Shown here piece by piece: positions 1 through 64,000 of a stretch of 64,000 nucleotides of DNA (positions are counted from its first letter, which is position 1; the number at the start of each line of letters is the position of its first letter). The DNA comes from Lentisphaerae bacterium GWF2_57_35. GTDB lineage: Bacteria > Verrucomicrobiota > Kiritimatiellia > CAIQIC01 > GWF2-57-35. The notes under the pieces were generated by a model that had not been told where the DNA came from, searched no databases, and saw only the letters and a list, made by a program, of their open reading frames with translations. The DNA lies in assembly GCA_001804865.1 (NCBI GenBank), contig MHBK01000006.1, positions 1 to 64,000 on the forward strand, read 5' to 3'. A program made the translations under genes and the position numbers.

Positions 1-53
1 AAATCTTTTCCCGACCCGCTGACTGCCTTAATGCGGCTGGCAAGGTAGTTCAT
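1..53 (-). CDS. Start of a minus-strand gene cut by the window edge; possibly a PLP-dependent aminotransferase
   Basis: Reading leftwards from an ATG whose complement lies at 51-53, the frame stays open to the window edge and begins MNYLASRIKAVSGSGKD. A G-rich stretch (GTGGGGG) sits immediately before the ATG. N-termini with a similar ring (short leader, then S-x-R-I/V-x-A-V-x-x-S) are common in class I/II aminotransferases. Seventeen residues are too few to establish the family, and the open frame could be chance. It would be co-directional with holA, about 250 bp downstream of it. Confidence 0.3.
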   Translation of the reverse strand, partial: MNYLASRIKAVSGSGKD

Positions 54-306
54 CCCCCACGCACCTGGCAACTGAAAAAACGAAAAATGTTGTGCATTTT
101 ACGCAAACAACGTTACATCAGCTGTATGTAAATTATGTTATTTTGTATGGGGCTCAAGAGAGCCTGATTCGTTGCCCCTTGAAAATGCAGAATGACGGTT
201 TGTCTCTTGAAAACCGCTATGTTCCGGTGCGAATGGCGATAAAAGGGCTACCCATATTTCCGCCAACATCGTTGCGCGAACTTCGCATACAATAAGCCAA
301 CAGGGG
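54..306. other. Intergenic stretch without a supportable gene
   Basis: About 250 bases, AT-rich between 80 and 150. A 67-codon plus-strand frame at 92-295 has no ribosome-binding site and no recognisable family, so it is not called. An imperfect dyad TTACAT / ATGTAA (113-118 and 126-131) centred on CAGCTG could be an operator for the minus-strand gene starting at 53. No regulator is implicated. Confidence 0.4.
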
Positions 307-1491
307 CTATTTCATCGATTTGGCCGTCTGGGAATCGGAGGCGCCAAGCATCTTAATGACTAGAAATTCCAGCAGTAAATGCCCTGGAACCCGGCTGGAA
401 ACCAGTTGCTCGTGTGCTTGCAGGGTCCATTCCTGAAATCGGGCCAGCTTGTCCATGGGATATTTGCGCGCCTGTCCGGCTAGGATGCCAATTCGGAAGG
501 GATTCGTAGCCCGGGGATCTTTCGTCAGGGATGACAACTTGGCCTCGACGGCTGGCTCGTCGTTCCAAACTGCCTTGGTCCACCGCTGGTCGCCGCTCAG
601 CCGCAACCATTTTTGATCGAGGCATTCCCGGAGCACCATTAATTCCTTGAACCGGCGCTCGAGGCTAATGATCAGCCCGACTGCATTCTCACCCTGAAAC
701 AGCAACTGCCTTAAAAGCGCCAAGGATTTCTTGAGGTTTCCGTCGGCCACCGCATCGGCAAAATCCCAGGCCTCCGATTCGCGGACACGGGAGATGACCG
801 CATCGATATCGTCCATCGACACTTCTTTTCGCGGGCCGAGATAAATCAGCAGTTTGTCGACTTCCATGACGATCTGGCGCGTTTCGAAGCCGGCGCGCTC
901 CACAAAAGCGTGTACGATATCGTCGCCAAAGGTCAGGCCGGCGGCCTTGAAAAGTTCACGGACTTTTTGCCGGGCGGGTTCTTCCGCCTGATAGGACCGC
1001 TCCGCCTGGGCAAATTCCTGCATCCGGCCCACAGATTGACAAGTCTTGTAAAACGCCGTGCGCTTATCCATCTTGGTCGCGCTGACGACCAGGATCTGAT
1101 CCGGGGCCAGACCGGCTTTGAGCATGGCTATGAGTTTGTCGAGCGTGCCTTTGACGTCCTTGGAGCGGCCCACAATGGTTTCACTCAGGAAATTGACGCT
1201 CTTAAACCAAACCACCTTGCGCCCCCCCATGAAGCCAACGGTTTGAATCGCATCGATGCATTGCTTGATCGCCTTGATGGCTTCATCAACCGTCCCAACC
1301 CCGCCATCCACGATTTCGAGTCCGAAGGCCTGATCGGCTGGAGGACAAAGTTCATCCACCAGCTTCTTGGCCGACGAGGAGACCATATATTCGTCTTCGC
1401 CGAAAATCACATGGACTTGAACAGGGCCCGAGGGAGATTTCCCCGGCTTGTCCTCGCCTTTGTTCACTGCGCTTTTTTGCCGTGTAGCCAT
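307..1491 (-). CDS. holA: DNA polymerase III, delta subunit
   Basis: The product (394 aa) matches the clamp-loader delta subunit, which opens the beta sliding clamp and loads it on DNA. The central signature fits the family: VHVIFGEDEYMVSSSAKKLVDEL near the N-terminus (residues about 26-48), then alternating strands and helices around VVWFKSVNFLSE and ILVVSATKMDKRTAFYK (AAA+-like domain I/II). The helical region EAWDFADAVADGNLKKSLALLRQLL precedes the C-terminal collar, which includes LLEFLVIKML. A basic 25-residue N-terminal extension is unusual but not unique. It starts in TAATG coupling with the stop codon of the upstream secreted peptidase gene, so the two are probably co-translated. Delta is highly divergent between phyla, so this rests on overall pattern rather than catalytic residues. 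Confidence 0.85.
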   Translation of the reverse strand: MATRQKSAVNKGEDKPGKSPSGPVQVHVIFGEDEYMVSSSAKKLVDELCPPADQAFGLEIVDGGVGTVDEAIKAIKQCIDAIQTVGFMGGRKVVWFKSVNFLSETIVGRSKDVKGTLDKLIAMLKAGLAPDQILVVSATKMDKRTAFYKTCQSVGRMQEFAQAERSYQAEEPARQKVRELFKAAGLTFGDDIVHAFVERAGFETRQIVMEVDKLLIYLGPRKEVSMDDIDAVISRVRESEAWDFADAVADGNLKKSLALLRQLLFQGENAVGLIISLERRFKELMVLRECLDQKWLRLSGDQRWTKAVWNDEPAVEAKLSSLTKDPRATNPFRIGILAGQARKYPMDKLARFQEWTLQAHEQLVSSRVPGHLLLEFLVIKMLGASDSQTAKSMK

Positions 1492-2405
1492 TATCGCTCC
1501 CTGCCTCCTTGAAGCTGTTCCCGGACTTCGTCTTCCAGGGCGGAAAAATCCTGGTCGGAATACCCAAATCGATCCCGCAACACGTCATTCCATAGCATAC
1601 CTTCCCGACAGACTGCATGCACAAACTCGCGCAGGCGGTCATTTCCAATTCGCACCGCCAATTGCCGGATCCATTCTTCCGATTGTCGGTACAGGCGGCG
1701 CGCCAGGGCGGGATCGTCGGGATACGCCGTCATCGCGGTCAACTCCTGCATGGAGACGATGTCGCGACCGGAGACCGGCGGCAGTTTGCGGAAAAGCTCC
1801 TGGCCCCGGCTGTGGCGATAGGCGCTCGCCATCTCCCACCCCAGGTAACCCGCCAAACCCTCCTCCAGCCATACCGGCAGATTCGGACGGCAGGACTGAA
1901 GACGACCATGCACCAGTTCGTGCGCCAGCCGCACGGCATCGGCTGCCAGATTGTTCGTATCCCAGAAAACAAAAATTTCGTCGCGATACTGAGCCGCCAA
2001 GGCATCCTGCCGTCCATCGACCGAATGCAACGACTTGTCCCAATTCCGGCTGTCGGAAATCACGAACAACTGAAGGCGGGTCTCTTCGGACGGCAAAGTA
2101 TTGTTAAGCCGCCTCCTGAAAAACTGCGCCTGGGTCAAAGCTTCCCGCACAGATGACTCCAAATCCGAATGTCCGACGAAGTCGCCTGCATCGAGGTGAA
2201 CCCAATGGTCTCCTTTTACGACGGAATGCCCCAGGGCCGACAACCCCGAATCAGCCTGGACATCTTCTGACGATATCCGGCTCCATCTTTCGGGAGTCCC
2301 CGCCCAACCGGCCAGGCAAACGGCCGCTCCACAGACGGCCCAAAACATTCTTGCCCATCCGCGTCGGACCAAGCCCGGGCTCAATCTTGACTTGCGTTGG
2401 TTCAT
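1491..2405 (-). CDS. Secreted zinc metallopeptidase, MA-clan (gluzincin-like)
   Basis: The protein has 304 aa. A basic N-terminus and hydrophobic segment (residues about 18-36, ending AGWAG) look like a Sec signal peptide, so it probably acts outside the cytoplasm. HELVH at 162-166 is the HExxH zinc motif. The following WLEEGLAGYLG (about 179-189) supplies the third ligand Glu in the position expected for peptidase MA-like domains. The remaining C-terminal half is helical, typical of this family. It is the promoter-proximal partner of holA (TAATG overlap at 1491) and is divergent from the HIT gene across about 54 bp. Substrate unknown. The pairing with a replication gene is probably positional rather than functional. 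Confidence 0.7.
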   Translation of the reverse strand: MNQRKSRLSPGLVRRGWARMFWAVCGAAVCLAGWAGTPERWSRISSEDVQADSGLSALGHSVVKGDHWVHLDAGDFVGHSDLESSVREALTQAQFFRRRLNNTLPSEETRLQLFVISDSRNWDKSLHSVDGRQDALAAQYRDEIFVFWDTNNLAADAVRLAHELVHGRLQSCRPNLPVWLEEGLAGYLGWEMASAYRHSRGQELFRKLPPVSGRDIVSMQELTAMTAYPDDPALARRLYRQSEEWIRQLAVRIGNDRLREFVHAVCREGMLWNDVLRDRFGYSDQDFSALEDEVREQLQGGRER

Positions 2406-2459
2406 TGTTATGCTGAAAGCACTTTAGAAAGCGGCACGCGACTTGTCACGAAAGGAAAT

Positions 2460-2954
2460 ATGAAGAGAATTTGGGCTCCATGGCGAATGTCGTATATTTG
2501 CGATGCAAAAAATGCGTGCTGTTTCATTTGCGATATCTGTAAAAGCCGGGATGACCGGGCTCATCTCGTCATTAAAAAGGGCAAGACCTGCCTAATGCTC
2601 ATGAATCGATATCCGTACAACGGAGGGCACTTGATGGTGGCCCCTAAACGCCATGCGGCAACGCTCCAGGAAATGACATCGCGGGAACGCCTTGAACTGA
2701 TGGACATGACCACCCTGGCCACCCGCTTGCTCGACAAAGTCGCGCATCCCGAAGGTTACAACATTGGAATCAACCTCGGAAAAGCGGCTGGCGCGGGTCT
2801 TAAGGATCATGTACACATTCATATTGTCCCCCGCTGGAACGGCGACACCAACTTCATGCCGGTGTTTGCCGACGTGAAAATTATTCCACAGGCCCTCGAA
2901 GAACTTCGCGACCAACTATGCGTAGCGCTGAAAGAGATAAATGGACGGTCCTAA
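2460..2954 (+). CDS. HIT-family nucleotide hydrolase/transferase (Ap4A phosphorylase-like)
   Basis: The protein has 164 aa from the ATG at 2460, chosen because AAAGGAAAT directly precedes it and because homologues begin with the RIWAPWRMSYI segment seen here. The histidine triad HVHIHIVPRW (about residues 118-127) is intact; the middle His is the nucleophile in this superfamily. CCFICDICKSRDDRAHLVIKK fits the zinc- or Cys-containing N-terminal segment found in bacterial Ap4A-phosphorylase-like HIT proteins. NRYPYNGGHLMVAPKRH is the conserved nucleotide-binding strand. Its likely role is hydrolysis or phosphorolysis of dinucleoside polyphosphates or adenylated compounds; the exact substrate is not decided by sequence. 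Confidence 0.85.
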   Translation: MKRIWAPWRMSYICDAKNACCFICDICKSRDDRAHLVIKKGKTCLMLMNRYPYNGGHLMVAPKRHAATLQEMTSRERLELMDMTTLATRLLDKVAHPEGYNIGINLGKAAGAGLKDHVHIHIVPRWNGDTNFMPVFADVKIIPQALEELRDQLCVALKEINGRS

Positions 2955-3041
2955 GGCATATATTCGTCATTAGCAATTAATCATTAAATAATTACACGAT
3001 GTACGACTCCTCTTTGCCGCCCGGCTCCTCCGGCATTCCCC

Positions 3042-3070
3042 TTGACGACCATCGTTTCATGCGATTTACT
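3042..3070 (+). promoter_or_regulatory. Possible sigma-70 promoter for the phoH operon
   Basis: TTGACG (3042-3047) is followed after 17 bases by TTTACT (3065-3070), close upstream of the phoH ATG at 3083. The -35 is good and the -10 weak, and the implied leader would be very short. Position and spacing are the only support. Confidence 0.35.
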
Positions 3071-3082
3071 TCCTTATAAGGT

Positions 3083-4051
3083 ATGAGTGAAAAGACCATT
3101 CATTTTGATAATGCGCGTGAAACGCAGGATGTGATTGGAAAACGGGGCGAATTCCTTTTTCGCATCGAAAAAGCATTCCAGGTGCAGATCGTATCCAGAG
3201 ATACATGGCTGCGCATGGAAGGCGAAGAAGCGGCGATTCAAGAAACCAGCCGTTTCTTCGAATGCATGAGGAAGGCCCGCAATACCGGCACGGCCCTCCG
3301 TGAGCATAGCATTGTTTTTGCGCTTCGCGCTTTTCAGGAAGGCCGGCAAACCGAATTGGAGCGGCTGTTCGACAGCCGCATTGATGTCGGCGCTGGAAAG
3401 CCGCCGGTATTTCCCCGTACCTTTGGACAACATCGATATGTTGAGGCCATTCGAATGCGGGACATCGTCTTCGGCATCGGCCCAGCCGGCACGGGTAAAA
3501 CTTATCTGGCCATGGCCATGGCCATTTCGGCCCTTTTGAAGAATGAAGTCAGCCGCATTATTTTGACCCGGCCCGCCGTCGAAGCCGGCGAAGCCCTCGG
3601 GTTTCTCCCTGGCGATTTGCAGCAGAAAGTTCTTCCGTACCTCCGCCCGCTCTATGATGCGCTCTATGACATGATGGCCCCGGAAGACATCGAAAACAAT
3701 ATGAGCCGAGGCGTCATCGAAGTGGCTCCCCTGGCTTATATGCGGGGACGAACTCTTAATCATGCTTTTGTCATTCTCGACGAGGCGCAAAACACCACGC
3801 CCGAGCAAATGTTGATGTTCCTGACCCGTTTGGGCTTCGATTCCAAATGCGTCATTACGGGCGATCTGACCCAGATCGACCTGCCTCCCAGGAGAATCTC
3901 CGGCCTGCTGGAAGCCCGGCAAACCTTGATCGATATCGAAGGAATTGCCATTGCAGATTTGACCGATTCCGATGTGGTTCGACACAGTCTGGTCCAAAAA
4001 ATCATCCAAGCCTATCGAAAAGGCCGCGATGAATCCCAGGCAAATGGTTAA
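3083..4051 (+). CDS. phoH: PhoH-family P-loop ATPase
   Basis: The protein has 322 aa, the usual length for PhoH-like proteins. The N-terminal about 70 residues (RGEFLFRIEKAFQVQI, then an amphipathic helix) resemble a KH-like nucleic-acid-binding fold. The P-loop is GPAGTGKTYLAMA (about 133-145) and the Walker B is VILDEAQN (about 230-237). GDLTQIDLP and SGLLEA are further family signatures. PhoH proteins are ATPases implicated in RNA metabolism and are commonly encoded with a 7TM-HD protein and YbeY, exactly as here. Only 2 bp separate this gene from the next, so the three form one operon. Confidence 0.92.
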   Translation: MSEKTIHFDNARETQDVIGKRGEFLFRIEKAFQVQIVSRDTWLRMEGEEAAIQETSRFFECMRKARNTGTALREHSIVFALRAFQEGRQTELERLFDSRIDVGAGKPPVFPRTFGQHRYVEAIRMRDIVFGIGPAGTGKTYLAMAMAISALLKNEVSRIILTRPAVEAGEALGFLPGDLQQKVLPYLRPLYDALYDMMAPEDIENNMSRGVIEVAPLAYMRGRTLNHAFVILDEAQNTTPEQMLMFLTRLGFDSKCVITGDLTQIDLPPRRISGLLEARQTLIDIEGIAIADLTDSDVVRHSLVQKIIQAYRKGRDESQANG

Positions 4052-4053
4052 AC

Positions 4054-6450
4054 ATGGCCTTACGTTTCAACAATTTCCGGCTCAAAAAGAATAAGCTCCG
4101 CCCTCGTCAGCCTCCCCCACCCGCCAGTAGCGGCCAGAAGTCGGCCTCCTTTTTTGGGATTATGCTGGCTGTATTTCTCTGGAGCGCGGTGTTGTTTCTC
4201 ATGCACAGCGGCGAAAGCCGTCGATACACCAATCTGGCTCTCGGCCAGCGGGCGCCCGCCACCGTGGTCGCGACCGTGGATTTTGCGTGTGAAGACGTGG
4301 CCCGAACCGAATTGAACCGACGGCAGGCTTCCGACGCGATCCTTCCGGTATTTACCGTCAATTATGGTCCCTACAATTCCGCCGCCCGCATCCTGGAGAA
4401 ATTATTCGATCGAATAATCCAGTTCCGGCAAATGTCGGCCAACGGGGCGGCTTCAACCAATGTAGCAACGTCCGTAAGCGATGTCCTCGATTTGCTAGGG
4501 CTTCCCCTGACTTCACAGGACGCCCTCGCACTGGCTTCGGAAGGCCATGAGGAGGCCGTCCTCAACGCCATCAAGGAATCTCTGAAAAAGGTCTGGGCTT
4601 CCGGCATCGTCTCCATCCGGGAAAAGGAAACTCTCTTCCAAGGCGTGGCCTCTTCGGGCCATATTTCGATTGTCGAACCCGAAGGCGGCGCGGCAAACTC
4701 GGCTGCAGTAGCCGATCTCATGGAACCCGACAAAGCGGTTCAAAGAATTGTTCAACTTATCAAGCAAACGGAGATCGGCCGGGATTTGCCCGATCGGGCC
4801 TTGACCGAATTGCTGAAAAGTTGGCTTCGTCCCAATCTGAATTTTGACGCACAAGCGACCAACGAGCATCGCGCGCAGACCTCCAAAACCATCGAACCCA
4901 TCACCATGATGGTCCGGGCTGGCACGACGTTGATGGAGGAAAAGGAAAGAATTACGCCCCAAATCCTCGACATGATTCGCACCCATGAAAAACGCCTGGC
5001 GGAGCTGGAATCGCCCCGGGATCGATTCATGAAGATGGCCGGCAACGCCGGCTTGGTCATGGCCTTTCTTTTGATCAGCGTTGGATTCATGCAGCTTTCC
5101 AAACCTGAAATCCTTCACAGCGACTCGAAAATTCTCTTGCTGGTCGTCCTGTCGCTGCTCTCGTTATTATCGTGCAAAGGGGTGTTGTACCTGTCCAACG
5201 ACCTGCGGTTGTTTTCGCCCTGGCTCGTGGAATACCTCCTGCCGCTGTCCATGGCTCCATTGCTGGCTTCCATTTTGCTGGGAGGCTCTGTGGCTGTCGC
5301 CCTCGGGCTCTGGAACAGCCTGATCACGGCCACCCTGTTCAACAGCAACACGGTTTTCGCCATCGGCATCGTCGTAACGATTACCGCCGCCCTGGCCGGC
5401 CGGGACGTGCGCCGCCGAACGCATATTCTCCGGGCCGGCTTTTCGGTGGGCATCGTCAACGTGCTGCTCGTGCTCAGCTTCGCCGCCCTGACCCAGCAAA
5501 CGTTCTCCGTCGTCGCCAGCCAGGCCCTGGCCGGTTTGATTGGAGGCCTAGCCTCCGCCCTGATAGTCACCCTGCTGATTCCGGCATTCGAAACCTTCTT
5601 CCAAATCACCACCGATCTGACCCTGCTGGAGCTTTCGGACATGGGCCATCCCCTGCTCCAACGACTGGCCATGGAAGCGCCGGGCTCCTATCATCATTGC
5701 CTGGTGGTCGCCAATCTGGGCCAGGCCGCCGCGCAGGACATCGGCGCCAACGCGCTGAAGGTCCGCATCTGCGCCTACTATCACGATATCGGCAAGCTCT
5801 CCAAACCCGAGTTTTATTCGGAAAACACGCACCTCCGGGAAAACCCGCACGACGATCTCTCCCCCAGCATGAGCACGTTGGTAATCCTCTCGCACGTCAA
5901 GGAAGGCGTGGGGTTGGTCCAACGCTATAAGCTGCCCAAGCTGGTCGCCGACGCCATCGAGCAGCACCACGGAACCAGCCTGATCTCCTTTTTCTATCAC
6001 CGCGCCCGCCAACAGCAGGAGGCCGGGCAAAGCGGCGGACCCAAGGCGAACGGACGCTCCATCAACGAACAGGATTTCCGCTATCCCGGCCCCAAACCGG
6101 CGAATCCCGAAAACGCCATCCTCTTGCTGGCCGATGCCGTCGAAGCCGCTTCCCGGTCCCTGGAGAAACCCACGCCGACCCGCGTGGAAAACCTCGTCAA
6201 CGAAATTGTCAGCGCCAAACTCGCCGACGGCCAACTCGACGATTGCAGCCTCACCCTGACTCAATTGAACGCCGTCAAACGCTCCTTTGTCTTCACGTTG
6301 ACCAACATGCTTCATGGACGCACGTCGTATATTCAGGATGAAAATAAACCTTCTCAACCGACAAACAAAACTGCGGATTCGCTCGCCGGCGCTCAAGCGG
6401 CTCGCGTGCTGGCTCCTGCAGCGGACAGCGATTCCGCAAGCAGCCGGTGA
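4054..6450 (+). CDS. 7TM receptor with intracellular HD phosphohydrolase domain (PgpH/YqfF type)
   Basis: The protein has 798 aa. Order: one N-terminal membrane segment (about 28-48), a large extracytoplasmic 7TMR-HDED domain (about 50-330), a block of about seven membrane helices (about 330-520), then a cytoplasmic HD domain. Metal ligands are visible in the HD domain: YHHC (about 548), AYYHDIGKLSKPEFY (about 574-588), LSHVKEGV and IEQHHGTSLISFFY. Characterised members of this architecture hydrolyse cyclic di-AMP. The C-terminal about 35 residues are Ala/Ser/Pro-rich and encoded by DNA that also encodes the start of YbeY. It sits between phoH and ybeY, the classic arrangement. Confidence 0.92.
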   Translation: MALRFNNFRLKKNKLRPRQPPPPASSGQKSASFFGIMLAVFLWSAVLFLMHSGESRRYTNLALGQRAPATVVATVDFACEDVARTELNRRQASDAILPVFTVNYGPYNSAARILEKLFDRIIQFRQMSANGAASTNVATSVSDVLDLLGLPLTSQDALALASEGHEEAVLNAIKESLKKVWASGIVSIREKETLFQGVASSGHISIVEPEGGAANSAAVADLMEPDKAVQRIVQLIKQTEIGRDLPDRALTELLKSWLRPNLNFDAQATNEHRAQTSKTIEPITMMVRAGTTLMEEKERITPQILDMIRTHEKRLAELESPRDRFMKMAGNAGLVMAFLLISVGFMQLSKPEILHSDSKILLLVVLSLLSLLSCKGVLYLSNDLRLFSPWLVEYLLPLSMAPLLASILLGGSVAVALGLWNSLITATLFNSNTVFAIGIVVTITAALAGRDVRRRTHILRAGFSVGIVNVLLVLSFAALTQQTFSVVASQALAGLIGGLASALIVTLLIPAFETFFQITTDLTLLELSDMGHPLLQRLAMEAPGSYHHCLVVANLGQAAAQDIGANALKVRICAYYHDIGKLSKPEFYSENTHLRENPHDDLSPSMSTLVILSHVKEGVGLVQRYKLPKLVADAIEQHHGTSLISFFYHRARQQQEAGQSGGPKANGRSINEQDFRYPGPKPANPENAILLLADAVEAASRSLEKPTPTRVENLVNEIVSAKLADGQLDDCSLTLTQLNAVKRSFVFTLTNMLHGRTSYIQDENKPSQPTNKTADSLAGAQAARVLAPAADSDSASSR

Positions 6451-6838
6451 CCGCATCGACATCGAGTTGGTCCTGACCGACAACGAAGGCATCCGGGCTT
6501 ACAACCTCGCCTGCTTCGGCAAGGACCGGCCCACCGACGTCATCACGCAGGCGTATGCAGCCGTGCCGGGCGGCAACGATTTTCATGGCGAACTCATCGT
6601 CAACGCGGAACGGGCGCTCGAAGAAGGGCTCCAACGGCAAAGCATCGACCAGGAACTCGCGCTGTACATCGCGCATGGCTGCGATCATCTCGACGGAGCC
6701 TCCGACCACACGCCCCCACTGCGGTCTCAAATGCGACGCCGTGAAATGGCTTGGCTCCGCCAAGCCCGCCAGGAAGGGCTGCTGGAGGACGGATTGCTCG
6801 CTGAAAAAGCGGCCTCTTCGCCGCGAGAGAAGCGCTGA
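6338..6838 (+). CDS. ybeY: Endoribonuclease YbeY (16S rRNA maturation / ribosome quality control)
   Basis: The protein has 166 aa from the ATG at 6338, where the product reads MKINLLNRQTKLRI as in other YbeY proteins. The zinc site is the H-x3-H-x5-H arrangement in HGCDHLDGASDH (about 115-126); the usual LHLxGYDH wording is changed but the three His are kept. NDEGIRAYN and RPTDVITQ match the conserved middle part. The start lies 113 bp inside the upstream HD gene, an unusually long overlap, but a start after 6450 would delete the conserved first strand. The C-terminal about 20 residues (LLAEKAASSPREKR) are not conserved in the family. Confidence 0.88.
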   Translation: MKINLLNRQTKLRIRSPALKRLACWLLQRTAIPQAAGDRIDIELVLTDNEGIRAYNLACFGKDRPTDVITQAYAAVPGGNDFHGELIVNAERALEEGLQRQSIDQELALYIAHGCDHLDGASDHTPPLRSQMRRREMAWLRQARQEGLLEDGLLAEKAASSPREKR

Positions 6839-6843
6839 GGAGT

Positions 6844-7581
6844 TCAGGCAGAAGCGACCCCAACAAAGACCACGGCCGTCACGACCGAGAGAATCAGAAC
6901 AATGATCGTGGGCCCGGCCCATGATTCCCATTCCTTGTCATACTCCAAGCGAACAGTATCATTCCGTCCCCAAATCGAAAAATCGATGAGATTTCGCATG
7001 ATGAGCCCCACATTGACCAGCAAGACAACCCCGCATAGAAGCTGGGAGAGCCATTCCATCTCGCGATACCCGGCCCATAGCAACGGGAACAGCAGCCCGG
7101 GCGGCAGGGAGGCCATAAGGAATGCCAATAACGCCAAGGCGACAAAACGTCCGGATAGCTGTCGGCTGCGGTATTTTTCGAGGCCCACCTTGGCGAGCAG
7201 CAGAATGGCACAACCCCAAAGCGCCGTCAGCGTCAGGTAGACGGAAACATAAGCCGCAAAAAACGGCGAGTCGCCGGCCCACACCAGCGCCGCAAACTGT
7301 ACCAGGCTCCCCACCACCAGCTTCAGGGCGGCCGCCCGTTCCAGCGGAAACCGGCACATCAGCAACAAGGCCTCGGCCATCAGCCATAAAATCAGATATA
7401 CGACGCCGGCCGCATACGCCAAACCCGTCCACAACATAACCAGGAATTCCGAAGTCGACACCCCCTCGCCCAAGTTCAACGGCGCCACATAAATAGCGGC
7501 GAGAGGCGCCATCATGGACTGAGAAAGCAGCCAAACCCATTTAAGAAACCGGTAAATCGACGGCGCTTGAGTCCTATTCAT
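6844..7581 (-). CDS. Integral membrane protein of unknown function
   Basis: The protein has 245 aa with about six hydrophobic segments (approximately 20-36, 48-72, 88-105, 108-130, 145-168, 178-198) and a last one near 222-243. The short charged segment NDTVRLEYDKEWESWAGP lies before the final helix. I do not recognise the family. No catalytic motif is visible. It is convergent with ybeY (6 bp between stops), so it is an independent transcript. The start at 7581 is the only ATG that keeps the first helix; it has no strong ribosome-binding site. Confidence 0.6.
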   Translation of the reverse strand: MNRTQAPSIYRFLKWVWLLSQSMMAPLAAIYVAPLNLGEGVSTSEFLVMLWTGLAYAAGVVYLILWLMAEALLLMCRFPLERAAALKLVVGSLVQFAALVWAGDSPFFAAYVSVYLTLTALWGCAILLLAKVGLEKYRSRQLSGRFVALALLAFLMASLPPGLLFPLLWAGYREMEWLSQLLCGVVLLVNVGLIMRNLIDFSIWGRNDTVRLEYDKEWESWAGPTIIVLILSVVTAVVFVGVASA

Positions 7582-7775
7582 AGCCCTACTTTACAAAGCA
7601 ACGGGCACAGAAGACAACGTCTATTCATCGCGGCAAAATCCTTAACTCGACACAATCCCGCGCATCGTGTTTCCCTCTTGGCCGGAATCGTTGTATCGTA
7701 GGATGAACCATTTGTTTCAGCTTGGCTCAAAACAAGCCGGTTAGTAAACTTGATTTAAGACATGGCGAGCGAATT
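7582..7775. other. Divergent intergenic region
   Basis: About 190 bases between the minus-strand membrane protein and the DUF502 gene. The plus-strand frame runs in from a TTG at 7722, but the ATG at 7776 fits DUF502 N-termini better. No hairpin with a T-run and no clear operator was seen. Confidence 0.4.
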
Positions 7776-8489
7776 ATGTTAAACAAAATAGGCATATCGA
7801 TCCGTAACAACATCCTGGTCGGCTTGGTCTTGGTCACCCCCATCGCCGTGACCGGGTTCATCGTCAATTTGCTCTTTAGATTCGCCACCAATTTTCTGCC
7901 GCGCGCCTTAAAGGAATCCAACGACGCGATTCTATTTCGATTCCTCGCCTTGTTTGCGGTGCTGTTCGCGCTGTTTATCATCGGGTTGCTCGTGCGAAAC
8001 TTTGCCGGGCGCAAGTTTTACAAGTTTGGGGACCGATTGTTGACCCGCATTCCCATCATCAGCCGGATCTATATTTCCGTCCGCCAGGTCAGCGAAGCGC
8101 TGGTCGCGCAACGCGAGACGCTTTTCAAGGAAGTGGTCCTGGTTGAATATCCGCGCAAAGGGCTTTATTCCATGGGCTTCATTACCGCCATCGTCCCTCC
8201 GCATTTGACTGGCCTCATGAGCGCCACGGACAACCCGAGCTTGTATGTCGCCTTGTTCATTCCCACCACCCCCAACCCGACCTCCGGGCTGTTCATTATG
8301 GCCCCCCGGACCGAACTCGTTTCCCTGCCCATTACCATCACCGACGCGATGAAGCTGATTATTTCCGGCGGTGCAGTATTTCCGGGGCAGGACGCGGAAG
8401 GCGTCGGCCCCAACCTATTGGAGAAGCTGGAAAAAGTTCTGCTCAAGGAAGAAGACTCCTCAGAACAAAAACCGGCCGTGCCGACATGA
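7776..8489 (+). CDS. DUF502 family membrane protein
   Basis: The protein has 237 aa. It matches DUF502: IRNNILVGLVLVTPIAVTGFIVNLLF (first membrane helix, about 8-33), then a second helix (about 50-72) leading into LLVRNFAGRKFYKFGDRLLTRIPIISRIYISVRQV, a family hallmark. The C-terminal domain includes LFIPTTPNPTSGLFIMAPR and the segment DAMKLIISGGAV. Biochemical function is unknown for the family. The gene overlaps recO by 4 bp (ATGA at 8486), implying translational coupling. The C-terminal tail is acidic (EEDSSEQK). Confidence 0.9.
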   Translation: MLNKIGISIRNNILVGLVLVTPIAVTGFIVNLLFRFATNFLPRALKESNDAILFRFLALFAVLFALFIIGLLVRNFAGRKFYKFGDRLLTRIPIISRIYISVRQVSEALVAQRETLFKEVVLVEYPRKGLYSMGFITAIVPPHLTGLMSATDNPSLYVALFIPTTPNPTSGLFIMAPRTELVSLPITITDAMKLIISGGAVFPGQDAEGVGPNLLEKLEKVLLKEEDSSEQKPAVPT

Positions 8490-9289
8490 TTCTGAAAACG
8501 ACAGCCATCGTGTTGCGCTACGCGCCCTTTTCCAACACCTCCCGCATGGTGTCCTGGCTAAGCCCGGACTACGGCAAAATAACCACCACCATCAAAGGCT
8601 CCCAGCGCCCGAAAAGCATGTTCCTCGGCCAATACGATTTGTTCTACACGTGCGAACTGCTGTTTTACGCGCACGAACATCGGCAGTCGCACATCATCCG
8701 CGAATGCACGCCGCTCAAGACCCGCGACCGTTTTCGCCAGGACTGGAACGCCTGCGCCGTCGCCTCTTACCTGACGGATCTCATCGCCCGCATCAGCCCG
8801 GCCGATGCTCCGCATCCGGAGCTCTTCGAATTGCTGGATTCCGGACTGGATTTCCTGGCGGAGTCCGGGGCCACAGAGTCATTCGTCTTCTGGTTCGAAT
8901 TGCGTTTGCTCGACCGCCTGGGCCTGACGCCCCGGCTGCAAAACTGCATGGATTGCGCCCGGGACCTGACGGCCGGCGTTCAGGGCATGGGCTTTTCGTA
9001 TGCGCGCGGCGGCATTCTATGCCCCGCCTGCGCCCGCGAAAAACACAGCTCCGTGTTGCCGCTGGCGCCCGACATTCTGGCCATGCTGCGCGGCTGGCAA
9101 AGAGCCCGGACGGCGCAAAACGCCGTCACCATCCAACACACCTCGCGCCAGGTGCAAAAGGTTTCAGGATTGCTGGGCATCTTTTTGGGCTATCACCTCG
9201 ACACCGCCCTCAACAGCCGCACCATCGCTTTCGATATCCTTAAAAGCTCCGGATCGAATCTGGCCAGGAATCACCGGGCGGCCAGTTAA
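8486..9289 (+). CDS. recO: DNA repair protein RecO
   Basis: The protein has 267 aa. The N-terminal OB-fold begins LKTTAIVLRYAPFSNTSRMVSWLSPDYGKITTTIKGSQRPKS, a standard RecO opening. The family's four-cysteine zinc site is present as CMDC ... CPAC (about residues 154-180). The C-terminal helical domain ends LGYHLDTALNSRTIAFDIL, also typical. RecO acts with RecF and RecR to load RecA on SSB-coated single-stranded DNA. It is translationally coupled to the DUF502 gene; neither recF nor recR is nearby. Confidence 0.93.
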   Translation: MILKTTAIVLRYAPFSNTSRMVSWLSPDYGKITTTIKGSQRPKSMFLGQYDLFYTCELLFYAHEHRQSHIIRECTPLKTRDRFRQDWNACAVASYLTDLIARISPADAPHPELFELLDSGLDFLAESGATESFVFWFELRLLDRLGLTPRLQNCMDCARDLTAGVQGMGFSYARGGILCPACAREKHSSVLPLAPDILAMLRGWQRARTAQNAVTIQHTSRQVQKVSGLLGIFLGYHLDTALNSRTIAFDILKSSGSNLARNHRAAS

Positions 9290-9405
9290 GGATTGCGACC
9301 GGCAAATCCTTTCTAAACCGCCTTGCCCAACGCTTAAAAAAACGCCATCATGCGGTCCATATTTTTTTGAATGGAATTGGTTTGCGTGCTGCTCCGGAGG
9401 CAACC

Positions 9406-10635
9406 ATGCTAAATGATTTGTGGCGTAAAACTTGCATGACATTGAAGGCGGCGGGCGCCCTGTTGCTGCTGTTTCTGGCGGCGGAATTCGCCCGTTTGTT
9501 CCTGCTTTTTTACCGCCTGAACCACCTCGCGGGATACGCTTTTCTGGCCGTATTGGCAGGCCTCTTTGCTGCGTTGCTTCTGGCCGGGCTTTTCTCTTCC
9601 CGCGCCCCCGAGCCCATGACCCGGCCGGATTTTGCCACGGCCAGCCACCACGAGCTGGTCAACTACTGCCGCTACCTGAGCCGCCGACTGGTTTATCTGG
9701 GCAACAATCCCCTGTTTGACCGCGAAGGCCGGCACGCCGTCGCCGAAGTCGTCAGCTATATCCGCGACATGCTCCGGGCTCATCCGCTCCGGGATGACTT
9801 GCAACGTACGATCGTAACAATGGAACACGAGCGGTTCCCGGAGTTGCTGGCCTCCTTGAAGGAAAAAGCGGATTGGGAGATTCAGTCGGCGGTCCTTCAA
9901 GCCATGAAAGATTCTAGTTGCGTCCACACGGAAGACAACTCCCCTTGGAACCTCAATACTCGGCAGCTCTCGTTAATCATCCGCCTGACCGACCAACTGG
10001 CCGGCGTCAGCCGTCTGCGGGAAAGACTGGGGTTCGCTATCGATGCGTTTCGCTTGGCGTGGACAACCCATCGTTCGGACTGGCGGCAGCGGCTTCAAAA
10101 CCATTTGATTTTAAGCCGCGCCCTGCCGCGTCGCTGCGCCCTGGATCTGGCCGACATGCTCTGGAGCGGCTGGAGAATCATGTTCACCGGCCGGATCGCC
10201 GTCGACCGCTGCTTGCACATTGGGCTCTGGACCCCGGAAGAAGCCCTGACCCGGTTGAACGCCCAAATCGAGGAAATGGAGGTTCAAATCCGAACCTTGT
10301 TCCTGACCCATGTGTTCAACGAAACCAAACCCCTGCTCCGGCCCGATCCCCTGCCCGAGTCTTTCGATGAAGGCGTCTACTGGAATGCCGCCAGCCATGC
10401 GATCAAGACCGCGCTTGGCGCCGCCGTGGCAGCCAACCGTAAAGAACCGACGTCCAGCTCAACGGAAAAAACCACTATTCAACCGGAACCCGAACGAGAC
10501 CTGGCCGACTCGAACGGGCGTCTGATGAAGCATCGACATCGCCGCAGAAGCCACAAACCGGCTATCTTGCGCATTGCAGAAACCTTCGGCCAACGCATCA
10601 AATACGGCCTGTTGAGTCGCCGTTTATACAAGTAG
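9406..10635 (+). CDS. Two-helix membrane-anchored protein of unknown function
   Basis: The protein has 409 aa from the ATG at 9406, selected because GGAGG lies 6 bases upstream. Two adjacent transmembrane helices (about 11-36 and 43-63) are followed by a long, mostly helical cytoplasmic part. This contains HHELVNYCRYLSRRLVYLGNN and DLADMLWSGWRIMFTGRIAVDRCLH, and ends in a basic tail (KHRHRRRSHK). An alpha-helical hairpin anchor with a soluble C-terminal bundle recalls membrane-anchored scaffold or YcjF/DUF697-like proteins, but no signature decides it. It lies just before glgX (7 bp), on the same strand, so they may be co-transcribed. Confidence 0.6.
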   Translation: MLNDLWRKTCMTLKAAGALLLLFLAAEFARLFLLFYRLNHLAGYAFLAVLAGLFAALLLAGLFSSRAPEPMTRPDFATASHHELVNYCRYLSRRLVYLGNNPLFDREGRHAVAEVVSYIRDMLRAHPLRDDLQRTIVTMEHERFPELLASLKEKADWEIQSAVLQAMKDSSCVHTEDNSPWNLNTRQLSLIIRLTDQLAGVSRLRERLGFAIDAFRLAWTTHRSDWRQRLQNHLILSRALPRRCALDLADMLWSGWRIMFTGRIAVDRCLHIGLWTPEEALTRLNAQIEEMEVQIRTLFLTHVFNETKPLLRPDPLPESFDEGVYWNAASHAIKTALGAAVAANRKEPTSSSTEKTTIQPEPERDLADSNGRLMKHRHRRRSHKPAILRIAETFGQRIKYGLLSRRLYK

Positions 10636-10642
10636 GACACCC

Positions 10643-12766
10643 ATGAAAACCCGAAAACACGTATTGCCCAGCATTCCCATGCTTACTCCTTACGGAGCGC
10701 ACGTCGTCGATAAAGGCGTGCATTTCACTCTTTTCAGCCGCCATGCTACCCGCGTCTGGTTGATGCTCTTCAACGATCCGGCCGATGCCAAGCCCATCCT
10801 GGAATTTGAGCTTTCGAAGGACCGGAATCGCATCGGCAACATCTGGCACGTTCATATTCCCGAAGCGCGCGAAGGACAGTATTACCTCTATCGCATGGAC
10901 GGGAAAACCCCCGGCCGAAACGCAAACTTTTACAATCCCAAGCAGTGGCTGCTGGATCCCTATGCCATGGCCATCTCCAGTGCCGGCCCGTGGGGCGATC
11001 CCGCCGGATTAACGCACGGACAGCACACAATGGACGGCGCCTGCTTCCCCAAGGGCATTATCCTTAAGGACAACTTCGACTGGTCGGAAGACCACACCCT
11101 GCAAATTCCGCTCAGCGAAACCATTATTTACGAGACGCACCTGCGCGGCTATACCGTTCATCCCAGTTCCGGCGTGAAGCACCCCGGCACCTACAAGGGC
11201 TTCATCGAAAAAATCCCCTATCTTCAGGATCTCGGGATCACGGCCGTGGAATTCCTGCCCATTCAGGAGTTCAACGAAATGGAATACTTCATGGAAAACA
11301 TGAAGCGAAAGCATCTGCGCAATTACTGGGGTTACAGCACCCTGGCTTTCTTCGCCCCCAACGGCCGCTATGCGGTTTCCAGCACCCACGGAAAGCAGGT
11401 CCAGGAATTCAAGGAGCTGGTGGTGGCCCTTCACAAGGCGGGCATCGAAGTAATTCTCGACGTCGTCTTCAACCATACCGCGGAAGGCGGCGATGGAGGC
11501 CCCACCTATTCCTTCCGGGGCATCGACAACTCCATCTTCTACATGATGGACGAAAAGGGCGGGCACTATAAGAACTATTCCGGCTGCGGAAACACGGTGA
11601 ACAGCAATCATCCCATCGTAAGGGATTTCATACTCGATTGCCTTCGTTACTGGGTGCTCAACATGCACGTCGACGGCTTCCGCTTCGACCTGGCCTCCAT
11701 CTTGACGCGCGGCCCCGATGGCGAAGTCCTGCCCAATCCGCCCATCGTCGAGCACATCGCCGAGGATCCCGCCCTGCGCGACACCAAGATCATCGCTGAA
11801 GCCTGGGATGCGGCCGGCGCCTATCAAGTCGGCAGCTTCCCCAGCGAACGCTGGTCCGAATGGAACGGCATCTTCCGCGACGAAATCCGGCGCTTTTGGC
11901 TGCGGGAAAAAGGCTTTCTGGGCCGCCTGGCCACCCGGCTCTGCGGCAGCGGCGATCTGTACGACCGCAACAGCCAGACCCCGCTCAAGAGCATCAATTT
12001 CATTACCTGCCATGACGGGTTCACCCTGCGCGATCTCGTCAGCTATGCCCGCAAACACAACCTCGCCAATGCCGAGAACAACAACGACGGCGAAAACCAC
12101 AACCACAGCTTCAATTACGGCCGCGAAGGCTACAGCGCCAGCCTGCAAATCGAAGGACTGCGCATCCGCCAGCAAAAAAATCTCCTCGCAACGCTGTTTC
12201 TATCCCAGGGCGTGCCGATGATTATGGCCGGCGACGAATTTTGCCGCACGCAGAAAGGCAACAACAACGCCTATTGCCAGGACAACGAGCTGTCGTGGGT
12301 CAACTGGGAGTTTCTAAAGACCTTCAAAGAGCTGCACCAGTTCACGCGCAAGCTCATTGCCTTCCGGAAAAAACATGCCACGTTGCGGCGCATGACGTTT
12401 TTCAAGGGGCAAAACCCCTGCGATCCTCACCCGGACATCCTATGGTTCGGCCCGGAAGGCAGGGAACCCGATTGGACGAACGGTCATGCCCTCGCCTGCT
12501 TCATCGATGGACACAAAGAAAAGACGGGGCAAGCCGAGAATACCGACAGCCTGTTCGTCATGTTCAATGCCGACGCCATTCCCGCCATGTTCAAGCTGCC
12601 CACCGCCCCAGGCGAATCCTGGGAACTGGCGCTGACCACACAGGAAGACGACATCGACTGCACGGAAGAGGAGGACGGCGCCTACATGACCGTCGACTCG
12701 CGCAGCGTCACCGTGTTCACCTCCGCCCCGATCCTGAAGCGCGAACAAACTCGACGCCAGACTTGA
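10643..12766 (+). CDS. glgX: Glycogen debranching enzyme (isoamylase type, GH13)
   Basis: The protein has 707 aa, normal for GlgX. An N-terminal CBM48-like beta-sandwich ([29 protein letters not shown], about 13-42) precedes the (beta/alpha)8 barrel. The four GH13 regions are visible: DVVFNHT (about 273), GFRFDLA with the Asp nucleophile (about 350), IIAEAWD with the acid Glu (about 384) and FITCHDG (about 453). The barrel is followed by a C-terminal beta domain. It hydrolyses alpha-1,6 branches of glycogen or limit dextrins in the cytoplasm. No other glycogen gene is adjacent. The stop is followed by a terminator-like hairpin of a repeat family. Confidence 0.95.
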
Positions 12767-12780
12767 TGAGTTTGCAGCTA

Positions 12781-12803
12781 GCCCGGCTTCTCCGAAGTCG
12801 GGC
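12781..12803 (+). terminator. Hairpin downstream of glgX; copy 1 of repeat family F
   Basis: A 10-bp stem GCCCGGCTTC / GAAGTCGGGC with a TCC loop, followed by TTCTTCTTC, lies 15 bp after the glgX stop. It can act as a terminator, though the tail is a mixed T/C run. The same hairpin sequence recurs at 43291-43315 and, interrupted, at 44692-44759. Confidence 0.6.
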
Positions 12804-12831
12804 TTCTTCTTCATAACCGCATTGCGAAAAC

Positions 12832-12863
12832 CCTGTCCCACACTTTGCAAAGTGTGGGACAGG
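12832..12863. repeat. Perfect 32-bp palindrome (repeat family D, copy 1)
   Basis: The left arm CCTGTCCCACACTTTG is the exact reverse complement of the right arm CAAAGTGTGGGACAGG, with no loop. A shorter relative with core CACACTTCGCGAAGTGTG is at 36273-36290. It lies between two convergent genes (glgX and cutA). Confidence 0.85.
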
Positions 12864-12900
12864 TCAAAAAAGGCGGCGGCTCTTTCTTCAGCCTTCGAAT

Positions 12901-12950
12901 CTTGGACCTTAAACTATGGACCCTTTGGACCTTGGACTTTGGACTTCTTC
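12901..12950. repeat. GGACC/TTGGAC repeat (family E, copy 1), overlapping the 3' end of cutA
   Basis: The plus strand reads repeated TTGGAC(C/T)TT units: TTGGACC at 12902, TTTGGACC at 12924, TTGGACTTTGGACTT at 12932-12946. On the minus strand this encodes the last about 11 residues of CutA (VQSPRSKGSIV) and its stop. A second copy in the opposite orientation is at 38087-38119. Confidence 0.75.
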
Positions 12951-13262
12951 CCTCGTCTCCGCTTCAATCCATTTTAGAAATGCCGGAAACCCCTGCTCAA
13001 TGGGCACCGCCACAATGCATGGACACTCATAGCTATGCAGAGCCTTGACCCGAGCGATCAGACGTTTAACCTTCGTCTTCGGCGTCTTGGCGATAAACGC
13101 TGCCTCCTGGCCCTTCTGGACCTTCCCCTCCCACCAATACAGCGACCGAATGGGTCCCAGAATATTCACGCACGCCGCCAATCGGTCCTCCACCAACGCC
13201 TGTCCAATCTTTTCCGCTTCCCGACGAGTAGACGCCGTCATGTAAATCAGCATGGTTTTCAT
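12909..13262 (-). CDS. cutA: Divalent cation tolerance protein CutA
   Basis: The protein has 117 aa from the ATG at 13262, preceded by GGAGAA. Family features are all present: MLIYMTASTRREAEKIGQALVEDRLAACVNIL (strand-helix), SLYWWEGKVQKGQEAAFIAKT, and HSYECPCIVAVPIEQGFPAFLKWIEAET. CutA forms ferredoxin-fold trimers and is linked to copper and divalent-metal tolerance, although its biochemical activity is unsettled. The last about 11 residues are translated from an intergenic repeat and lie beyond the family's usual end. It follows the HAD gene by 29 bp on the same strand. Confidence 0.93.
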   Translation of the reverse strand: MKTMLIYMTASTRREAEKIGQALVEDRLAACVNILGPIRSLYWWEGKVQKGQEAAFIAKTPKTKVKRLIARVKALHSYECPCIVAVPIEQGFPAFLKWIEAETREEVQSPRSKGSIV

Positions 13263-13291
13263 GTGTCGCGTTCTCCTGCCATCCAATAGGG

Positions 13292-14224
13292 TCAGAGACT
13301 ATTGGGGTCGCACGATTGTACGCATTTCCGAATCTGGTCCAACTCTGTAATCACCCAATCCGGTTCGACCCCCTGGCAATCCGGATCGTCCTCGCGCAAA
13401 CGCAAAGACCGACGGTCGCCGGCAAACAAAGCTGTTCGAAACCCTGCCTGTCGAGCCGGGCGAATGTCGTTCAGGATGTCGTTGCCCACGTACAAAACCT
13501 GCGAAGCGGCCACACCGTAGCGCTGCTTCAACACGTCGGCCGCCCGCTCATAAAGCCGGACAGACGGCTTGGCTTCGCCTTCTGCGTAGGACCAGACATT
13601 CAGCGCCGGATCGAAGCCGGCCTCTTCCAACGTCAGCCCAAGGAGCGCCGGAAACAGCAGCGGAGTGAGGAACTGGGCATTGGATATCAAGCCCATCCGA
13701 ACATTTCTGCTCCGAAGATTCTCCAGCAACTCTTTGAGACCCGGCATGGGCCATACGGGATTCACGCGACACTCATAGTCTGTCGCCGCCAGTAGAACGC
13801 GCTCTTCGTCGGCAGAGCCTTTCACGAGTCCGTGGACCTGCATTTTCTCCAGCACGCTTTTCCAAATGAGCCGAATGTCGACTTCGGGCGACGCCACGCC
13901 TTGCGTTTTCGCTTTTTCATGGGCAAGACGAATTTCGTCAGACAACCATCGAACGCCCTCTTCGCCAACGGAAGAGGAAAGGACTTTCAGGCCAGCAGCG
14001 CGCACAGCGTCCGTCAAGGCATCGGCGCGGTCGCAGTTTTCGCGCACGCCAATATCGCCCGATCCGGAGATGAAAAGAGTTCCGTAGACGTCGAATAATA
14101 CCACCGCCACAAACAGGGGATCGCGCCCTTGGGGAGCCAGGCCGGTCGGCAAAGGACTCAGAGGCCGGCTCAAAGCCCTTATGCGTTCGATCAATGGGCG
14201 GTTTACATCTTTTCCATTATACAT
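13292..14224 (-). CDS. HAD-superfamily hydrolase
   Basis: The protein has 310 aa from the ATG at 14224 (GAGAGG just upstream; an ATG at 14260 is also in frame). HAD motif I is VLFDVYGTLF (about 45-54), where the first Asp is the nucleophile and the second the acid/base. Motif II is LISNAQ (about 182), motif III the Lys in GEAKPS (about 215), motif IV VGNDILNDIRPARQAG (about 240-255). The cap insertion between motifs I and II is helical (C1 type), as in phosphoglycolate phosphatase-like enzymes. Substrate unknown. The last residues overlap nothing, and cutA follows by 29 bp. Confidence 0.82.
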   Translation of the reverse strand: MYNGKDVNRPLIERIRALSRPLSPLPTGLAPQGRDPLFVAVVLFDVYGTLFISGSGDIGVRENCDRADALTDAVRAAGLKVLSSSVGEEGVRWLSDEIRLAHEKAKTQGVASPEVDIRLIWKSVLEKMQVHGLVKGSADEERVLLAATDYECRVNPVWPMPGLKELLENLRSRNVRMGLISNAQFLTPLLFPALLGLTLEEAGFDPALNVWSYAEGEAKPSVRLYERAADVLKQRYGVAASQVLYVGNDILNDIRPARQAGFRTALFAGDRRSLRLREDDPDCQGVEPDWVITELDQIRKCVQSCDPNSL

Positions 14225-14369
14225 TTTTTCGCCTCTCTCCGGAAAAGACTCTGACAACATAAGAGGAAGCTACTCTATCGGACCCCTTTTGTCTCCTTTG
14301 TCCCCGGCCCCCGTGCCGTTTTGCAACCATGTGCGCACCGCCCCCTTTGCCTACTTTGATGTCGGCGAT

Positions 14370-15347
14370 TCAGCTCTCGATGGCCGCGACGCGAAAGCCG
14401 GCGTCGGCGATGAGCGTGAGATCGACGGAATGTCCCTGACCGGGCGTGGTCAGGTAGCCTTGCGTGAAAATGGAATTGGCGATGTAAAGCGCCTGGACTT
14501 GCAGGCCTCGCAAATTAGCCTCGCGTCCGCCCGCCGCGCGGATATCGCACGAGGGATTCACCAGCCGAAACATGGCCAGGGCGCGCAGGGCGTCCAAGGC
14601 CGCAATAGGTTGAATTTTGGCCAGCGGGGTCCCCTCCCGCGGATTAAAGAAATTCACCGGAATGGAATGCACCCCCAGTTCCTTCAGCGTAAAGGCCAGC
14701 TCGACGCGATCCTCCAGCGTTTCGCCCAGGCCCACAAGCCCGCCGCAACAGATTTCGAGCCCCTCCGCCTTGGCGTTTTGGATGGTTTCTATCCGAGCAT
14801 CATAGGTATGCGTGGTGCAAATCGACGGGAAGAATCGCCGCGAGGTCTCCAGATTGTGATTGATGCGGTCGGCCCCGGCTTGCTTGAGCTGCCGGGCCTG
14901 GTCGCGCGTCAGCAAACCCGGCGAAACGCACAGATGAATTTTCGTCTCCTGCTTGATGAGCTGGAAGGCCTCGCAAAAAATATCCAACTCTTTCTCGGAC
15001 GGCGCGCGCCCGCTGATCACCGTGCAATATTTCACCGCCCCCAGCCGTACCGCTTCGCGCGCGCCGGCGATAAGTTCCTCCACGGTTTTGATCTTGTAGT
15101 GGGCAATGGGGCTTTCGGACACGGCGGACTGGCTGCAAAACGCACAATTCTCGCTGCAGGCGCCGCTCTTGGCGTTGTTGATGACGTGCAAATTCACGTC
15201 CATCCCATAAAATTGTTTTCGCACTTGAAAGACCGCCTGAAGAAGCTCGGGCCATTCCTGGTTGCCCGACTGTAAAACGGCCAGGGCTTCTTCGCGCGCA
15301 AGCTCCCGGCCTTGAAGTATTTCTTCCGTCCGTTTTTGCCAGCTCAT
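14370..15347 (-). CDS. bioB: Biotin synthase (radical SAM)
   Basis: The protein has 325 aa. The radical-SAM motif is CSENCAFC (about 60-67; CxxxCxxC). The BioB-specific cluster and substrate elements are present: YCTVISGRAPSEKE, CVSPGLL, HNLETS, CCGGLVGLGE, IPVNFFNPREGTPL and the conserved late FTQGYLTTPGQG. It converts dethiobiotin to biotin by sulfur insertion from a [2Fe-2S] cluster. It is divergent from bioF across only 55 bp, so the two probably share a control region. No biotin-repressor operator with two clear half-sites was found there. Confidence 0.96.
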   Translation of the reverse strand: MSWQKRTEEILQGRELAREEALAVLQSGNQEWPELLQAVFQVRKQFYGMDVNLHVINNAKSGACSENCAFCSQSAVSESPIAHYKIKTVEELIAGAREAVRLGAVKYCTVISGRAPSEKELDIFCEAFQLIKQETKIHLCVSPGLLTRDQARQLKQAGADRINHNLETSRRFFPSICTTHTYDARIETIQNAKAEGLEICCGGLVGLGETLEDRVELAFTLKELGVHSIPVNFFNPREGTPLAKIQPIAALDALRALAMFRLVNPSCDIRAAGGREANLRGLQVQALYIANSIFTQGYLTTPGQGHSVDLTLIADAGFRVAAIES

Positions 15348-15402
15348 AAATTCGTACTTCGTTCCTACGTGGTTATTCTGCTAAAAGGGAATTGAACAAT
15401 AC

Positions 15403-16599
15403 ATGGCGAAAAAAACAAAGCACTTTATGAGCGTCGAAAGCTGGATCGATGAGGAATTGAAGGAGTTGGAGTCGAAGCATCTGCTGCGGCGGGCAACGGC
15501 TTATCCTGCGGCAGGAGGCCGGGTGACGATCGACGGACGGGCTTATCTGAATTTTGCGTCGAACGATTATCTCGGCCTGGCCGGGCATCCGGACGTCGTG
15601 GCCGCATCGCGCCGGGCGCTGGAGCAATACGGCGCAGGCGCGACCGCCTCCCGGTTGGTGGCGGGGACTCTGCCCATTCACGAGGAATTGGAGCAAAGAC
15701 TGGCCGCGCACAAGGGCTATCCGGCGGCGTTGCTTTTCGGAAGCGGGTTCCTGACCAATATGGGGATGGTTCCCGCCCTGGTCGGGCGCTCCGATCATGT
15801 GTTCGCGGACCGCCTCGCGCATGCCAGCCTCATGGACGCCGTGACGCTAAGCCGGGCAAGCTTGCATCGATTCCGGCACAACGACGCCGATCACCTGGGC
15901 GAATTACTGGCCAAAGCGCCCGCTTCCGGGCGCAAGCTGGTGATGACCGAATCGATCTTCAGCATGGACGGCGATGCCGCTCCCCTGCCGGACATCGCCG
16001 AACGGGCCGAAAAATACGGGGCGATGCTGCTCGTCGACGAAGCGCATGCCACGGGGGTTTTCGGGCCGGCCGGCGCTGGATTGACAGCGGAGCACAACCT
16101 GGCAGCAAGGACAACGCTTGCGATGGGCACCTTGAGCAAAGGGCTGGGAAGTTATGGCGGATTTGTGGCCTGTTCAAATTCCATGCGGCGCTGGCTGATC
16201 GCCCAAGCCCGCGCGTTCATCTATACGACCGCTCTTCCCCCGGCGATCGCCGGGGCGTCCCTGGGCGCGCTCGATGTGCTGGAGCGGCAACCGGACCTGG
16301 GCCGCGATTTGCTGCGCCGGGCAGAGGCTTTCCGAAAAAACCTGCAAGCGGCGGGACTCAACACGTTGAAGTCTTCCAGTCAGATCGTCCCCGTACTCGT
16401 GGGCGACAACGAGCGTACGCTGACGTTGGCGACGCGGCTCCGCGAAAAAGGCTTGATCGTCGCGGCCATTCGCCCTCCGACCGTACCGCCCGGCACGGCC
16501 CGCTTGCGGCTGTCCGTGACGCTGGCCCATGCCGAAGCCGAGCTGGCGGCCGCAGCCGAGCTGATCGCCAATACGGCCCGGGAAGCAGGAGCCTTATGA
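15403..16599 (+). CDS. bioF: 8-amino-7-oxononanoate synthase
   Basis: The protein has 398 aa. It is a PLP enzyme of the alpha-oxoamine synthase family, condensing pimeloyl-ACP (or CoA) with L-alanine. Visible signatures: NFASNDYLGLAGHPDV (about 49-64), YGAGATASRLVAGTLPIHEELE, FGSGFLTN, DEAHATGVFGPAGAG (PLP-contacting Asp and His, about 211-225) and TLSKGLGSYGGF with the Schiff-base Lys (about 244-255). GGGA lies upstream of the ATG at 15403. It overlaps the next gene by 4 bp (ATGA). Confidence 0.95.
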   Translation: MAKKTKHFMSVESWIDEELKELESKHLLRRATAYPAAGGRVTIDGRAYLNFASNDYLGLAGHPDVVAASRRALEQYGAGATASRLVAGTLPIHEELEQRLAAHKGYPAALLFGSGFLTNMGMVPALVGRSDHVFADRLAHASLMDAVTLSRASLHRFRHNDADHLGELLAKAPASGRKLVMTESIFSMDGDAAPLPDIAERAEKYGAMLLVDEAHATGVFGPAGAGLTAEHNLAARTTLAMGTLSKGLGSYGGFVACSNSMRRWLIAQARAFIYTTALPPAIAGASLGALDVLERQPDLGRDLLRRAEAFRKNLQAAGLNTLKSSSQIVPVLVGDNERTLTLATRLREKGLIVAAIRPPTVPPGTARLRLSVTLAHAEAELAAAAELIANTAREAGAL

Positions 16600-17306
16600 A
16601 ACCGACCGTCATCATGCTTTCCGGCTGGGCGCACCCGGCCCGCGCCATGAAACCCCTGGCGGATCGCTTCATGGGCACGCATGAAGTAATCATGCTGTCG
16701 ACCCTGGAACTGACCGACTACGCGGAAGGGCTCAGCCGTTTGATCCGGGAGCGAAGCGTTCCCCCCTACGTTTTGGGCTGGTCGCTGGGCAGCCTGCTCG
16801 CGCTGCAAGTCGCCGCCGAACCGTCGGCCGTGGCCGGCTTGATCCTGCTCGCACCGACGCCGCGCTTTTGTTCCGATATGAGCTTCCCGCACGGCACGCC
16901 CGACCGCAATCTCCGGGCCTTGTCGATCGGACTGAGGAAAAATGCGCTCTCCGCCCTCAGCCAATTCATGCAGGATGCGGCGCTGCCTTCGCGGTTGTCG
17001 CCGCAGGCCGTGCAAACCCGCGTGGGCCAGGCCTTGGAATTCGGCGTGGAACAGCTCTGCCGCGACTTGAAATTTTTGCAGGAATCGGATCAACGGGCGA
17101 TTGTGCCCACGATTCAGACGCCCACGCTGATCCTGCACGGACGAGAGGACCGGATCGTTCCCTGGCAAGCCGGCGAATGGTTGAAGGAGCGCCTGAGCAA
17201 CAGCCGCCTGCGAATTCTAGACCAGATGGGCCACAACCTTCCTTTTAATCGTCCGGACCTGGTCTACGACGAGGCGCAGCGCTTTTTTTCGGAGAAAACG
17301 GCATGA
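16596..17306 (+). CDS. bioH: BioH-like pimeloyl-ACP methyl ester esterase (alpha/beta hydrolase)
   Basis: The protein has 236 aa. The nucleophile elbow is GWSLG with Ser63. The Asp is in HGREDRIVPW (about 187) and the His in MGHNLPFNRPD (about 215), giving a complete triad. The position between bioF and bioC, with 4-bp overlaps on both sides, strongly implies the gatekeeper role: hydrolysing pimeloyl-ACP methyl ester to release pimeloyl-ACP. Several unrelated esterases (BioH, BioG, BioK, BioJ) fill this role, and I assign BioH type from the classic alpha/beta hydrolase pattern only. Confidence 0.8.
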   Translation: MKPTVIMLSGWAHPARAMKPLADRFMGTHEVIMLSTLELTDYAEGLSRLIRERSVPPYVLGWSLGSLLALQVAAEPSAVAGLILLAPTPRFCSDMSFPHGTPDRNLRALSIGLRKNALSALSQFMQDAALPSRLSPQAVQTRVGQALEFGVEQLCRDLKFLQESDQRAIVPTIQTPTLILHGREDRIVPWQAGEWLKERLSNSRLRILDQMGHNLPFNRPDLVYDEAQRFFSEKTA

Positions 17307-18115
17307 CCGATCCTGCTCATCCCCACACCGTATGCCGGCGCTTTTCGGCTGCCGCGCAGACTTACGAAACGCATGCCGCCGTCCAGACCCTGGCCGCCGA
17401 GCAAGTGCTGGCGCTGTGCCCTGAGACCCCAACGCCCCGTCGGATTTTTGAAGCCGGCTGCGGAACCGGGCTGCTGACCCGTCATCTGTTGCGGAAGTAT
17501 CCCGCAGCGGAACTGGTCGCCGTCGACGTGGCGGAGAACATGATCCGGCAGGCCCGGCATCTGACCCCGGCCCGGCCCGACCTGCACTGGCACGTAGCGG
17601 ACGCCACGACCTTTCGGGATGCCGCGCCGTTCGATCTCATCGTCAGCAACTGCTCGGCTCATTGGGTCGATCCGATCGGCTTGCTGTTCGCCAATCTGGC
17701 GGCGCTGCTGCCCCCGGGCGGCGGGCTGGCTTTTTCCTTGATGCTGCACGACACCTTTTGCGAACTGCACGACACCCGGCTGAAAATCGCCCCGCACAAG
17801 CCGCCCACCGCGCGTTTGCCAAGACTGGACGATGTCCTGGAGAGCCTGCGGAACAGCGGGTTCCAAATACGGCAAGCGCAAGCGGCGCGTCACCTCCAAT
17901 ATTTTCCCGGAGCGGTGGCTTTCCTTCGGGGCATTCACGAAATGGGGCTGACCGGCGGCGCGGTTTCACAGGCCAAAACACCCCTCACCCGACAGGAACT
18001 GGAGCAGCTCGCCACCGAGTACGACCGAGCCTTCAAGACCAACGAAAGCGATGTGGTCGCGACGTACGAAGTGGGTTATGTCAGCGCGGTGCGCCTATCG
18101 CCCTCCTTCTCTTAA
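17303..18115 (+). CDS. bioC: Malonyl-ACP O-methyltransferase
   Basis: The protein has 270 aa. The N-terminal VCRRFSAAAQTYETHAAVQ is the characteristic BioC opening. The SAM motif is IFEAGCGTGLLTRHLL (about 47-62), followed by VAVDVAENMI (motif II) and LIVSNCSAHWVD (motif IV with the BioC-type N-x-A/S-x-x-W). It methylates malonyl-ACP so that the fatty-acid elongation machinery can build pimelate. The gene is coupled to bioH (ATGA at 17303). The stop codon falls within the left arm of a TTAATC repeat, so the final residues VRLSPSFS may be set by that element. Confidence 0.92.
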   Translation: MTDPAHPHTVCRRFSAAAQTYETHAAVQTLAAEQVLALCPETPTPRRIFEAGCGTGLLTRHLLRKYPAAELVAVDVAENMIRQARHLTPARPDLHWHVADATTFRDAAPFDLIVSNCSAHWVDPIGLLFANLAALLPPGGGLAFSLMLHDTFCELHDTRLKIAPHKPPTARLPRLDDVLESLRNSGFQIRQAQAARHLQYFPGAVAFLRGIHEMGLTGGAVSQAKTPLTRQELEQLATEYDRAFKTNESDVVATYEVGYVSAVRLSPSFS

Positions 18116-18206
18116 TCTTAATCCTAATCTTAATCTTAATCTTAATCTCCTTCCCACAGACAAAAGCAAAGTGAGATTATGATTAAGATTACGAGTAAGA
18201 TTAGGA
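18103..18206. repeat. TTAATC/GATTAA hairpin element (family B, copy 1)
   Basis: The left arm (about 18110-18148) is a run of CTTAATC / CCTAATC units and the right arm (18172-18206) is the approximate inverse (GATTATGATTAAGATTACG and so on). They are separated by a 23-nt loop containing CCCACAGACAAAAGC. It lies between convergent bioC and the CDF gene and contains the bioC stop. The same architecture with a different loop is at 31235-31324. It may form a long stem in either transcript. Confidence 0.85.
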
Positions 18207-18224
18207 GCAGAAATCCAGAGGGAA

Positions 18225-19088
18225 TCAGACATACGGCTCGGTATGGATCGTCGCCTCGACGTTGAGCCGGTCGCGCAGCGCGCGCTCGATGCGGGTGGCC
18301 GTTTCGTGAGCCGCGGCCAGCGTCATCTCGGGCGGCAGCCGGACATGAAAAGTCAGTTCCACATGTTCGCCGTATCGATGCATATGGAAGTGATGCAGCG
18401 CCGTGACGTCCGAGGCCTGCTCGCGCACAATGGCCTGCACCTTGCATTCCAAATCCGGATCCGGCGCCTCGCCCAGCAGCGGGCTGGCCGCATGCTTCAT
18501 GATGTCATAGGTGGCATAGAGGATCAGCAGCGCCACACAAATGCCCATCACGCCGTCGATCCACCAATAGCGGGTTCCGAACAAGGCTCCGACCACGATC
18601 AAGGCCGAAGCAATCGCGTCGCTGCGATGATGCCAGCCGTCGGCCAGCAGCGAACTGGACTTGGTCTTCTTTCCCGCCCAAATGGAAAACTGCGCCAGGC
18701 CTTCCTTGAGCACAACCGACAACACGAAGACCGCCACCGCCCAGGAGTTGAAGACCGCGGAAGTACGATGCTGAAGACGGGCGATCGACTCCCGGAGAAA
18801 TCCAAATCCCACAACCGCCAGCAGGACGCCGATGATCAGCGCAGAAATGATTTCCGCGCGCCCATGCCCGAACGGATGCTCCTTATCCGGGCGGCGGGAG
18901 GAAATCCAGAAACCCAGCAGCAGCACGAACGACGTCAGCGTATCGGAGAGGGTATGCAACGCATCGGCGATCATCGAAATCGATCCCGCCGCCGCGCCCA
19001 CCGCGTATTTCACGGCAAACAGGGCAGTATTCAAAACAACTGAAATCCACCCCTCCAAATATCCCAAACGTTGTGCTTCCGACCTCAT
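18225..19088 (-). CDS. Cation diffusion facilitator (CDF) metal efflux transporter
   Basis: The protein has 287 aa. It has the six-helix CDF core with the metal site in helix 2 (DALHTLSD, HxxxD) and helix 5 (DGWHHRSDAIAS, HxxxD), plus the C-terminal cytoplasmic domain (from about 205) with HHFHMHRYGEHVELTFHVRLP. Double HxxxD sites are usual for Zn-, Cd- or Fe-transporting members driven by proton antiport; the metal cannot be settled here. It stands between bioC and bioD on the opposite strand, divergent from bioD over about 29 bp, so it interrupts the biotin cluster. Confidence 0.92.
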   Translation of the reverse strand: MRSEAQRLGYLEGWISVVLNTALFAVKYAVGAAAGSISMIADALHTLSDTLTSFVLLLGFWISSRRPDKEHPFGHGRAEIISALIIGVLLAVVGFGFLRESIARLQHRTSAVFNSWAVAVFVLSVVLKEGLAQFSIWAGKKTKSSSLLADGWHHRSDAIASALIVVGALFGTRYWWIDGVMGICVALLILYATYDIMKHAASPLLGEAPDPDLECKVQAIVREQASDVTALHHFHMHRYGEHVELTFHVRLPPEMTLAAAHETATRIERALRDRLNVEATIHTEPYV

Positions 19089-19117
19089 AAAGGTATGATT
19101 CGCAAAAACAACGCATC

Positions 19118-19888
19118 ATGCAAAGCCTTTTCATAACCGCCACGGATACGGGAGTGGGCAAAACCACTTTCAGCGCCGCGCTGCTCGCGCAAGCCCGAGC
19201 CGCCGGCCTCGATGCCGTGCCCATGAAACCGGTGCAGACCGGTTGCGAACGGCGCGGGGACCGGCTGATTGCACCCGACCTGGAATTCTGCCTCTCGGCC
19301 GCCGCCCTCGCCGCGACCGACGAAGAAAAAGAACTCATGTGCCCCTATCGCTTCGAGCCGGCCTGTTCGCCGCACCTCGCGGCGAAGCTTGCAGGACACC
19401 CCATACAGCTCGATGACATCATCGCCGCCCGCCGGAAACTCCAACAACGCCATGAGACGCTCATCGTCGAAGGCGCGGGAGGCGTTCTGGCGCCCATCGA
19501 CGAAGAAAATTTCATGATCGATTTGATGAAAATCCTGAACCTGCCGGTGGTGCTCGTGGCCCGCTCGGGCTTGGGGACCATCAACCATACGCTCCTCACC
19601 TTTCAGGCCTTGAGGCGCGCCCGGATCGAAATACGGGGCATTGTTTTGTCGGATACGCACCGCGACGAACCGGCCCTGATCGTGGAAGACAACCTGCGAA
19701 TCATCCGGCAGCAAGCCGGCGCAACGCCGGTCATCCGCATGCCGTTTTTCCCCGCCGGCTCCCTTGCTCCGCAAGCGAGGGCAGACAGGCAATCGGTGGA
19801 AAATTCCAGCCGGGATTTTCCAATCCTTGGAAAAAATCCGGCTCATTTTTCCAATCATTGGAAAATCCCGGACGTTTTTTTCCAATGA
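19118..19888 (+). CDS. bioD: Dethiobiotin synthetase with repeat-encoded C-terminal tail
   Basis: The protein has 256 aa. The P-loop is ITATDTGVGKTTFSAALL (about 5-22). MKPVQTGC, YRFEPACSPHLAA and VEGAGGVLAPI (about 118-128) are BioD signatures. It closes the ureido ring from DAPA, CO2 and ATP. The enzyme core ends near residue 223. The last about 33 residues (from about SVENSSRDFPILGKN onward) are translated from three copies of the TTTTCCAA-N3-TTGGAAAA repeat, and the stop codon lies in the third copy. The tail is therefore very probably not functional enzyme sequence. Confidence 0.93.
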   Translation: MQSLFITATDTGVGKTTFSAALLAQARAAGLDAVPMKPVQTGCERRGDRLIAPDLEFCLSAAALAATDEEKELMCPYRFEPACSPHLAAKLAGHPIQLDDIIAARRKLQQRHETLIVEGAGGVLAPIDEENFMIDLMKILNLPVVLVARSGLGTINHTLLTFQALRRARIEIRGIVLSDTHRDEPALIVEDNLRIIRQQAGATPVIRMPFFPAGSLAPQARADRQSVENSSRDFPILGKNPAHFSNHWKIPDVFFQ

Positions 19889-19896
19889 TTGGAAAA
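19797..19896. repeat. TTTTCCAA-N3-TTGGAAAA palindromic repeat cluster (family A, three copies)
   Basis: Copies: TTTTCCAATCCTTGGAAAA (19816-19834), TTTTCCAATCATTGGAAAA (19847-19865) and TTTTCCAATGATTGGAAAA (19878-19896). They are preceded by a partial TGGAAAATTCCA (19797-19808). Spacers are 12 nt and carry CCGG-containing words (ATCCGGCTCA, TCCCGGACG). The cluster lies in the bioD 3' end and extends to the bioD-GH5 convergent gap. Two further copies are at 51764-51811. Confidence 0.92.
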
Positions 19897-19901
19897 AGCC
19901 A

Positions 19902-21854
19902 TTACCGCGTCAGCAAAACGCTTTTGAAGGAAGCGGTCGTTAACACCCGATTGTCGTGGCTAAGGACGGCCAGGCCGGCGGAGGCGTTGCGGCCGAGGGC
20001 GTCGGAGGCGCGCACCTGGGTTTTTTCCCATTTCTTGCCGTCGTTGGAATAGGCCACATCGACCATATCGCCGCGGCGCCGCATTCGCAGTTGAACCGGG
20101 AAGAGGGCGCGGCCGAGTTTTTTCTGTTCCATGATTTCGCCCCGTTCGGAACGCCAGCCCAACGCGACGTCCCCATTGGGAAAAACGTTGAGCAAAAGCA
20201 GCGGCGAATCCGGCGCAAGATCGCGTCGAAGCATCAGCCCGGCCTTGGCAAATTCCTGCGTCTCCTCCAGGGAAACCAGGGTGGCGCCCAGATCGAAATC
20301 CCCGGCGACCGGCTTCCAGGTAAAACGAAATTGATCCGATCCCTCCCAAATATCCGCGCCGCCGCCATAGATATCCAGGTCGTTTTCGGAATGAACTTTC
20401 TGTCCGCCGGGCAAAGCGCCGCGGATATCCGAAGCCTGCCAGCCCGTGAGCGGATCCTGGGCGGGCGGCGTTGAGGCAAAGATCGGAAGTTGGGGCAAGT
20501 AGATCGGAGGCGGTTCTGCCTGCGTCAGCGCGGCGCCCAAGGCTTCGTTAATTTCGTACGGCACGGTTCCATACCAACGGAACAGCGTTTCGATATCGTC
20601 CCGGCTGGACTTCTCGATCGAAACCGGCAGCATCGGCTCGCGATTGGCTACCATGCACCAATTGTCTTTCCCCATCCCGCCGCCTTCCTTGATCAGCTTG
20701 TAGCACCACATGGTGGCCGCCCAACCGTTCTCGGCAAAGCGGTCGTAATAATATCGCATCAGCGGCGCGCCTCCGACTTTCTCGAAGACGACGTTGAATT
20801 CGCCGACCAGGAACGGCGTCTGCATGCGTTCCAGAAAGGAGGTGCGGAACGGAAGCGTGCGCGAGACGAACAAGGAATGCGAATCGACGGAAGCTTCTTC
20901 GCCGAACAACCCCGGATAGTAATGCTCCGTGAAGGCGATATTTGTCCAGCCCTGCTCGTCGGGACGCCCGTAAAACTCCAAGCCCTGATGCGTGCCGGGA
21001 AACAGGATGATGTGCCGTTCGTCGACCGTGCGAATGGCTTTGTACATCCGGTCGCACAGGCTGACCAGAGGAGCGAGATGATTGGTCGTTTTATAATCGC
21101 CGAACGGCTCGTTGATCAGGTCATAGGCTGCCACCACGGGCTCCTCGCGGTAATGCTCGGCAATTTTCTGCCAGAGCCAGATCGAGCGCTCCTGCTGCTC
21201 CGGACTGGTCCAGAGCTTGTTTTGGCCCGCACGTCCGGTGGTGTGATCCAGGCTTTGCCCGCCCGGCATCCCATGCATGTCCAGAATCACATACAGATGA
21301 TGCTTCCTCGCCATTTCAATGGTCCAGTCGAGCCACTTGAACGCATCGGGTCGCAGCTCGAGGGGGCCGTCTTCGGCGACCAATAGTCGGTAATTGAACG
21401 GCAGGCGGACCACATTGAAACCAAAAGAACGGATGATGGGGAAATCGCGCTTCGTGATCCAATTGGACCGGAAAAGCTCCATCCAGCCATCCTTCGCCGC
21501 GGGGCCGAAACGTTTTTCAAGAATACCTTCAAAGGCATGTTGATCCCGAATATGGCCCATATCCAGCATCCACATTTCCAGCAGGAGCCAGTTGCCGAGA
21601 TTGCAGCCGCGCAACGTTACCCGCTTCCCCTCCCCATCGACGATTTGCGTGCCTTCCGCTCGCAGAAAATTGGGCGCCGCGACAGGTTCTTCCGTCACGA
21701 CCGGTTCAGGCGCGACGGGTTCAGAAGGCTTGGCCGGCTCCGCCGGAAGCGCCTTCGACGTCTTCTCCGATGAGGGCGTTTTGACGCTGCAAGAGCCAAG
21801 CATAAGTCCTCCCGACAATAGAATGTAAATCGGCAACCATTTTGCTAATCGCAT
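19902..21854 (-). CDS. Secreted lipoprotein glycoside hydrolase family 5 with C-terminal DUF1349-like domain
   Basis: The protein has 650 aa from the ATG at 21854 (GGTGGAG upstream). A lipoprotein signal ends LGSC with Cys22, so it is probably anchored in the outer membrane. A Pro/Glu-rich linker (about 24-60) leads to a GH5 cellulase-type barrel. LRGCNLGNWLLLEMW starts it, the acid Glu is in INEP (about 249) and the nucleophile Glu in VGEFNV (about 352). The C-terminal about 190 residues (from GWQASDIRGALPGG) form a concanavalin-like beta-sandwich similar to DUF1349. The likely substrate is a beta-1,4- or beta-1,3-glucan or mannan; the subfamily is not resolvable by eye. It is convergent with bioD. 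Confidence 0.85.
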   Translation of the reverse strand: MRLAKWLPIYILLSGGLMLGSCSVKTPSSEKTSKALPAEPAKPSEPVAPEPVVTEEPVAAPNFLRAEGTQIVDGEGKRVTLRGCNLGNWLLLEMWMLDMGHIRDQHAFEGILEKRFGPAAKDGWMELFRSNWITKRDFPIIRSFGFNVVRLPFNYRLLVAEDGPLELRPDAFKWLDWTIEMARKHHLYVILDMHGMPGGQSLDHTTGRAGQNKLWTSPEQQERSIWLWQKIAEHYREEPVVAAYDLINEPFGDYKTTNHLAPLVSLCDRMYKAIRTVDERHIILFPGTHQGLEFYGRPDEQGWTNIAFTEHYYPGLFGEEASVDSHSLFVSRTLPFRTSFLERMQTPFLVGEFNVVFEKVGGAPLMRYYYDRFAENGWAATMWCYKLIKEGGGMGKDNWCMVANREPMLPVSIEKSSRDDIETLFRWYGTVPYEINEALGAALTQAEPPPIYLPQLPIFASTPPAQDPLTGWQASDIRGALPGGQKVHSENDLDIYGGGADIWEGSDQFRFTWKPVAGDFDLGATLVSLEETQEFAKAGLMLRRDLAPDSPLLLLNVFPNGDVALGWRSERGEIMEQKKLGRALFPVQLRMRRRGDMVDVAYSNDGKKWEKTQVRASDALGRNASAGLAVLSHDNRVLTTASFKSVLLTR

Positions 21855-22170
21855 GTTATCTCCACCCATGTTCGACCGTGAGCCTGTCGGGAATATCTAC
21901 CCCGGAGCAGATAAGAAATATACGGAAAACCCGTACTGTGGTCCCGGTATCACCCCAGAAGAGTACGCACGAACCTTTTGCCGCGTCAAGCCAGGCATTT
22001 GAATGGGAAATAGGATTGAGAAACCGAATAGATTGTGAGAGGGTCCGATTATGAGAACAGCACTGGCATACCCGCCCGAACTTTTTGCCGAGGATAAGGT
22101 CAAAGTTCATGGATTCTTACAGTTCGTAGCGAACCAATGAGCAGAGCTAAAGCGAAGGAAGCGGGGACTC
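21855..22170. other. Intergenic region with one very small possible ORF
   Basis: About 315 bases between the GH5 start and hepT. At 22051-22140 a plus-strand ATG opens a 29-codon frame (MRTALAYPPELFAEDKVK, then HGFLQFVANQ) ending in TGA. Its wording recalls short DUF2281-like antitoxin fragments, but it is too short to assign. No long repeat was found. The region must hold promoters for both flanking genes. Confidence 0.35.
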
Positions 22171-22584
22171 ATGGCAAACACAAATGAAATCCGTTGGCAA
22201 CAGCGCTTTGAAAATTACGGAAAGGCCCTGACCCAGCTCAATGCAGCCTGTGGAAAGGAAAGCTATTCCGATCTTGAACGAGCCGGTCTTGTCCAAATAT
22301 TTGAGTTCACGTTCGAGCTTGCGTGGAAGACGCTGAAGGACTGGCTCTTCATTGAAGGGTTTGAGTTGAATACCCCGCGAGAGGCGATCCGCAAGGCCTT
22401 TGAGGTAAAACTCCTGGATGAGGCCGACGCGGAGACCTTGCTGGACGGGCTAAAAAAACGAAATTTGCTCAGCCATACTTACGAGGAAGAAACAGCCCGG
22501 GAGGCGGAGGATCTGATAAAGAATCATTACACCCCCTCATTAAACAGGCTTAACGGACGATTAGAGAGCAAGCGCGCTTCATGA
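22171..22584 (+). CDS. hepT: HEPN-domain RNase toxin of a HepT/MntA (type VII) toxin-antitoxin pair
   Basis: The protein has 137 aa. The family is HI0074 / nucleotidyltransferase substrate-binding, now known as HepT. The catalytic HEPN signature and modification site are both present as RNLLSHTY (residues 97-104). This is the R-x4-H-x-Y motif: Arg97 and His102 for RNA cleavage, Tyr104 as the residue that MntA AMPylates in characterised systems. The rest (FEFTFELAWKTLKDWLFIEG) is the conserved HEPN helix pair. The gene overlaps mntA by 4 bp. The toxin role is inferred from family knowledge. Confidence 0.88.
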   Translation: MANTNEIRWQQRFENYGKALTQLNAACGKESYSDLERAGLVQIFEFTFELAWKTLKDWLFIEGFELNTPREAIRKAFEVKLLDEADAETLLDGLKKRNLLSHTYEEETAREAEDLIKNHYTPSLNRLNGRLESKRAS

Positions 22585-22889
22585 ATGACGGGCTGAAGGA
22601 CAGACACAGGAAGGCGATTACCGCCATTTTGACGGCCAATCCGCGAGTGGAGCGAGCCGTGCTGTTCGGATCGAGGGCCATGGGAACGTTCACCCCGACC
22701 TCCGATGTGGACATCGCTTTGTTTGGCGATCGACTCACCCTCGACGACCAAGCGCAACTGGCCGAAGCCATCGGCGATTTGTCGATGCCACAGCGGATTG
22801 ACCTGCTCCTGCATCGCCGCATCACAAACGAAAAACTCCTCGCCCACATCGAGCAATACGGCGTGGAGTGGCCCCTTTCGGCTGGATGA
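22581..22889 (+). CDS. mntA: Minimal nucleotidyltransferase antitoxin MntA
   Basis: The protein has 102 aa. The nucleotidyltransferase motif is GSRAMGTFTPTSDVD (about 33-47), exactly GS-x10-DxD, with the metal-binding Asp pair. The short length, lacking an additional domain, is typical of MNT proteins. In studied pairs MntA neutralises HepT by transferring AMP groups to the Tyr of R-x4-H-x-Y, which is preserved in the neighbouring gene. Translation is coupled through the ATGA overlap at 22581. It is convergent with rex. Confidence 0.88.
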   Translation: MNDGLKDRHRKAITAILTANPRVERAVLFGSRAMGTFTPTSDVDIALFGDRLTLDDQAQLAEAIGDLSMPQRIDLLLHRRITNEKLLAHIEQYGVEWPLSAG

Positions 22890-22919
22890 GCGAACCCGCC
22901 TCTTCGCGAATCGCGATCT

Positions 22920-23573
22920 TTACTTTTTCATCACCCGCATTTTCGTGCTGAGTTCTTCCGTCTTCTGGGCAAACCGGACGTAGTAAAAGAGGTTTTCGAT
23001 TTCCAAGGCAATGTTGATGTTCTGAATGAAACATTGCTCCGTCCCCTTTAACTGGACCGGGGCGAAGTTCAAGACCCCTTTGACGCCGGAGGCCACCAGA
23101 ACTTCCAGAACTTGAGCGGCGGCGTTCTCGGGAATGGTCATAATGGCGACTTGAATGCTTTCCTTTTTAACGAATTCTCCCAACTGCGCCATGTCGAGAA
23201 TCGGCACCGGCAACTGCGGATTGACCACTTCCGGCTTAATGTCAAAGCCCGCCACCACTTTGATGCCCTCGCGGGAAAAACCATGATAGTTGATCAGCGC
23301 CGTCCCGATTTTGCCGCAACCGACGATGACGATCCGCTGAATCTCGTCTTTTCCGAGAATCGTGTTCAGCTTTTCGATCAATTCGTCGATTCGATAGCCT
23401 CCGCGTTTATTCCCTGACAGCCCCACCGTAGCGAAGTCCTTGCGCACCAAGGCCGACGACATCCCTACCGCATCGCCCAAATTGTCGGAAAATACTTTTA
23501 CAAACCCCAGGGACTTAAGCTTGTACAAAATATTTTTGTACCGCGACAGCCGCTGTATCATATCCTTGTTCAT
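22920..23573 (-). CDS. rex: Redox-sensing transcriptional repressor Rex
   Basis: The protein has 217 aa from the ATG at 23573, with AAAGGCGC upstream. The N-terminal winged helix (RLSRYKNILYKLKSLG ... VFSDNLGDAVGMSSALVRKDFATVG) binds DNA. The Rossmann domain starts IVIVGCGKIGTALINY (GxGxxG, about 83-98) and senses the NADH/NAD+ ratio. FAPVQLKGTE and the C-terminal swapped helix also fit. It is divergent from the hydrogenase operon across 207 bp, consistent with control of H2-producing genes and of itself. I could not find a complete TTGTGA-N6-TCACAA site in the gap, only isolated half-sites (TTGTCA at 23700, TGACAA near 23752). Confidence 0.95.
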   Translation of the reverse strand: MNKDMIQRLSRYKNILYKLKSLGFVKVFSDNLGDAVGMSSALVRKDFATVGLSGNKRGGYRIDELIEKLNTILGKDEIQRIVIVGCGKIGTALINYHGFSREGIKVVAGFDIKPEVVNPQLPVPILDMAQLGEFVKKESIQVAIMTIPENAAAQVLEVLVASGVKGVLNFAPVQLKGTEQCFIQNINIALEIENLFYYVRFAQKTEELSTKMRVMKK

Positions 23574-23780
23574 TATTGCGCCTTTCGTAACATTATACTG
23601 CAATCAATATGCTTATTTAATACATATCTTCGTTTTTATAACAAGAATGTATTATTATTTTGTCGTATTTGTTTTTAATAAAAAATATCTTGCTTTCTTT
23701 TGTCAGAATTTATTGCATATATGCTGTCACTTGAAATTCAATTCATTTCCCTGACAACGGAAATAGCGGAGGTTCTAATT

Positions 23781-24278
23781 TTGAATACGACAATGGAAAA
23801 GCCGGCGGCCGACGACAAGAAGCTGACGCCGGAACTGAAAGAGTTCATCCGGCAGTGGAAGCCGAAGCCGGGCAATTTGATCATGGTATTGCATCGGGTG
23901 CAGGAACACTTCGGCTATATTCCCCGGAACGTGGCCTTCGAAGTGGCCGACCTGCTCGACGTACCGCTGGCGCGCGTGTATGGAGTCGTCACCTTCTATC
24001 ATTTGTTCAAACTCAAGAAGCCCGGCCGCTTCAAGATCGCGGTGTGCATGGGTACGGCCTGCTATCTGAAGGGCGGCGAAGACATCATCAAGGAATTGGA
24101 AAACATCCTGGGCGTCGGGCTGAATGCGGTGACGCCGGACGGCGAATTTTCCGTGGAAGCGGTCCGGTGCCTTGGTTGTTGCGGCCTGGCGCCGGTGCTG
24201 TCCGTTAATGGCGAAGTGCACGGCAACGTGAAGAAGGATCAGCTCGCCGAGATTGTCGCGAAGTATAAGGGGACGTAG
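23781..24278 (+). CDS. hydC: NuoE-like [2Fe-2S] subunit of NAD-dependent [FeFe]-hydrogenase
   Basis: The protein has 165 aa from a TTG start at 23781. GGAGG lies 8 bases upstream, whereas the internal ATG at 23793 has no site. The thioredoxin-like [2Fe-2S] fold is shown by CMGTAC (C-x4-C) and CLGCCG (C-x3-C), about 34 residues apart. The N-terminal helical bundle (LIMVLHRVQEHFGYIP) and VYGVVTFYHLF are standard for NuoE/HydC. It feeds electrons within the HydABC complex that couples NADH and reduced ferredoxin to H2 formation. The long 164-bp gap to the next gene contains two hairpins. Confidence 0.9.
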   Translation: MNTTMEKPAADDKKLTPELKEFIRQWKPKPGNLIMVLHRVQEHFGYIPRNVAFEVADLLDVPLARVYGVVTFYHLFKLKKPGRFKIAVCMGTACYLKGGEDIIKELENILGVGLNAVTPDGEFSVEAVRCLGCCGLAPVLSVNGEVHGNVKKDQLAEIVAKYKGT

Positions 24279-24356
24279 CGGATTCGCTGATTTTGACCGG
24301 AAAAAAATATCTCCTCGCAGGAAGAGGATTTGTTGAATGAATCTGCTGAAAAATCC

Positions 24357-24410
24357 GCCGGTTCGCAGAACCGGCCTACACAAAACGGCAGGCCGACTCT
24401 GTGAGTCGGC
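24357..24410. repeat. Two CTACA-flanked hairpins (family G) inside the hydrogenase operon
   Basis: GCCGGTTCGCAGAACCGGC (24357-24375, followed by CTACA) and GCCGACTCTGTGAGTCGGC (24392-24410) are short stems of similar design but different sequence. A third hairpin of this design, GCCGCCGCC / GGCGGCGGC followed by TACA, is at 32755-32776. Lying between hydC and hydD, they could modulate the relative expression of the two cistrons. Confidence 0.7.
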
Positions 24411-24442
24411 GTCGGCAGGCAAAATAGATTAGAGGTGACATC

Positions 24443-24832
24443 ATGGCAAAACTGACGTTGGAAGAATTGAAAAAGCTGCGGGAAGAGAAGAGGAAAGAGC
24501 TAAACAACCGCAGGACGGAAGGCAAGGATGTACAGGTGATCGTCGGCATGGGCACGTGCGGCATTGCCGCGGGCGCCAAGGACACCTTCGACGCCTTCCT
24601 GAAGGAAATCGATCAAAGCGGGCTGACGAACGTCACGATCCGTCAGACGGGCTGCATGGGCCTGTGCCATTCCGAGCCCACTGTGGAAGTCATCGTCCCG
24701 GATATGCCGTCCGTCGTGTACGGCAACGTGAACCCGGACGTGGCGCAACGCATCGTCCGCAAACACATCGTCGGGAAGATCATGATCAACGACCACATCT
24801 TCGACAAGCCCGCGGCCGACATCATTAAATAG
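24443..24832 (+). CDS. hydD: Small [2Fe-2S] thioredoxin-like ferredoxin subunit (HydD type)
   Basis: The protein has 129 aa. After a charged coiled-coil-like start (TLEELKKLREEKRKELNNRR), a [2Fe-2S] fold carries one Cys in VGMGTCGIAAGA and two in QTGCMGLCHSEP, with EVIVPDMPSVVYGNV completing the fold. Only three Cys are visible, so a fourth ligand of the usual C-x4-C / C-x3-C set is missing here: the first pair reads GTCGIAAG with a single Cys. It closely resembles the small extra subunit found in some HydABCD complexes. The ATG at 24443 follows AGAGGTGA. Confidence 0.82.
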   Translation: MAKLTLEELKKLREEKRKELNNRRTEGKDVQVIVGMGTCGIAAGAKDTFDAFLKEIDQSGLTNVTIRQTGCMGLCHSEPTVEVIVPDMPSVVYGNVNPDVAQRIVRKHIVGKIMINDHIFDKPAADIIK

Positions 24833-24845
24833 AGAGAACACCATC

Positions 24846-26633
24846 ATGGCCTTTAAAAACTATATCCTGGTCTGCGGCGGCGCCGGCTGCGAAGCCAACC
24901 GCGGCGTGGACCTTTACAAGACGCTTCAGAAAGAACTCCAGGAACAGGGCGTGGAAAACGAAGCCCAGGTCGTCAAGACCGGCTGCTTCGGGTTCTGCGA
25001 AAAGGGCCCCATCGTAAAGATGCTGCCCGACGAAACATTCTACGTCTCGGTCAAGCCTGAGGACGCCAAGGAAATCGTCGCCGAGCACGTCGTCAAGGGC
25101 CGCCCGGTCGCCCGCCTCCTCTACGACAAGACCCAGAGCCGAACCAACGCGAAACTGGAAGACATCGATTTTTACCAGAAGCAGGTCCGCATCGTTCTGC
25201 GCAACTGCGGCGTGATCGATCCGGACTCGATCGACGAGTATATCGCCCGCGACGGCTACGACGCGTTGGCCAAGGTCCTCACCGAGATGACGCAGGATCA
25301 GGTCATTGAGGAATTGAAGAAATCCGGCCTGCGCGGACGCGGCGGCGCCGGCTTCCTGACCTGGAAGAAATGGATGTTCACCAAGCAGGTTGCCTCCAAC
25401 GAGAAATATGTAATTTGCAATGCCGACGAAGGCGATCCCGGCGCGTACATGGACCGCAGCACCATCGAAGGCGATCCTCATTCCATTCTGGAGGCCATGA
25501 CCATCGCAGGCCGTACGGTGGGCGCGAGCCAGGGCGTCATTTACATCCGCGCCGAATATCCGCTGGCCATCATCCGGCTGGAAAACGCGATCAAGCAGGC
25601 CAAAGACTACGGGCTGCTGGGCGAAAACATCCTCGGCACAGGCTTCAACTTCAACATCGAAATCCGATTGGGCGCCGGCGCCTTCGTCTGCGGCGAAGAG
25701 ACCGCGCTGATCGCCTCGACGGAAGGCCGCCGCGGCATGCCGATCCCCCGCCCGCCCTTCCCGGCCGTCCGGGGCCTCTGGCAGAAACCCACGGTGATCA
25801 ATAACGTGGAAACCTACGCCAACATCCCGATGATCGTTCTGCGGGGCGGCGACTGGTTTGCGAAGATCGGCACGGAAACCTCCAAGGGCACCAAGGTCTT
25901 CGCCCTGACCGGCAAGATCAACAACTCCGGCCTGATCGAAGTCCCGATGGGCACCACCCTGCGGGAAATCATCTACGACATCGGCGGCGGCATCCGGGGC
26001 GGCAAGGCCTTCAAGGCCGTGCAGACCGGCGGTCCGTCGGGCGGCGTGATCACCAGCGAATACCTCGACACGCCGATCGATTACGAGCATTTGCAGAAGC
26101 TCGGTTCGATCATGGGCTCCGGCGGCATGATCGTCATGGACGAGGACGATTGCATGGTCGACGTCGCGCGCTTCTACCAGGAATTCTGCGTGGACGAATC
26201 GTGCGGCAAGTGCGCCCCCTGCCGAATCGGCACCCGGACCATTTACAACCTGCTCACCGGCATCTGCCAGGGCCGGGGCACGATGGACGACCTGCAAAAG
26301 ATCAACGAAATCGGCCGCGCGATGCAGAAGGCCGCGCTGTGCGGACTGGGACAAACCGCGCCGAACCCGGTGCTCTCGACCATGAAGTACTACGAAAAAG
26401 AGTACCTGGCGCACATCAAGGAAAAGAAGTGCCCGTCCGGCAAGTGCCGCGATTTGGTCACCTATTACATCCTGCCGAACAAATGCATCGGCTGCACGGT
26501 TTGCGCGCGGCGCTGCCCGGTCGGCGCCATCACCGGCGAACGGCAGAAGATCCACACGATCAACCAGGAGACCTGCATCAAGTGCGGCGAGTGCCTGAAG
26601 GCGTGCAAGTTCAGCGCGGTGTTCCGCCGATAG
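24846..26633 (+). CDS. hydB: NADH-binding flavoprotein subunit of [FeFe]-hydrogenase (NuoF-like)
   Basis: The protein has 595 aa. Domains in order: N-terminal thioredoxin-like [2Fe-2S] (CGGAGC and CFGFC, about 11-55), NuoF core with FMN/NADH loops GLRGRGGAGF (about 161-170) and NADEGDPGAYMDR (about 194-206), and CGEETALIASTEGRRGMPIPRPPFP (about 283-307). These are followed by the SLBB fold, the [4Fe-4S] site CGKCAPCRIGT (about 455-465) with CGLGQ, and a C-terminal 2[4Fe-4S] ferredoxin (CIGCTVCARRCP; CIKCGECLKAC). This exact layout is that of HydB in electron-bifurcating hydrogenases. It follows hydD by 13 bp. Confidence 0.95.
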   Translation: MAFKNYILVCGGAGCEANRGVDLYKTLQKELQEQGVENEAQVVKTGCFGFCEKGPIVKMLPDETFYVSVKPEDAKEIVAEHVVKGRPVARLLYDKTQSRTNAKLEDIDFYQKQVRIVLRNCGVIDPDSIDEYIARDGYDALAKVLTEMTQDQVIEELKKSGLRGRGGAGFLTWKKWMFTKQVASNEKYVICNADEGDPGAYMDRSTIEGDPHSILEAMTIAGRTVGASQGVIYIRAEYPLAIIRLENAIKQAKDYGLLGENILGTGFNFNIEIRLGAGAFVCGEETALIASTEGRRGMPIPRPPFPAVRGLWQKPTVINNVETYANIPMIVLRGGDWFAKIGTETSKGTKVFALTGKINNSGLIEVPMGTTLREIIYDIGGGIRGGKAFKAVQTGGPSGGVITSEYLDTPIDYEHLQKLGSIMGSGGMIVMDEDDCMVDVARFYQEFCVDESCGKCAPCRIGTRTIYNLLTGICQGRGTMDDLQKINEIGRAMQKAALCGLGQTAPNPVLSTMKYYEKEYLAHIKEKKCPSGKCRDLVTYYILPNKCIGCTVCARRCPVGAITGERQKIHTINQETCIKCGECLKACKFSAVFRR

Positions 26634-26658
26634 AAGCGACAACTTTAAGGATAAAATC

Positions 26659-28410
26659 ATGGAAACAGTAAAACTAGAAATCAACGGCATCCCGGTCGAA
26701 GTCGATAAGGGAACCACCATCCTGAACGCCGCCCACAAGGTTCAGGTGAAGATCCCTACCCTTTGTTATCATCCCGACCTGCCCGCGTGGGCGGCCTGCG
26801 GCATCTGCGTCGTCAAGGTTGCGGGGTCGCCTAAAATGATCCGCGCCTGTGCTACGCCGGTCGAGAACGGAATGAAGATCGTCACGCACGATCCGGAAAT
26901 TTACCAGATCCGCAAAACGGTGATCGAGCTGATCCTCTCCACCCATCCGAACGACTGCCTCCAGTGCCCGCGCAACGGCAACTGCGAGCTGCAGAAGCTG
27001 GCCGGGGAATTCGGCATCCGCGAAGTGGAATTCGAAAAACGCCTTCGCAATCTGCCGGCGGACGACTCCACCAAGTCGATCATCCTTAATCCGGAAAAAT
27101 GCATCCTCTGCGGTCGGTGCGCGATCGTCTGCCAGCAGATGCAGAACGTCTGGGCCTTGGAATTCCTCGGCCGCGGCGAGAATACGCGCATCGCCCCGAC
27201 GGCCGATGTGGAGTTGAACGACAGCCCCTGCATCAAGTGCGGCCAGTGCTCCGCGCACTGCCCCGTCGGAGCCATCTACGAGCATTCCGACGCCAAGCAG
27301 GTCTACAAGGCGCTGGAAAATCCGGAGATGCATTGCGTCGTCCAAATCGCCCCGGCGGTCCGCGTGGCCATCGGCGAGGACTTCGGCTACGAGCCCGGCG
27401 AACTGCTGACCGGCAAGACGTATGCCGCGTTGCGCCGCCTGGGCTTCAAGGGCGTCTTCGACACCAACTTCGGCGCCGACCTGACCATCATGGAGGAAGG
27501 CACCGAATTCGTCGAACGCTTCGTCAAGGGCCACGGCGACATCCCGCTCATCACGAGCTGCTGCCCGGCCTGGACGGATTACATGGAGAAATACGCCCCG
27601 GACTTCATCAAGAATTTCTCCACGGCCAAGTCGCCGCACGAAATGGTCGGCACCATGTCCAAGACGTATTACGCGAAAAAGCTGGGCCTCGATCCGGCCA
27701 AGATCTTCATGGTCTCGATCATGCCCTGCACGGCGAAGAAATATGAAATCACGCGCACGGACGAGATGTACGCCAGCGGTTATCAGGATGTCGACGTTTC
27801 GCTGACCACGCGCGAACTGACGCGCATGATCAAGTCGGCCGGCATCGATTTTCCCAACCTGCCCGACGAAGAGGCCGACTCGATCCTCGGCGAATACACC
27901 GGCGCGGGCACGATCTTCGGCGCCACCGGCGGCGTGATGGAAGCGGCCCTGCGCACCGCGTATTTCCTCGTCAGCGGCGAAGAATTGAAGGACGTCAACT
28001 TTACCGCGGTCCGCGGCCTGGACGGCGTAAAGGAAGCGGCCGTCACCATTGCCGGCAAGGAAATCCGGATTGCGGTCGCGCACTGGATGTCGAACATCGA
28101 AACCGTGCTCAACCGCATCCGCGCCAATCGCGAGAAAGGCGAGGAACCGGCCTATCACTTCATCGAAGTCATGGCTTGTCGCGGCGGTTGCGTCGGCGGC
28201 GGTGGACAGCCCTACGGCGCCACGGACGAAATCCGGCGCAAACGGGCGGCCGGCATTTACAAGGACGATGCCCAGAGCAAACTCCGTTGCTCGCATCACA
28301 ACCCGCACATCAAGAAACTCTATGACGAATTTCTCGACAAACCGCTCAGCCATACGGCGCACAAGTACCTGCACACGACCTATACGGAGCGGAAGATTTA
28401 TAAGAAGTGA
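26659..28410 (+). CDS. hydA: [FeFe]-hydrogenase catalytic subunit (trimeric/tetrameric, group A)
   Basis: The protein has 583 aa. N-terminal [2Fe-2S] (CYHPDLPAWAACGIC ... C), then the His-Cys3 cluster HPNDCLQCPRNGNC (about 95-108), two [4Fe-4S] clusters (CILCGRCAIVC, CIKCGQCSAHCP), and the H-cluster domain. All three H-cluster motifs are canonical: TSCCPAW (L1, about 299), MPCTAKKYE (L2, about 355) and EVMACRGGCVGGGGQP (L3, about 502-517). The small-subunit-like C-terminal domain follows. The maturases HydE, HydF and HydG are not in this window. The partners HydB, HydC and HydD imply NAD coupling and probably ferredoxin-dependent bifurcation. Confidence 0.97.
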   Translation: METVKLEINGIPVEVDKGTTILNAAHKVQVKIPTLCYHPDLPAWAACGICVVKVAGSPKMIRACATPVENGMKIVTHDPEIYQIRKTVIELILSTHPNDCLQCPRNGNCELQKLAGEFGIREVEFEKRLRNLPADDSTKSIILNPEKCILCGRCAIVCQQMQNVWALEFLGRGENTRIAPTADVELNDSPCIKCGQCSAHCPVGAIYEHSDAKQVYKALENPEMHCVVQIAPAVRVAIGEDFGYEPGELLTGKTYAALRRLGFKGVFDTNFGADLTIMEEGTEFVERFVKGHGDIPLITSCCPAWTDYMEKYAPDFIKNFSTAKSPHEMVGTMSKTYYAKKLGLDPAKIFMVSIMPCTAKKYEITRTDEMYASGYQDVDVSLTTRELTRMIKSAGIDFPNLPDEEADSILGEYTGAGTIFGATGGVMEAALRTAYFLVSGEELKDVNFTAVRGLDGVKEAAVTIAGKEIRIAVAHWMSNIETVLNRIRANREKGEEPAYHFIEVMACRGGCVGGGGQPYGATDEIRRKRAAGIYKDDAQSKLRCSHHNPHIKKLYDEFLDKPLSHTAHKYLHTTYTERKIYKK

Positions 28411-28420
28411 ACAGCGAGAA

Positions 28421-28533
28421 GTGATCAGTGTTCAGTTATCAGTGATCAGTAATCAGTGTTCAGTTATCAGTGATCAGTGATCAGTAATCAGTGATCAGTA
28501 ATCAGTGTTCAGTAATCAGTGTTCAGTTATCAG
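28421..28533. repeat. Tandem array of sixteen 7-bp units (family C)
   Basis: Sixteen contiguous units of consensus GT(G/A/T)(A/T)TCA, in the variants GTGATCA, GTAATCA, GTTATCA and GTGTTCA, begin 10 bp after the hydA stop and end just before its terminator. The variants alternate irregularly rather than by block. It lies wholly in the hydA 3' untranslated region. Confidence 0.95.
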
Positions 28534-28543
28534 CAAGAAGTAG

Positions 28544-28580
28544 ACGGGAGCGGCGGGTTTTACCGGCGCTCCCGTTTTTA
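28544..28580 (+). terminator. Intrinsic terminator of the hydrogenase operon
   Basis: The stem ACGGGAGCG-GCGG pairs with CCGG-CGCTCCCGT around a short TTTTA loop, and is followed by a T-run (about 28574-28580). It is the first T-tailed hairpin after hydA, beyond the 7-bp array. Confidence 0.8.
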
Positions 28581-28709
28581 TATTTCAGATCCGCGGCTTA
28601 TTGCCATAAATTCTTGTAACTTTTTCATTTTTCACGATTAACGAATGATTCCGCGTCGCGTATTTTAATCCCAGCAGGCCGCAAAACGCTTGAAGTATAA
28701 ATACAGCGC

Positions 28710-31202
28710 ATGAAACATACTATTCATTGGATATCGTGCCTGACGGTCTTGAGCTGCACAGCCTGGAGTGCAGCAAGCTACGGAGCGTCTGCTCCACAAA
28801 GCCCCCGCACCTGGATTTCCCTGCCGACGCCCGCCCGGACAGCTAGCCGCTTGCCGACCGCGCCGGACGTGAAGATCGATCGGGCAGACGCGCAACGCAC
28901 CGTGGTGGCCGTGGATCTGACCGGCTTTTGGACGCAGGACAGGACGATGCAAGGGCAAACCTACACCGCCGTTGAATTGGACAACTGGAGTTCCGTGCAA
29001 GAGGTCGGGAAACCATCTGTTCCGTTGTATTGCGTCATGCTGGAGATACCAGCCGACGCCCTGCCGCAAGTCGAAGTCACCGCCTGCGAAGAAACCTCCG
29101 CAGGGCAATTATTGATTCCGCCCGTGCAACCTCTGCTGCCGGATGTCTCCCCCGAACCGCCGCCGCCGCCTTTCACGATGGATGCCGCCGTCTATGCCGA
29201 GGACGAGTTCTATCCCGCCGGCCCTGTTTTCTCGCAAAGCATCGTCGATCTTCGGGAAAAACGTTTGCTGGTGCTGCAACTGGTGCCGGTCCGATGGAAC
29301 CCGCACAGCCGGGAAGCCCTTGCGGCCGGACATCTTGAGATCACCGTAACAATGACTCCCCTACCCGCCCGCCTGGCCCAGGAGGACGTCACCCAGGCCG
29401 CCGGGCTGCTGCCGGATGCCGCTTCCGGCGATTTGAGGCGTTATATGATTTTGATGGACGATCAATTCGAAGGCAATGGCCTGCTCACTCAATTCGTGGA
29501 TTGGAAAAAGCGCAAGGGCTACAAGGCAACGGTCGTCAAGACTTCGCAGATCAACGCCAATGGCGCTCCCAACAACACGCAAATCATTAATTACATGCGG
29601 GGCCTCGCAGCAACCAACTACCCGCATTACCTGTTGATTCTCGGCGATCACACGGAGACCAATGGAGTGGCCGGCAAGTATTTCAACTCCGATACGTCCG
29701 ATTGGTACGGCTACACCGATCTCGATATCGCCTGCCGAACCGGCGCGGATTACATTCCCGACCTTTATTATGGACGGCTCTTCGCCACAAATAGCGCGCA
29801 AGCCTCCAATCTCCTGAGCAAAGTGCTGAGCATGGATCGAACGCCGCCCTCCAGCGCCATGTTTCAAAAAGTGTGCGTGGCCGGACAGATCCAAGACAGC
29901 GACGACTACAACAATGTCGCCGACCGGCTCTTCTGCGAAACCGCCGATTTAATCGCCAGCTACTTCGAACAAGACGCCGGCGGCGTGGATTACACCTGCA
30001 CCCGCGCCATCGTTAATCCCGACGGGGTCACCGCGAATGCCGCTTGGAATGGGGATTCCCTGCTATGGAATCCATCCGACCAAATCGGAACCCGGGTCTT
30101 CAATCATTTCATCCCCAATACGGCGGCCCGGGGCCGGATTTCCACGAACATCAACGAGGGCGTCGCTCTGCTGCAACATCGCGACCACGGTTATGTGTCG
30201 GGCGCCGGCTGGGCAGATCCAAGCTTCTATTATTCGCATGTCAGCGCTTTGACCAACGCGTTGAACCGTCCGGCGGTCTTCTCCATCAACTGCAATAGCG
30301 GCATGTACAACATGTATAGCAGCGGCAATCCCAGTTTAAGCTTTGTGCGCCAGTGGCTCACGCACAACAATGGCGGGACCTACGCGTTTTTCGGCCCGGT
30401 GGATACCAGTTATTCCTGGGTGAACGATTGGATGACCCACGGTTTCTACGCAGCCTTTCTCACCAACTACATCTCCTTTCAGAATAACTGCACGACTCCA
30501 ACCTGGTCCAAGAAGCTGCCGTCGCCCAATGGCCTCTATGGCGCAGCCGGCAAAGCCTGGCGGCTGGGAGAAATCCTGAACTTCGGCAAAATGTACATGG
30601 CCGAAAAATATTTCTCCCACGAAACCACGTTCCGTTTGTTCCATCTCTTCGGCGATCCCGAAGCGGAACTCCGCTTGAGAACGCCCCGAACGCTGTCCGT
30701 TTCCCATGCGAGCTCGATCACGCCCGGCATCAGCACGACGGTTGCGGTCACCCTGGCCGAATCCGGCTGCGACGTGTGCCTCTATTCGCCCACGGCGCCC
30801 ATTCATCTGGTGCAGACGAATGCCGGCATGGTCGTCAGGTTCATCGTGACGGCCACGACGGGAAGTACGATGTATGTGACCGCCACAAAACAAGGCTGCC
30901 GGCCTTATGAAGGAACGGTCTTGTCGTTTGTGGGAGGCAGCGATCGCTTTTGGCTCCGAGCGACGGCGATGACCAACAGCGTCATGCTTCGCTGGCCCGA
31001 TCCGAACGACTGCGCCATCGCCTCGAAAGTCGTCCACATCCGCGCCAGCACCTCCGCCTATCCGGCTTTGCTCACGGACGGCGCACAGGTTTACCAAGGT
31101 GAAAATCAATCCGCCGAGCATACCGGACTAACGCCCGGACAAACCTATTATTACACCATCTGGGTCAGCCACGATGGGGCGACGTTTGAGGCCCCGCCCT
31201 GA
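28710..31202 (+). CDS. Secreted C25-family (gingipain-like) cysteine peptidase
   Basis: The protein has 830 aa. A signal peptide (MKHTIHWISCLTVL... cleaved near ASYGA, about 26-30) is followed by a propeptide-like region and the C25 catalytic domain (about 245-640). RYMILMDDQFEG and YLLILGDH are its opening strands. The catalytic pair appears as His493 in HRDHGYVSGAGW and Cys528 in INCNSGMYN. The C-terminal about 150 residues are beta-rich and include an Fn3/Ig-like end (LTPGQTYYYTIWVSHDG). No type IX secretion sorting domain is evident at the end, so export may stop at the periplasm or use another route. It stands alone, with the 7-bp array upstream and a family B hairpin downstream. Confidence 0.85.
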   Translation: MKHTIHWISCLTVLSCTAWSAASYGASAPQSPRTWISLPTPARTASRLPTAPDVKIDRADAQRTVVAVDLTGFWTQDRTMQGQTYTAVELDNWSSVQEVGKPSVPLYCVMLEIPADALPQVEVTACEETSAGQLLIPPVQPLLPDVSPEPPPPPFTMDAAVYAEDEFYPAGPVFSQSIVDLREKRLLVLQLVPVRWNPHSREALAAGHLEITVTMTPLPARLAQEDVTQAAGLLPDAASGDLRRYMILMDDQFEGNGLLTQFVDWKKRKGYKATVVKTSQINANGAPNNTQIINYMRGLAATNYPHYLLILGDHTETNGVAGKYFNSDTSDWYGYTDLDIACRTGADYIPDLYYGRLFATNSAQASNLLSKVLSMDRTPPSSAMFQKVCVAGQIQDSDDYNNVADRLFCETADLIASYFEQDAGGVDYTCTRAIVNPDGVTANAAWNGDSLLWNPSDQIGTRVFNHFIPNTAARGRISTNINEGVALLQHRDHGYVSGAGWADPSFYYSHVSALTNALNRPAVFSINCNSGMYNMYSSGNPSLSFVRQWLTHNNGGTYAFFGPVDTSYSWVNDWMTHGFYAAFLTNYISFQNNCTTPTWSKKLPSPNGLYGAAGKAWRLGEILNFGKMYMAEKYFSHETTFRLFHLFGDPEAELRLRTPRTLSVSHASSITPGISTTVAVTLAESGCDVCLYSPTAPIHLVQTNAGMVVRFIVTATTGSTMYVTATKQGCRPYEGTVLSFVGGSDRFWLRATAMTNSVMLRWPDPNDCAIASKVVHIRASTSAYPALLTDGAQVYQGENQSAEHTGLTPGQTYYYTIWVSHDGATFEAPP

Positions 31203-31234
31203 GCCTATTTCAGTAGGACGCCGTTCTGATTCCA

Positions 31235-31324
31235 TCTCATAATCGTAATCCTAATCTTAATCATAATCTGCATTTGTTTTATCCAGAAAGAGATTAAGAT
31301 TACGATTAAGATTATGATTATGAG
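31235..31324. repeat. TAATC/GATTA hairpin element (family B, copy 2)
   Basis: The left arm (31235-31269, CTCATAATCGTAATCCTAAT and on) and right arm (31291-31324, ending GATTATGATTATGAG) are near-perfect inverses. A 21-nt loop GCATTTGTTTTATCCAGAAA(G) separates them. It is located between the convergent C25 peptidase and STAS genes, the same setting as copy 1. Confidence 0.88.
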
Positions 31325-31369
31325 GAAGATAGGATAAGCGTCGCGTTTACGCGAGGCTCTTCATGGGAC

Positions 31370-31753
31370 CTACAAAATCGGCTGCCTTTTTTCGAGCACC
31401 TTCCGCTGCATGGCGTCGAAGTAGTCGTCGGCTTCTTTCGTGCTGGAAAAAATGGGCACATCCGGCAGGGCGTTGGCAATTTCGAAAACCTTGGCAATCT
31501 GGGGCTGCACATTGGACATCATGACATTCCCGCCAGCCGTTTGCATGGCCTTTCGGATGCGCAATATGGTGCGCAGTCCCATGCTGCTGATATAATCGAG
31601 CTTGGCGAGGTCGAACATCAACACCTTGGCCTTGCCCAACAGGGCGTTCAGCCGGTCCTCGCAAGATTTATACGTCTGCGTATCCAGCTTGCCTTCGAGT
31701 TTGACAATGTAGAGACCGCCTTGCCTGGTTTCGATTTCGATTTTCAGCGACAT
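31370..31753 (-). CDS. STAS-domain anti-sigma factor antagonist (SpoIIAA/RsbV-like)
   Basis: The protein has 127 aa. It is a single STAS domain: IVKLEGKLDTQTYKSCEDRLNALL, then VLMFDLAKLDYISSMGLRTILRI, where Ser57 (or Ser56) of DYISSMGL is the usual regulatory phosphorylation site. The dephosphorylated form of such proteins captures an anti-sigma kinase. The obvious phosphatase partner is the RsbU-like protein encoded at 32796-35516 on the same strand. No RsbW-type kinase or sigma factor is in this window, so the circuit must be completed elsewhere. Confidence 0.9.
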   Translation of the reverse strand: MSLKIEIETRQGGLYIVKLEGKLDTQTYKSCEDRLNALLGKAKVLMFDLAKLDYISSMGLRTILRIRKAMQTAGGNVMMSNVQPQIAKVFEIANALPDVPIFSSTKEADDYFDAMQRKVLEKRQPIL

Positions 31754-31784
31754 AATTCCCTCCGATTAACGGCAGCCTACCATT

Positions 31785-31907
31785 TCAAACAAAAAAAAGC
31801 CCCCGAGCTTTCTCGACTCCCGCCAGATCCGGTTGGGCTTCGATCCTGCGGACAACAGCGAGCGCCAGGGCCATATTTCGATGGTCTATTTCACGATGCG
31901 ACTTCAT
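31785..31907 (-). pseudogene. Truncated remnant of a small antitoxin-like protein family
   Basis: From an ATG at 31907 the minus strand encodes 40 residues, including SHREIDHRNMALALAVVRRI and EAQPDLAGVEKARG, and then runs into G5CT8 and a stop. The wording (EID-R--ALA-AVVRRI---P-L---A) resembles the N-terminus of small bacterial proteins about 100 aa long that I associate with toxin-antitoxin loci. The downstream two thirds would be missing. A TATACT box lies shortly upstream of the ATG. It may be a genuine short ORF, but the abrupt end in a homopolymer suggests decay. Confidence 0.4.
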
Positions 31908-32045
31908 AAATTGAGTATAGTTCGGTTCCGCAGCGAAGCCTATAAAAAAGAAGCGAAGCGGTTTTGTCGAAGGAATCCATCGTTTACAAAAGCAGACGGC
32001 CAGCGCATTTGACAGCCGATCGCCAGCGCAGTATCGTTTCGAATC

Positions 32046-32750
32046 ATGCATAGAAAATTGAACGTTCGGCTTTTACCCATAGCTTTTATGATTCTTTTTG
32101 TCTCCGGATGCGCCTCCACTTATTCCACGCGATCCGTCGAACCGTCCGGTTTTTTGGGCGACTACTCGCAAATGCGCGCAGGCGCCGAAGAAGACGTTCA
32201 GTTGATCTACGTAAATCCACAAGCAGATTTCGGTCGTTACCGCAAAATCATGATGGATCCGGTGTCGGTTTATGTGACGCCCGACAGCTATCTGAGAAAG
32301 GTTCCCAAAGAGCAACTCAGCATGCTGGTTAATGAACTGGACGCCGCCATCAAGACTCAGTTGACCCCTCATTACGAATTCGTCCACGAGCCCCAAGCCG
32401 GCGCCATGCGCTTGCGCATAGCCATTACGGAAGCCCAAGGCGCCAACGTGGCCTTGGACACCGTTTCAACCGTTGTACCGGTTGGCTTGGCCATCAGCGC
32501 CGCCAGGCGCGCCGTGTTTGGCACGCACTCGTCCATCGGAAAAGCCGGCATCGAAATGGAAATTCTGGATGCCGAAACAGGACAGCGCTTATGGGCCATG
32601 GTAGACGAACGGGCCGGCCGAAAAATCACCGGAAAATTCGACAAGTTCAGCAAGTGGCGGACGACACACGATGCCTCCGAATACTGGGCGGATCTCGTCA
32701 AAGAGCGCTTGGAATCGCTGCAAGCTGAGCATGCCGCATCCACGCCTTGA
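32046..32750 (+). CDS. Lipoprotein, DUF3313-like
   Basis: The protein has 234 aa. A lipoprotein signal ends in VSGC with Cys22. The segment PSGFLGDYSQMRAGAEEDVQLIYVNPQADFGRYRKIMMDPVSVY matches the opening of DUF3313 proteins. The remainder (LRIAITEAQGANVALDTVSTVVPVGLAISAARRAVFGTHSSIGKAGIEMEILDAETGQRL) also fits their glycine/serine-rich middle. Function is unknown. It lies between two minus-strand genes of a putative partner-switching pair, on the opposite strand. Confidence 0.75.
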   Translation: MHRKLNVRLLPIAFMILFVSGCASTYSTRSVEPSGFLGDYSQMRAGAEEDVQLIYVNPQADFGRYRKIMMDPVSVYVTPDSYLRKVPKEQLSMLVNELDAAIKTQLTPHYEFVHEPQAGAMRLRIAITEAQGANVALDTVSTVVPVGLAISAARRAVFGTHSSIGKAGIEMEILDAETGQRLWAMVDERAGRKITGKFDKFSKWRTTHDASEYWADLVKERLESLQAEHAASTP

Positions 32751-32754
32751 GCAG

Positions 32755-32776
32755 GCCGCCGCCTCACGGCGGCGGC
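32755..32776. repeat. GC-rich CTACA-flanked hairpin (family G, third copy)
   Basis: GCCGCCGCC (32755-32763), loop TCAC, GGCGGCGGC (32768-32776), then TACA. It sits between the stops of the convergent lipoprotein and phosphatase genes and could contribute to termination, although no T-run follows. Confidence 0.6.
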
Positions 32777-32795
32777 TACAGGATGAAGGACGGGC

Positions 32796-35516
32796 CTAGC
32801 CCAAGTACTTTAAAAACAGCATGGTAATATCGTCGAACTGCTCCAACCCCTGCTGATAGAGGGCCAACTCCCGGTAGATCTCGTCGCAAATCTCGTGGTT
32901 GGACGAAAGGGCCTGACGCTTTACGCACTCCAGCAACCGTTGGTCGCCAAACAGATGGTCGCCGGAATCCACCGCTTCCGTGGCGCCGTCCGTATAGAGG
33001 ATCAGCGAGTCCCCTTTCGCCAGCGTGAGTTCCCGATCCTTGAATCCCACCGCTTCCCGGATGCCCAAAGGCGGATTGATTTCCTCCGGCGCGGCCTCCA
33101 GCCATTCCGGACTTCCCTTTCGGAGAACCAGAGGGGGCGGATGCCCGGCATTGCAAAAAACCAAACGGCCGGTTTGCAGGTTGCAAATCAGGTAAATCAT
33201 GGTGGTAAACATCATGGATTGATTGTCCGGCAGCATCAACTGGTTCACGCGCTTCAGCGTATCCGCCGCACTCAGATTGCCCCGGGCGTTGTCGCGCAGC
33301 AGCGTCCGCATGCGCATCATGAACAACCCGGCGCCCGCCCCTTTGCCCGCCACATCGGCCACCAGCGCGCCCATATGATCCCGATCGACCAGGAAGAAAT
33401 CGTAATAGTCCCCGCCCACCTCGCGGGCGGGCAGCATCCGCGCAAAGATTTCGACGCTGGACGCGCCGGGATAGGGCGGAAACTGCCGCGGCAACAATTC
33501 CTGCTGGATGTCCCGGGCAAACCGCAGCTCGCTTTCATAACGCTCATTTGCCGCCGTCGTCCGCGTCAGGTCGGCGGTGTATTTTTTCAGGGATAGCGTC
33601 ATTCGATTGAACGAATGGGACAGATCATGGAGTTCGTCGCGCGACCGGATGCGGACCTGGTGATCGAACTCCCCGGCGCTGATGCGTTTCGTGGCGGCCG
33701 CCAGCAGGCGCAAGGGCCTCGTGAATACGTAGGAAAACAGCAGCACGAGCAGCACCGCCGCCAGGACCGTTACGCCGATGATCGCGCCCACCCGCTGCGA
33801 AATTTCCTCGTAGGTCCGATGCAGACTCTCCGTCGGACGATACAGCTCCAGCACATAAATCACCTCGCCGACGAGATTCGTAATGGGATACAGATAGCTG
33901 AACCACTCGCCCTGGTCGTCCGTGAAAATGCCCGATTGCGGTTGTTTTTTCTGCAACACGTCAAAAAACATCGGGCGATCCCGGGGCACGATGAACGGCT
34001 CGAAAATCGGACCCCGCCAGACATTGATGCCGTAATAGAACCGGCCTTCATGAATCTTGTGCAAAATCCACTTGGGGGCGCCGTCGACATTTTTCGTGTC
34101 CACCAGCCGATCCAGCATCCGAAAAACCCGTTCATAGACCTTGCTTTCCCGATCTTCAGGCGCCTGGATGCGCTCCAGCTCCTCCAGGGACAAACTGTTG
34201 GCCACCGCCCAGGCCAGACTGGCTGACCGCAAGACATACTCGTCGAGCAGATCGTCGGATAAATCGTCCTTGACCCAATCGCCCACCACCAGAGCGCTGG
34301 CGACCAGCAACGGGATAAACAGCAACAAGAGCTTCAAAAAGAATGGGAATCTTAAATGACGGAAAAACCGGCGCAAACGGGGGAGAACGATCGCGATAAC
34401 GGACAAAGCCGCCGCCAGCAACACCAGGAGCCCGCTGCGACCATAATGCGTCACCCAGTACGTTGACATGGTGGTATAATCCCGATCGATCACCATCATG
34501 GTCTTGTTGGCCAGATCGAACGCGCAAGGCACGCGATGAGAACCCACGGTGTAGATCGGCCCGACGAACGCATCAGGAAAAGCATAACCGTCTTTCAAGG
34601 GCGACAGCACGCGAGTCACGTTTCCATTGGCCGCATACTGCACCCAGGTCCGGTTCCCAGGGCTGGCGACGGTCAACAGACGCGCCGCCCGGGCGCCTAA
34701 CGACACAAAGGCCAGTTCGGAAGGAGCCAACAGACAGCCTTCCTCAAACCCCACTTTGCCGATTTTCCGAATGGGCAGCCCTTCTGCTGACAGCTCGTTG
34801 ACCAAGCCATCGGCGCCGGAAGTGATATAGACATGTCCATCGTCGCCCACGCTCAACCCATTCCAGCTCGAAAAATCCGTGTTCGTCTCCCCCAACGCCT
34901 GCACGTCCGGAGGCATCCGGTCAAAGGTCAGCGCCGCGACCTTGCCGGTCTCCATGCGCCACAGGCAACGATAACCGGCGCTATCATGAACGAAATAATG
35001 GCGGCCGGCCGGATCGCAAGCGTACCGGATTTCCGGATAGCCGTTCTGGTCCGTCAAGAAGACCGTCAGCAGTTCCTCGGGGGGCTCCTGGAGGGAGCGA
35101 TAGATGCGGAATCGGTAGCCGACCAGAATCTTGCTTTCCTTGTCGTACAGGTAGCTGTGAACCACGACCCCATCGCGGCCCTGATACAGCCTGCGGACCA
35201 TGTAATAGTACGGGCCCTCGTCGGGCTCGATCGAGCGGGCGCTTTCCAATTCCAGGGGGGCGCCCGGATCGCCGATGGCCAGTTGCAGCACGGTGTTGCC
35301 CGCCTTCTCGACCACGTAAAACGACTCGCCATGCGAAGCATACGCGATGGGATTGCGGAACGGCTCAAAAGTCCGGAACGAATATACGGCCGCGCCAAGC
35401 GCCAGAAGCGCCGAAAGCGCCAGCACGATCCGCAGCAGAAGCTCGGCCCGGAACCGGCGTGCCGGCCGGCGGCGAACCGATTTGGAGGCCTCGGAGATAT
35501 CCGCAAGCTCATTCAT
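32796..35516 (-). CDS. Membrane PP2C-type serine phosphatase with large extracytoplasmic sensor (RsbU/SpoIIE-like)
   Basis: The protein has 906 aa. Helix 1 (about 27-45) is followed by a roughly 310-residue extracytoplasmic region of beta-propeller appearance (repeated GDDGHVYITSGADGLV-type strands). Helices near 365-382 and 393-412 flank a second sensor segment (about 415-575), followed by a further helix (about 585-606) and a HAMP domain (RPLRLLAAATKRISAGEFDHQVRIRS). A helical linker (RFARDIQQELLPRQFPP) then leads to the PP2C domain with REVGGDYYDFF, GALVADVAGKGAGAGLFM, FCNAGHPPP, LYTDGATEA and DDITML. It should dephosphorylate a STAS-domain partner, most likely the one at 31370-31753. Its start overlaps the preceding regulator gene by 8 bp. 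Confidence 0.92.
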   Translation of the reverse strand: MNELADISEASKSVRRRPARRFRAELLLRIVLALSALLALGAAVYSFRTFEPFRNPIAYASHGESFYVVEKAGNTVLQLAIGDPGAPLELESARSIEPDEGPYYYMVRRLYQGRDGVVVHSYLYDKESKILVGYRFRIYRSLQEPPEELLTVFLTDQNGYPEIRYACDPAGRHYFVHDSAGYRCLWRMETGKVAALTFDRMPPDVQALGETNTDFSSWNGLSVGDDGHVYITSGADGLVNELSAEGLPIRKIGKVGFEEGCLLAPSELAFVSLGARAARLLTVASPGNRTWVQYAANGNVTRVLSPLKDGYAFPDAFVGPIYTVGSHRVPCAFDLANKTMMVIDRDYTTMSTYWVTHYGRSGLLVLLAAALSVIAIVLPRLRRFFRHLRFPFFLKLLLLFIPLLVASALVVGDWVKDDLSDDLLDEYVLRSASLAWAVANSLSLEELERIQAPEDRESKVYERVFRMLDRLVDTKNVDGAPKWILHKIHEGRFYYGINVWRGPIFEPFIVPRDRPMFFDVLQKKQPQSGIFTDDQGEWFSYLYPITNLVGEVIYVLELYRPTESLHRTYEEISQRVGAIIGVTVLAAVLLVLLFSYVFTRPLRLLAAATKRISAGEFDHQVRIRSRDELHDLSHSFNRMTLSLKKYTADLTRTTAANERYESELRFARDIQQELLPRQFPPYPGASSVEIFARMLPAREVGGDYYDFFLVDRDHMGALVADVAGKGAGAGLFMMRMRTLLRDNARGNLSAADTLKRVNQLMLPDNQSMMFTTMIYLICNLQTGRLVFCNAGHPPPLVLRKGSPEWLEAAPEEINPPLGIREAVGFKDRELTLAKGDSLILYTDGATEAVDSGDHLFGDQRLLECVKRQALSSNHEICDEIYRELALYQQGLEQFDDITMLFLKYLG

Positions 35517-36156
35517 CTTTTGCCTTGTCGCCTATGAGTTCAATTTCCTTGCCTTGCCAGCTCAATACGCCTTTTTCGCTGAGCTTCTGGATCAGGCGCG
35601 AGAGGGTTTCCGGCGTCGTGCCGATGGCGGCGGCGATATCCTTCTTCGAAAGCGTCAGGCGAATATCCGTGCGGGTTCCATAGTGCTCGCGCAGAAATCG
35701 AAACAAACGCTCTTCGACATCGCGGGTCGACAGGTCGTAAATCCGCTCCGCAAGATACCGCTGCTTTCTCATAAGCATGGCGATGAAATCGTTTCGGAAA
35801 TCCTCGCGCTCCAACAGCCGGTGAAGGTCGCGCCGGGGAAAAAGAAACAGCACGCAATCCGTCAGGGCCACGGCCGAAACCGGGTAGCGATCCTGCTCGA
35901 CCAGTACGACCTCGGCAAAGACTTCTCCGGGCTGAATAAGTTTGATGACGATTTCGTTGCCGTCCGGCGCGGTCTTGAAAAGTTGGACGGTTCCGCTGTT
36001 GAGCAGATAAATCGAATGCCCCTTGTCCCCTTCGGCAAAGAGCAGTTCACGCTTTTTCACGTCGCGAGAAATCGCGATCTCCGCCAATGCCTTGCGGCTC
36101 TCGGGCGAGAGATCCTTGAAAAAATTTGCCTGCGCCAGCGTGATCAGCCAATCCAT
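35509..36156 (-). CDS. hcpR: Crp/Fnr-family regulator, probable HcpR
   Basis: The protein has 215 aa from the ATG at 36156 (GGAGG upstream). Cyclic-nucleotide-like beta-barrel (about 20-110, GTVQLFKTAPDGNEIVIKLIQPGEVFAE), dimer helix, then HTH with recognition helix TTPETLSRLIQKL. The E-x2-S-R pattern is that of FNR, which reads TTGA half-sites, and a TTGACC-N2-GGTCAA site lies 186 bp upstream, in front of divergent hcp. Only one Cys is present, so an FNR-type iron-sulfur cluster is unlikely; characterised HcpR proteins use heme or other nitrosative-stress sensing. The gene shares a transcript with the RsbU-like phosphatase (8-bp overlap). Confidence 0.85.
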   Translation of the reverse strand: MDWLITLAQANFFKDLSPESRKALAEIAISRDVKKRELLFAEGDKGHSIYLLNSGTVQLFKTAPDGNEIVIKLIQPGEVFAEVVLVEQDRYPVSAVALTDCVLFLFPRRDLHRLLEREDFRNDFIAMLMRKQRYLAERIYDLSTRDVEERLFRFLREHYGTRTDIRLTLSKKDIAAAIGTTPETLSRLIQKLSEKGVLSWQGKEIELIGDKAKDE

Positions 36157-36272
36157 GAAACCTCCGCATTTCCCGTCGATCGCCGCTAGTTTACGCAACG
36201 ACGGCCGGATTTGAAGCTTTTGTTCAAGCAACATTGATTTCAGGGGCATCGCGACAGGACAGGAGCCATGAC

Positions 36273-36290
36273 CACACTTCGCGAAGTGTG
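36273..36290. repeat. 18-bp perfect palindrome (repeat family D, copy 2)
   Basis: CACACTTCGCGAAGTGTG is self-complementary throughout. It resembles the core of the larger palindrome at 12832-12863 (CACACTTTGCAAAGTGTG), with two paired base changes that preserve symmetry. It lies in the hcpR-hcp divergent region, 51 bp from the HcpR-type operator. Confidence 0.8.
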
Positions 36291-36341
36291 ATGTCTCGCC
36301 GACTCCGCTTTTCTGGCGAAATGGACTTTTTTTGCCATTCC

Positions 36342-36355
36342 TTGACCTGGGTCAA
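36342..36355 (+). promoter_or_regulatory. HcpR/FNR-type operator of the hcp promoter
   Basis: TTGACCTGGGTCAA has perfect 6-bp arms (TTGACC/GGTCAA) around TG, extended by C and G on either side. It is the type of site described for HcpR in anaerobes. A TATGGT -10 candidate at 36378-36383 would put transcription start near 36390. The operator centre would then be about -41.5, the standard class II activation position. The hcp ATG is 71 bp beyond the operator. Confidence 0.82.
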
Positions 36356-36426
36356 GGTTTCTCCCTCGATCACGGGCTATGGTGCTGCGTGACGATACGA
36401 ACAGAAACGCAAGAGGAGAAAGAATA

Positions 36427-38082
36427 ATGAGTATGTTTTGCTTTCAGTGTGAACAAACGTTTAAGGGAACCGGCTGCGACAAGTTGGGCGTATGCGGCAA
36501 AGATCCCACGACCGCCAGCCTTCAAGACTTGTTGGTGCATGCCTCGAAGGGCATCAGCCAATATGCGCACAAGGCGCGCCAGCTGGGCGAAACGGATCAT
36601 GAGATCGACCTGACCGTCATCAAAGCGTTGTTCACCACGGTCACCAACGTCAATTTCGATCCCCTGCGCCTGGAACGGCTGCTCCGACAGGCAGCAACGA
36701 TCCGGGATCAGGCCAAGGCGCTTTACGAAAAAGCATGCCGGGCTAAAGGACAAACCCCTGAAACGTTGACCGGTCCGGCCGCCTGGCAACCGGCCGTCAC
36801 GCTCGAAGGCTTGGTCCGGCAAGGCGAGGAGCTCAGCCTTCTCAACCGCATCAACAGCCTCGGCCCCGATGTGACCGGACTTCAGGAACTGCTCACCTAC
36901 GGGCTGAAGGGCATGGCGGCTTACGCAGAGCACGCGCACTTGCTCGGTCAGGAAGACAAGGCCGTCTATGCCTTCGTCCACGATTCGCTGGACTATCTGA
37001 CTCGCGACGACGCGTCCATCGACGAGTTGTTCGGCCGCGTGCTGAAATGCGGCGAAGTAAATTTACGGGTCATGGAATTGCTCGATACCGCCAATACCGG
37101 CACGTACGGCCATCCTGTGCCCACGGCCGTCCGGATTACGACCGTCCAAGGCAAGGCCATCCTGGTTTCGGGCCACGATCTCAAGGATCTGGAGGCGCTG
37201 CTCAAACAGACGGAAGGCCTGGGAATTAACGTCTATACGCACGGCGAAATGCTCCCGGCGCACGGCTATCCCGGCTTGAAGAAATACAAGCACCTCGCCG
37301 GCAATTACGGCGGCGCCTGGCAGGATCAGGCCCGGGAATTCGATTTGTTCCCCGGCGCGATTCTCATGACGACCAACTGCATCCAGAAGCCGCGCGACAC
37401 CTACATGAGCCGAATCTTCACCAGCGGCCTCGTGGCTTGGCCGAATGTTCGCCACATCGACAACCAGAACTTCAAGCCGGTCATCGATGCCGCGCTGGCG
37501 GCGCCGGGATTCACGACGGATGAGCCGGAGAAAACCATCACCGTGGGATTCGGTCACAACGCCGTTTTGGGCGTTGCCGACAAGGTCATTGAAGCGGTCA
37601 AGAGCAAGGCCATCCGGCACTTCTTCCTGATCGGCGGCTGCGACGGCGCCAAGCCCGGGCGCAATTATTACACCGATTTTGCCCAGGCGGCGCCCAAGGA
37701 TTGCATCGTCATGACGCTGGCCTGCGGGAAGTATCGCTTCAACAAGCTCGACTTCGGGACCATCGGCGGGCTGCCCCGTTTGCTGGATTGCGGACAGTGC
37801 AACGATGCCTATTCCGCGATCAAGATCGCCGGAGCGCTGGCCGGGGCCTTCAACTGCGGCGTCAACGATCTTCCCTTGTCGTTGATCCTGTCCTGGTACG
37901 AACAGAAGGCGGTCTGCATTCTGCTGAGCCTGCTTTATCTCGGCATCAAGAACATCCGCCTCGGCCCCACCCTGCCCGCCTTTGTCAGCCCGGCGGTATT
38001 GAAAGTGCTCGTGGAAAAATTCAATATCCAGCCCATTACAACGGTGGAAAGAGACATGGAAGCCGCGCTGGCTTGTGCTTGA
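36427..38082 (+). CDS. hcp: Hybrid cluster protein (hydroxylamine reductase / NO detoxification)
   Basis: The protein has 551 aa from the ATG at 36427 (AGGAG upstream). The N-terminal Cys spacing CFQCEQTFKGTGCDKLGVC (C-x2-C-x8-C-x5-C) is that of class I Hcp with a [4Fe-4S] cluster, typical of strict anaerobes. Hybrid-cluster ligands are in GEMLPAHGYP, TNCIQKPRD, GGCDGAKPGR, TLACGKYRFN, LDCGQCNDAYS and the late LGPTLPAFVSP. It reduces hydroxylamine or NO and can act in protein S-nitrosylation. It is first in an apparent operon with a ferredoxin and a cupin. Confidence 0.96.
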   Translation: MSMFCFQCEQTFKGTGCDKLGVCGKDPTTASLQDLLVHASKGISQYAHKARQLGETDHEIDLTVIKALFTTVTNVNFDPLRLERLLRQAATIRDQAKALYEKACRAKGQTPETLTGPAAWQPAVTLEGLVRQGEELSLLNRINSLGPDVTGLQELLTYGLKGMAAYAEHAHLLGQEDKAVYAFVHDSLDYLTRDDASIDELFGRVLKCGEVNLRVMELLDTANTGTYGHPVPTAVRITTVQGKAILVSGHDLKDLEALLKQTEGLGINVYTHGEMLPAHGYPGLKKYKHLAGNYGGAWQDQAREFDLFPGAILMTTNCIQKPRDTYMSRIFTSGLVAWPNVRHIDNQNFKPVIDAALAAPGFTTDEPEKTITVGFGHNAVLGVADKVIEAVKSKAIRHFFLIGGCDGAKPGRNYYTDFAQAAPKDCIVMTLACGKYRFNKLDFGTIGGLPRLLDCGQCNDAYSAIKIAGALAGAFNCGVNDLPLSLILSWYEQKAVCILLSLLYLGIKNIRLGPTLPAFVSPAVLKVLVEKFNIQPITTVERDMEAALACA

Positions 38083-38086
38083 AGGG

Positions 38087-38119
38087 TGGAGTCCAAAGAG
38101 TCCAAGGTCCAAAGTCAGA
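38087..38119. repeat. GTCCAAAG/GTCC repeat (family E, copy 2)
   Basis: GTGGAGTCCAAAGAGTCCAA (38086-38105) followed by GGTCCAAAGTC is the reverse orientation of the repeat at 12901-12950. It begins 4 bp after the hcp stop and ends 8 bp before the ferredoxin start, thus within the operon. Confidence 0.7.
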
Positions 38120-38126
38120 GGGTTAG

Positions 38127-38930
38127 ATGAAAAGAAAAATTATTACCATCGACGAAGAGAAATGTAACGGATGCGGGGCATGCATCACGGCTTGCGCGGA
38201 GGGAGCGCTGGCCTTGGTCGATGGCAAGGCCCGGCTCGTGAAGGATCAGTATTGCGACGGCTTCGGCGATTGCCTGGGCGAGTGCCCGACCGGCGCCTTG
38301 AAGATCGTGGAAAAGGACGCCTCTGAGTTTGACGTGGAAGCGACGAAGCAGCATGTGCTGAAAACCGGCGGCGCGGAAGCCGTCCGCCGGATGGAACAAG
38401 CCGGGGCCCAGCATGCGACGGCGGAAAAGCCGAAATTCGCCGGCTGCCCCGGCCTGGCCATGCGCTTCAATCCAGATCGCAAATCTGAGCGGGCCGCCCC
38501 CCCCGCGGACAGCCCCGCTCAGGTTATTCCTTCCGAATTGAATCAATGGCCCATCCAAATTCATCTCGTTCCGTCCGATGCCCCGTTTTTCCGGGAACGC
38601 GAGCTGGTGGTCATGAGCACCTGCGCTCCGCTGGCCTCGGCCGATGTGCATTGGCGCTTCCTGCGCGGCCGCTCCGTCGTGGTCGGCTGCTCCAAGCTGG
38701 ACCACACGGATGGGTATGCCGAGAAGCTGGCGGCCATTCTGTCCGAACCCAGCATCCCGAAGGTCATCGTCGTCCGCATGGAAGTGCCCTGCTGCGGCGG
38801 GCTGACAGCCATCGTCCGGGCTGCGGCCGCTTCGTCGGGCCGAAACGATTTGATTGTCGAAGAAACCACGGTAGGCATTGGCGGCGGTATACTAAGGACG
38901 ACGATTCTTAACGAAAGGAGTGCGTCATGA
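38127..38930 (+). CDS. Two-[4Fe-4S] ferredoxin protein associated with Hcp (FrdX-like)
   Basis: The protein has 267 aa. The first cluster is CNGCGACITAC (about 13-23) with its fourth ligand completed by the second group CDGFGDCLGECP (about 47-58). A C-terminal domain (about 130-267) has further Cys (MSTCAPLASADVH, VGCSKLD, VPCCGGLTAIV), suggesting an additional metal- or redox-active site. hcp-frdX pairs are the core HcpR regulon in several anaerobes. It would supply electrons to Hcp. Spacing to hcp is 44 bp; the cupin start overlaps its stop. Confidence 0.88.
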   Translation: MKRKIITIDEEKCNGCGACITACAEGALALVDGKARLVKDQYCDGFGDCLGECPTGALKIVEKDASEFDVEATKQHVLKTGGAEAVRRMEQAGAQHATAEKPKFAGCPGLAMRFNPDRKSERAAPPADSPAQVIPSELNQWPIQIHLVPSDAPFFRERELVVMSTCAPLASADVHWRFLRGRSVVVGCSKLDHTDGYAEKLAAILSEPSIPKVIVVRMEVPCCGGLTAIVRAAAASSGRNDLIVEETTVGIGGGILRTTILNERSAS

Positions 38931-39256
38931 AAGCGACCGACGACCTCAAAGCGCAAGCCATCGATCTGAAAACATTCATCGACTATTCAAAAGGCTCCGT
39001 AGTCAGCAAAACGCTCGTAGATAAAAAGGCGGGCACCCTGACCTTGTTTTCGTTCGACGAGGGCCAAGGGTTAAGCGAACACACGGCGCCGTACGACGCC
39101 GTGGTACAAATTATCGAAGGCACAGCCGAATTGACCATTGGCGGACAACCGGTGAAGCCCTCCGAGGGCCAGTTGGTGATCATGCCGGCCAACGTGCCTC
39201 ATGCGGTTCACGCCGTCACCCGCTTTAAAATGTTGCTCATCATGATACGTTCTTGA
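38927..39256 (+). CDS. Small cupin-domain protein
   Basis: The protein has 109 aa. A single cupin barrel: EHTAPYDAVVQIIEGTAELTIGGQPVKPSEGQLVIMPANVPHAVHAV, with His and Glu in positions suitable for a metal site (EHTAPYD..., PHAVHA). The start ATG overlaps the ferredoxin stop by 4 bp and follows GAAAGGAG, so it is co-translated and belongs to the hcp operon. Function unknown; many such cupins sense or bind small molecules. Confidence 0.85.
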   Translation: MKATDDLKAQAIDLKTFIDYSKGSVVSKTLVDKKAGTLTLFSFDEGQGLSEHTAPYDAVVQIIEGTAELTIGGQPVKPSEGQLVIMPANVPHAVHAVTRFKMLLIMIRS

Positions 39257-39322
39257 GTCAAAAACTTGAATTATGCCTGGCGACAGGTAGTGTACTCTAG
39301 TTTTCAATGAAAGGAGCCTGGA

Positions 39323-39820
39323 ATGAGGCATGTATATCTGTTGGCGGTGGGAGCAGTTATAAGCGGCGGTTTGGTTTTTCAGGCATGGGCTGGGCCGGCC
39401 TGTTGTGGAGCCAAAGAAAAAGGCGCTTGCGGGATTGTTAAACCAGAAGTAAAAGCCGATTCGGCAACGAATGCCGTTGGCTATGGAGTTGTCGATACGG
39501 CGGCATTGAGATCGATTCTCGATGCAAAAACCCCTGTTGCAGTAGTAGATGCTCGGACGGCTCAATACGACGACGGGAAAAGGATTTCCGGCGCTATTTC
39601 TCTGCCGGCCGACAGCTCCACCGAGGCCATTGAAAAGGCCCTGCCAGACAAAAATCAGCTTGTTGTAACCTATTGCAGCAATCTGAAATGTCCTGCCAGC
39701 AAGATCCTCTCCGAGAAGTTGATCGAAATGGGATATAAGAACGTTTTGAAATATCCCGACGGATTGGAAGGCTGGCTCCAAGCCGGACAGCCGGCCGCCG
39801 AAGCCTCTAAACCCATGTAA
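39323..39820 (+). CDS. Secreted rhodanese-domain protein
   Basis: The protein has 165 aa. A signal peptide is cleaved near AWA-GP (residues 23/24). A short Cys-rich segment (CCGAKEKGAC) follows, then a rhodanese fold with VAVVDARTAQYDDGKRISGA and the active-site Cys118 in VVTYCSNLKCPAS. The loop after the Cys is longer than in single-domain thiosulfate sulfurtransferases, as in periplasmic members. AAAGGAG precedes the ATG. It ends just before a strong terminator. It may be the last gene of the hcp transcript or independent. Confidence 0.87.
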   Translation: MRHVYLLAVGAVISGGLVFQAWAGPACCGAKEKGACGIVKPEVKADSATNAVGYGVVDTAALRSILDAKTPVAVVDARTAQYDDGKRISGAISLPADSSTEAIEKALPDKNQLVVTYCSNLKCPASKILSEKLIEMGYKNVLKYPDGLEGWLQAGQPAAEASKPM

Positions 39821-39840
39821 AAGCAAACGTACTTAATAAA

Positions 39841-39874
39841 AAGCCGGCCGCGCTCTTTGCGCGGCCGGCTTTTT
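39841..39874 (+). terminator. Strong intrinsic terminator after the rhodanese gene
   Basis: The 13-bp stem AAGCCGGCCGCGC / GCGCGGCCGGCTT around TCTTT is perfect and followed by TTT. It separates the hcp-rhodanese block from pta. Confidence 0.93.
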
Positions 39875-39994
39875 GTTTCGATCCAAGCGGGACGAAATTA
39901 CCCCCCTTCAAATGCAGTTTACATATCGTACAGTTTCCGGTATTGAGGGTTGTTCATTCAACATGAACCCTTTGCTAAAGAAGAGAATATCCTT

Positions 39995-41017
39995 ATGAAA
40001 AAGACCGTATTGGAAACCATTCGCGAGAAAGCGCGGTCCCTCGGAAGAAAAATCGTCCTGACAGAGAGCGACGACCTTCGCAACTTGCAGGCGGCGGCCA
40101 AGCTGGTGCTGACCGGTTATGCCAAGCCGATTTTGGTGGGCGACGAGGCGGCGATCAACAAGCTGGCCGGCGACAACGGCGTTCGCATGGTGGGCGTGGA
40201 GGTCGTCGATGTGAACAACAGTCCCCGGCGGAGCGATTATATCCATACGGTTCTGCAACTCCGAAAGAGCAAAGGTCTAACGGAAGACCAGGCCCGCGAA
40301 TGGCTCAAAGACACCTGCGTTTTTGCGGCGGCCATGGTTTGCGCAGGCGACGCTCATGGCTATGTATCCGGAGGTGGGAATCCCAAGGGCTACAATCACG
40401 ACACCGGCAGCAAGACCAAGCCGGCCTTGCAGTTGTTCAAGACAGCGCCCGGCATTAAGACCGCCTCGGCGTATTTCATCATGCAAATGCCCGATCCCAA
40501 GTGGGGCTTCAATGGCGCGTTGTTCTATGCCGACTGCGGCTTGGTCATCAATCCCAACGCCGACCAACTAGCCGAAATTGCCGTCGCCACGGCTCGTACG
40601 TTCCGGGCTCTGACCGGCGAAGAACCGCGCGTGGGCATGATCAGTTGCTCCACGAAAGGCTCCGCCAAAGACCCGATCATCGACAAGGTCATCGAAGCGA
40701 CCGCCAAGGCCAAGGCCCTGGATCCGCAACTTAAGGTGGATGGCGAATTCCAGTTCGATGCCGCCGTCATCCCGTCCATCGGCGCCAAAAAAGCGCCGGG
40801 TTCTGAAATCGCCGGAAACTGCAATGTGCTGATTTTCCCGGACCTGAATTGCGGAAACACCATGTACAAAGCCACCGAACGACTGGCCGGCGCAACGGCT
40901 ATCGGACCGCTGCTGCAAGGCCTTCGCCGTCCGTTCAACGACGTGTCGCGCGGCTGCTCCGCGGATGACATCGTCGACTGCGCCGCGGTCGCCGCGATCA
41001 CAGAATGGACGGAATAG
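39995..41017 (+). CDS. pta: Phosphate acetyltransferase
   Basis: The protein has 340 aa from the ATG at 39995. PTA_PTB family features: KKTVLETIREKARSLGRKIVLTESDD, AGDAHGYVSGGGNP, SASYF-type segment ASAYFIMQMPDP, ALFYADCGLVINPNADQLAEIAVATA and VDGEFQFDAAV with the late VLIFPDLNCGNTMYKATERLAGA. It interconverts acetyl-CoA and acetyl-phosphate; an acetate kinase would complete ATP generation but is not in the window. A single-domain (short) Pta is normal for fermenting anaerobes. Confidence 0.95.
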   Translation: MKKTVLETIREKARSLGRKIVLTESDDLRNLQAAAKLVLTGYAKPILVGDEAAINKLAGDNGVRMVGVEVVDVNNSPRRSDYIHTVLQLRKSKGLTEDQAREWLKDTCVFAAAMVCAGDAHGYVSGGGNPKGYNHDTGSKTKPALQLFKTAPGIKTASAYFIMQMPDPKWGFNGALFYADCGLVINPNADQLAEIAVATARTFRALTGEEPRVGMISCSTKGSAKDPIIDKVIEATAKAKALDPQLKVDGEFQFDAAVIPSIGAKKAPGSEIAGNCNVLIFPDLNCGNTMYKATERLAGATAIGPLLQGLRRPFNDVSRGCSADDIVDCAAVAAITEWTE

Positions 41018-41089
41018 CCGCCGTTCCTCCCGGTAATAAACCCGTTCAGAAACGTGGCGAATCCGCTATGTCTGTGTTATCTTTATACT

Positions 41090-42187
41090 ATGAAATATGT
41101 CGACGAATATCGTAATGAAGCGGCCGTTCGGCAGTATGCGGACAAAATTCGCCGGACTGTGACGAGGCCGTGGAATATCATGGAGATATGCGGCGGCCAG
41201 ACTCATTCCATTGTTAAATACGGCTTGGACACGTTGTTGCCGGAGGATATCCAACTCATTCATGGGCCCGGCTGTCCCGTTTGCGTGACCTCCCTTGAAT
41301 TAATCGACAAGGCCATTAACATTGCCTCGCGGCCGGGCGTTATTTTTTGCTCCTTCGGCGATATGCTTCGCGTTCCCGGATCAGGCCGGGATTTGTTCTC
41401 GGTCAAAGCGGCCGGGGGCGATGTCCGGATTGTATATTCGCCTCTCGATGCCTTGGAATTAGCTCGCCGGAATCCCGAACGCCAGGTGGTCTTTTTTGCC
41501 ATTGGGTTCGAGACGACCTCGTCTCCCAATGCGATGGCGGCCTATCAAGCGCGCAAAGAAGGGATCAAGAATTTCAGCCTGCTGGTATCGCAGGTCATGG
41601 TGCCGCCGGCGATTGAAGCGATTCTTTCCTCGCCCGATCAGCAAGTACAAGGCTTTCTGGCGGCCGGTCATGTCTGTGCCATCATGGGCTACAAGGAATA
41701 CGAACCCATTGCCGCAAAATATAAAATCCCCATCGTGGTCACCGGCTTTGAACCGCTGGATATCCTTCAAGGTATTGAAATGTGCGTGCAGTTGCTTGAG
41801 GAAGGGCGCTATGAGGTAGCCAATCAATACACCCGCGCCGTGAGCCGCGAAGGCAACATACCGGCCCAAAACATCCTGAAAGAAGTATTTCAGGTCATTC
41901 CCCGCAAGTGGCGAGGCATCGGCTTGATCCCCGGCAGCGGGTTGGGACTCAACGAGACGTATCGCGAGTACGATGCGGAGTATCGATTTGACGTCGCCGG
42001 ACTGACCACCGAAGAATCCGGCGAATGCATTAGCGGGCTTATTCTTCAAGGCTTGAAAAAGCCTCATGAATGTCCGGCCTTCGGAACCCGCTGCACGCCG
42101 GAACATCCGCTGGGCGCCACCATGGTTTCCTCGGAAGGCGCTTGCGCCGCCTATTATCGTTATCGTCGCCACAAAACCCCGGAATGA
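41090..42187 (+). CDS. hypD: Hydrogenase maturation protein HypD
   Basis: The protein has 365 aa from the ATG at 41090, where homologues begin with a KYVDEYR-type sequence. Family motifs are intact: EICGGQTHS (about 33-41), [11 protein letters not shown] (about 60-70), [10 protein letters not shown]-like [21 protein letters not shown] and the [4Fe-4S] Cys near the C-terminus ([16 protein letters not shown]). HypD assembles the Fe(CN)2CO unit of [NiFe]-hydrogenases with HypC and HypE. It overlaps hypE by 4 bp. No [NiFe]-hydrogenase, hypA, hypB, hypC or hypF is in the window. Confidence 0.96.
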
Positions 42188-43248
42188 TCATCATGGATAA
42201 CGCCCTTTCATTCAACCTGCAGTGCCCGATCCCCATTCGCGACTACCCCATCGTCACGCTGGCCCACGGCGGCGGCGGCTCGTTGATGGGCGGGTTGATC
42301 GAGAAAATGATCCTGCCCGCATTTCAAAATCCCCTACTCGCCGAACGGCACGATGGCGCCGTCTTCGACAGCCACGGCCGCAAGATGGCGTTCACGACGG
42401 ACTCTTATGTGGTGCGTCCTCTCGTCTTTCCGGGCGGCGACATCGGAACCATGGCCATTAATGGCACCGTCAACGACCTGGCCATGTGCGGCGCCAAGCC
42501 CTTGTATCTGAGTGTGGGCTTCATCCTGGAAGAAGGGCTCTCCATGGAGACGCTTTGGAAAATCATCTGCTCCATGAGCATCGCCGCCGGCAAAGCCGGA
42601 GTCCAAATTGTCACTGGCGACACCAAGGTCGTCGATAAAGGCAAGGGCGACGGGCTCTACATCAACACGGCCGGCGTCGGAGCGCTCGCCACGGAACGGA
42701 CCATTTCGCCGGCGGCGGTCTGTCCCGGCGACGTCATTCTCCTGAGCGGCGATGTAGGACGACACGGCGTCGCCATCATGGCCGTGCGCGAAGGGCTTAC
42801 GTTCGAGACCACCATTCAAAGCGACTGCGCTCCGCTTCACGAAACAGTCCTGGAACTGCTCCAGGCAGGCATTGAAGTTCATTGCCTGCGCGACCTGACC
42901 CGCGGAGGTCTGGCCAGCGCGCTGGTGGAAATCGCCAACACCAGCCGCAAGGAAATCCGGATCGACGAGAAATCGGTCGCCGTCGAAGACCAAGTTCAGG
43001 GCGCCTGCGAATTGCTGGGGCTCGATCCGCTCTACGTAGCCAACGAAGGCCGGTTTGCGGCCTTCGTAGCCCCTCAGGACGCCGACCGAGCGCTGAACAT
43101 CCTGCGCAAAGCCCCCGGCGGCGAAAAAGCCGCCCGCATCGGACACGTCTCGGAGATCCCCCAACCCCACGTCCTGATGACCAGTTGCATCGGCGCCCTT
43201 CGCGTCATCGATCTCCTGAGCGGCGAGCAGTTGCCGCGGATTTGTTGA
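42184..43248 (+). CDS. hypE: Hydrogenase maturation protein HypE
   Basis: The protein has 354 aa from the ATG at 42184 (ATGA overlap with hypD; the ATG at 42193 is an alternative). [15 protein letters not shown] starts the AIR-synthase-like fold, GDTKVVDKG and [14 protein letters not shown] follow. The C-terminus is PRIC, with the terminal Cys that is carbamoylated and dehydrated to thiocyanate in the family. It partners with HypD in cyanide ligand synthesis. It lies directly downstream of hypD and shows no sign of decay. Confidence 0.96.
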
Positions 43249-43285
43249 TCGACCTGACAAAAACAGCAAGCAATTTGAATTATAC

Positions 43286-43315
43286 AAGGTGGCCCGGCTT
43301 CTCCGAAGACGGGCT
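43286..43315. repeat. 30-bp hairpin element (family F, copy 2) left of the serpin gene
   Basis: AAGGTGGCCCGGCTTCTCC (43286-43304) is followed by GAAGACGGGCT (43305-43315). It can fold as GCCCGGCTTC / GAAGACGGGC. The exact reverse complement, split by 38 bp, flanks the serpin on the other side (44692-44759). It lies in the hypE-serpin convergent gap and may serve as a terminator. Confidence 0.88.
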
Positions 43316-43324
43316 ATCCCTCGT

Positions 43325-44566
43325 CTATTCCGCGGTCTTCGTGGGATCCATCAACCGGCCGACAAAGAGGATGCTTCCGGTTTGCTTTTCCTGGATCAGA
43401 AAGAGAAAAGGATGATCGGCTCGAAAGACCGGCAATTGAATAGGCCTGGCGGTGCATTTGCTCATGACCACCGCGGTGGCCGCGGCCGCCTCCGTGCCTT
43501 CCTCGGTCACATCCACAAACGCCTTGTGAAGCACTGCCCCGATGTACAGCCCATGAGGCTGTCCATCCATGCCTGAAAAATCGGCTTGGGCTTCGCTGAA
43601 GGCATCGTTCATGCCCATGAACGCAAGCGTCTTGTCCAGTCGGAACAGGGAGGTCATCTTGAATCTGGGCAGGGATACGATCACGTCCTGCTCGGCAAGC
43701 GAGTTCTGCCAACGAGCGAAATTTTCAACCGTCAGCTCGCGTTCCAGACTCCGAATGCCCTCCGTTTCTTTGGGCAAGAGGACGATCATGGCCATTCCAT
43801 GTCCGACATAAGGCAGCTCCAGCAGGTCGAACGAAGGTTGATTGGCATAGCGGCAGGTGACTTTCTGAGCCATCATCGGCACTTGCACCGCTCTCTCGGC
43901 GGTTACATAAAAAGCAGCGTCCCTCGTGTCGGCCGCCTTGAAGGGGTTCTGCCAGGTCCCCTTGAAGTAGATCGCATTCACCAGCACCAGACGAGTCAGC
44001 GCGTCCAGAATGCCGGACGGAATGAGATCCGTTATGCGGTCCTGCGTTTTGTTGGACACCCATTCATTGATTTGGGTGCGCGCCTCTTCCGCCGCCTGCT
44101 TGTAATCCACGGCGGCAATCGAGACTCCGTAGTATTTTTTTGCGAGAGACAGGTAATCGTCCAGAAACGGGCAGCCTTTTTGCGGCCACAGGGAATTCGC
44201 GACGCTCAAGCGGATATCGCCGGATTTGCGCGCTTTCTGCAGCCGCGCGCCCAATGCTTCAAAGGCCGGATGCAGAGCGTCCGGGGTTAGGCTGAATCGA
44301 AGCGTGGCGGCCATTTCCTTTTCGGTGTTGCCGCGGGCTCCGGCGCAGGTCATGGCCAGGGCGCTTGAAATGCTGTAAGGCGAGAAGAATAAGTTCCCCT
44401 CCGTCTCCGCCAGTCGGCGATACAGGTCAAAGGCGAAAGCCGAGTTGTCTTGAACGAGGGAATCAACTTGTCCACCCGTCGCAGGAGAATGACAACAAAA
44501 GGCCAGAGGGAGAATCAAAACGCATAACAGCAACAAGGCGCATCTGCATTTCACGGTGTTCTCCAT
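43325..44566 (-). CDS. Secreted serpin (serine/cysteine protease inhibitor)
   Basis: The protein has 413 aa from the ATG at 44566. A lipoprotein-like signal (ALLLLCVLILPLAFCC) exports it. The serpin fold is clear: NLFFSPYSISSALAMTCAGARGNTEKEM, VLVNAIYFKGTWQNPF, LPRFKMTS and the late DHPFLFLIQEKQTGSILFVGRL. The reactive-loop hinge EEGTEAAAAT (about 352-361) is the inhibitory type, so it should inhibit rather than be a structural serpin. Counting from the hinge puts P2-P1 at Lys-Cys (VVMSKC-T), an unusual target residue. Bacterial serpins are sporadic and often acquired laterally. Confidence 0.93.
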   Translation of the reverse strand: MENTVKCRCALLLLCVLILPLAFCCHSPATGGQVDSLVQDNSAFAFDLYRRLAETEGNLFFSPYSISSALAMTCAGARGNTEKEMAATLRFSLTPDALHPAFEALGARLQKARKSGDIRLSVANSLWPQKGCPFLDDYLSLAKKYYGVSIAAVDYKQAAEEARTQINEWVSNKTQDRITDLIPSGILDALTRLVLVNAIYFKGTWQNPFKAADTRDAAFYVTAERAVQVPMMAQKVTCRYANQPSFDLLELPYVGHGMAMIVLLPKETEGIRSLERELTVENFARWQNSLAEQDVIVSLPRFKMTSLFRLDKTLAFMGMNDAFSEAQADFSGMDGQPHGLYIGAVLHKAFVDVTEEGTEAAAATAVVMSKCTARPIQLPVFRADHPFLFLIQEKQTGSILFVGRLMDPTKTAE

Positions 44567-44691
44567 TCTTTTGTACCGCCCTCGATTAACAGGCCGTTGA
44601 GGATCGTCCTTCATTCGGTTATCGTACTCCAGATCGAAAAGTTGTGAAAGCTAAGCATCTACGCAAAAATTTCCTGACAAATCTGCGGGGG

Positions 44692-44759
44692 AGCCCGTCT
44701 TCGCCCGCCTGCGCATCGCTACGCGAAGCGTTGCGGGCAGGGAGAAGCCGGGCCACCTT
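44692..44759. repeat. Interrupted inverted copy of the family F element, right of the serpin gene
   Basis: AGCCCGTCTTC (44692-44702) and GGAGAAGCCGGGCCACCTT (44741-44759) are together the exact reverse complement of 43286-43315. They are separated here by 38 bp (44703-44740) that form their own dyad (GCCCGC ... GCGGGC) around GCTACGCGAAGC. The element is therefore present in an interrupted form. Confidence 0.88.
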
Positions 44760-44819
44760 CAAGCTCAGACCAGCCTATAGCTTAGTTCGACATTGACGAG
44801 GTCCTCTCCAGGCATAATC

Positions 44820-45824
44820 ATGGGCAAAAAGAAATACGTGAAGAAATCCATGAACAACACCCTTGTCTGGATACCCCAGGGAGATCGAGCCAATCCGTCC
44901 TCGCGCCTGCGTGTTTTCGAAGTGGCCGATGCCTTGGCAAAGAAGTACTCCGTCTTGAATGTCTTTCCGCCAGCCCAAATCACTGCGCCGCCGGAAGCGC
45001 TGGTGGTCCAAAAGGTCTGCACTCAGGAGGCCATTTCGCTGGTTCGTCAATTCAAGACCTCGCAATGCAAATGCTTTTATGATTTGTGCGACCCGATATG
45101 GATGCAGGACGACGTGAATCGTCAGCGGGGTTGGGATGTGGATGGGATGATCCGCGCGGTGCATGAAGTCATCGTACCCACCGCCGGCATGCAGCAGGCG
45201 GTCGCCCGAAAGTATCCCCAGGTCCAAGTCCGAATGATTCCCGACGCGGTAGATTTGAACGATCCGGCTCTAGCGTCAGTCAAGGCGCATTCCAAGAAGG
45301 ACTTTTTGCGAATCGGCTGGATCGGCACGGCGTTGAACATGGAGCATCTGCCGATTATCTTGGGTCCATTGCAAAAACTGAATCGGACCCAGCCGCTGAT
45401 CTTGCGGCTCGTGACGGCAAGCTACCAGAAAATGATCCCCGCTTTGCCGGGAATTCCGGTCGAGTTCTTTCCCTGGTCGCTGGAAAATTATGCCCGCGAC
45501 TTGCTGGAATGCGATGTCATCTTGATTCCCATGCCGGTCAACGAATGGACCGCCGCCAAAAGCGCCAATCGATTGCAGTTGTGTTGGGCGCTGGGCTTGC
45601 CGGCGATTTTCAGTCCGCTACCGTCTTACATGGAAATGGCGGACGCTCATCGGGATCTTGCGTTCGTCGCAACGAGCGATGAGGAATGGCTGGGACAACT
45701 GATCAAGCTGATGGATCCGGACTTGCGAAATCACATCGGGCATCAGGCCCGCGAAGTCGTTGCCCGGGAGTACAGCCTGGAGGGGCGGCTTCCTTTGTGG
45801 GCAGATGCCCTTTTGTCGAAATGA
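44820..45824 (+). CDS. Glycosyltransferase (GT4-like, GT-B fold)
   Basis: The protein has 334 aa from the ATG at 44820 (ATG at 44850 also possible; both lack a strong ribosome-binding site). The N-terminal half has nucleotide-sugar-transferase order: LVWIPQGDRANPSSRLRVFEVADALAKKY, FYDLCDPIWM and IRAVHEVIVPTAGMQQAVARKYPQVQVRMIPDAVDL. The C-terminal half (LRIGWIGTALNMEHLPIILGPLQKL onward, PWSLENYARDLLECDVILIPMP) is a GT-B C-domain. A usual acidic EX7E motif is not obvious. Acceptor unknown; surface polysaccharide is likely. It is monocistronic in appearance. Confidence 0.8.
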   Translation: MGKKKYVKKSMNNTLVWIPQGDRANPSSRLRVFEVADALAKKYSVLNVFPPAQITAPPEALVVQKVCTQEAISLVRQFKTSQCKCFYDLCDPIWMQDDVNRQRGWDVDGMIRAVHEVIVPTAGMQQAVARKYPQVQVRMIPDAVDLNDPALASVKAHSKKDFLRIGWIGTALNMEHLPIILGPLQKLNRTQPLILRLVTASYQKMIPALPGIPVEFFPWSLENYARDLLECDVILIPMPVNEWTAAKSANRLQLCWALGLPAIFSPLPSYMEMADAHRDLAFVATSDEEWLGQLIKLMDPDLRNHIGHQAREVVAREYSLEGRLPLWADALLSK

Positions 45825-45876
45825 TGCATATTTATGACAGCTCGACTTTAGGCGGCGATTTCAATAAAAGGCTGTC

Positions 45877-46503
45877 ATGACATGGGGCGAATACAGCATT
45901 TTGGCGTTCAGCTCGCTGTTCGTGATCGTTGACTCGATCGGGACGGTGCCGGCGTTTTTGGCCATGACGCAACATAACACGCCGGAGGAGCGGAGCCGCA
46001 TGGCCCGACTGGCGTGCCTGCTGGCGACCGGGGTTTTGGTTTTCTTTGCCCTGACCGGGATGTGGATATTCCGAATCATGGGCATCACGCTGCCCGCCTT
46101 CCAAATGGCCGGAAGCTTAGTGCTGTTTATGATTGCCTACGACATGCTGCGCGCGCGGCGCTCGGCCGTCAAGGAAACCGCCGCCGAAACGGAAGAGGGC
46201 ATGAGTAAGGAAGATATCGCCATCACCCCGCTTGGCATACCCATGCTGGCCGGCCCCGGCGCGATCACCACGACCATCCTGCTGCAGAGCAAGGCGCAGA
46301 ACCTCATGCAGATCCTGACGCTCTATGCGTGCATTCTTGCCGTAGGCCTGATCAGCTATGGCATTTTGCACGTGGCGGCCAGAGGCGCCCGCTTGATGAC
46401 CCCTACGGCCATGAAAATCACCACCCGGCTGATGGGACTTTTGTTAGCCTCGGTCGCCGCTCAATTCCTGCTGAACGCGCTCAAAGAGATCAAGAGTATG
46501 TAA
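45877..46503 (+). CDS. marC: MarC-family integral membrane protein
   Basis: The protein has 208 aa with six predicted helices. MarC signatures: LFVIVDSIGTVPAFLAMTQ, MARLACLLATGVLVFFALTG, FQMAGSLVLFMIAYDMLRA, and the SKEDIAITPLGIPMLAGPGAITTTILL segment. The molecular function of the family is not established. It follows the glycosyltransferase by 52 bp and ends at a bidirectional-looking terminator. Confidence 0.9.
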   Translation: MTWGEYSILAFSSLFVIVDSIGTVPAFLAMTQHNTPEERSRMARLACLLATGVLVFFALTGMWIFRIMGITLPAFQMAGSLVLFMIAYDMLRARRSAVKETAAETEEGMSKEDIAITPLGIPMLAGPGAITTTILLQSKAQNLMQILTLYACILAVGLISYGILHVAARGARLMTPTAMKITTRLMGLLLASVAAQFLLNALKEIKSM

Positions 46504-46506
46504 GGA

Positions 46507-46540
46507 GGGTGCGGCTCCTGCAAGGAGACCGCACCCTTTC
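46507..46540. terminator. Terminator between convergent marC and GH94 genes
   Basis: GGGTGCGG (46507-46514) and CCGCACCC (46529-46536) form an 8-bp stem enclosing a second small stem (CTCC/GGAG), followed by TTTC on the plus strand. It lies between the stops of two convergent genes. Confidence 0.75.
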
Positions 46541-46547
46541 ACGGATT

Positions 46548-49529
46548 TTATACGAAACGAACGGTGACCTGCGCTTCCGCTCCCTTGCCGGTTTGCGGCA
46601 ACTCGGCGCCGGTCGCTTGGCCGTTCAACATGACGTACGGGGCCTTGGCGACGCTTCGGACAAAGCGTTTCGGCTTTTCGATGCGAATGCAATACTGCCC
46701 GGCCGGCACCTGGAGGCGCACGGTGGATTTTTTCCAATCCGCAGGCAGAATCGGGTCCACGGTCACTTTGCCTTCCTTGAAAAGGACGCCCAGCATGCTC
46801 AAGTAGGTCATCCACATCCAAGGCGCCGTTCCGCTCAGCAAGGGGCCAATGTGTTCCTCGGTCGCGGGGTTGGTATACTGCGTGCAGAAACGCGGATTGC
46901 CGGCCAGGCGATACGGATCTTCAAAGGTCTTGAACGGAGCGGTCACTTGAAGAACTTTCCAGCCCATGTCCGCCAGTTTCGACGCAAGCGTCGAATCGCT
47001 GACCGTCCGCGCGGCCTGCATGAGCGCGCTGGCCGCCATCATGGTCGCGTGCTTGAACACCGCGCCGTTTTCCCGGTCGCCGTAGAGATAATCGCCGGAA
47101 CCGCAATGGGGCATAATCAAATTGTACTTCGTCGGCGAGGCCAATCGCAGCCCATAGGGAGTCAGCAAAATCTTCTCGATACGGTCGAACATGATGCGAA
47201 TCTGTTCCTCGGTAGCCACGCCGCTGAGCACGGCCCACGAGAAGCTGTTCAGGAAATAGGAGCCCGGCAGATTCGGGTCCGCCGACAGATTATCCCCCTG
47301 CCCGCCCAGATACGACGTGCTGGCCGCATTCGGACGATTCAGAAACGCGCGGGCAAAGAAATCGCCCTTCCAGGCTTTTTGCAAGCGCTCGTGCAGGATC
47401 TTACCGAATTCGGTCCACTCGGTTTCCCGATCCGTACGGCCTTTCATGTGAGCAAACCGCACCATGTACGCCCGGGCGATTTCCAGCAGGAAACCGTTCA
47501 TGACGCTTTCGGAGAGGTCGGAAATAAACGCATCGCCATCCTTGATCTTGCCTTCGGCGATTTGTTGCTTGTAGAGTTTTTCCTTCTCGGGGCCATGAAT
47601 GCCTTCGCCGTCCAGATTGAGCGTATCGTTCCAATCGGCATGATCGATCAACGGCATGCCGTTCTTTCCGATCGATACGCGTCCGCTGTAGTGCAGGATG
47701 GCTTGGAGCGTCTCGAAGAGAGGCCTCGTCTGGCCGTCTTCACCGGCCACCGGCCACTCGCGGTCGAGAACGGAGAAATCTCCCGTCAAATCGATATAGC
47801 GCCCCACGGCCTGAAAGAGCCATAGCGCATCGTCGGAATAGCGGCCCGCTTCAAAGCCGGCCCAATAGAATTGATGGTTGGCATATCCGAAGCGGTGAAC
47901 ATGCCCGGCCCACAGGCCAATCAAATCCCGAATGTGATCCTGACGACCCGCCGCCACTTCGAACGGCAGGGCCGCAAAAAGGTCCTGAATTTCCCGGAAT
48001 CCGATTTTGCGAAAGCCCTTTTGCGTCAGGGCAAACGAACGGCTGGCATAGGTCTGGTAACGGATTTGGAACGGCAGATGCACGTTGACCAAGCGGTTGA
48101 CATTCTGGTCGGGCGTCTCCACCTGGACGGCGCTGCAATAGCTGTCCTGGAAGCTTTGAACTTTCTGAAGGGCGTTGCGGCCCCACTCGCGATTCAACGC
48201 CAGGGAAGTCATCCCGCTCATGCGCTCGGCCAGATAGTCCTGCGTAATGGCCTGCCCTTCGTGACGCGAAACGGAGCCGTTAAACGAATGGCACTCCACC
48301 ATTTCGCCCGGTTCGATGACGCACGGCAATGCCAAGGCAAAAAAGGCCGGACCTTTCTTGGCATAAACGTTATCGAGGCAAAGCACGTTCTGCGGACGTT
48401 CCAGCGTGCCGTTGCCGACAAACTTCCGATAGTCGAGGCAGAAAGCTTTGGGACCCACGGCTGTCCCATCAGGACGATAAACAAGGCTGAGATTGAACGG
48501 GTAATCTTCCTGGCACCAGCCCTGCGAATAGCGGGGACAGACCACGAGAGGCGCGGAACGATCCGACGTCTGGAAAACCCGCGGCTCGATGGTTACGCAC
48601 GTATAAATCACGTCGACCACCAAGGCATCCGGGAAGGGACAACCGAACATCCCCGTGGCTACAAGCTGAAGATCGCGCTTCTTGTCGCCGGTATTGGAGA
48701 GCGTGATAATCTGAGCTTCGACCGCCAGCGGCAAGCCCGGCTCGGCGGGAACGATGAAAATGGTTCGCTCGATCTTCAAGCCATCGGGCAACTGATAACT
48801 GATCACCGTATGATTGGCCGAATGACGGGTGGTTACTTTTGCCTTGGGATCCGGCATGGCGGAATAGAAAATCTGCCGACCGTCTTCGATCAGGTAAAAT
48901 TGCCTATTGGCCGGGAAGCCGTTTTCTTCCGGCACAACGTCCCAGCGGGTGGCCAGGATTTGTTTGTCTGCATGCGAACGACTGCTTCCGCGGCCCCATT
49001 CGTCGACCAAGGCCTTCGGCGTGGTCATCAACGGACTGGAGAAACCAGCGCGATCGCCGATCAACAGATTGGCTCGAAAATGGGTTCCCGGGGCGGGCGT
49101 ACGAGGATCGAAGGCATGGTCCCCGTTATCAAGAAGCGTCCCTTCCCAATGCTGGGCTTGACGCATTGTGCGGGCCAGGAGCGTCTGAATCTTTTCGGGG
49201 ATGGAGACTTCTTCAACGACCGAGCCTAATCGCTTATGAAAGCGAACCTGTTTTTGATCGCCTTGGATCAGGCCATCGGCTTCATCGCCGAGCGTTTCCC
49301 GAAAAAATCGATACAACGTGGGATCGTTCAGCAAAGCCCGGACGACCGGACGGCGAGGCTCAGGACCCGAACAGCCCAACACCTGTCGGCCATCGGCCGC
49401 CAGGAAGAGCGCGTCCACCCCTTGAGGGGATGAACAAAGTTGAGCAAATCTTTCGACACAAACGGCAGAGGTATCCGCCGAACCCGAACGTAAAGTTTTT
49501 GAATTAAATTGAATGGTTTTCATGGGCAT
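46548..49529 (-). CDS. GH94-type glycoside phosphorylase (cellobiose phosphorylase superfamily)
   Basis: The protein is about 990 aa; the ATG at 49529, 49523 or 49553 could be the start, and none has a ribosome-binding site. N-terminal beta-sandwich (NRQFYLIEDGRQIFYS, EVQIITLSNTGDKKRDLQL), linker, (alpha/alpha)6 barrel with HADWNDTLNLDGEG carrying the candidate general-acid Asp, and a C-terminal two-layer jelly roll (PYGLRLASP, APWMWMTYLSMLGVLFKEG). Such enzymes phosphorolyse beta-glucosides (cellobiose, chitobiose, laminaribiose, beta-1,2-glucans) to a sugar phosphate; the linkage cannot be read from sequence. Its upstream region carries a LacI-like operator. Confidence 0.82.
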   Translation of the reverse strand: MPMKTIQFNSKTLRSGSADTSAVCVERFAQLCSSPQGVDALFLAADGRQVLGCSGPEPRRPVVRALLNDPTLYRFFRETLGDEADGLIQGDQKQVRFHKRLGSVVEEVSIPEKIQTLLARTMRQAQHWEGTLLDNGDHAFDPRTPAPGTHFRANLLIGDRAGFSSPLMTTPKALVDEWGRGSSRSHADKQILATRWDVVPEENGFPANRQFYLIEDGRQIFYSAMPDPKAKVTTRHSANHTVISYQLPDGLKIERTIFIVPAEPGLPLAVEAQIITLSNTGDKKRDLQLVATGMFGCPFPDALVVDVIYTCVTIEPRVFQTSDRSAPLVVCPRYSQGWCQEDYPFNLSLVYRPDGTAVGPKAFCLDYRKFVGNGTLERPQNVLCLDNVYAKKGPAFFALALPCVIEPGEMVECHSFNGSVSRHEGQAITQDYLAERMSGMTSLALNREWGRNALQKVQSFQDSYCSAVQVETPDQNVNRLVNVHLPFQIRYQTYASRSFALTQKGFRKIGFREIQDLFAALPFEVAAGRQDHIRDLIGLWAGHVHRFGYANHQFYWAGFEAGRYSDDALWLFQAVGRYIDLTGDFSVLDREWPVAGEDGQTRPLFETLQAILHYSGRVSIGKNGMPLIDHADWNDTLNLDGEGIHGPEKEKLYKQQIAEGKIKDGDAFISDLSESVMNGFLLEIARAYMVRFAHMKGRTDRETEWTEFGKILHERLQKAWKGDFFARAFLNRPNAASTSYLGGQGDNLSADPNLPGSYFLNSFSWAVLSGVATEEQIRIMFDRIEKILLTPYGLRLASPTKYNLIMPHCGSGDYLYGDRENGAVFKHATMMAASALMQAARTVSDSTLASKLADMGWKVLQVTAPFKTFEDPYRLAGNPRFCTQYTNPATEEHIGPLLSGTAPWMWMTYLSMLGVLFKEGKVTVDPILPADWKKSTVRLQVPAGQYCIRIEKPKRFVRSVAKAPYVMLNGQATGAELPQTGKGAEAQVTVRFV

Positions 49530-49538
49530 ATTAATTAA

Positions 49539-49552
49539 TGGTATCGGTATCA
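49539..49552 (-). promoter_or_regulatory. LacI/GntR-family-like operator at the GH94 start
   Basis: TGGTATCGGTATCA has a central CG and near-symmetric arms (TGATACC / GGTATCA in the best fit with two mismatches), the form typical of LacI-family sites. It overlaps the 5' end of the GH94 gene, consistent with repression. No such regulator is in the window. Confidence 0.4.
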
Positions 49553-49773
49553 TTTGTCAAGGGCTTCTCTGTAAAAAGACGCATAACTTGTCTTATGTTG
49601 TTTCCTTTCAATCATTTATATGCCCATTAACTCATGATGTATAGGGGAAACGACAAGCAACCAATGACCACGCTCTCAAATTTCAGCTATTTTTATCAAA
49701 AATCTATTCGCAACCTATCCAAACAGCCACTTGGAACTTGAGCTGGATTAGGATACAGGTCATGCTTTTACCC

Positions 49774-50322
49774 ATGAAAGCCCTCATGATCTTTCTATTG
49801 TGTTCGAACATGTTGGTTTGGTCTGTTCTGGCTCAAGGCAAGAGTCCCGATTGGAGTTCGAAAAGCAACGTCGTCACAACGGTCGCAACGGATAAGATCC
49901 CCTCTTCGTGGTTTTACAAAGCCAAGGGATATGAAAAGGCTTTGGAACTGCAAAAAGAAACCGGCGCGGACATTTTTATCGTCTTCACACGTGATGTACC
50001 TACCGATCAGAAAGGGCTTTGCGAATGGTTCCAGCAGAAGAGCCTTGAAAACAATAAGGTCAAAAAGTATTTGAAGAATTATCTCCGAGTGGAAATCCCC
50101 CTTCCCGCCAATCCCGACTGCCAAAAATTGGCCGAACAATTCCAAGTGGGAAAATGTCCTGCCGTCTTCATTGTACAGCCTAAGGGTTGGAAACAGTATT
50201 GCAAGGTCTTCTCTTGGGACAACAAGAAGCCCGAGCTGATCGAGCCGGAAGCTCTAATCGATTCATTCCGAACGAGAAGCAGCTCTTGGTATTCCATGCA
50301 GGACAGCGAAAGCAAACAGTGA
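49774..50322 (+). CDS. Secreted thioredoxin-fold protein without a CxxC motif
   Basis: The protein has 182 aa from the ATG at 49774 (ATG at 49762 also in frame). A signal peptide (ALMIFLLCSNMLVWSVLAQG) is followed by a thioredoxin-like fold: DIFIVFTRDVPTDQKGLCEWFQQKSL, then YLRVEIPLPANPDC and FQVGKCPAVFIVQPKGW (the cis-Pro strand). The position of the CxxC instead reads QKGLC, with only a single Cys, so classical disulfide exchange is doubtful. Function unknown. It is followed by a 460-bp gap before the surface-protein genes. Confidence 0.7.
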   Translation: MKALMIFLLCSNMLVWSVLAQGKSPDWSSKSNVVTTVATDKIPSSWFYKAKGYEKALELQKETGADIFIVFTRDVPTDQKGLCEWFQQKSLENNKVKKYLKNYLRVEIPLPANPDCQKLAEQFQVGKCPAVFIVQPKGWKQYCKVFSWDNKKPELIEPEALIDSFRTRSSSWYSMQDSESKQ

Positions 50323-50784
50323 AGGAGACCGCTTGTTGATTCCAACAGGCGTACATCCAAAATCCAGTGATTAGATTGGCGCCGTTTGTCAAAAAACGTG
50401 TTGAGCCTCTTTGCCAATCCATCCCCTCCGTTGTACACGCTAAGAACGTGTTCCAATCATTTACTCATTCATCTCGCCAAGCGAGATAATGGCCACCCGT
50501 TGACATTATCGCGTTATGGATTAGATCTAGTATGTAAAGCATCAAAAGGCGTTCAGATATCGGCATCAAGGAGGTGTTCTTCAGCGGTTCTTTTTGAAAG
50601 CTCAAAAGATAAAGAATTACAGGCAGTTCCGACAGGGAATGAATCGCTAGCGCGGTATTTCTTTATGGAAAAGTCAAAATCATAGGAAGAAACAACTATT
50701 TCGGAACGACGCTACAATTGGCTTCCTTTTTTTTCTGAGCAATGGCGCCAGGAAAAAGATCTCTCGAAGTCAGGAGCTCGAACC
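50323..50784. other. Intergenic region with no confident gene
   Basis: 462 bases. A 99-codon frame from a TTG at 50386 to 50685 has no ribosome-binding site and no recognisable family. A TTGACA at 50500 with TAGATC 16 bases on could be a promoter for the surface-protein operon, giving a leader of about 255 nt. A small hairpin (CGCTTGTTG / CAACAGGCG) lies at about 50332-50352. Nothing else stands out. Confidence 0.45.
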
Positions 50785-51669
50785 ATGACGCACTTTGTGA
50801 GAATAGAGATGCTAAGGGTTAGTATCGGCTGGTTGGCGCTGTATGCGTTATTGGCCGGAGCCCAAGCCGGCGAGCTCTCTTATCCGCTGTACATTGGGAA
50901 CGCTCAGCCGATCCAAGACGAGTTTGGGCGGAATCTGCTGGGCGCCTGCACGACGGCCATAGATCAATGTGATCGGGTGGAAGTGCTCATCAGCACTGAC
51001 GGTCAAATTTATCCACCGGCATCCGACGGGACGCCGGATCCTCGCAATATACTGCTGGAAGACGGCGTAACGGCGATCGGCAATCATACCTCTGCCGAAT
51101 TAACCAACTCCGGACTGTTTGGCTTTTCGATTAAGACGAACAAGCCGCTGCCAGGCACAAAGCTTTTTGTGCGGGCATTTAACGCAAAAGATCGCGGAAC
51201 GGCATCATTTTATGGCGATTCAGCCATCATCAACCTCGGCTTCAATGCCGTGTATATAATCTCCATTACCAACATGATCGCATTGGATTCAAACGATGGC
51301 GACGGCGAAGGCATGAATAACTCTTGGGAGAAGAGTTTGGGAACCGATCCAAATAAAGCAGATACCGATGGCGACGGGCTGAGCGACGATCAGGAACGGC
51401 GAGCGGGCACCGATCCGCTAGATGCCCAATCCTCCTTGGTTATGGCTGAAATTCGCCTTGGGTCGAATAATCGGCCTCTCATCGCTTGGGCTTCAGTTGA
51501 AGGCAAACGGTATCAGTTGGAATATACCGGCACAGATCTACGACTTAATCCCACATACGTCAACGTCAGTCTCGTCATCACGGCGGCCGGCGCAGTCTCT
51601 GAGGTGTCGGTTTCAGAGGAAGTTCTGAATCAAACGGGACAGTATCGGGTCCGATTAGTGGAAAACTAA
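50785..51669 (+). CDS. Secreted protein with thrombospondin type-3-like calcium repeats
   Basis: The protein has 294 aa. AGGAG precedes the ATG; the signal peptide ends AQAGE (about 30). The N-terminal about 135 residues form a beta-rich domain of unknown type (PLYIGNAQPIQDEFGRNL, LFVRAFNAKD). Two TSP3-like Asp-rich calcium loops follow: DSNDGDGEGMNNSWEKSLGT and DPNKADTDGDGLSDDQERRA (about 168-207), then a short beta-domain. Repeats of this kind bind Ca2+ and often mark cell-surface or cellulosome-like proteins. It is 21 bp upstream of the giant gene, likely in one operon. Confidence 0.85.
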   Translation: MTHFVRIEMLRVSIGWLALYALLAGAQAGELSYPLYIGNAQPIQDEFGRNLLGACTTAIDQCDRVEVLISTDGQIYPPASDGTPDPRNILLEDGVTAIGNHTSAELTNSGLFGFSIKTNKPLPGTKLFVRAFNAKDRGTASFYGDSAIINLGFNAVYIISITNMIALDSNDGDGEGMNNSWEKSLGTDPNKADTDGDGLSDDQERRAGTDPLDAQSSLVMAEIRLGSNNRPLIAWASVEGKRYQLEYTGTDLRLNPTYVNVSLVITAAGAVSEVSVSEEVLNQTGQYRVRLVEN

Positions 51670-51690
51670 GCAAGCCGATAGAGGAATCTT

Positions 51691-54600
51691 ATGATAAACA
51701 AAACTGGGGTTTGCTTGGGCGGGACTCTCTTTCATCAAACCTTGAAACATGTATGCGCCAAGATTCCAAGGTTTGGAAAAAGCGTTATCGGATTTTCCAA
51801 TGCTTGGAAAAAGATAGCCGGGCTGGCTGGGGCGTTCACGGTGGCGATGGGAATATCGGCTCAGGCCGAACCTACATGGTCCGGCAACGGAGCGGACGGC
51901 AACTGGGATACGGCCGCCAACTGGATTGACAATGTGGCGCCAGGACCCGAATCGAATCTCGTCTTCTACAGCGGCATTGGCTCAGGGACCAATATCAACC
52001 TCAATGGAAATCGAGAGGTCTATGGGCTTCGATTCGAGAATAATGCCGATACGTCATTGAACTTCTACAATAATACCTTGACCATCAATAATGGAGGTCT
52101 TGGCATGAACGTCGATTGTCGAGGCAATCATGTCATCGCATCGGATGTCGTATTGGGCGCCGATCAAATCTGGAGCAATGCCGTAGCAAACAGTCCTTCA
52201 GCAACATTGACCGTCAGCGGCAACATTTCCGGCTCGGGGAGTCTAACGTTACAAGGATGCGGTTACAAATATTGGGGATTTGATTTTTCCGGAAACAACA
52301 CGTTTACGAATGCGGTGACCCTCGAAAGAGGAACGATTTTAACACTTAAACATCCTAATGCCTTGGGGTCAACTTCAGCGGGAATTAGGATCAACGATAT
52401 AAGTTCACTGCGTTTTCAGGGCACTAATACTTTTCAGCCTGAAACGATTCGATTGAACGGAACCGGAAGTTGGTATGAGGGAGCGCTGCTCAGCTTGTCT
52501 GGAAGCAATACCCTAACGGGCCCAATCGTATTGGAACGTTCTTCGATCATCAATTTAGCCAACAACGCTACACTGGTCTTGGATTCGTCGACGCCCATCA
52601 CAGGGACAGACTTGAACCTGACTGTGGCCGGATGGGGCAGCGGGGGGAATCTAATTGTTAACAGTGTTATCGATACAGGATCAGGCTATGTCAGATTGGG
52701 AGAAAATGCCCCCGATGTAGCTCTTTTGGCAGTCAATACGTATTCAGGAGGAACCATTGTATACGATGGGATATTAAGAATTAATAGCGACAGGAGCTTG
52801 GGCGCGATTCCATCCGCGTTTTCCGCCAATAACATATCCATGACTTATGGCACGCTGATTCATGGCGATGTTCCCAATATTGCTTTGCACACAAATCGCG
52901 GGATTACTCTCAATGACGGGTGCCAAAGCAAAATTGAAGTATACTCCAATCGTACGCTCACCTGTAACAGTTGCATCAGCGGCAGCGGACACTTGAGGAA
53001 ACAAGGACTTGGGACGTTGTTGCTGGCGACGAACAACACCTATAGCGGCAATACAGAGATTCTTGGCGGAACGATGATCATGAACGGTTCTAATGCAACG
53101 GCTTCAATAACCATGACATGGAACACAGGCGGACGCCTTTGCGGAATCGGTTCTATAGGGCCGCTCAATCTTTACTATCAAAACGAAGTCGATCCTGGCG
53201 CCGATCCCAATTCCGTGGGAAATCTTAAGGTTAGTTCTCTCACGGTTCATGATGGGACAACTCAGCACGTTCACATCGCGAACGCGACGGCGGGCACAGG
53301 AACAGGATGGGACGTGATTACCGTGGGCGGAGGCAGTGGAACGACGACTTATCAACAATTCTTGGGTTATCGAATTATAGTCAAACTCGATTCGATGGGC
53401 GTAACGCCAACGGGCTGGAATCCCACCAATAGCTATAATTGGGTTATCGTGGATGCCGGAGTCCTTAACGGCTTCAATACCAATCTATTTGTCCTCGATA
53501 CGTCGGCTTGGACCGGCGATTTGAAGAAAGGCGCCTTTTCCCTCTGTGAGAACGGCGGCAATCTGGTTATAAAATTTTCTCCTTATGTCTCCTCAATAAT
53601 TTTCGATAACTTTACCTCGTCTAGCGGCAGCCTGAATGGAGGAAGCGAAGGTCGAGGCTGGGCGGACAATTGGAGTTTGGGCGGCGACCCGTTTGCCGAT
53701 TATGTCAGCAGTTCGTTCAATGCCGGGTATTCGAGCTATATCGACCCGACGGCCAATAAAGTCGTGCTTTACGGAGATGTCAATGGCCGATGGGTTTCCG
53801 CCACCCGAACTTTCGACAGAACCTTCACCACCGGACGGGTCTATTTTTCCTACATGATGAATTACGCCTATAATGGCAACAACAAATACGCCGGCATCAA
53901 GTTGCTGGCGGACAATACCGAGGTTGCCTTTATCGGCAAGTGCTCCGGAGCCGACAAGGCTTTGGGCATCTCCGATACTTCGGACGACCGGATTAGTTCG
54001 TATGCGCTCCAGAATGGATCCGGCAACGACTATATTGTCGCCGGCGTCTACGATTTCTCGACCAGGCAATTAAACGCCACAGCTTATAAGATAAGCTCCG
54101 ACAGCGCTTGCGAAATGATCGCAGAAGAACCGCAGGGATACTGGCAAGTGACGACTACCCAGACCGTGGGACAAATTACAAAACTTACCGGCATTCGATT
54201 GATCGCCGGCTCTCTAAGCGGATCTGAGCAAGTGGGCTATGTGTATTATGACGAGGTCCGAGTGGGAACCAACTGGTACGAAGTAACCCGTAAAGATGGA
54301 GAATTTTATTATGACGAAGAAGCTGTAGGCCCGATTCCCGAGTTAATTTATATTGGAACCGATTACAGCGCCGGGCTATATGGCACAAGCCTTACTGAAG
54401 CAGAGGCTCTAAATTCATCGGATAAATTGGATATTGCCGTGCGATGGAGCAGTCCTTTCGGCGTTTTTCTGACGAACAACCCCAATACCTTTAACATAGG
54501 GTCCAGGGCTGGGCGGGTTTGTCCGAACTGGGATCCATTGAGAATACAAGGTTCGGTCACAAACTCATTGGGCATGGACACGAACTTTGCCTCCTTCTAC

Positions 54601-57600
54601 GGTTACAATGGAGCCTTAGTCGTCACAACCTACTACAAGAATGCGTTCTCGATTACCAATTCGAAAGGCGGCGAAACGTATTGCCTATCCGTCAGCGCCG
54701 AGAATAACAACGATGCCGGAGGGCTGATTACCGCTCCGAATGGATTCTCGGCGGCGCCCGTGCGTCGCGGCATAACCATCAACAGCAATCTGCTCTTCTC
54801 GGTGACTGACGACGACTCCGAATACCCCACGCTAATATCTTCCAATAGATTGAGATGTCCTTCCTTTGAAGAAGGCAACAGCCTTTCTACTTGGCACGCG
54901 CCAGGGTACACGAACTGGGGCAAAGATACGATCGCCGGGCTTGGCAGTGGAACTCCTAGTCATGCCCGCACCGGATCTCAATGGGTACAAATGAATGCAG
55001 CCGACTCGACCTATGAGACTGTTTGGCAACCCGTTCCGGCGGTTGAAACGAATTGGTACACCTTCAGTATTTGGGCCAAAATCGACGATATAGCCAAGCT
55101 CGATATGACCAACCTTCGCGGCTACTTTCTCTACCTTAAGATGGAGTGTTGGTCGCTCGACACTAATAACCTGTACGCCGGAAGCGGATTGCTCCTGACG
55201 AATCAAATCGATTTTACAGCGGGCATAAGTACGAATTACCGCCAGTTCACTCATTCCATGAAATCTTGCGCCGGCACCAAAAGCATCAGGGTGTGCTTTG
55301 GATTTGCAGGCAACACGTCCGCTCAACGTGTGGATACGGTGATTTATTGGGACGACGCGTCGATCGCGCAAGCCGTGCACCCCTTGGAGATCAGCTTGGG
55401 CGGCGTGAATATATCGCCGGATCAAAGCGGAACCATAAATGGAAATGTTGGCGGCCATGCGGATTGGACTAATGCGCAGTTTTCATTGTCGGATGCGCAA
55501 CTAGCCACAGTAAGCCCCGCTACGCCCTTGCGTATGATTTTCAGCATGATGGATAACGACGGAGACGGAGACAGCGGGCTGATGCGAGGAACCACGGATC
55601 CTTCGACCCAAATGAATGTGACCGTGGAAAATCTAACCACCCAGAATGTGGCCAACTTCACACTGTCGGAAAGCTCGCCGCAGGTGGAAACCAAGGCTTT
55701 CTTCGGAACGAACGTTTGGACGTTCACTTCGATCTCCGAGAGCCTGCTCGATGCGCTGATCGATCAAGGCACGAACAAGATTACGGCCACAGTTTGGGAT
55801 GCGGATACAGACCGGGAGAATGACCAATTGTGCGTCAGCAACCAACAGTTTGGCCTTCTTCACGCATATGATGACGATTCGGTTGTTCCAACGGTTAAAG
55901 CAAGTCAATCCAGCCATCTGCTTATCGACGGCGACTTCGAAGCGGGGCCGAGCTTAACGCCGTGGGTGCTGCAATGGAATATGCATTCGGCCTGGTGTAC
56001 GATCGCAGCAGGAAGCGCCGAAACGGGAGCGCGCGGATTGACGTTGTTCACAGGATTGGGAAATATTTCCTCTGCGTCTCAGTATGTAGATGTCATGCCC
56101 AATAAGAATTACGACTTCGTCTCCAGCGGAAAAATTGGAGGTAACTGGGGCTGGCCTCCCAGTTCTGTGGGCATGCGTTGCAGATTTTTCGATGCCGCCA
56201 ACTCGCAAGTGGGCGAGTCTTTCTTGAACCTGCCCTCCATGCTTACCGGCTCTTGGCAAGTCTTCACCAACCCGTGCACCGCTCCCGCTACGGCAGTAAA
56301 AGCGCAGGTCGCTTTTGACTGTTCGGGCTGGCCAGGCAATGCGTATGTGTATTTCGATAATGCGTCGTTTACCTGCACCAATGCGGGTTATTGGCCTCCC
56401 AAAGTATTGATCGGCTCTACAGAGTATTATGGCCCAACCAATGGTCCGGATGAATCGATCGAGATTTATGATGGAGATCTGGCGGGGGTTAGCGCCGGCA
56501 ATCCTCTAAAAGTGTTGGTTTACGCCTATGACAATTATAGCGGACTGCAACGATCGACGACCGGCAATGCGTCCACCCAGCTGAACTTAAGCGTGGGGAC
56601 TCTCACAACCAATAACATCGCCAATTACAACGCCGCGCAGAGCTCCTCCGTCACGACCTCTAGCACCGCACAGAGTATTTGGAGTTGGAATTCGATCAGT
56701 TCGAATCAACTGTCGGCGCTCTTTGAGGCGGGCAGCAATCGGATTGCCGTAAGCGTGTGGGATTGCGACTCGGATCGCTCCGACGACCAGGCGGGACTGA
56801 CTAACGTGGCCTATGCGTGGTTGAAGGTGATCGACGACGACACGAATCCTCCGTCGATAGCGCTGATCGATTCGGCGATGACCTATGTAACCAACGCACA
56901 ATTTGCTCACGTAACGCTAAACAACACCAACAAGTATGCGAGCGGCAACTCGACGAACCGCGTATTTCTGCTGACGGACAACGAACTTTCGACGCTGTCG
57001 GCGGCAAACGTGCTAAGGCTGAGCGTCGGGGCTTTCGATGCGAATGGGCTGTCTCGAACGAATTTGGCGGGCGCGTCGACCAACCAGTATATGAGCATAA
57101 GCATCGGCGGCGCATTGACGAACAATACTGTCAATTACTCCGCACAAGAGAGCTCGGAATTTACGTCCACGATTTCAGGAGCGCAGGGTTCGACGAACGT
57201 TTGGAGTTTCGGTGCGCCGTTTACGGCAATACAGCTCGACGCATGGATGACAGAGGGGACGAACGCAATCGTCGCGACGATACCGGACGCAGACGCCGAT
57301 CGCGCGAACGACGCGGCGGTGCTGTATTCGCAGCAAGTGGGATATCTGGTCGTAAACGACAACGATTCAGAAGCGCCGACCGTAAGCAATCTGGTGGTGC
57401 TGGTGGGCGACAGCGTAGCTCCGCTGATCGCCGGAGCGAACACGACCAACGTGATCTACCGCCTCACAGACGGAGATCTGGCCTCGGCAGGGAGCCTCCC
57501 GGTAAAAATCAGCTTCAATGTTTACGACCATGCCAGCGGGATTCCTCGCAACAACATCGGCCCAGAGAGCAACATGAACGTCACGGTAGAGGCGCTGACG

Positions 57601-60600
57601 ACCAACAACGTGGCCAACTATGTGCCGACGATGAGCGCATTGAACGCCAAGACGTCAGGCGCAACGAGCCTGTGGGCATGGACTGAATCCCTTTGGCAGG
57701 AGTCTGTGAGCAATCTCTATGGACCGGACTGGATCGTCAGTGGCGAGACCAAGGCTAATGCGACAGGCTCTTGGCGCAAGGTGTACGCCAACGTGCCGGA
57801 TGCCGACAACGACCGGCTGGGCGATCGGCAGTGGCGGAGCAATCAGCAGTTTGGAATTTTATGGATAGCCGACGACGACACGGATGGACCGGTTTTCGGC
57901 GCGGGCTCCACAGAGAATTTACTGCGCAATGGGGACTTCGAACGGGCAAGCTTCAAGGACCTGCACGGCGCTTACGGATGGGAATATGACGATCCAGATG
58001 TGCATGGAGGACGCTGGGGAACGGCTACAAGGCAAAACAACTACAGCGGAGGCGGTTATCCCAATTCCTCGGACACCAACATTGCAACGATCGGCGGAGC
58101 ATGGGCCGGAGGCACGGGAGGCGGCTGGTGGCAGGACGCGCCGGCAATGGCCGGACAACGTTACGAAGGCGGCGCCTGGTTCTGGAGCGATACGACGCCG
58201 GCCTTTACGGCGCGATACTGCGAGGTGAAGGTGGAGTTCTATAGCACGAATACGTTATTGGTATCGGCGACCAATCGCTTCAACGCGCCGGGAGAGGTCT
58301 GGACATGGCATTCGGCGACCGGATTGGCGCCGGCGGGTTCGGCGCGGGTGCGGCTGGTATTGGCCGCCGAGGACGTCAGCGCCGGCGGCTCCATGCGACT
58401 GGACGATGCCAAATTGTGGGCGGCGGAGCTGACAAACCTGGTCATGGACGTCACGATCGGACAGAAATCGGATGTGATCGACGCGCGGAACAGCTGTTAC
58501 GGATGGGACTCTGGGACCAATGCGGTCTTTTATTTGACCGATGGAGATCTTGCGGAAGTAAGCGCGACTCGTCCGTTACAGTTTATGTTTAGGGTCTACG
58601 ATCCGTCCAGCGGCGTGATGCGCAGCGTCTCGGACGAGAATCTCAATTACGATTTGGGGACCGTCGATACGCTGGAGGACTGCCACGCCAATTATGTCGA
58701 GAGCCGAAGCTCTTCCGACACGAAAAACGCTTTGTCAACCAGCGTCTTTGCTAATGTTCAGAATTACACGGTGGGCGGCGAACACAACGGCTCTGTATTC
58801 GTGGAGACCGGAGAAGTCTGGCAGCTTATGGCGGCGGGAATTAATACCGTGACGGTATCGGGACCCAACGACGATGTAGACCGAGGCTCTGTAGATCGAG
58901 AGTGGACGATCAACCGGCAGGCAGGGCTGTTGATGGTGGCCGATGACGACGACGAGTGGCCGTCTTGCATCCTGCTCTATGCAGGCGATGCGTATACGCC
59001 AGGCATTGCGATGCCCGTAACGATCACCGACGGGCAGATGACCAATGGATTCGACTTTGCCTATCGCTTGTACGACCGTTCTGGACTATGGATGACCAAT
59101 CGGAATGGGGTAGCCAACCTCAACGGCAATTTCGGCAATGTCAGCCCTAACTGGGATCTGAAGAACCCGTGGGGCATTTATCTGAAGGAAAATGTCGTTC
59201 ATGCCCCGACTAATCTGCTTGCGCCGACCGGCAACGGCAGCCTGACCGTCACCGCATCTGAATATAATGTATCCATTTCCTATGCCAACAACGCTACCGG
59301 AACCTGGGTGCTGCAAGCCAGTGCGCAGGATAACGACCAGGATCGAGGCTTTGTGGCGCTAGCCAATGGCACAACCGTATCCCTCGATCGAGCGGTGGCC
59401 TCGGATATGGCCATGAATTTTACGGTCATCGACGACGATCTCAGTGCGCCGGCAGCGCACAGCCTAAACGTGAAGAATGGACGGACCATGCTCGACAGCG
59501 ATATTCGGTTCGGGCAATGGAATCTAAGCGTGGTGTTGGAGGACAACAGCGAAGTGGCCCTCGCGACCAACGGCGGCTATAGCCTGCCCCACTACAGCCT
59601 GCTCAACGCTCATGGGACCGTACAGACTAATGTCGGGTGGCTCTCCGCGACGAAGCAACTGAACACTAACGCCTGGACAATGGCTCGGGCGGCCCGGGGA
59701 ATTTCCTACAGCAACGTAACCACGGGAGTGCATGCCTTCGTCTGGTCAGCGATGGATAAGGATGCAGACCGATCCAACGATTGGATGCAAGCGATCGACA
59801 GCCCGACCATTTTCAACGGAACCAACGTCTTTACGGTCATCGACGACGACACAAATTATCCCACCGCGCCCTCCGCCGTCCACCTGCAGCCGTCCGCATG
59901 GACCAACCGCAACCTGTTCACGTTAGCCTTCGTCGCCTCCGAGGACGACTCGGGAATTTACCAGTACCGTCTCTCAACCAATGCCGCGGCGCCAACGTCG
60001 ATCACAAATGGACAGAAGCTGTCGGCGATCTATGTGACTAATATACTAAGCGTTTCTATTAGCAACGGCAGCTTCGAAATCGGCTCGGACGAGCTGACGA
60101 TCCCAGCCATGCCGCAGTCCACCAACAATTGGATGAGCGGCTCTACGGGAGGCGCCGGATTGCACTTTGCCGATGAAGCCGGCGGTCAGGCCGGAAGTTT
60201 GGCTGTTCGCCATGAGATCCTCGACGGGGTCTTAATGGACACCTCCGATCGCTACACGCTGTGCAGCCAAGAAGTTTATCTGAACAATACCAACCGACTG
60301 AGTCCGACCGTGAACTATATCGGATACTTCCACGGCGACTTGTCGAGAGTGGGCTTCGGCGGCAACCAGGCCGCAGCCTTTCTGAAAGCCGAGGGCTTCA
60401 ACATTGGCTCGAATCGCTGCTGGATCGCCGGCGGAGAATACAACGTCGAAGCGCTCGTCGGGGTCAACCCCTCGAGCTGGACGCAAGCGTTGCTGGCGGT
60501 CAGCAATGCCCCAGCCGACACGGAGTTCATTCGCTTCAGTTGCGGGATCAGCGGGCACGGCTCTCGGTTGGCCGCCACCGGCTATTGGGACAGCCTCTCG

Positions 60601-62121
60601 ATCAGCGTCTCGGTACAACAGATCGGTTCGGTGCTTTTCACCAATGCACCGCTGGGCATTACCACCAACTGGTTCTTTGCCGTCGATGACGACAATGACC
60701 GTCCCGAGGACCGGCTGAAAAGCCCTAATACGAACTTTGTCATCATGTACGACAACATTGCGCCTACGCAGATTATGAACCTGATAGCGACTCCGGGTTC
60801 TATCGACGACGCATCTGAAATGGACCTGACGTGGAGCAAGCCGCGCGATGGAGGAGGAAATGGATCTGATCCCCTGTCTCCCTGGCGGACATATAAAATT
60901 TACTACACGGAAGACGGAAGCGAGCCCTCCACAACCAACGGCTCCGCCGTTACCCTCGATAGCGTTCCGGCGCTGAGCGATCGGTTGACGGAATCGATCA
61001 CGCTAAGCAATTTCACCTTTGGCGTAGAATACAATGTCGCCATAGCGGGCGTCGATTCTGCCGGCAATGAGGGACCGCTGTCAGAACCGAAGAGCGTGCT
61101 CCTATCCGGATTTTTTATTACACAAGGCGTGGTCAATGCGGAAACGGATCTTGGCAAGGCCGATATTGCCTGGACAGCAGCCGAGGGCCGCGAATATGAC
61201 CTGATTTATGTCGATGCCTTGGACTTCACATCCGCTTTAAGCAATCGCTGGAAACTGGTGGAACGAGGCGCCGCCAGCATGCTCAGCGACACCGGAAATG
61301 TTGCCATGGGACGGGTTGCTCCCAAGAATTTGGGCAGTAACATGCGCTTTTACCGGGCGGCTCAAAAAGACCGCTGGACAACGAATTGGCAGCGTCGCGT
61401 GGCCAGCGAGGAAGTCTATGTGCTCAAATCCATTCGCTTGCATCCGGGCAAGAATTGGGTTGCCTTTCCGGGCATTCCTGACACCTGCACGGCCGCTCGG
61501 GTCTTTGGGCACAGCCTGCCCAGCGGCGGAAGCGATGTGCTGTCCACGCGCGTTTCCTGGTTTAGCCGGGGAACCACCGCCATTGCGACCCAATGCATCT
61601 GGCTGTCGTCGGCTCCCTTGCAGTGGCGCATGGACAATCAAAATGCCGACGATATTAGCGTGCCGATTCATCAGGGGGTGCTGATCGAGATCCCTGACAA
61701 CGAGACCGCGCGAACGACATTGTTTATCGGACGGGTTCCAACCAACTCACAAACCCAGTTGATCAAGGGGGGGACGATGGCTAATCCGGCTTATAATCTT
61801 GCGTCCTTTGCGATGCCGCGGAATGTCCGTCCCAGCCAGATGAACTTGATCGAATCGGGCTTCCAAGGCGGCGATCGCCCAAGCAAATCGGATAAATTAC
61901 TGAAGTACGACCGCGTCCATCAACAAATCAGCGGCGCGGGGGTTTGGTACAAAACCAACGATGCAACTTGGCGCGAAGCCACCAGTGCGAATGGAGCGAT
62001 TATTGGAAATAGCTGCCTCACGCCCGACGACGGATTTGTAATCCTCACGGTACATCCAGACGACTGGGTGTGGACCAATAAAGTCCTATATACCTTGCCA
62101 ACGCGTTACATGAACCCGTAA
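51691..62121 (+). CDS. Giant modular secreted protein (3,476 aa) with PATR, CBM-like, repeated Ig-like DDD modules and Fn3
   Basis: GAGG precedes the ATG at 51691. The 55-residue signal region has a long n-region derived from the TTCCAA repeat (KIPRFGKSVIGFSNAWKK), then a hydrophobic core and AQAEP. Residues about 60-540 are passenger-associated transport repeats (YSGGTIVYDGILRINS; NTYSGNTEILGGTMIM). About 636-868 is a concanavalin-like domain. From about 870 to 3000, about 140-180-residue modules end in a conserved V-DDD--(x)P strap. Four of them carry NGDFE-type jelly-roll domains (SFEEGNSLS, GDFEAGPSL, GDFERASF, GSFEIGSD). An Fn3-like domain (about 3029-3137) and a tail end the protein. 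No beta-barrel autotransporter domain or C-terminal sorting signal was seen. Likely surface adhesin or polysaccharide binder. Confidence 0.88.
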   Translation: MINKTGVCLGGTLFHQTLKHVCAKIPRFGKSVIGFSNAWKKIAGLAGAFTVAMGISAQAEPTWSGNGADGNWDTAANWIDNVAPGPESNLVFYSGIGSGTNINLNGNREVYGLRFENNADTSLNFYNNTLTINNGGLGMNVDCRGNHVIASDVVLGADQIWSNAVANSPSATLTVSGNISGSGSLTLQGCGYKYWGFDFSGNNTFTNAVTLERGTILTLKHPNALGSTSAGIRINDISSLRFQGTNTFQPETIRLNGTGSWYEGALLSLSGSNTLTGPIVLERSSIINLANNATLVLDSSTPITGTDLNLTVAGWGSGGNLIVNSVIDTGSGYVRLGENAPDVALLAVNTYSGGTIVYDGILRINSDRSLGAIPSAFSANNISMTYGTLIHGDVPNIALHTNRGITLNDGCQSKIEVYSNRTLTCNSCISGSGHLRKQGLGTLLLATNNTYSGNTEILGGTMIMNGSNATASITMTWNTGGRLCGIGSIGPLNLYYQNEVDPGADPNSVGNLKVSSLTVHDGTTQHVHIANATAGTGTGWDVITVGGGSGTTTYQQFLGYRIIVKLDSMGVTPTGWNPTNSYNWVIVDAGVLNGFNTNLFVLDTSAWTGDLKKGAFSLCENGGNLVIKFSPYVSSIIFDNFTSSSGSLNGGSEGRGWADNWSLGGDPFADYVSSSFNAGYSSYIDPTANKVVLYGDVNGRWVSATRTFDRTFTTGRVYFSYMMNYAYNGNNKYAGIKLLADNTEVAFIGKCSGADKALGISDTSDDRISSYALQNGSGNDYIVAGVYDFSTRQLNATAYKISSDSACEMIAEEPQGYWQVTTTQTVGQITKLTGIRLIAGSLSGSEQVGYVYYDEVRVGTNWYEVTRKDGEFYYDEEAVGPIPELIYIGTDYSAGLYGTSLTEAEALNSSDKLDIAVRWSSPFGVFLTNNPNTFNIGSRAGRVCPNWDPLRIQGSVTNSLGMDTNFASFYGYNGALVVTTYYKNAFSITNSKGGETYCLSVSAENNNDAGGLITAPNGFSAAPVRRGITINSNLLFSVTDDDSEYPTLISSNRLRCPSFEEGNSLSTWHAPGYTNWGKDTIAGLGSGTPSHARTGSQWVQMNAADSTYETVWQPVPAVETNWYTFSIWAKIDDIAKLDMTNLRGYFLYLKMECWSLDTNNLYAGSGLLLTNQIDFTAGISTNYRQFTHSMKSCAGTKSIRVCFGFAGNTSAQRVDTVIYWDDASIAQAVHPLEISLGGVNISPDQSGTINGNVGGHADWTNAQFSLSDAQLATVSPATPLRMIFSMMDNDGDGDSGLMRGTTDPSTQMNVTVENLTTQNVANFTLSESSPQVETKAFFGTNVWTFTSISESLLDALIDQGTNKITATVWDADTDRENDQLCVSNQQFGLLHAYDDDSVVPTVKASQSSHLLIDGDFEAGPSLTPWVLQWNMHSAWCTIAAGSAETGARGLTLFTGLGNISSASQYVDVMPNKNYDFVSSGKIGGNWGWPPSSVGMRCRFFDAANSQVGESFLNLPSMLTGSWQVFTNPCTAPATAVKAQVAFDCSGWPGNAYVYFDNASFTCTNAGYWPPKVLIGSTEYYGPTNGPDESIEIYDGDLAGVSAGNPLKVLVYAYDNYSGLQRSTTGNASTQLNLSVGTLTTNNIANYNAAQSSSVTTSSTAQSIWSWNSISSNQLSALFEAGSNRIAVSVWDCDSDRSDDQAGLTNVAYAWLKVIDDDTNPPSIALIDSAMTYVTNAQFAHVTLNNTNKYASGNSTNRVFLLTDNELSTLSAANVLRLSVGAFDANGLSRTNLAGASTNQYMSISIGGALTNNTVNYSAQESSEFTSTISGAQGSTNVWSFGAPFTAIQLDAWMTEGTNAIVATIPDADADRANDAAVLYSQQVGYLVVNDNDSEAPTVSNLVVLVGDSVAPLIAGANTTNVIYRLTDGDLASAGSLPVKISFNVYDHASGIPRNNIGPESNMNVTVEALTTNNVANYVPTMSALNAKTSGATSLWAWTESLWQESVSNLYGPDWIVSGETKANATGSWRKVYANVPDADNDRLGDRQWRSNQQFGILWIADDDTDGPVFGAGSTENLLRNGDFERASFKDLHGAYGWEYDDPDVHGGRWGTATRQNNYSGGGYPNSSDTNIATIGGAWAGGTGGGWWQDAPAMAGQRYEGGAWFWSDTTPAFTARYCEVKVEFYSTNTLLVSATNRFNAPGEVWTWHSATGLAPAGSARVRLVLAAEDVSAGGSMRLDDAKLWAAELTNLVMDVTIGQKSDVIDARNSCYGWDSGTNAVFYLTDGDLAEVSATRPLQFMFRVYDPSSGVMRSVSDENLNYDLGTVDTLEDCHANYVESRSSSDTKNALSTSVFANVQNYTVGGEHNGSVFVETGEVWQLMAAGINTVTVSGPNDDVDRGSVDREWTINRQAGLLMVADDDDEWPSCILLYAGDAYTPGIAMPVTITDGQMTNGFDFAYRLYDRSGLWMTNRNGVANLNGNFGNVSPNWDLKNPWGIYLKENVVHAPTNLLAPTGNGSLTVTASEYNVSISYANNATGTWVLQASAQDNDQDRGFVALANGTTVSLDRAVASDMAMNFTVIDDDLSAPAAHSLNVKNGRTMLDSDIRFGQWNLSVVLEDNSEVALATNGGYSLPHYSLLNAHGTVQTNVGWLSATKQLNTNAWTMARAARGISYSNVTTGVHAFVWSAMDKDADRSNDWMQAIDSPTIFNGTNVFTVIDDDTNYPTAPSAVHLQPSAWTNRNLFTLAFVASEDDSGIYQYRLSTNAAAPTSITNGQKLSAIYVTNILSVSISNGSFEIGSDELTIPAMPQSTNNWMSGSTGGAGLHFADEAGGQAGSLAVRHEILDGVLMDTSDRYTLCSQEVYLNNTNRLSPTVNYIGYFHGDLSRVGFGGNQAAAFLKAEGFNIGSNRCWIAGGEYNVEALVGVNPSSWTQALLAVSNAPADTEFIRFSCGISGHGSRLAATGYWDSLSISVSVQQIGSVLFTNAPLGITTNWFFAVDDDNDRPEDRLKSPNTNFVIMYDNIAPTQIMNLIATPGSIDDASEMDLTWSKPRDGGGNGSDPLSPWRTYKIYYTEDGSEPSTTNGSAVTLDSVPALSDRLTESITLSNFTFGVEYNVAIAGVDSAGNEGPLSEPKSVLLSGFFITQGVVNAETDLGKADIAWTAAEGREYDLIYVDALDFTSALSNRWKLVERGAASMLSDTGNVAMGRVAPKNLGSNMRFYRAAQKDRWTTNWQRRVASEEVYVLKSIRLHPGKNWVAFPGIPDTCTAARVFGHSLPSGGSDVLSTRVSWFSRGTTAIATQCIWLSSAPLQWRMDNQNADDISVPIHQGVLIEIPDNETARTTLFIGRVPTNSQTQLIKGGTMANPAYNLASFAMPRNVRPSQMNLIESGFQGGDRPSKSDKLLKYDRVHQQISGAGVWYKTNDATWREATSANGAIIGNSCLTPDDGFVILTVHPDDWVWTNKVLYTLPTRYMNP
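51764..51811. repeat. TTTTCCAA-N-TTGGAAAA repeat (family A) within the giant gene's signal region
   Basis: TTCCAAGGTTTGGAA (51764-51778) and TTTTCCAATGCTTGGAAAA (51793-51811) are members of the repeat at 19797-19896. They lie in frame within the coding sequence and encode part of the n-region of the signal peptide. Confidence 0.92.
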
Positions 62122-62152
62122 CCAGCTTGGTTCATTCTCTGAATACTCTTTT

Positions 62153-62197
62153 ATCCGTGGGGCCAATCTTTGTTTTGTGCAGAATAGCCCCACGGAT
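62153..62197. repeat. Inverted repeat downstream of the giant gene
   Basis: ATCCGTGGGGC (62153-62163) and GCCCCACGGAT (62187-62197) are an exact 11-bp inverse separated by 23 nt. With no T-run after it, it is probably an additional RNA structure rather than the main terminator. Confidence 0.7.
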
Positions 62198-62255
62198 GCC
62201 AAAGCGTCGAATTCTGACTCGTTTGAGCACCGGACTCCCTTGGAGCATATCAACA

Positions 62256-62291
62256 AAAAAACGATCAAGCCCGGGAGCTTGATCGTTTTTT
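62256..62291. terminator. Bidirectional terminator between giant gene and ribosomal operon
   Basis: AAAAAACGATCAAGC (62256-62270), loop CCGGGA, GCTTGATCGTTTTTT (62277-62291) is a perfect 15-bp dyad with A- and T-tracts on both sides. It can terminate the plus-strand giant gene and the minus-strand rplQ. Confidence 0.93.
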
Positions 62292-62311
62292 GAACAACTA
62301 TGGAAGGCGAA

Positions 62312-62788
62312 TTACTTCTTGGCAGCCTTGGCTTCCTTGGCTTTGCCTTTTTCCGGCGCTTCAGAGGCGGAGGCTTCCGGCGCGGCTTTCGCATCCGTCG
62401 GCTTTTTCTCCACTTTCTTTTTCGGCGGCTTGGGAATGTAATTGACCCATTCCAGAACGGCCATTTCCGCGCTATCGGAACGACGGCTCATGCGCATGAT
62501 GCGCGTATAACCGCCCGCCCGATCCTTAAATGCCGGAGCAATGGACGCGAACAATTCAGCCACGCTATCCTTGTTGCGGAGTCGCGAAAGAGCCAAACTG
62601 CGCGAGGACGGGGTCCCCGCCTTGCCCAACGTCACCATCTTTTCAGCCATCGTCCTTACGGCTTTGGCTTTCTGCAGCGTGGTCACGATCCGCTTGCTCG
62701 CGATTAAACTACACACAAGACCCGACAACAGCGCTTCGCGTTGCGCGGTAGGCCGTCCCAATTTGATTGTTTTTTTCCGATGTCGCAT
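62312..62788 (-). CDS. rplQ: 50S ribosomal protein L17 with extended basic C-terminus
   Basis: The protein has 158 aa. The L17 core (MRHRKKTIKLGRPTAQREALLSGLVCSLIASKRIVTTLQKAKAVRTMAEKMVTLGKAG, RNKDSVAELFASIAPAFKDRAGGYTRIMRMSRRSDSAEMAVLEWV) is complete. The C-terminal about 34 residues are Lys/Ala/Glu/Pro-rich (KKVEKKPTDAKAAPE onward), longer than in most L17 proteins. It is the last gene of the alpha operon, 22 bp after rpoA. Confidence 0.97.
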   Translation of the reverse strand: MRHRKKTIKLGRPTAQREALLSGLVCSLIASKRIVTTLQKAKAVRTMAEKMVTLGKAGTPSSRSLALSRLRNKDSVAELFASIAPAFKDRAGGYTRIMRMSRRSDSAEMAVLEWVNYIPKPPKKKVEKKPTDAKAAPEASASEAPEKGKAKEAKAAKK

Positions 62789-62810
62789 GGTTCTTCCTCA
62801 GCCAATTCGT

Positions 62811-63827
62811 TTAGACTTGTTCGACCGGTTCGACGTTCTTCGTTTTGAGCAGCTCCGGATCGAAAGTCATGCCGAGCGAGAGACCCAATTCCGTAAGCTT
62901 TTGCTTGATTTCGTTCAACGACTTCTTGCCAAAGTTGCGATACTTGAGCATCTCGGCTTCCGTCTTCTGCGCCAGTTCGCCGACCGTCGTGATGTTGGCG
63001 TTGTTCAGGCAGTTGGCGGCACGAACGCTCAATTCGATTTCGTTGACGCTGATGTTCAGCTTCCGGCGCAATTCCTCGCGTTCCGGATCGATCTGCTTCT
63101 CGCTTTCTTCGAACTCGACAATGTCCTTGTCGTAACTGACAAACACATCCAGGTGATGGCGAAGAATGGCCGCGGACAAGGTCAACGCATCGTCGGGCGT
63201 CACGCGTCCATCGGTCCAGATTTCAAGATTGAGTTTGTCGTAATCCGTGCGGCGGCCTACGCGGGTCGCTTCCACATCATACTTGACGCGACGCACCGGC
63301 GAGAACAGGGAATCGATCGGAATCAGGCCGATCTCCTGATCTTCCTTCTTATTCCAATCGGCCGGGCAATAACCGCGCCCAATCTTGACTTCGATTTCCG
63401 CCTCAAACTTGCCGTCGGAATCCAGCGTGCAAATGTGATGATCCGGATTCAGAACTTCGAGGGTGGAGTCGCCTTTGATATCGCCGGCGGTCACTTCGCC
63501 CGGGCCTTTGACGCTAATGCGGAATTTCTTGGACGAGCGTGAATAGAGCTTCAGCAATACCTGCTTGAGGTTCAGAATGATGTCGGTGACATCTTCCACG
63601 ACCCCCGGCAGATTGCAGAACTCATGAAGCGCACCTTCAATCTTGATGGACGAAATCGCGGCGCCTTCCAGCGAAGAAAGCAGCACACGGCGCAGGGAAT
63701 TTCCGATGGTCCGACCGTAGCCGGCCTCGAAGGGCTCTGCAATGAACTTGGCGTATGTCCCATTGGCCCCTTTCTCATCCTTCGTGATGAGCTTGGGCAT
63801 TTCAAAACGACCTAATCTGACTGGCAT
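62811..63827 (-). CDS. rpoA: RNA polymerase alpha subunit
   Basis: The protein has 338 aa from the ATG at 63827 (GGGAGG 9 bases upstream), giving MPVRLGRFEMPK. The N-terminal dimer domain contains FEAGYGRTIGNSLRRVLLSSLEGAAI, and the alpha-CTD at about 265-330 has LSVRAANCLNNANITTVGELAQKTEAEMLKYRNFGKKSLNEIKQKL, carrying the UP-element contact residues. Length and domain order are standard. Between rpsD and rplQ, as in other bacteria. Confidence 0.98.
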   Translation of the reverse strand: MPVRLGRFEMPKLITKDEKGANGTYAKFIAEPFEAGYGRTIGNSLRRVLLSSLEGAAISSIKIEGALHEFCNLPGVVEDVTDIILNLKQVLLKLYSRSSKKFRISVKGPGEVTAGDIKGDSTLEVLNPDHHICTLDSDGKFEAEIEVKIGRGYCPADWNKKEDQEIGLIPIDSLFSPVRRVKYDVEATRVGRRTDYDKLNLEIWTDGRVTPDDALTLSAAILRHHLDVFVSYDKDIVEFEESEKQIDPEREELRRKLNISVNEIELSVRAANCLNNANITTVGELAQKTEAEMLKYRNFGKKSLNEIKQKLTELGLSLGMTFDPELLKTKNVEPVEQV

Positions 63828-63886
63828 GTAACTAATCCTCCCAGAGCCGGGAGTTAACCGGCTCATATGGTGTATTGATCTACCGA

Positions 63887-64000
63887 TTATTTCGAATACA
63901 ATTCAACGATCAATTGCTCGTTGACGATCGGGGCAATCTCCTCGCGTGACGGCACGTGCAGGACTTCCCCCTTGAAACTTTCGCGGTCGACCGACATCCA
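63887..64000 (-). CDS. rpsD: 30S ribosomal protein S4, C-terminal end (partial)
   Basis: The minus strand reads the last 37 residues up to a TAA whose complement is at 63887-63889. The sequence includes FKGEVLHVPSREEI and ends NEQLIVELYSK, the typical S4 C-terminus. The gene continues beyond the window. It precedes rpoA by 59 bp in the alpha operon. Confidence 0.93.
   Translation of the reverse strand, partial: WMSVDRESFKGEVLHVPSREEIAPIVNEQLIVELYSK

Follow-up and report, generated by a model that had tools for sequence, protein, structure and literature searches.

We have found that a 19-bp palindrome, with 8-bp arms on either side of an N3 centre, recurs in short tandem arrays along the 5.05-Mb genome to which our window belongs (the window being the whole stretch of 64,000 nucleotides that was analysed), and that where these arrays overlap genes they are read as protein, in each of the three frames, both at gene ends and in mid-gene. 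We give an even chance to the reading that the arrays are operator-like sites, bound cooperatively by a putative dimeric protein that acts on the chromosome itself rather than on one regulon; such a protein would probably be chromosome-organising. A genome-wide pattern count returned 176 exact copies of TTTTCCAA-N3-TTGGAAAA and none of the reversed pattern, which upholds the large repeat family proposed in an earlier note on this DNA, where fewer than a handful of copies had been named as the outcome that would speak against it. The tolerance of translation claimed there was also borne out, in every frame and in mid-gene.

The copies group into 92 arrays at separate loci, 84 of them with at least two copies, set about 31 bp or three helix turns apart, and none with more than four. 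In the range of 19-139 bp around exact copies, partners with up to three mismatches lie at 31, 62, 93 and 32 bp, with six others scattered; the spacings overall are 31-32 and 62-63 bp, to which genus g5 adds 22, 30 and 52 bp. The arms are uniform and the centres genome-specific, the central base being G or C in all 176 exact copies (76 + 59 + 41). Spacers are fixed in length and free in sequence: 115 of the 116 12-bp spacers in the genome are distinct, and they are slightly alike in composition (mean identity 4.9/12, as against 3.9/12 in shuffles). The arrays combine conserved dyad half-sites, free spacers and separations of whole helix turns, as cooperative operator arrays do. On the reading that we favour, the 8-bp arms would be the recognition half-sites of the putative dimer, and the spacings, including those of genus g5, would place adjacent dimers on roughly the same helix face and allow them to bind cooperatively; cooperative binding of in-phase dimers would explain why most arrays hold at least two copies. 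Sites may be gained and lost where they stand, through substitutions or through gain or loss of units, wherever the DNA tolerates them; this would be mostly between genes and sometimes within coding regions, in whichever frame remains open. We found no candidate for the binder: a 76-aa protein encoded beside an array at locus L173 was considered and rejected, as it has no Pfam match at E 1 and the other loci compared contain no relative.

Within the window there are four exact copies and one with two mismatches, where shuffles lead one to expect 0.07 at up to two mismatches. Three of the exact copies form the end of bioD:

19118..19888, + strand: bioD (TIGR00347, E 2.6e-46), with a C-terminal tail encoded by the array
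19796..19803, no strand: decayed half-site GTGGAAAA, set exactly in the 31-bp register of copy 1, read from the sequence
19816..19834, no strand: copy 1, exact palindrome, read as FPILGK
19835..19846, no strand: 12-bp spacer between copies 1 and 2
19847..19865, no strand: copy 2, exact palindrome, 31 bp on, read as FSNHWK
19866..19877, no strand: 12-bp spacer between copies 2 and 3
19878..19896, no strand: copy 3, exact palindrome, 31 bp on, read as FFQ and then the bioD stop

The third palindrome has the bioD stop codon, TGA (19886-19888), as its centre. That three copies, stop codon included, make up the end of BioD was proposed in the earlier note and stands; the extent given there, about 33 residues with a start at 19797, does not, as the full copies span about the last 24 codons and what lies at the proposed start is the decayed half copy. 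BioD orthologues in distant taxa with the same tail had likewise been named as an outcome that would speak against the proposal. An array-encoded tail does occur in relatives of the same order, with exact copies in G001, G004 and G006 and decayed ones in G012, and with a different frame order; of 29 bioD loci that we read, 23 have no exact copy within the gene or beyond its end, G012 being counted separately.

As RNA, the bioD array folds well (-40.2 kcal/mol, z -6.6), as runs of palindromes tend to, and the copies might be tandem hairpins that serve in termination, mRNA stability or translation control. We regard an element of this kind as very unlikely. Across 229 distinct arrays, recounted with duplicate loci removed, changes in the arms of degenerate copies were one-sided at 229 positions, two-sided and complementary at 5 and two-sided and non-complementary at 6, and this scarcity of complementary double changes indicates that sequence and not pairing is kept and tells against selection for an RNA hairpin. 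The palindrome centres of the bioD array, moreover, point both ways, and arrays lie on both sides of genes as well as within them. A search of the window against Rfam gave no match at the gathering score.

The other two copies in the window lie near the start of a gene for a giant secreted protein:

51691..62121, + strand: 3,476-aa protein, with the autotransporter-type repeat TIGR02601 above cut-off, PATR just below and fn3 just above
51762..51780, no strand: palindrome copy with two mismatches, in the n-region, read as IPRFGK
51793..51811, no strand: exact palindrome copy, 31 bp on, in the n-region, read as FSNAWK

Both copies are in frame in the n-region of the signal peptide, as had been claimed. 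The first in-frame ATG, GTG and TTG codons after them fall within the hydrophobic core of the signal peptide. If this signal peptide is the one used, translation has to include the copies, and on that condition the earlier claim that the repeat must be part of the protein stands.

The earlier note suggested a mobile or self-propagating palindrome that had inserted into genes, and our results do not support mobility. The arrays could stem from a selfish or mobile element, a small palindrome of the REP, MITE or Rickettsia-palindromic-element type whose insertions in genes can be translated. This seems to us improbable, even though some observations suit it. Among in-gene copies, the array in TrpF is a net gain of about 13 residues and that in a nucleotidyltransferase of about 6; in RlmN and AroB, by contrast, the palindrome occupies native residues and no block has been inserted. 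Pairs of arrays with 11 or 12 of 12 spacer letters in common are confined to three local duplications, which leaves tandem transposition unsupported in this genome. Y1_Tnp occurs in 48 of 56 genomes, both with and without copies, and bears no visible relation to copy number: by inspection of PF01797 counts, which pool RAYTs with other Y1 transposases, G003 has 14 matches and no copies whereas G011 has 2 matches and 330 copies. These counts give no sign of a link to RAYTs. No stretch in viral contigs has exact copies in tandem with 11-13 bp between them, which tells against viral carriage and is not what a mobile element would lead one to expect. Mobility may nevertheless have operated in genus g5, whose arrays have spacer-like letters, 3-bp linkers and a mosaic order in common between different loci. 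MenG and AroB each hold one copy that stands alone in the gene, and native motifs of these proteins may account for part of it. For ArsR at L145 the alignments shown stop at the start of the array, which may have been inserted there or have overwritten the gene. Several genes of G002 flagged as containing arrays (for example at L216 and L221) are likely antisense ORFs of a simple gene caller and were excluded as in-gene cases.

Tandem pairs occur in 17 of the 387 genomes of a phylum sample, all 17 in the same class. Within the class the distribution is patchy (in family f4, genus g5 is rich in arrays and g4, g6 and g10 have none), and copy counts within genus g2 range from 65 to 531, up to 8-fold apart; such differences among congeners would suit expansion of a mobile element followed by loss. 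In G007, which belongs to another family, 7 of 31 arrays share their position with an array of our genome, which speaks against mobility. Three of these seven are within genes, a seeming over-representation that would suit a mobile element, being expected if in-gene arrays are merely hard to delete. Old positions, however, keep their arms while spacers and flanks diverge: in paired arrays of the congeners G002 and G007, 429 of 446 arm letters are identical (96%, a figure biased upward by the choice of pairs with both members detectable), as against 146 of 234 in spacers (62%), 54 of 83 in centres and 1261 of 1875 in flanks. The arrays appear to be kept by selection.

In different families arrays keep their position beside certain genes (on the 5' side of those for pheS, aroE, an amidohydrolase and a thioesterase, and at the end of bioD). 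This, together with helical phasing, which is typical of operators, counts towards a roadblock or a global regulator of transcription whose action is local to each adjacent gene, from its 5' side, its 3' side or inside it. We think this reading rather unlikely, though less so than mobility. Most arrays are intergenic (71 of 92, in DNA that is 83% coding), and in our genome neighbouring gene ends show a mild 5' excess (104 5' to 72 3'), with divergent regions holding 26 of the 71 intergenic arrays (37%) on 24% of intergenic length, again a mild excess. The sites of a regulon would lie mainly upstream, but the 5' preference is absent in G007 (27:29) and G002 (22:20), and convergent sites occur. 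The neighbours are a mixture of unrelated housekeeping and secreted-protein genes, among which we recognised, scanning by eye, no regulator gene that recurs beside arrays. Array polarity bore no relation to gene direction in 14 usable arrays at g5-type loci.

In our genome the arrays appear more evenly spaced than chance would predict. In a post hoc test, with lengths assumed for 24 array-free contigs, gaps of less than 10 kb numbered 1 against 13 expected once four local duplicates had been removed (none as low in 3000 trials), and gaps of less than 15 kb among all 92 arrays numbered 10 against 19.6 expected (P 0.0045). A second test, conditioned on array spans, is borderline for our genome (P 0.057); spacing is over-even in G001 (P 0.006) and G005 (P 0.03) and not in G002 (P 0.52) or G004 (P 0.61). 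The slight 5'/3' preference, the unrelated flanking genes and the over-even spread on this chromosome together suggest that the putative protein acts on the chromosome and not on one regulon, perhaps by bridging, as a domain boundary or as a segregation anchor.

In-place accumulation by molecular drive has been proposed for the uptake sequences of Haemophilus and Neisseria, and a DNA-uptake or biased-recombination signal that builds up in this way would share with our arrays the uniform arms, the genome-specific centres and the in-place origin within coding sequence seen in the two genes checked (RlmN and AroB). Copies are sparse, however (0.035 per kb here, 0.16 per kb in G004, the densest relative), and uptake signals would not need helically phased arrays; we consider a signal of this sort scarcely credible.

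It is mainly model organisms that have made chromosome-organising sites known. In matS/MatP, the Noc- and SlmA-binding sites and parS/ParB, palindromic sites of about 15-20 bp are dispersed along the chromosome. Our arrays resemble these in their dispersed palindromes and differ in sequence, in helical phasing and in that the binder is putative. It is possible, at somewhat less than an even chance, that they belong to a class-specific chromosome-organising system that is not known to have a described counterpart, in which a putative oligomerising protein would bind phased arrays at roughly even intervals and selection would be strong enough to overwrite protein sequence (TrpF, RlmN, AroB, the BioD tail and signal peptides) in any open frame. 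Such a system would offer a single genome with 92 sites already mapped, a spacing rule that has been measured, and a natural experiment in sister genera that have or lack it. The palindrome is also a clear case of DNA-level constraint dictating amino-acid sequence, as it is read in three frames and at corresponding positions in proteins of different families, and so helps in asking what share of a protein's sequence can be overwritten by a DNA-binding site.

Other repeats share single features with the arrays. REP/BIME elements, in so far as PMC3733652 describes them, are GTAG- or CGTC-tagged short interspersed palindromes, sometimes clustered and some within genes; here the spacer has fixed length and free sequence, no relation to Y1 transposases is visible, and in our genome the flanks, read over 14 positions to either side, hold no GTAG tag at the palindrome end, only A/T edges and a mild spacer G+C. 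Rickettsia palindromic elements, on the account in PMC10969869, are units of about 150 bp that encode a conserved peptide and are translated in frame in otherwise normal proteins. In-frame translation of palindromic DNA is common to both, but here 19-bp units with free 12-bp spacers are read in three frames and can occupy native residues as well as add to them. PARCELs, as presented in PMC2996958, are likewise tandem, translated palindromic DNA, with a 25-residue motif that is found also in membrane-targeted proteins; here the 31-bp period rotates the frame (FS, FQ, FP) in place of a 25-residue repeat in one frame. CRISPR arrays have longer unique spacers and adjoin cas genes, as against 12-bp spacers here, at 92 separate loci with no more than four copies each. 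No conserved flank stood out beside the arrays of our own genome; at g5-type loci GATTGTGCA, the top pick among many words, adjoins 4 of 17 arrays, with none among 377 control stretches, and 3 of 7 arrays, with none among 147.

The palindrome TTTTCCAA-N3-TTGGAAAA occurs in 176 exact copies in the genome from which the window comes (GCA_001804865.1; 5,052,682 bases in 74 contigs), against none for the reversed-pattern control, a count in keeping with the repeat family that the earlier note had described. Three centre-specific pattern searches (76, 59 and 41 copies) give the full list and show that the central base is G or C in all 176 copies. The copies cluster into 92 arrays, 84 of which hold at least two copies when partners with up to three mismatches at 21, 22 or 30-32 bp are counted, and the step from one exact copy to the next is 31 bp 81 times, 32 bp once and 62 bp twice. 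This spacing rule is not produced by the limit on allowed offsets, because an open scan from 19 to 139 bp, in which each pair of exact copies is counted from both sides, again places partners with up to three mismatches at 31 (195), 62 (60), 93 (4) and 32 bp (3), with six others scattered. The 16 arm positions are almost invariant, a figure biased by the arrays having been found through an exact copy. The 12-bp spacers are distinct in 115 of 116 cases, with A/T at their ends and G+C in the middle, and their mean identity is 4.9/12 against 3.9/12 in shuffles of the same spacers; different arrays share 11 or 12 spacer letters in three local duplications only, and 10 letters in nine pairs. At loci L088, L105 and L123, entire arrays and their flanks have been copied by local segmental duplications.

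In the related genus g5 each array is an oriented mosaic whose copies are spaced by 22, 30, 31 or 52 bp, close to whole turns of the helix (loci L008-L079 of record JAFXQI and L019-L074 of CACXEY). Genome G005 and JAFXQI (RGIG6649) have identical array coordinates at one locus and were therefore treated as one genome; its 12-bp spacers are alike between loci (mean identity 7.7/12 against 3.9 in shuffles), and the g5 arrays may have expanded recently by copying. We note that the word GATTGTGCA (TGCACAATC) adjoins several g5-type arrays at JAFXQI and CACXEY loci.

What is kept in the arrays is the arm sequence and not the ability of the arms to pair. In degenerate copies from 229 distinct arrays across all genomes, arm positions are changed on one side in 229 cases, on both sides with pairing in 5 and on both sides without pairing in 6 (233, 5 and 6 if duplicate loci are counted); the genome of the window alone gives 55, 0 and 0. 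An RNA hairpin signal was rejected on the ratio of 5 complementary double changes to 229 one-sided ones. As RNA, the bioD array forms a stable fold (z -6.6), as runs of palindromes tend to do. Arms that are strict, spacers that are fixed in length but free in sequence, spacing by whole turns and a preference for two or more copies per array all agree with the prediction for a dimeric protein that binds cooperatively, and we infer that such a protein binds the arrays.

The window itself holds four exact copies and one with two mismatches, against a shuffle expectation of 0.07 at up to two mismatches. The features concerned are:

19796-19803: half copy GTGGAAAA, another 31-bp step upstream of the bioD copies
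3' end of bioD: traversed by three exact copies at a 31-bp step, the centre of the third being the stop codon
Signal-peptide n-region of the 3,476-residue protein: two in-frame copies, 31 bp apart
50785-51669: protein with a bacterial TSP3 repeat, upstream neighbour of this giant autotransporter-repeat protein

The first in-frame start-type codons past the array of the giant protein fall within the hydrophobic core, so that its copies must be translated, as the earlier note had argued, provided the predicted signal peptide is used. Because 31 cannot be divided by 3, the three reading frames of the palindrome (F-S-N-x-W-K, F-Q-x-L-E and F-P-x-x-G-K) rotate along an array. Other genes of this genome that contain an array or a single copy were identified by reading as trpF, an ABC permease, a sugar nucleotidyltransferase, rlmN, menG, aroB and an ArsR-type regulator; solved relatives bear out the identities of TrpF, the nucleotidyltransferase, RlmN, ArsR and AroB. 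The alignments of RlmN and AroB run through the palindromes with zero added residues, and those of the nucleotidyltransferase and TrpF indicate array-associated gains of about 6 and 13 residues, counted by eye; some in-gene sites thus overlie native codons, and others go with a net gain. Several large secreted proteins (L096, L109, L118, L146 and L170) also have an array in their signal-peptide n-region, as do proteins of this kind in the relatives G007 (L192, L195) and G002 (L218, L225); in that region the lysines encoded by the array would suit the charge requirement.

Genes were called by a simple coding-potential method, written for the analysis, in 88 stretches (609 kb) that together take in up to 3.5 kb to either side of each array. 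Although this sequence is 83% coding, 71 of the 92 arrays are intergenic, between tandem (38, 54%), divergent (26, 37%) or convergent (7, 10%) genes, where the length of the intergenic regions predicts 61, 24 and 15%. Adjacent gene ends are 5' or 3' in a ratio of 104:72 (27:29 in G007, 22:20 in G002), and the neighbours, named by reading without family searches, are of mixed and unrelated kinds, among them pheS, purM, dapA, ruvB, aroE, bioA and secreted proteins. A 76-residue protein with no Pfam match (L173:1588-1818), encoded 72 bp away from an array of three copies, is a possible small DNA-binding protein, and at L182 of G007 a putative integrase-like gene, also named by reading, is separated from an array by about 1.8 kb.

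Along the chromosome, with four local-duplication partners removed, one gap is below 10 kb against 13 (sd 3) in random placement, and the median gap is 36 kb against 20-23 kb, the placement assuming lengths for 24 array-free contigs. All 92 arrays give 10 gaps below 15 kb against 19.6 (sd 3.5) expected (P 0.0045). A test conditioned on array span per contig, in which only contigs with three or more arrays count, gives P 0.057 here, 0.52 in G002 and, from the places listed only, 0.006 in G001, 0.027 in G005 and 0.61 in G004; even spacing was tested post hoc, after the other results. The absence of a strong 5' preference, the mixed neighbours, presence inside genes and even spread favour a binder that would act on the chromosome rather than on one regulon. 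The main rival is a regulator that works at single genes; in its favour, some arrays stay with the same gene in different families.

G007 is from another family of the same taxonomic order (reciprocal-best median identity 66%), and 7 of its 31 arrays are at the same place as in the genome of the window, six by rule and pheS added by hand since its called gene start differs:

Before the gene: pheS, aroE, amidohydrolase, thioesterase
Inside the gene: trpF, permease, nucleotidyltransferase

In the shared in-gene arrays the number of copies or the order of frames is not the same in the two genomes, and the other 24 arrays of G007 have no match within the array-neighbourhood stretches. The reciprocal partner touches an array for 10/13 array-flanking G007 genes and 3/10 non-flanking ones, both sets coming from array neighbourhoods and giving no genome-wide rate. 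For the congeners G002 and G007 (median identity 82%), nine pairs among 22 G002 arrays examined (26 known) were paired by hand and aligned; a rule flagged ten, eight of them in common and two outside the alignment. Identical positions number 429/446 in arms, 54/83 in centres, 146/234 in spacers and 1261/1875 in flanks, the selection of pairs with both arrays detectable favouring conserved arms; at spacer divergence about six arm changes per copy would be expected. In L215/L189, L226/L184 and other pairs the central triplet often differs whole between orthologous copies (TGT against ACA), a pattern that would fit inversion or conversion of the palindrome centre.

In genus g2, a sample not selected by array presence, all four species searched have an array in the BioD C-terminal tail, with these mismatches per copy:

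G006: 1, 0, 2
G001: 1, 1, 0
G004: 0, 0 (two copies)
G012: 2, 2, 3 (decayed)

At the G012 locus (L229) the array-derived tail peptide is largely retained despite the decay, and in G013 an array of two copies lies about 60 bp past the bioD stop. The array-encoded BioD tail, which the earlier note read as an insertion, is present in g2 relatives, and 23 of 29 bioD loci read, G009, G002 and G007 included, carry no exact copy, the genome of the window, G001, G004, G006, G012 and G013 being set apart. From the places shared across families, the g2 bioD arrays and the array-free loci it follows that some arrays are old and tied to their gene, and that the set taken together turns over.

At least one exact copy is present in 23 of 56 genomes, that of the window included, and five or more in 15, with a maximum of 531. 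Of 387 sampled genomes of the phylum, 17 have the exact tandem pattern, all of one class, which we infer from the titles listed to be Kiritimatiellia: among the matches listed, most titles read Kiritimatiellae, Lentisphaerae, Verrucomicrobia or uncultured bacterium, while a single record is titled Bacteroidales and a single genome Spartobacteria. No viral contig was found with the tandem pattern, and among the literature matches listed for Kiritimatiell-/Verrucomicrobi- palindromic or interspersed repeats, the arm words and translated palindromes, no description of the family was found. Within the class the distribution is patchy (in family f4, 330-356 copies in g5 against 0 in g4, g6 and g10). 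A selfish mobile element, the earlier note's reading, accounts for this patchiness and leaves unexplained both the conserved arms at old sites and the sites without an inserted block, for which we prefer a cooperatively binding protein with a probable chromosome role. Y1 transposases are present in 48 of the 56 genomes, copy number having no visible relation to them as judged by eye.

Follow-up and report, generated by a model that had tools for sequence, protein, structure and literature searches.

Two solitary REPs beside a serpin gene and a palindrome found in REP loops in Lentisphaerae bacterium GWF2_57_35

Results and discussion

Elements flanking the serpin gene

The window analysed here comprises the first 64,000 nucleotides of contig MHBK01000006.1 from Lentisphaerae bacterium GWF2_57_35 (assembly GCA_001804865.1) and contains a serpin gene with a copy of the same short element on each side (Table 1). 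The left element lies between convergent genes; its foot GGTGG occupies 43288–43292 and its hairpin starts at 43293. The right element lies upstream of the serpin start, in a region between divergent genes, and consists of two pieces, AGCCCGTCTTC (44692–44702) and GGAGAAGCCGGGCCACCTT (44741–44759), which are separated by a 38-bp palindrome, termed B, whose boundary is ambiguous by 1 bp because a G is shared. A preliminary description of this DNA had proposed that the two arms are exact reverse complements once these 38 bp are removed, which is borne out to the base against a shuffle expectation of zero, and that they enclose the serpin gene and no other, which is also the case. Two uninterrupted matches to the element were found in the window (0 expected from window shuffles), and the 38-bp insert folds as a hairpin with z = -4.1 on the + strand.

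Table 1 Positions of the repeats and genes discussed (window coordinates, except for the RAYT-like gene on contig C4)
Feature	Position	Strand	Remark
A-hairpin relative without foot, after glgX, terminator-like	12780..12804	+	T-rich tail
Left REP, stem type A, uninterrupted	43286..43315	+	AAGGTGGCCCGGCTTCTCCGAAGACGGGCT
Serpin gene, 429 aa, PF00079	43325..44614	-	bystander between two REPs
Right REP, stem type A, loop holding B	44692..44759	-	opposite orientation to left REP
Insert B, 38-bp palindrome CTGCCCGCAACGCTTCGCGTAGCGATGCGCAGGCGGGC	44703..44740	-	at loop position TTCTCC^G
RAYT/TnpA_REP-like gene	C4:17341-17802	-	Y1_Tnp, 4ER8, motifs, REP arrays on both sides

The same description had pointed to a third relative after glgX. 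This copy is real, matching the A hairpin at 22 of 23 positions (12782–12804), but it lacks the GGTGG foot and runs into T-rich sequence. A separate palindrome, CCCACACTTTGCAAAGTGTGGG, lies 3' of the glgX hairpin at 12836–12864; it resembles CACACTTTGCAAAGTGTG at another locus of the genome (L018), while TTTTCCAATCATTGGAAAA palindromes recur at further loci, and these are further palindromic repeat families of this genome. Rfam gave zero matches to the window at gathering thresholds. Elsewhere in the window a single ORF of 3476 aa (51691–62121, + strand) adjoins a gene for a TSP3-repeat protein (50785–51669).

A REP family with two stem types

Pattern searches of the 5.05 Mb genome, together with retrieved stretches, provided the counts given below, and 145 of the 161 half-hairpins, or equivalents, were inspected individually. 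The uninterrupted 23-mer hairpin is present in 60 copies genome-wide with up to three mismatches, compared to none for a reversed control, and the relaxed pattern GGTGG-NCCGNN-TTCTCC recovered 161 half-hairpins of both stem types, compared to three for its control. Stem type A reads GGTGG CCCGGC TTC TCC GAA GACGGG and stem type C reads GGTGG G/ACCGCG TTC TCC G..AACGCGG, the foot GGTGG and the apex TTCTCC^G being common to both. When 155 copies were placed relative to predicted genes, 63 lay in convergent, 54 in tandem and 12 in divergent regions, 10 were intragenic and 16, which fell at locus ends, could not be assigned. Set against these 10 of 155 intragenic copies, 86% of random positions lie inside genes. 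This lean towards gene 3' ends is compatible with the usual roles of REPs in mRNA stability.

The elements in the window are REPs, that is, GTGG-footed imperfect hairpins: the family has a GT[AG]G-type foot, folds as a hairpin, is present at high copy number and is mostly extragenic, as in the GTAG/GTGG class. Feet reading GTGG in place of GTAG have been documented for Opitutus terrae (PMC3733652), and the GT[AG]G form (PMC6006769) covers both. Twenty-one of the 25 REP pairs closer than 200 bp are oriented head to head (+-), which matches the layout that Bertels and Rainey described for REPINs (PMC3116915), with two REPs facing each other within about 200 bp. The pair flanking the serpin gene is not a REPIN, because its members are 1.45 kb apart.

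Some REPINs are carried by a MITE family with an 18-bp terminal inverted repeat (TIR), CAGCAATTGTAATTATGA, seen at loci L024, L010, L002, L023 and L090, and flanked by 9-bp target duplications at two of them (CCGTGAATA at L010, GGCCGCTTC at L024). This TIR has 75 matches genome-wide, many of them solo ends; both serpin-flanking copies lie outside any MITE of this type. The A–C REPINs at four further loci (L007, L012, L025, L026) are preceded by a CTGTCTCTTATACACAGATTT-like sequence within a conserved block, close to the Tn5 mosaic end; the block is probably another MITE, the alternative being a resemblance to sequencing adapters.

A RAYT-like gene between REP arrays

Members of the Y1_Tnp family are encoded at seven places in the genome. 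One of these genes, on contig C4, has an array of A, A+B and C elements on either side, the REPtron arrangement of a Y1/HUH gene flanked by REPs. Its product of 154 residues has a modest Pfam match to Y1_Tnp (1.1e-6, 29 bits), matches the TnpArep structure in PDB entry 4ER8 (E = 6e-5) and carries the motifs DHVH (HVH), WQ and YIxxNPV. From the anatomy of this locus and from known systems we infer that this RAYT would move both the A and the C REPs. A second RAYT-like gene (L252, G000:C25:50620-51290) has hairpins of another sequence, GGAGCCGGCCTGCCCTCAGGCCGG, on its flanks, and these constitute a separate REP family.

Insert B in this genome

The preliminary description had suggested that the right hairpin was itself hit by another palindrome. 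This is correct, and the same arrangement is seen dozens of times in the genome: B-type inserts of 37–38 bp interrupt stem A at one identical point in 35 places, and the B shell, CTGCCCGCAA...GGCGGGC, occurs 67 times. Of the 65 B copies inspected, all but one interrupt the loop of an A or C hairpin at TTCTCC^G, with minor losses in a few cases; the exception sits in the loop of another hairpin, CGCGA-CTCC^AC-TCGCG. B starts with CCTGCCCGC and has no GT[AG]G foot; the C stem has its own B variants, with the apex CATGGCGTAGCCATG. About eight B copies contain a further B, inserted in reverse within the first.

The MITE copies provide examples of empty and occupied sites. A 122-bp TIR MITE (L024) holds an A–C REPIN without B between its target duplications, the C arm is occupied by B in seven sister copies of 160–162 bp, and a 235-bp copy (L090) has B in the A arm and a B containing another B in the C arm. 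The B copies of this genome probably descend from just 4–6 insertions. Two chimeric hairpins were also observed (L019 and L058), one of which is half A and half C joined through B, the other being inverted at the centre of B; they suggest recombination or template switching through B.

Insert B in other genomes

An exact search for the B shell pattern in the other genomes of the order that were sampled found it absent, except for one match without the B apex. B does however recur several times in members of the class belonging to at least four other families (f12, f20, f25 and f30), where some copies are solitary and others are nested in a B or located in hairpins of other kinds. One copy, in genome G302, occupies the CTCC^G point of a REP with a GGAGGG foot whose partner arm is empty. 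A clear junction hairpin, defined as a stem that ranks above about 96% of the positions within its locus, was found at 9 of the 37 B sites outside this genome (approximately 6–7 of them independent), so that loop targeting is a preference at most, and a strict specificity of B for hairpin loops outside this genome holds only in part.

None of the 30 Y1 transposase loci inspected in eight B-bearing genomes of the class had a B copy nearby. We therefore rejected the proposal that B is moved by an adjacent Y1 transposase in those genomes and, with the GT[AG]G foot also missing, the proposal that B is a REP with a RAYT of its own. A scan of the whole collection for B with TTC/GAA flanks returned two matches, in unrelated organisms. 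Exact B was also present in two IMG/VR contigs (L364, L365), which may be phages or misassigned bacterial contigs.

Alternative explanations

The perfect 30-bp inverted arms around one gene might be read, as in the preliminary description, as the ends of a small transposon mobilising the serpin gene. We consider this extremely unlikely and reject the cassette on REP copy number, mixed pair orientations, base composition and the distribution of serpin homologues. The 161 half-hairpins are spread across the genome around many genes without cassette-like pairing, and the six REP pairs listed for the range of 0.2–2.5 kb, with actual spacings of 0.3–1.5 kb, are oriented -+, --, --, ++, ++ and +- (the last being the serpin pair), so inverted enclosure is not enriched. 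The serpin gene has the same G+C content as the window (56.2% for both), and homologues occur in 11 of the 28 genomes of the order that were searched, this one included; the nearest, from two other families of the order, share 55–64% identity, and relatives in the order have theirs without REPs of this kind. Comparison with relatives revealed no conservation of neighbours within 1.5 kb of the serpin gene, which speaks neither for nor against a cassette. The REP–serpin–REP unit occurs once in the genome, and a second serpin gene (C47:52965-54101) has an A+B element on one side only, about 1.1 kb away. The REP bracket around the serpin gene is most probably a coincidence. The other reading in the preliminary description, that the hairpins are reused intrinsic terminators and not a mobile repeat, is very improbable. 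It would account for the enrichment of convergent sites (63 of 129 intergenic copies compared to 301 of 897 random intergenic positions) and for the glgX copy, which scores as a terminator and looks like an ordinary one. Intrinsic terminators lie 3' of genes and combine a G+C-rich stem with a T-run behind it, yet at least five T in the eight downstream positions were found for just 13 of 51 A copies, 3 of 19 C copies and 7 of 55 copies with an insert, which is too rare for a general explanation, and we rejected it as such. The glgX copy alone was called as a terminator, neither serpin-flanking copy being called and the right one lying between divergent genes, as do the other copies in divergent regions; moreover, termination explains neither the REPIN pairing and the RAYT array nor the fact that unlinked copies are identical in sequence, GGTGG foot included.

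A further alternative concerns the direction of change between A and A+B, which coexist in this genome. Palindromes are prone to deletion, and A+B could be an ancestral long hairpin from which A arose through precise loss of the top by replication slippage. This is unlikely, although somewhat less so than a terminator origin: slippage should favour flanking direct repeats, and only a single G is shared here; other families of the class contain B independently, and it also sits in an unrelated REP and within itself; and the empty MITE copy at L024 keeps a perfect C-type hairpin together with its 9-bp target duplication. We consider it highly probable instead that REPs were spread by a RAYT, that two solitary copies in opposed orientation flank an ordinary serpin gene by chance, and that B entered REP loops repeatedly, the analysis having covered one genome of this family.

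Under this preferred explanation the mobility of the REPs would come from a RAYT gene at another site of the genome, whose product (TnpA_REP) is a single-strand HUH/Y1 transposase; the processing of REPs has been demonstrated in vitro for E. coli (PMC8266576). Two solitary REPs would have landed by chance, in opposite orientation, on either side of the serpin gene. B would have entered REP loops at CTCC^G several times. Its fixed position, its nesting and the lack of a clear target duplication suggest that it enters exposed hairpin loops, beside a C, as single-stranded DNA, moved by a putative enzyme. The REP+B unit was then multiplied, either in the manner of a REP or as part of its MITE, as the numerous identical copies with differing flanking sequences show. 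More tentatively, and with distinctly less confidence, we propose that B may be an independent, class-wide mobile palindrome that prefers the single-stranded loops of other hairpin repeats (CTCC^G), itself included, so that hairpins would grow by recursive insertion at the apex while the REP/RAYT system spreads the composite.

Comparison with known systems

The closest known systems are TnpA_REP of E. coli and the REPINs of Pseudomonas fluorescens (PMC3116915, PMC2817692, PMC8266576), which share with the present family a GT[AG]G-type foot on an imperfect hairpin of approximately 25 nt, more than 100 extragenic copies, head-to-head doublets and a Y1/HUH gene flanked by the repeats. The present family differs in that a single RAYT locus has both stem types, A and C, around it and REPINs pair one type with the other, in that the loop of many copies holds a 34–38-bp palindrome, and in that some REPINs ride in a TIR MITE with 9-bp target duplications.

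Precedents exist for one short palindrome lying inside another at a defined point. REPs within other palindromes have been described for GTAG-23 of T. roseum, GTAG-15 of A. variabilis and CGTC-1 of H. neapolitanus, with empty target palindromes reported for T. roseum (PMC3733652). In those cases the REP is the insert, whereas here it is the host, and B is additionally found on its own in other families and forms nests of up to three levels (B in B in REP). Several IS elements target REPs (ISPsy8, ISPa11, ISPpu9, ISPpu10, ISRm22 and ISRm19; PMC1525189) and, like B, use one fixed point of the REP, which for ISPsy8 and ISRm22 is the symmetry axis; B differs in being a non-coding sequence of 34–38 bp with a target duplication of at most one ambiguous base. 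Longer self-complementary loops in some copies are also known from GTAG-3 of E. coli and from GTAG-14 of Bradyrhizobium, where inner regions reach 27 bp (PMC3733652), but these were described, with no explanation of their origin, as loop types of one family, whereas here the loop is filled by an independent repeat that has a distribution of its own and takes up nested insertions itself. In the literature on nested and loop-inserted palindromes we found no case of a separate palindromic repeat that lodges time and again in loops of unrelated REP families and also nests in itself.

Conclusion

The pair flanking the serpin gene consists of ordinary REPs, and what is new is the recurrent insertion of an independent palindrome into REP loops. 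For annotation, inverted REP pairs around a gene should not be read as a cassette. If the proposed behaviour of B is true, B would amount to a parasite of a parasite that homes to loops and is moved by a single-strand enzyme, and its landing at the tips of different REP families would be indirect evidence that these hairpins are extruded in vivo as single-stranded loops. The empty, filled and doubly filled copies would form a natural series for studying REP hairpins, and insertion of elements such as B may be a mechanism behind the long self-complementary REP loops of other bacteria.
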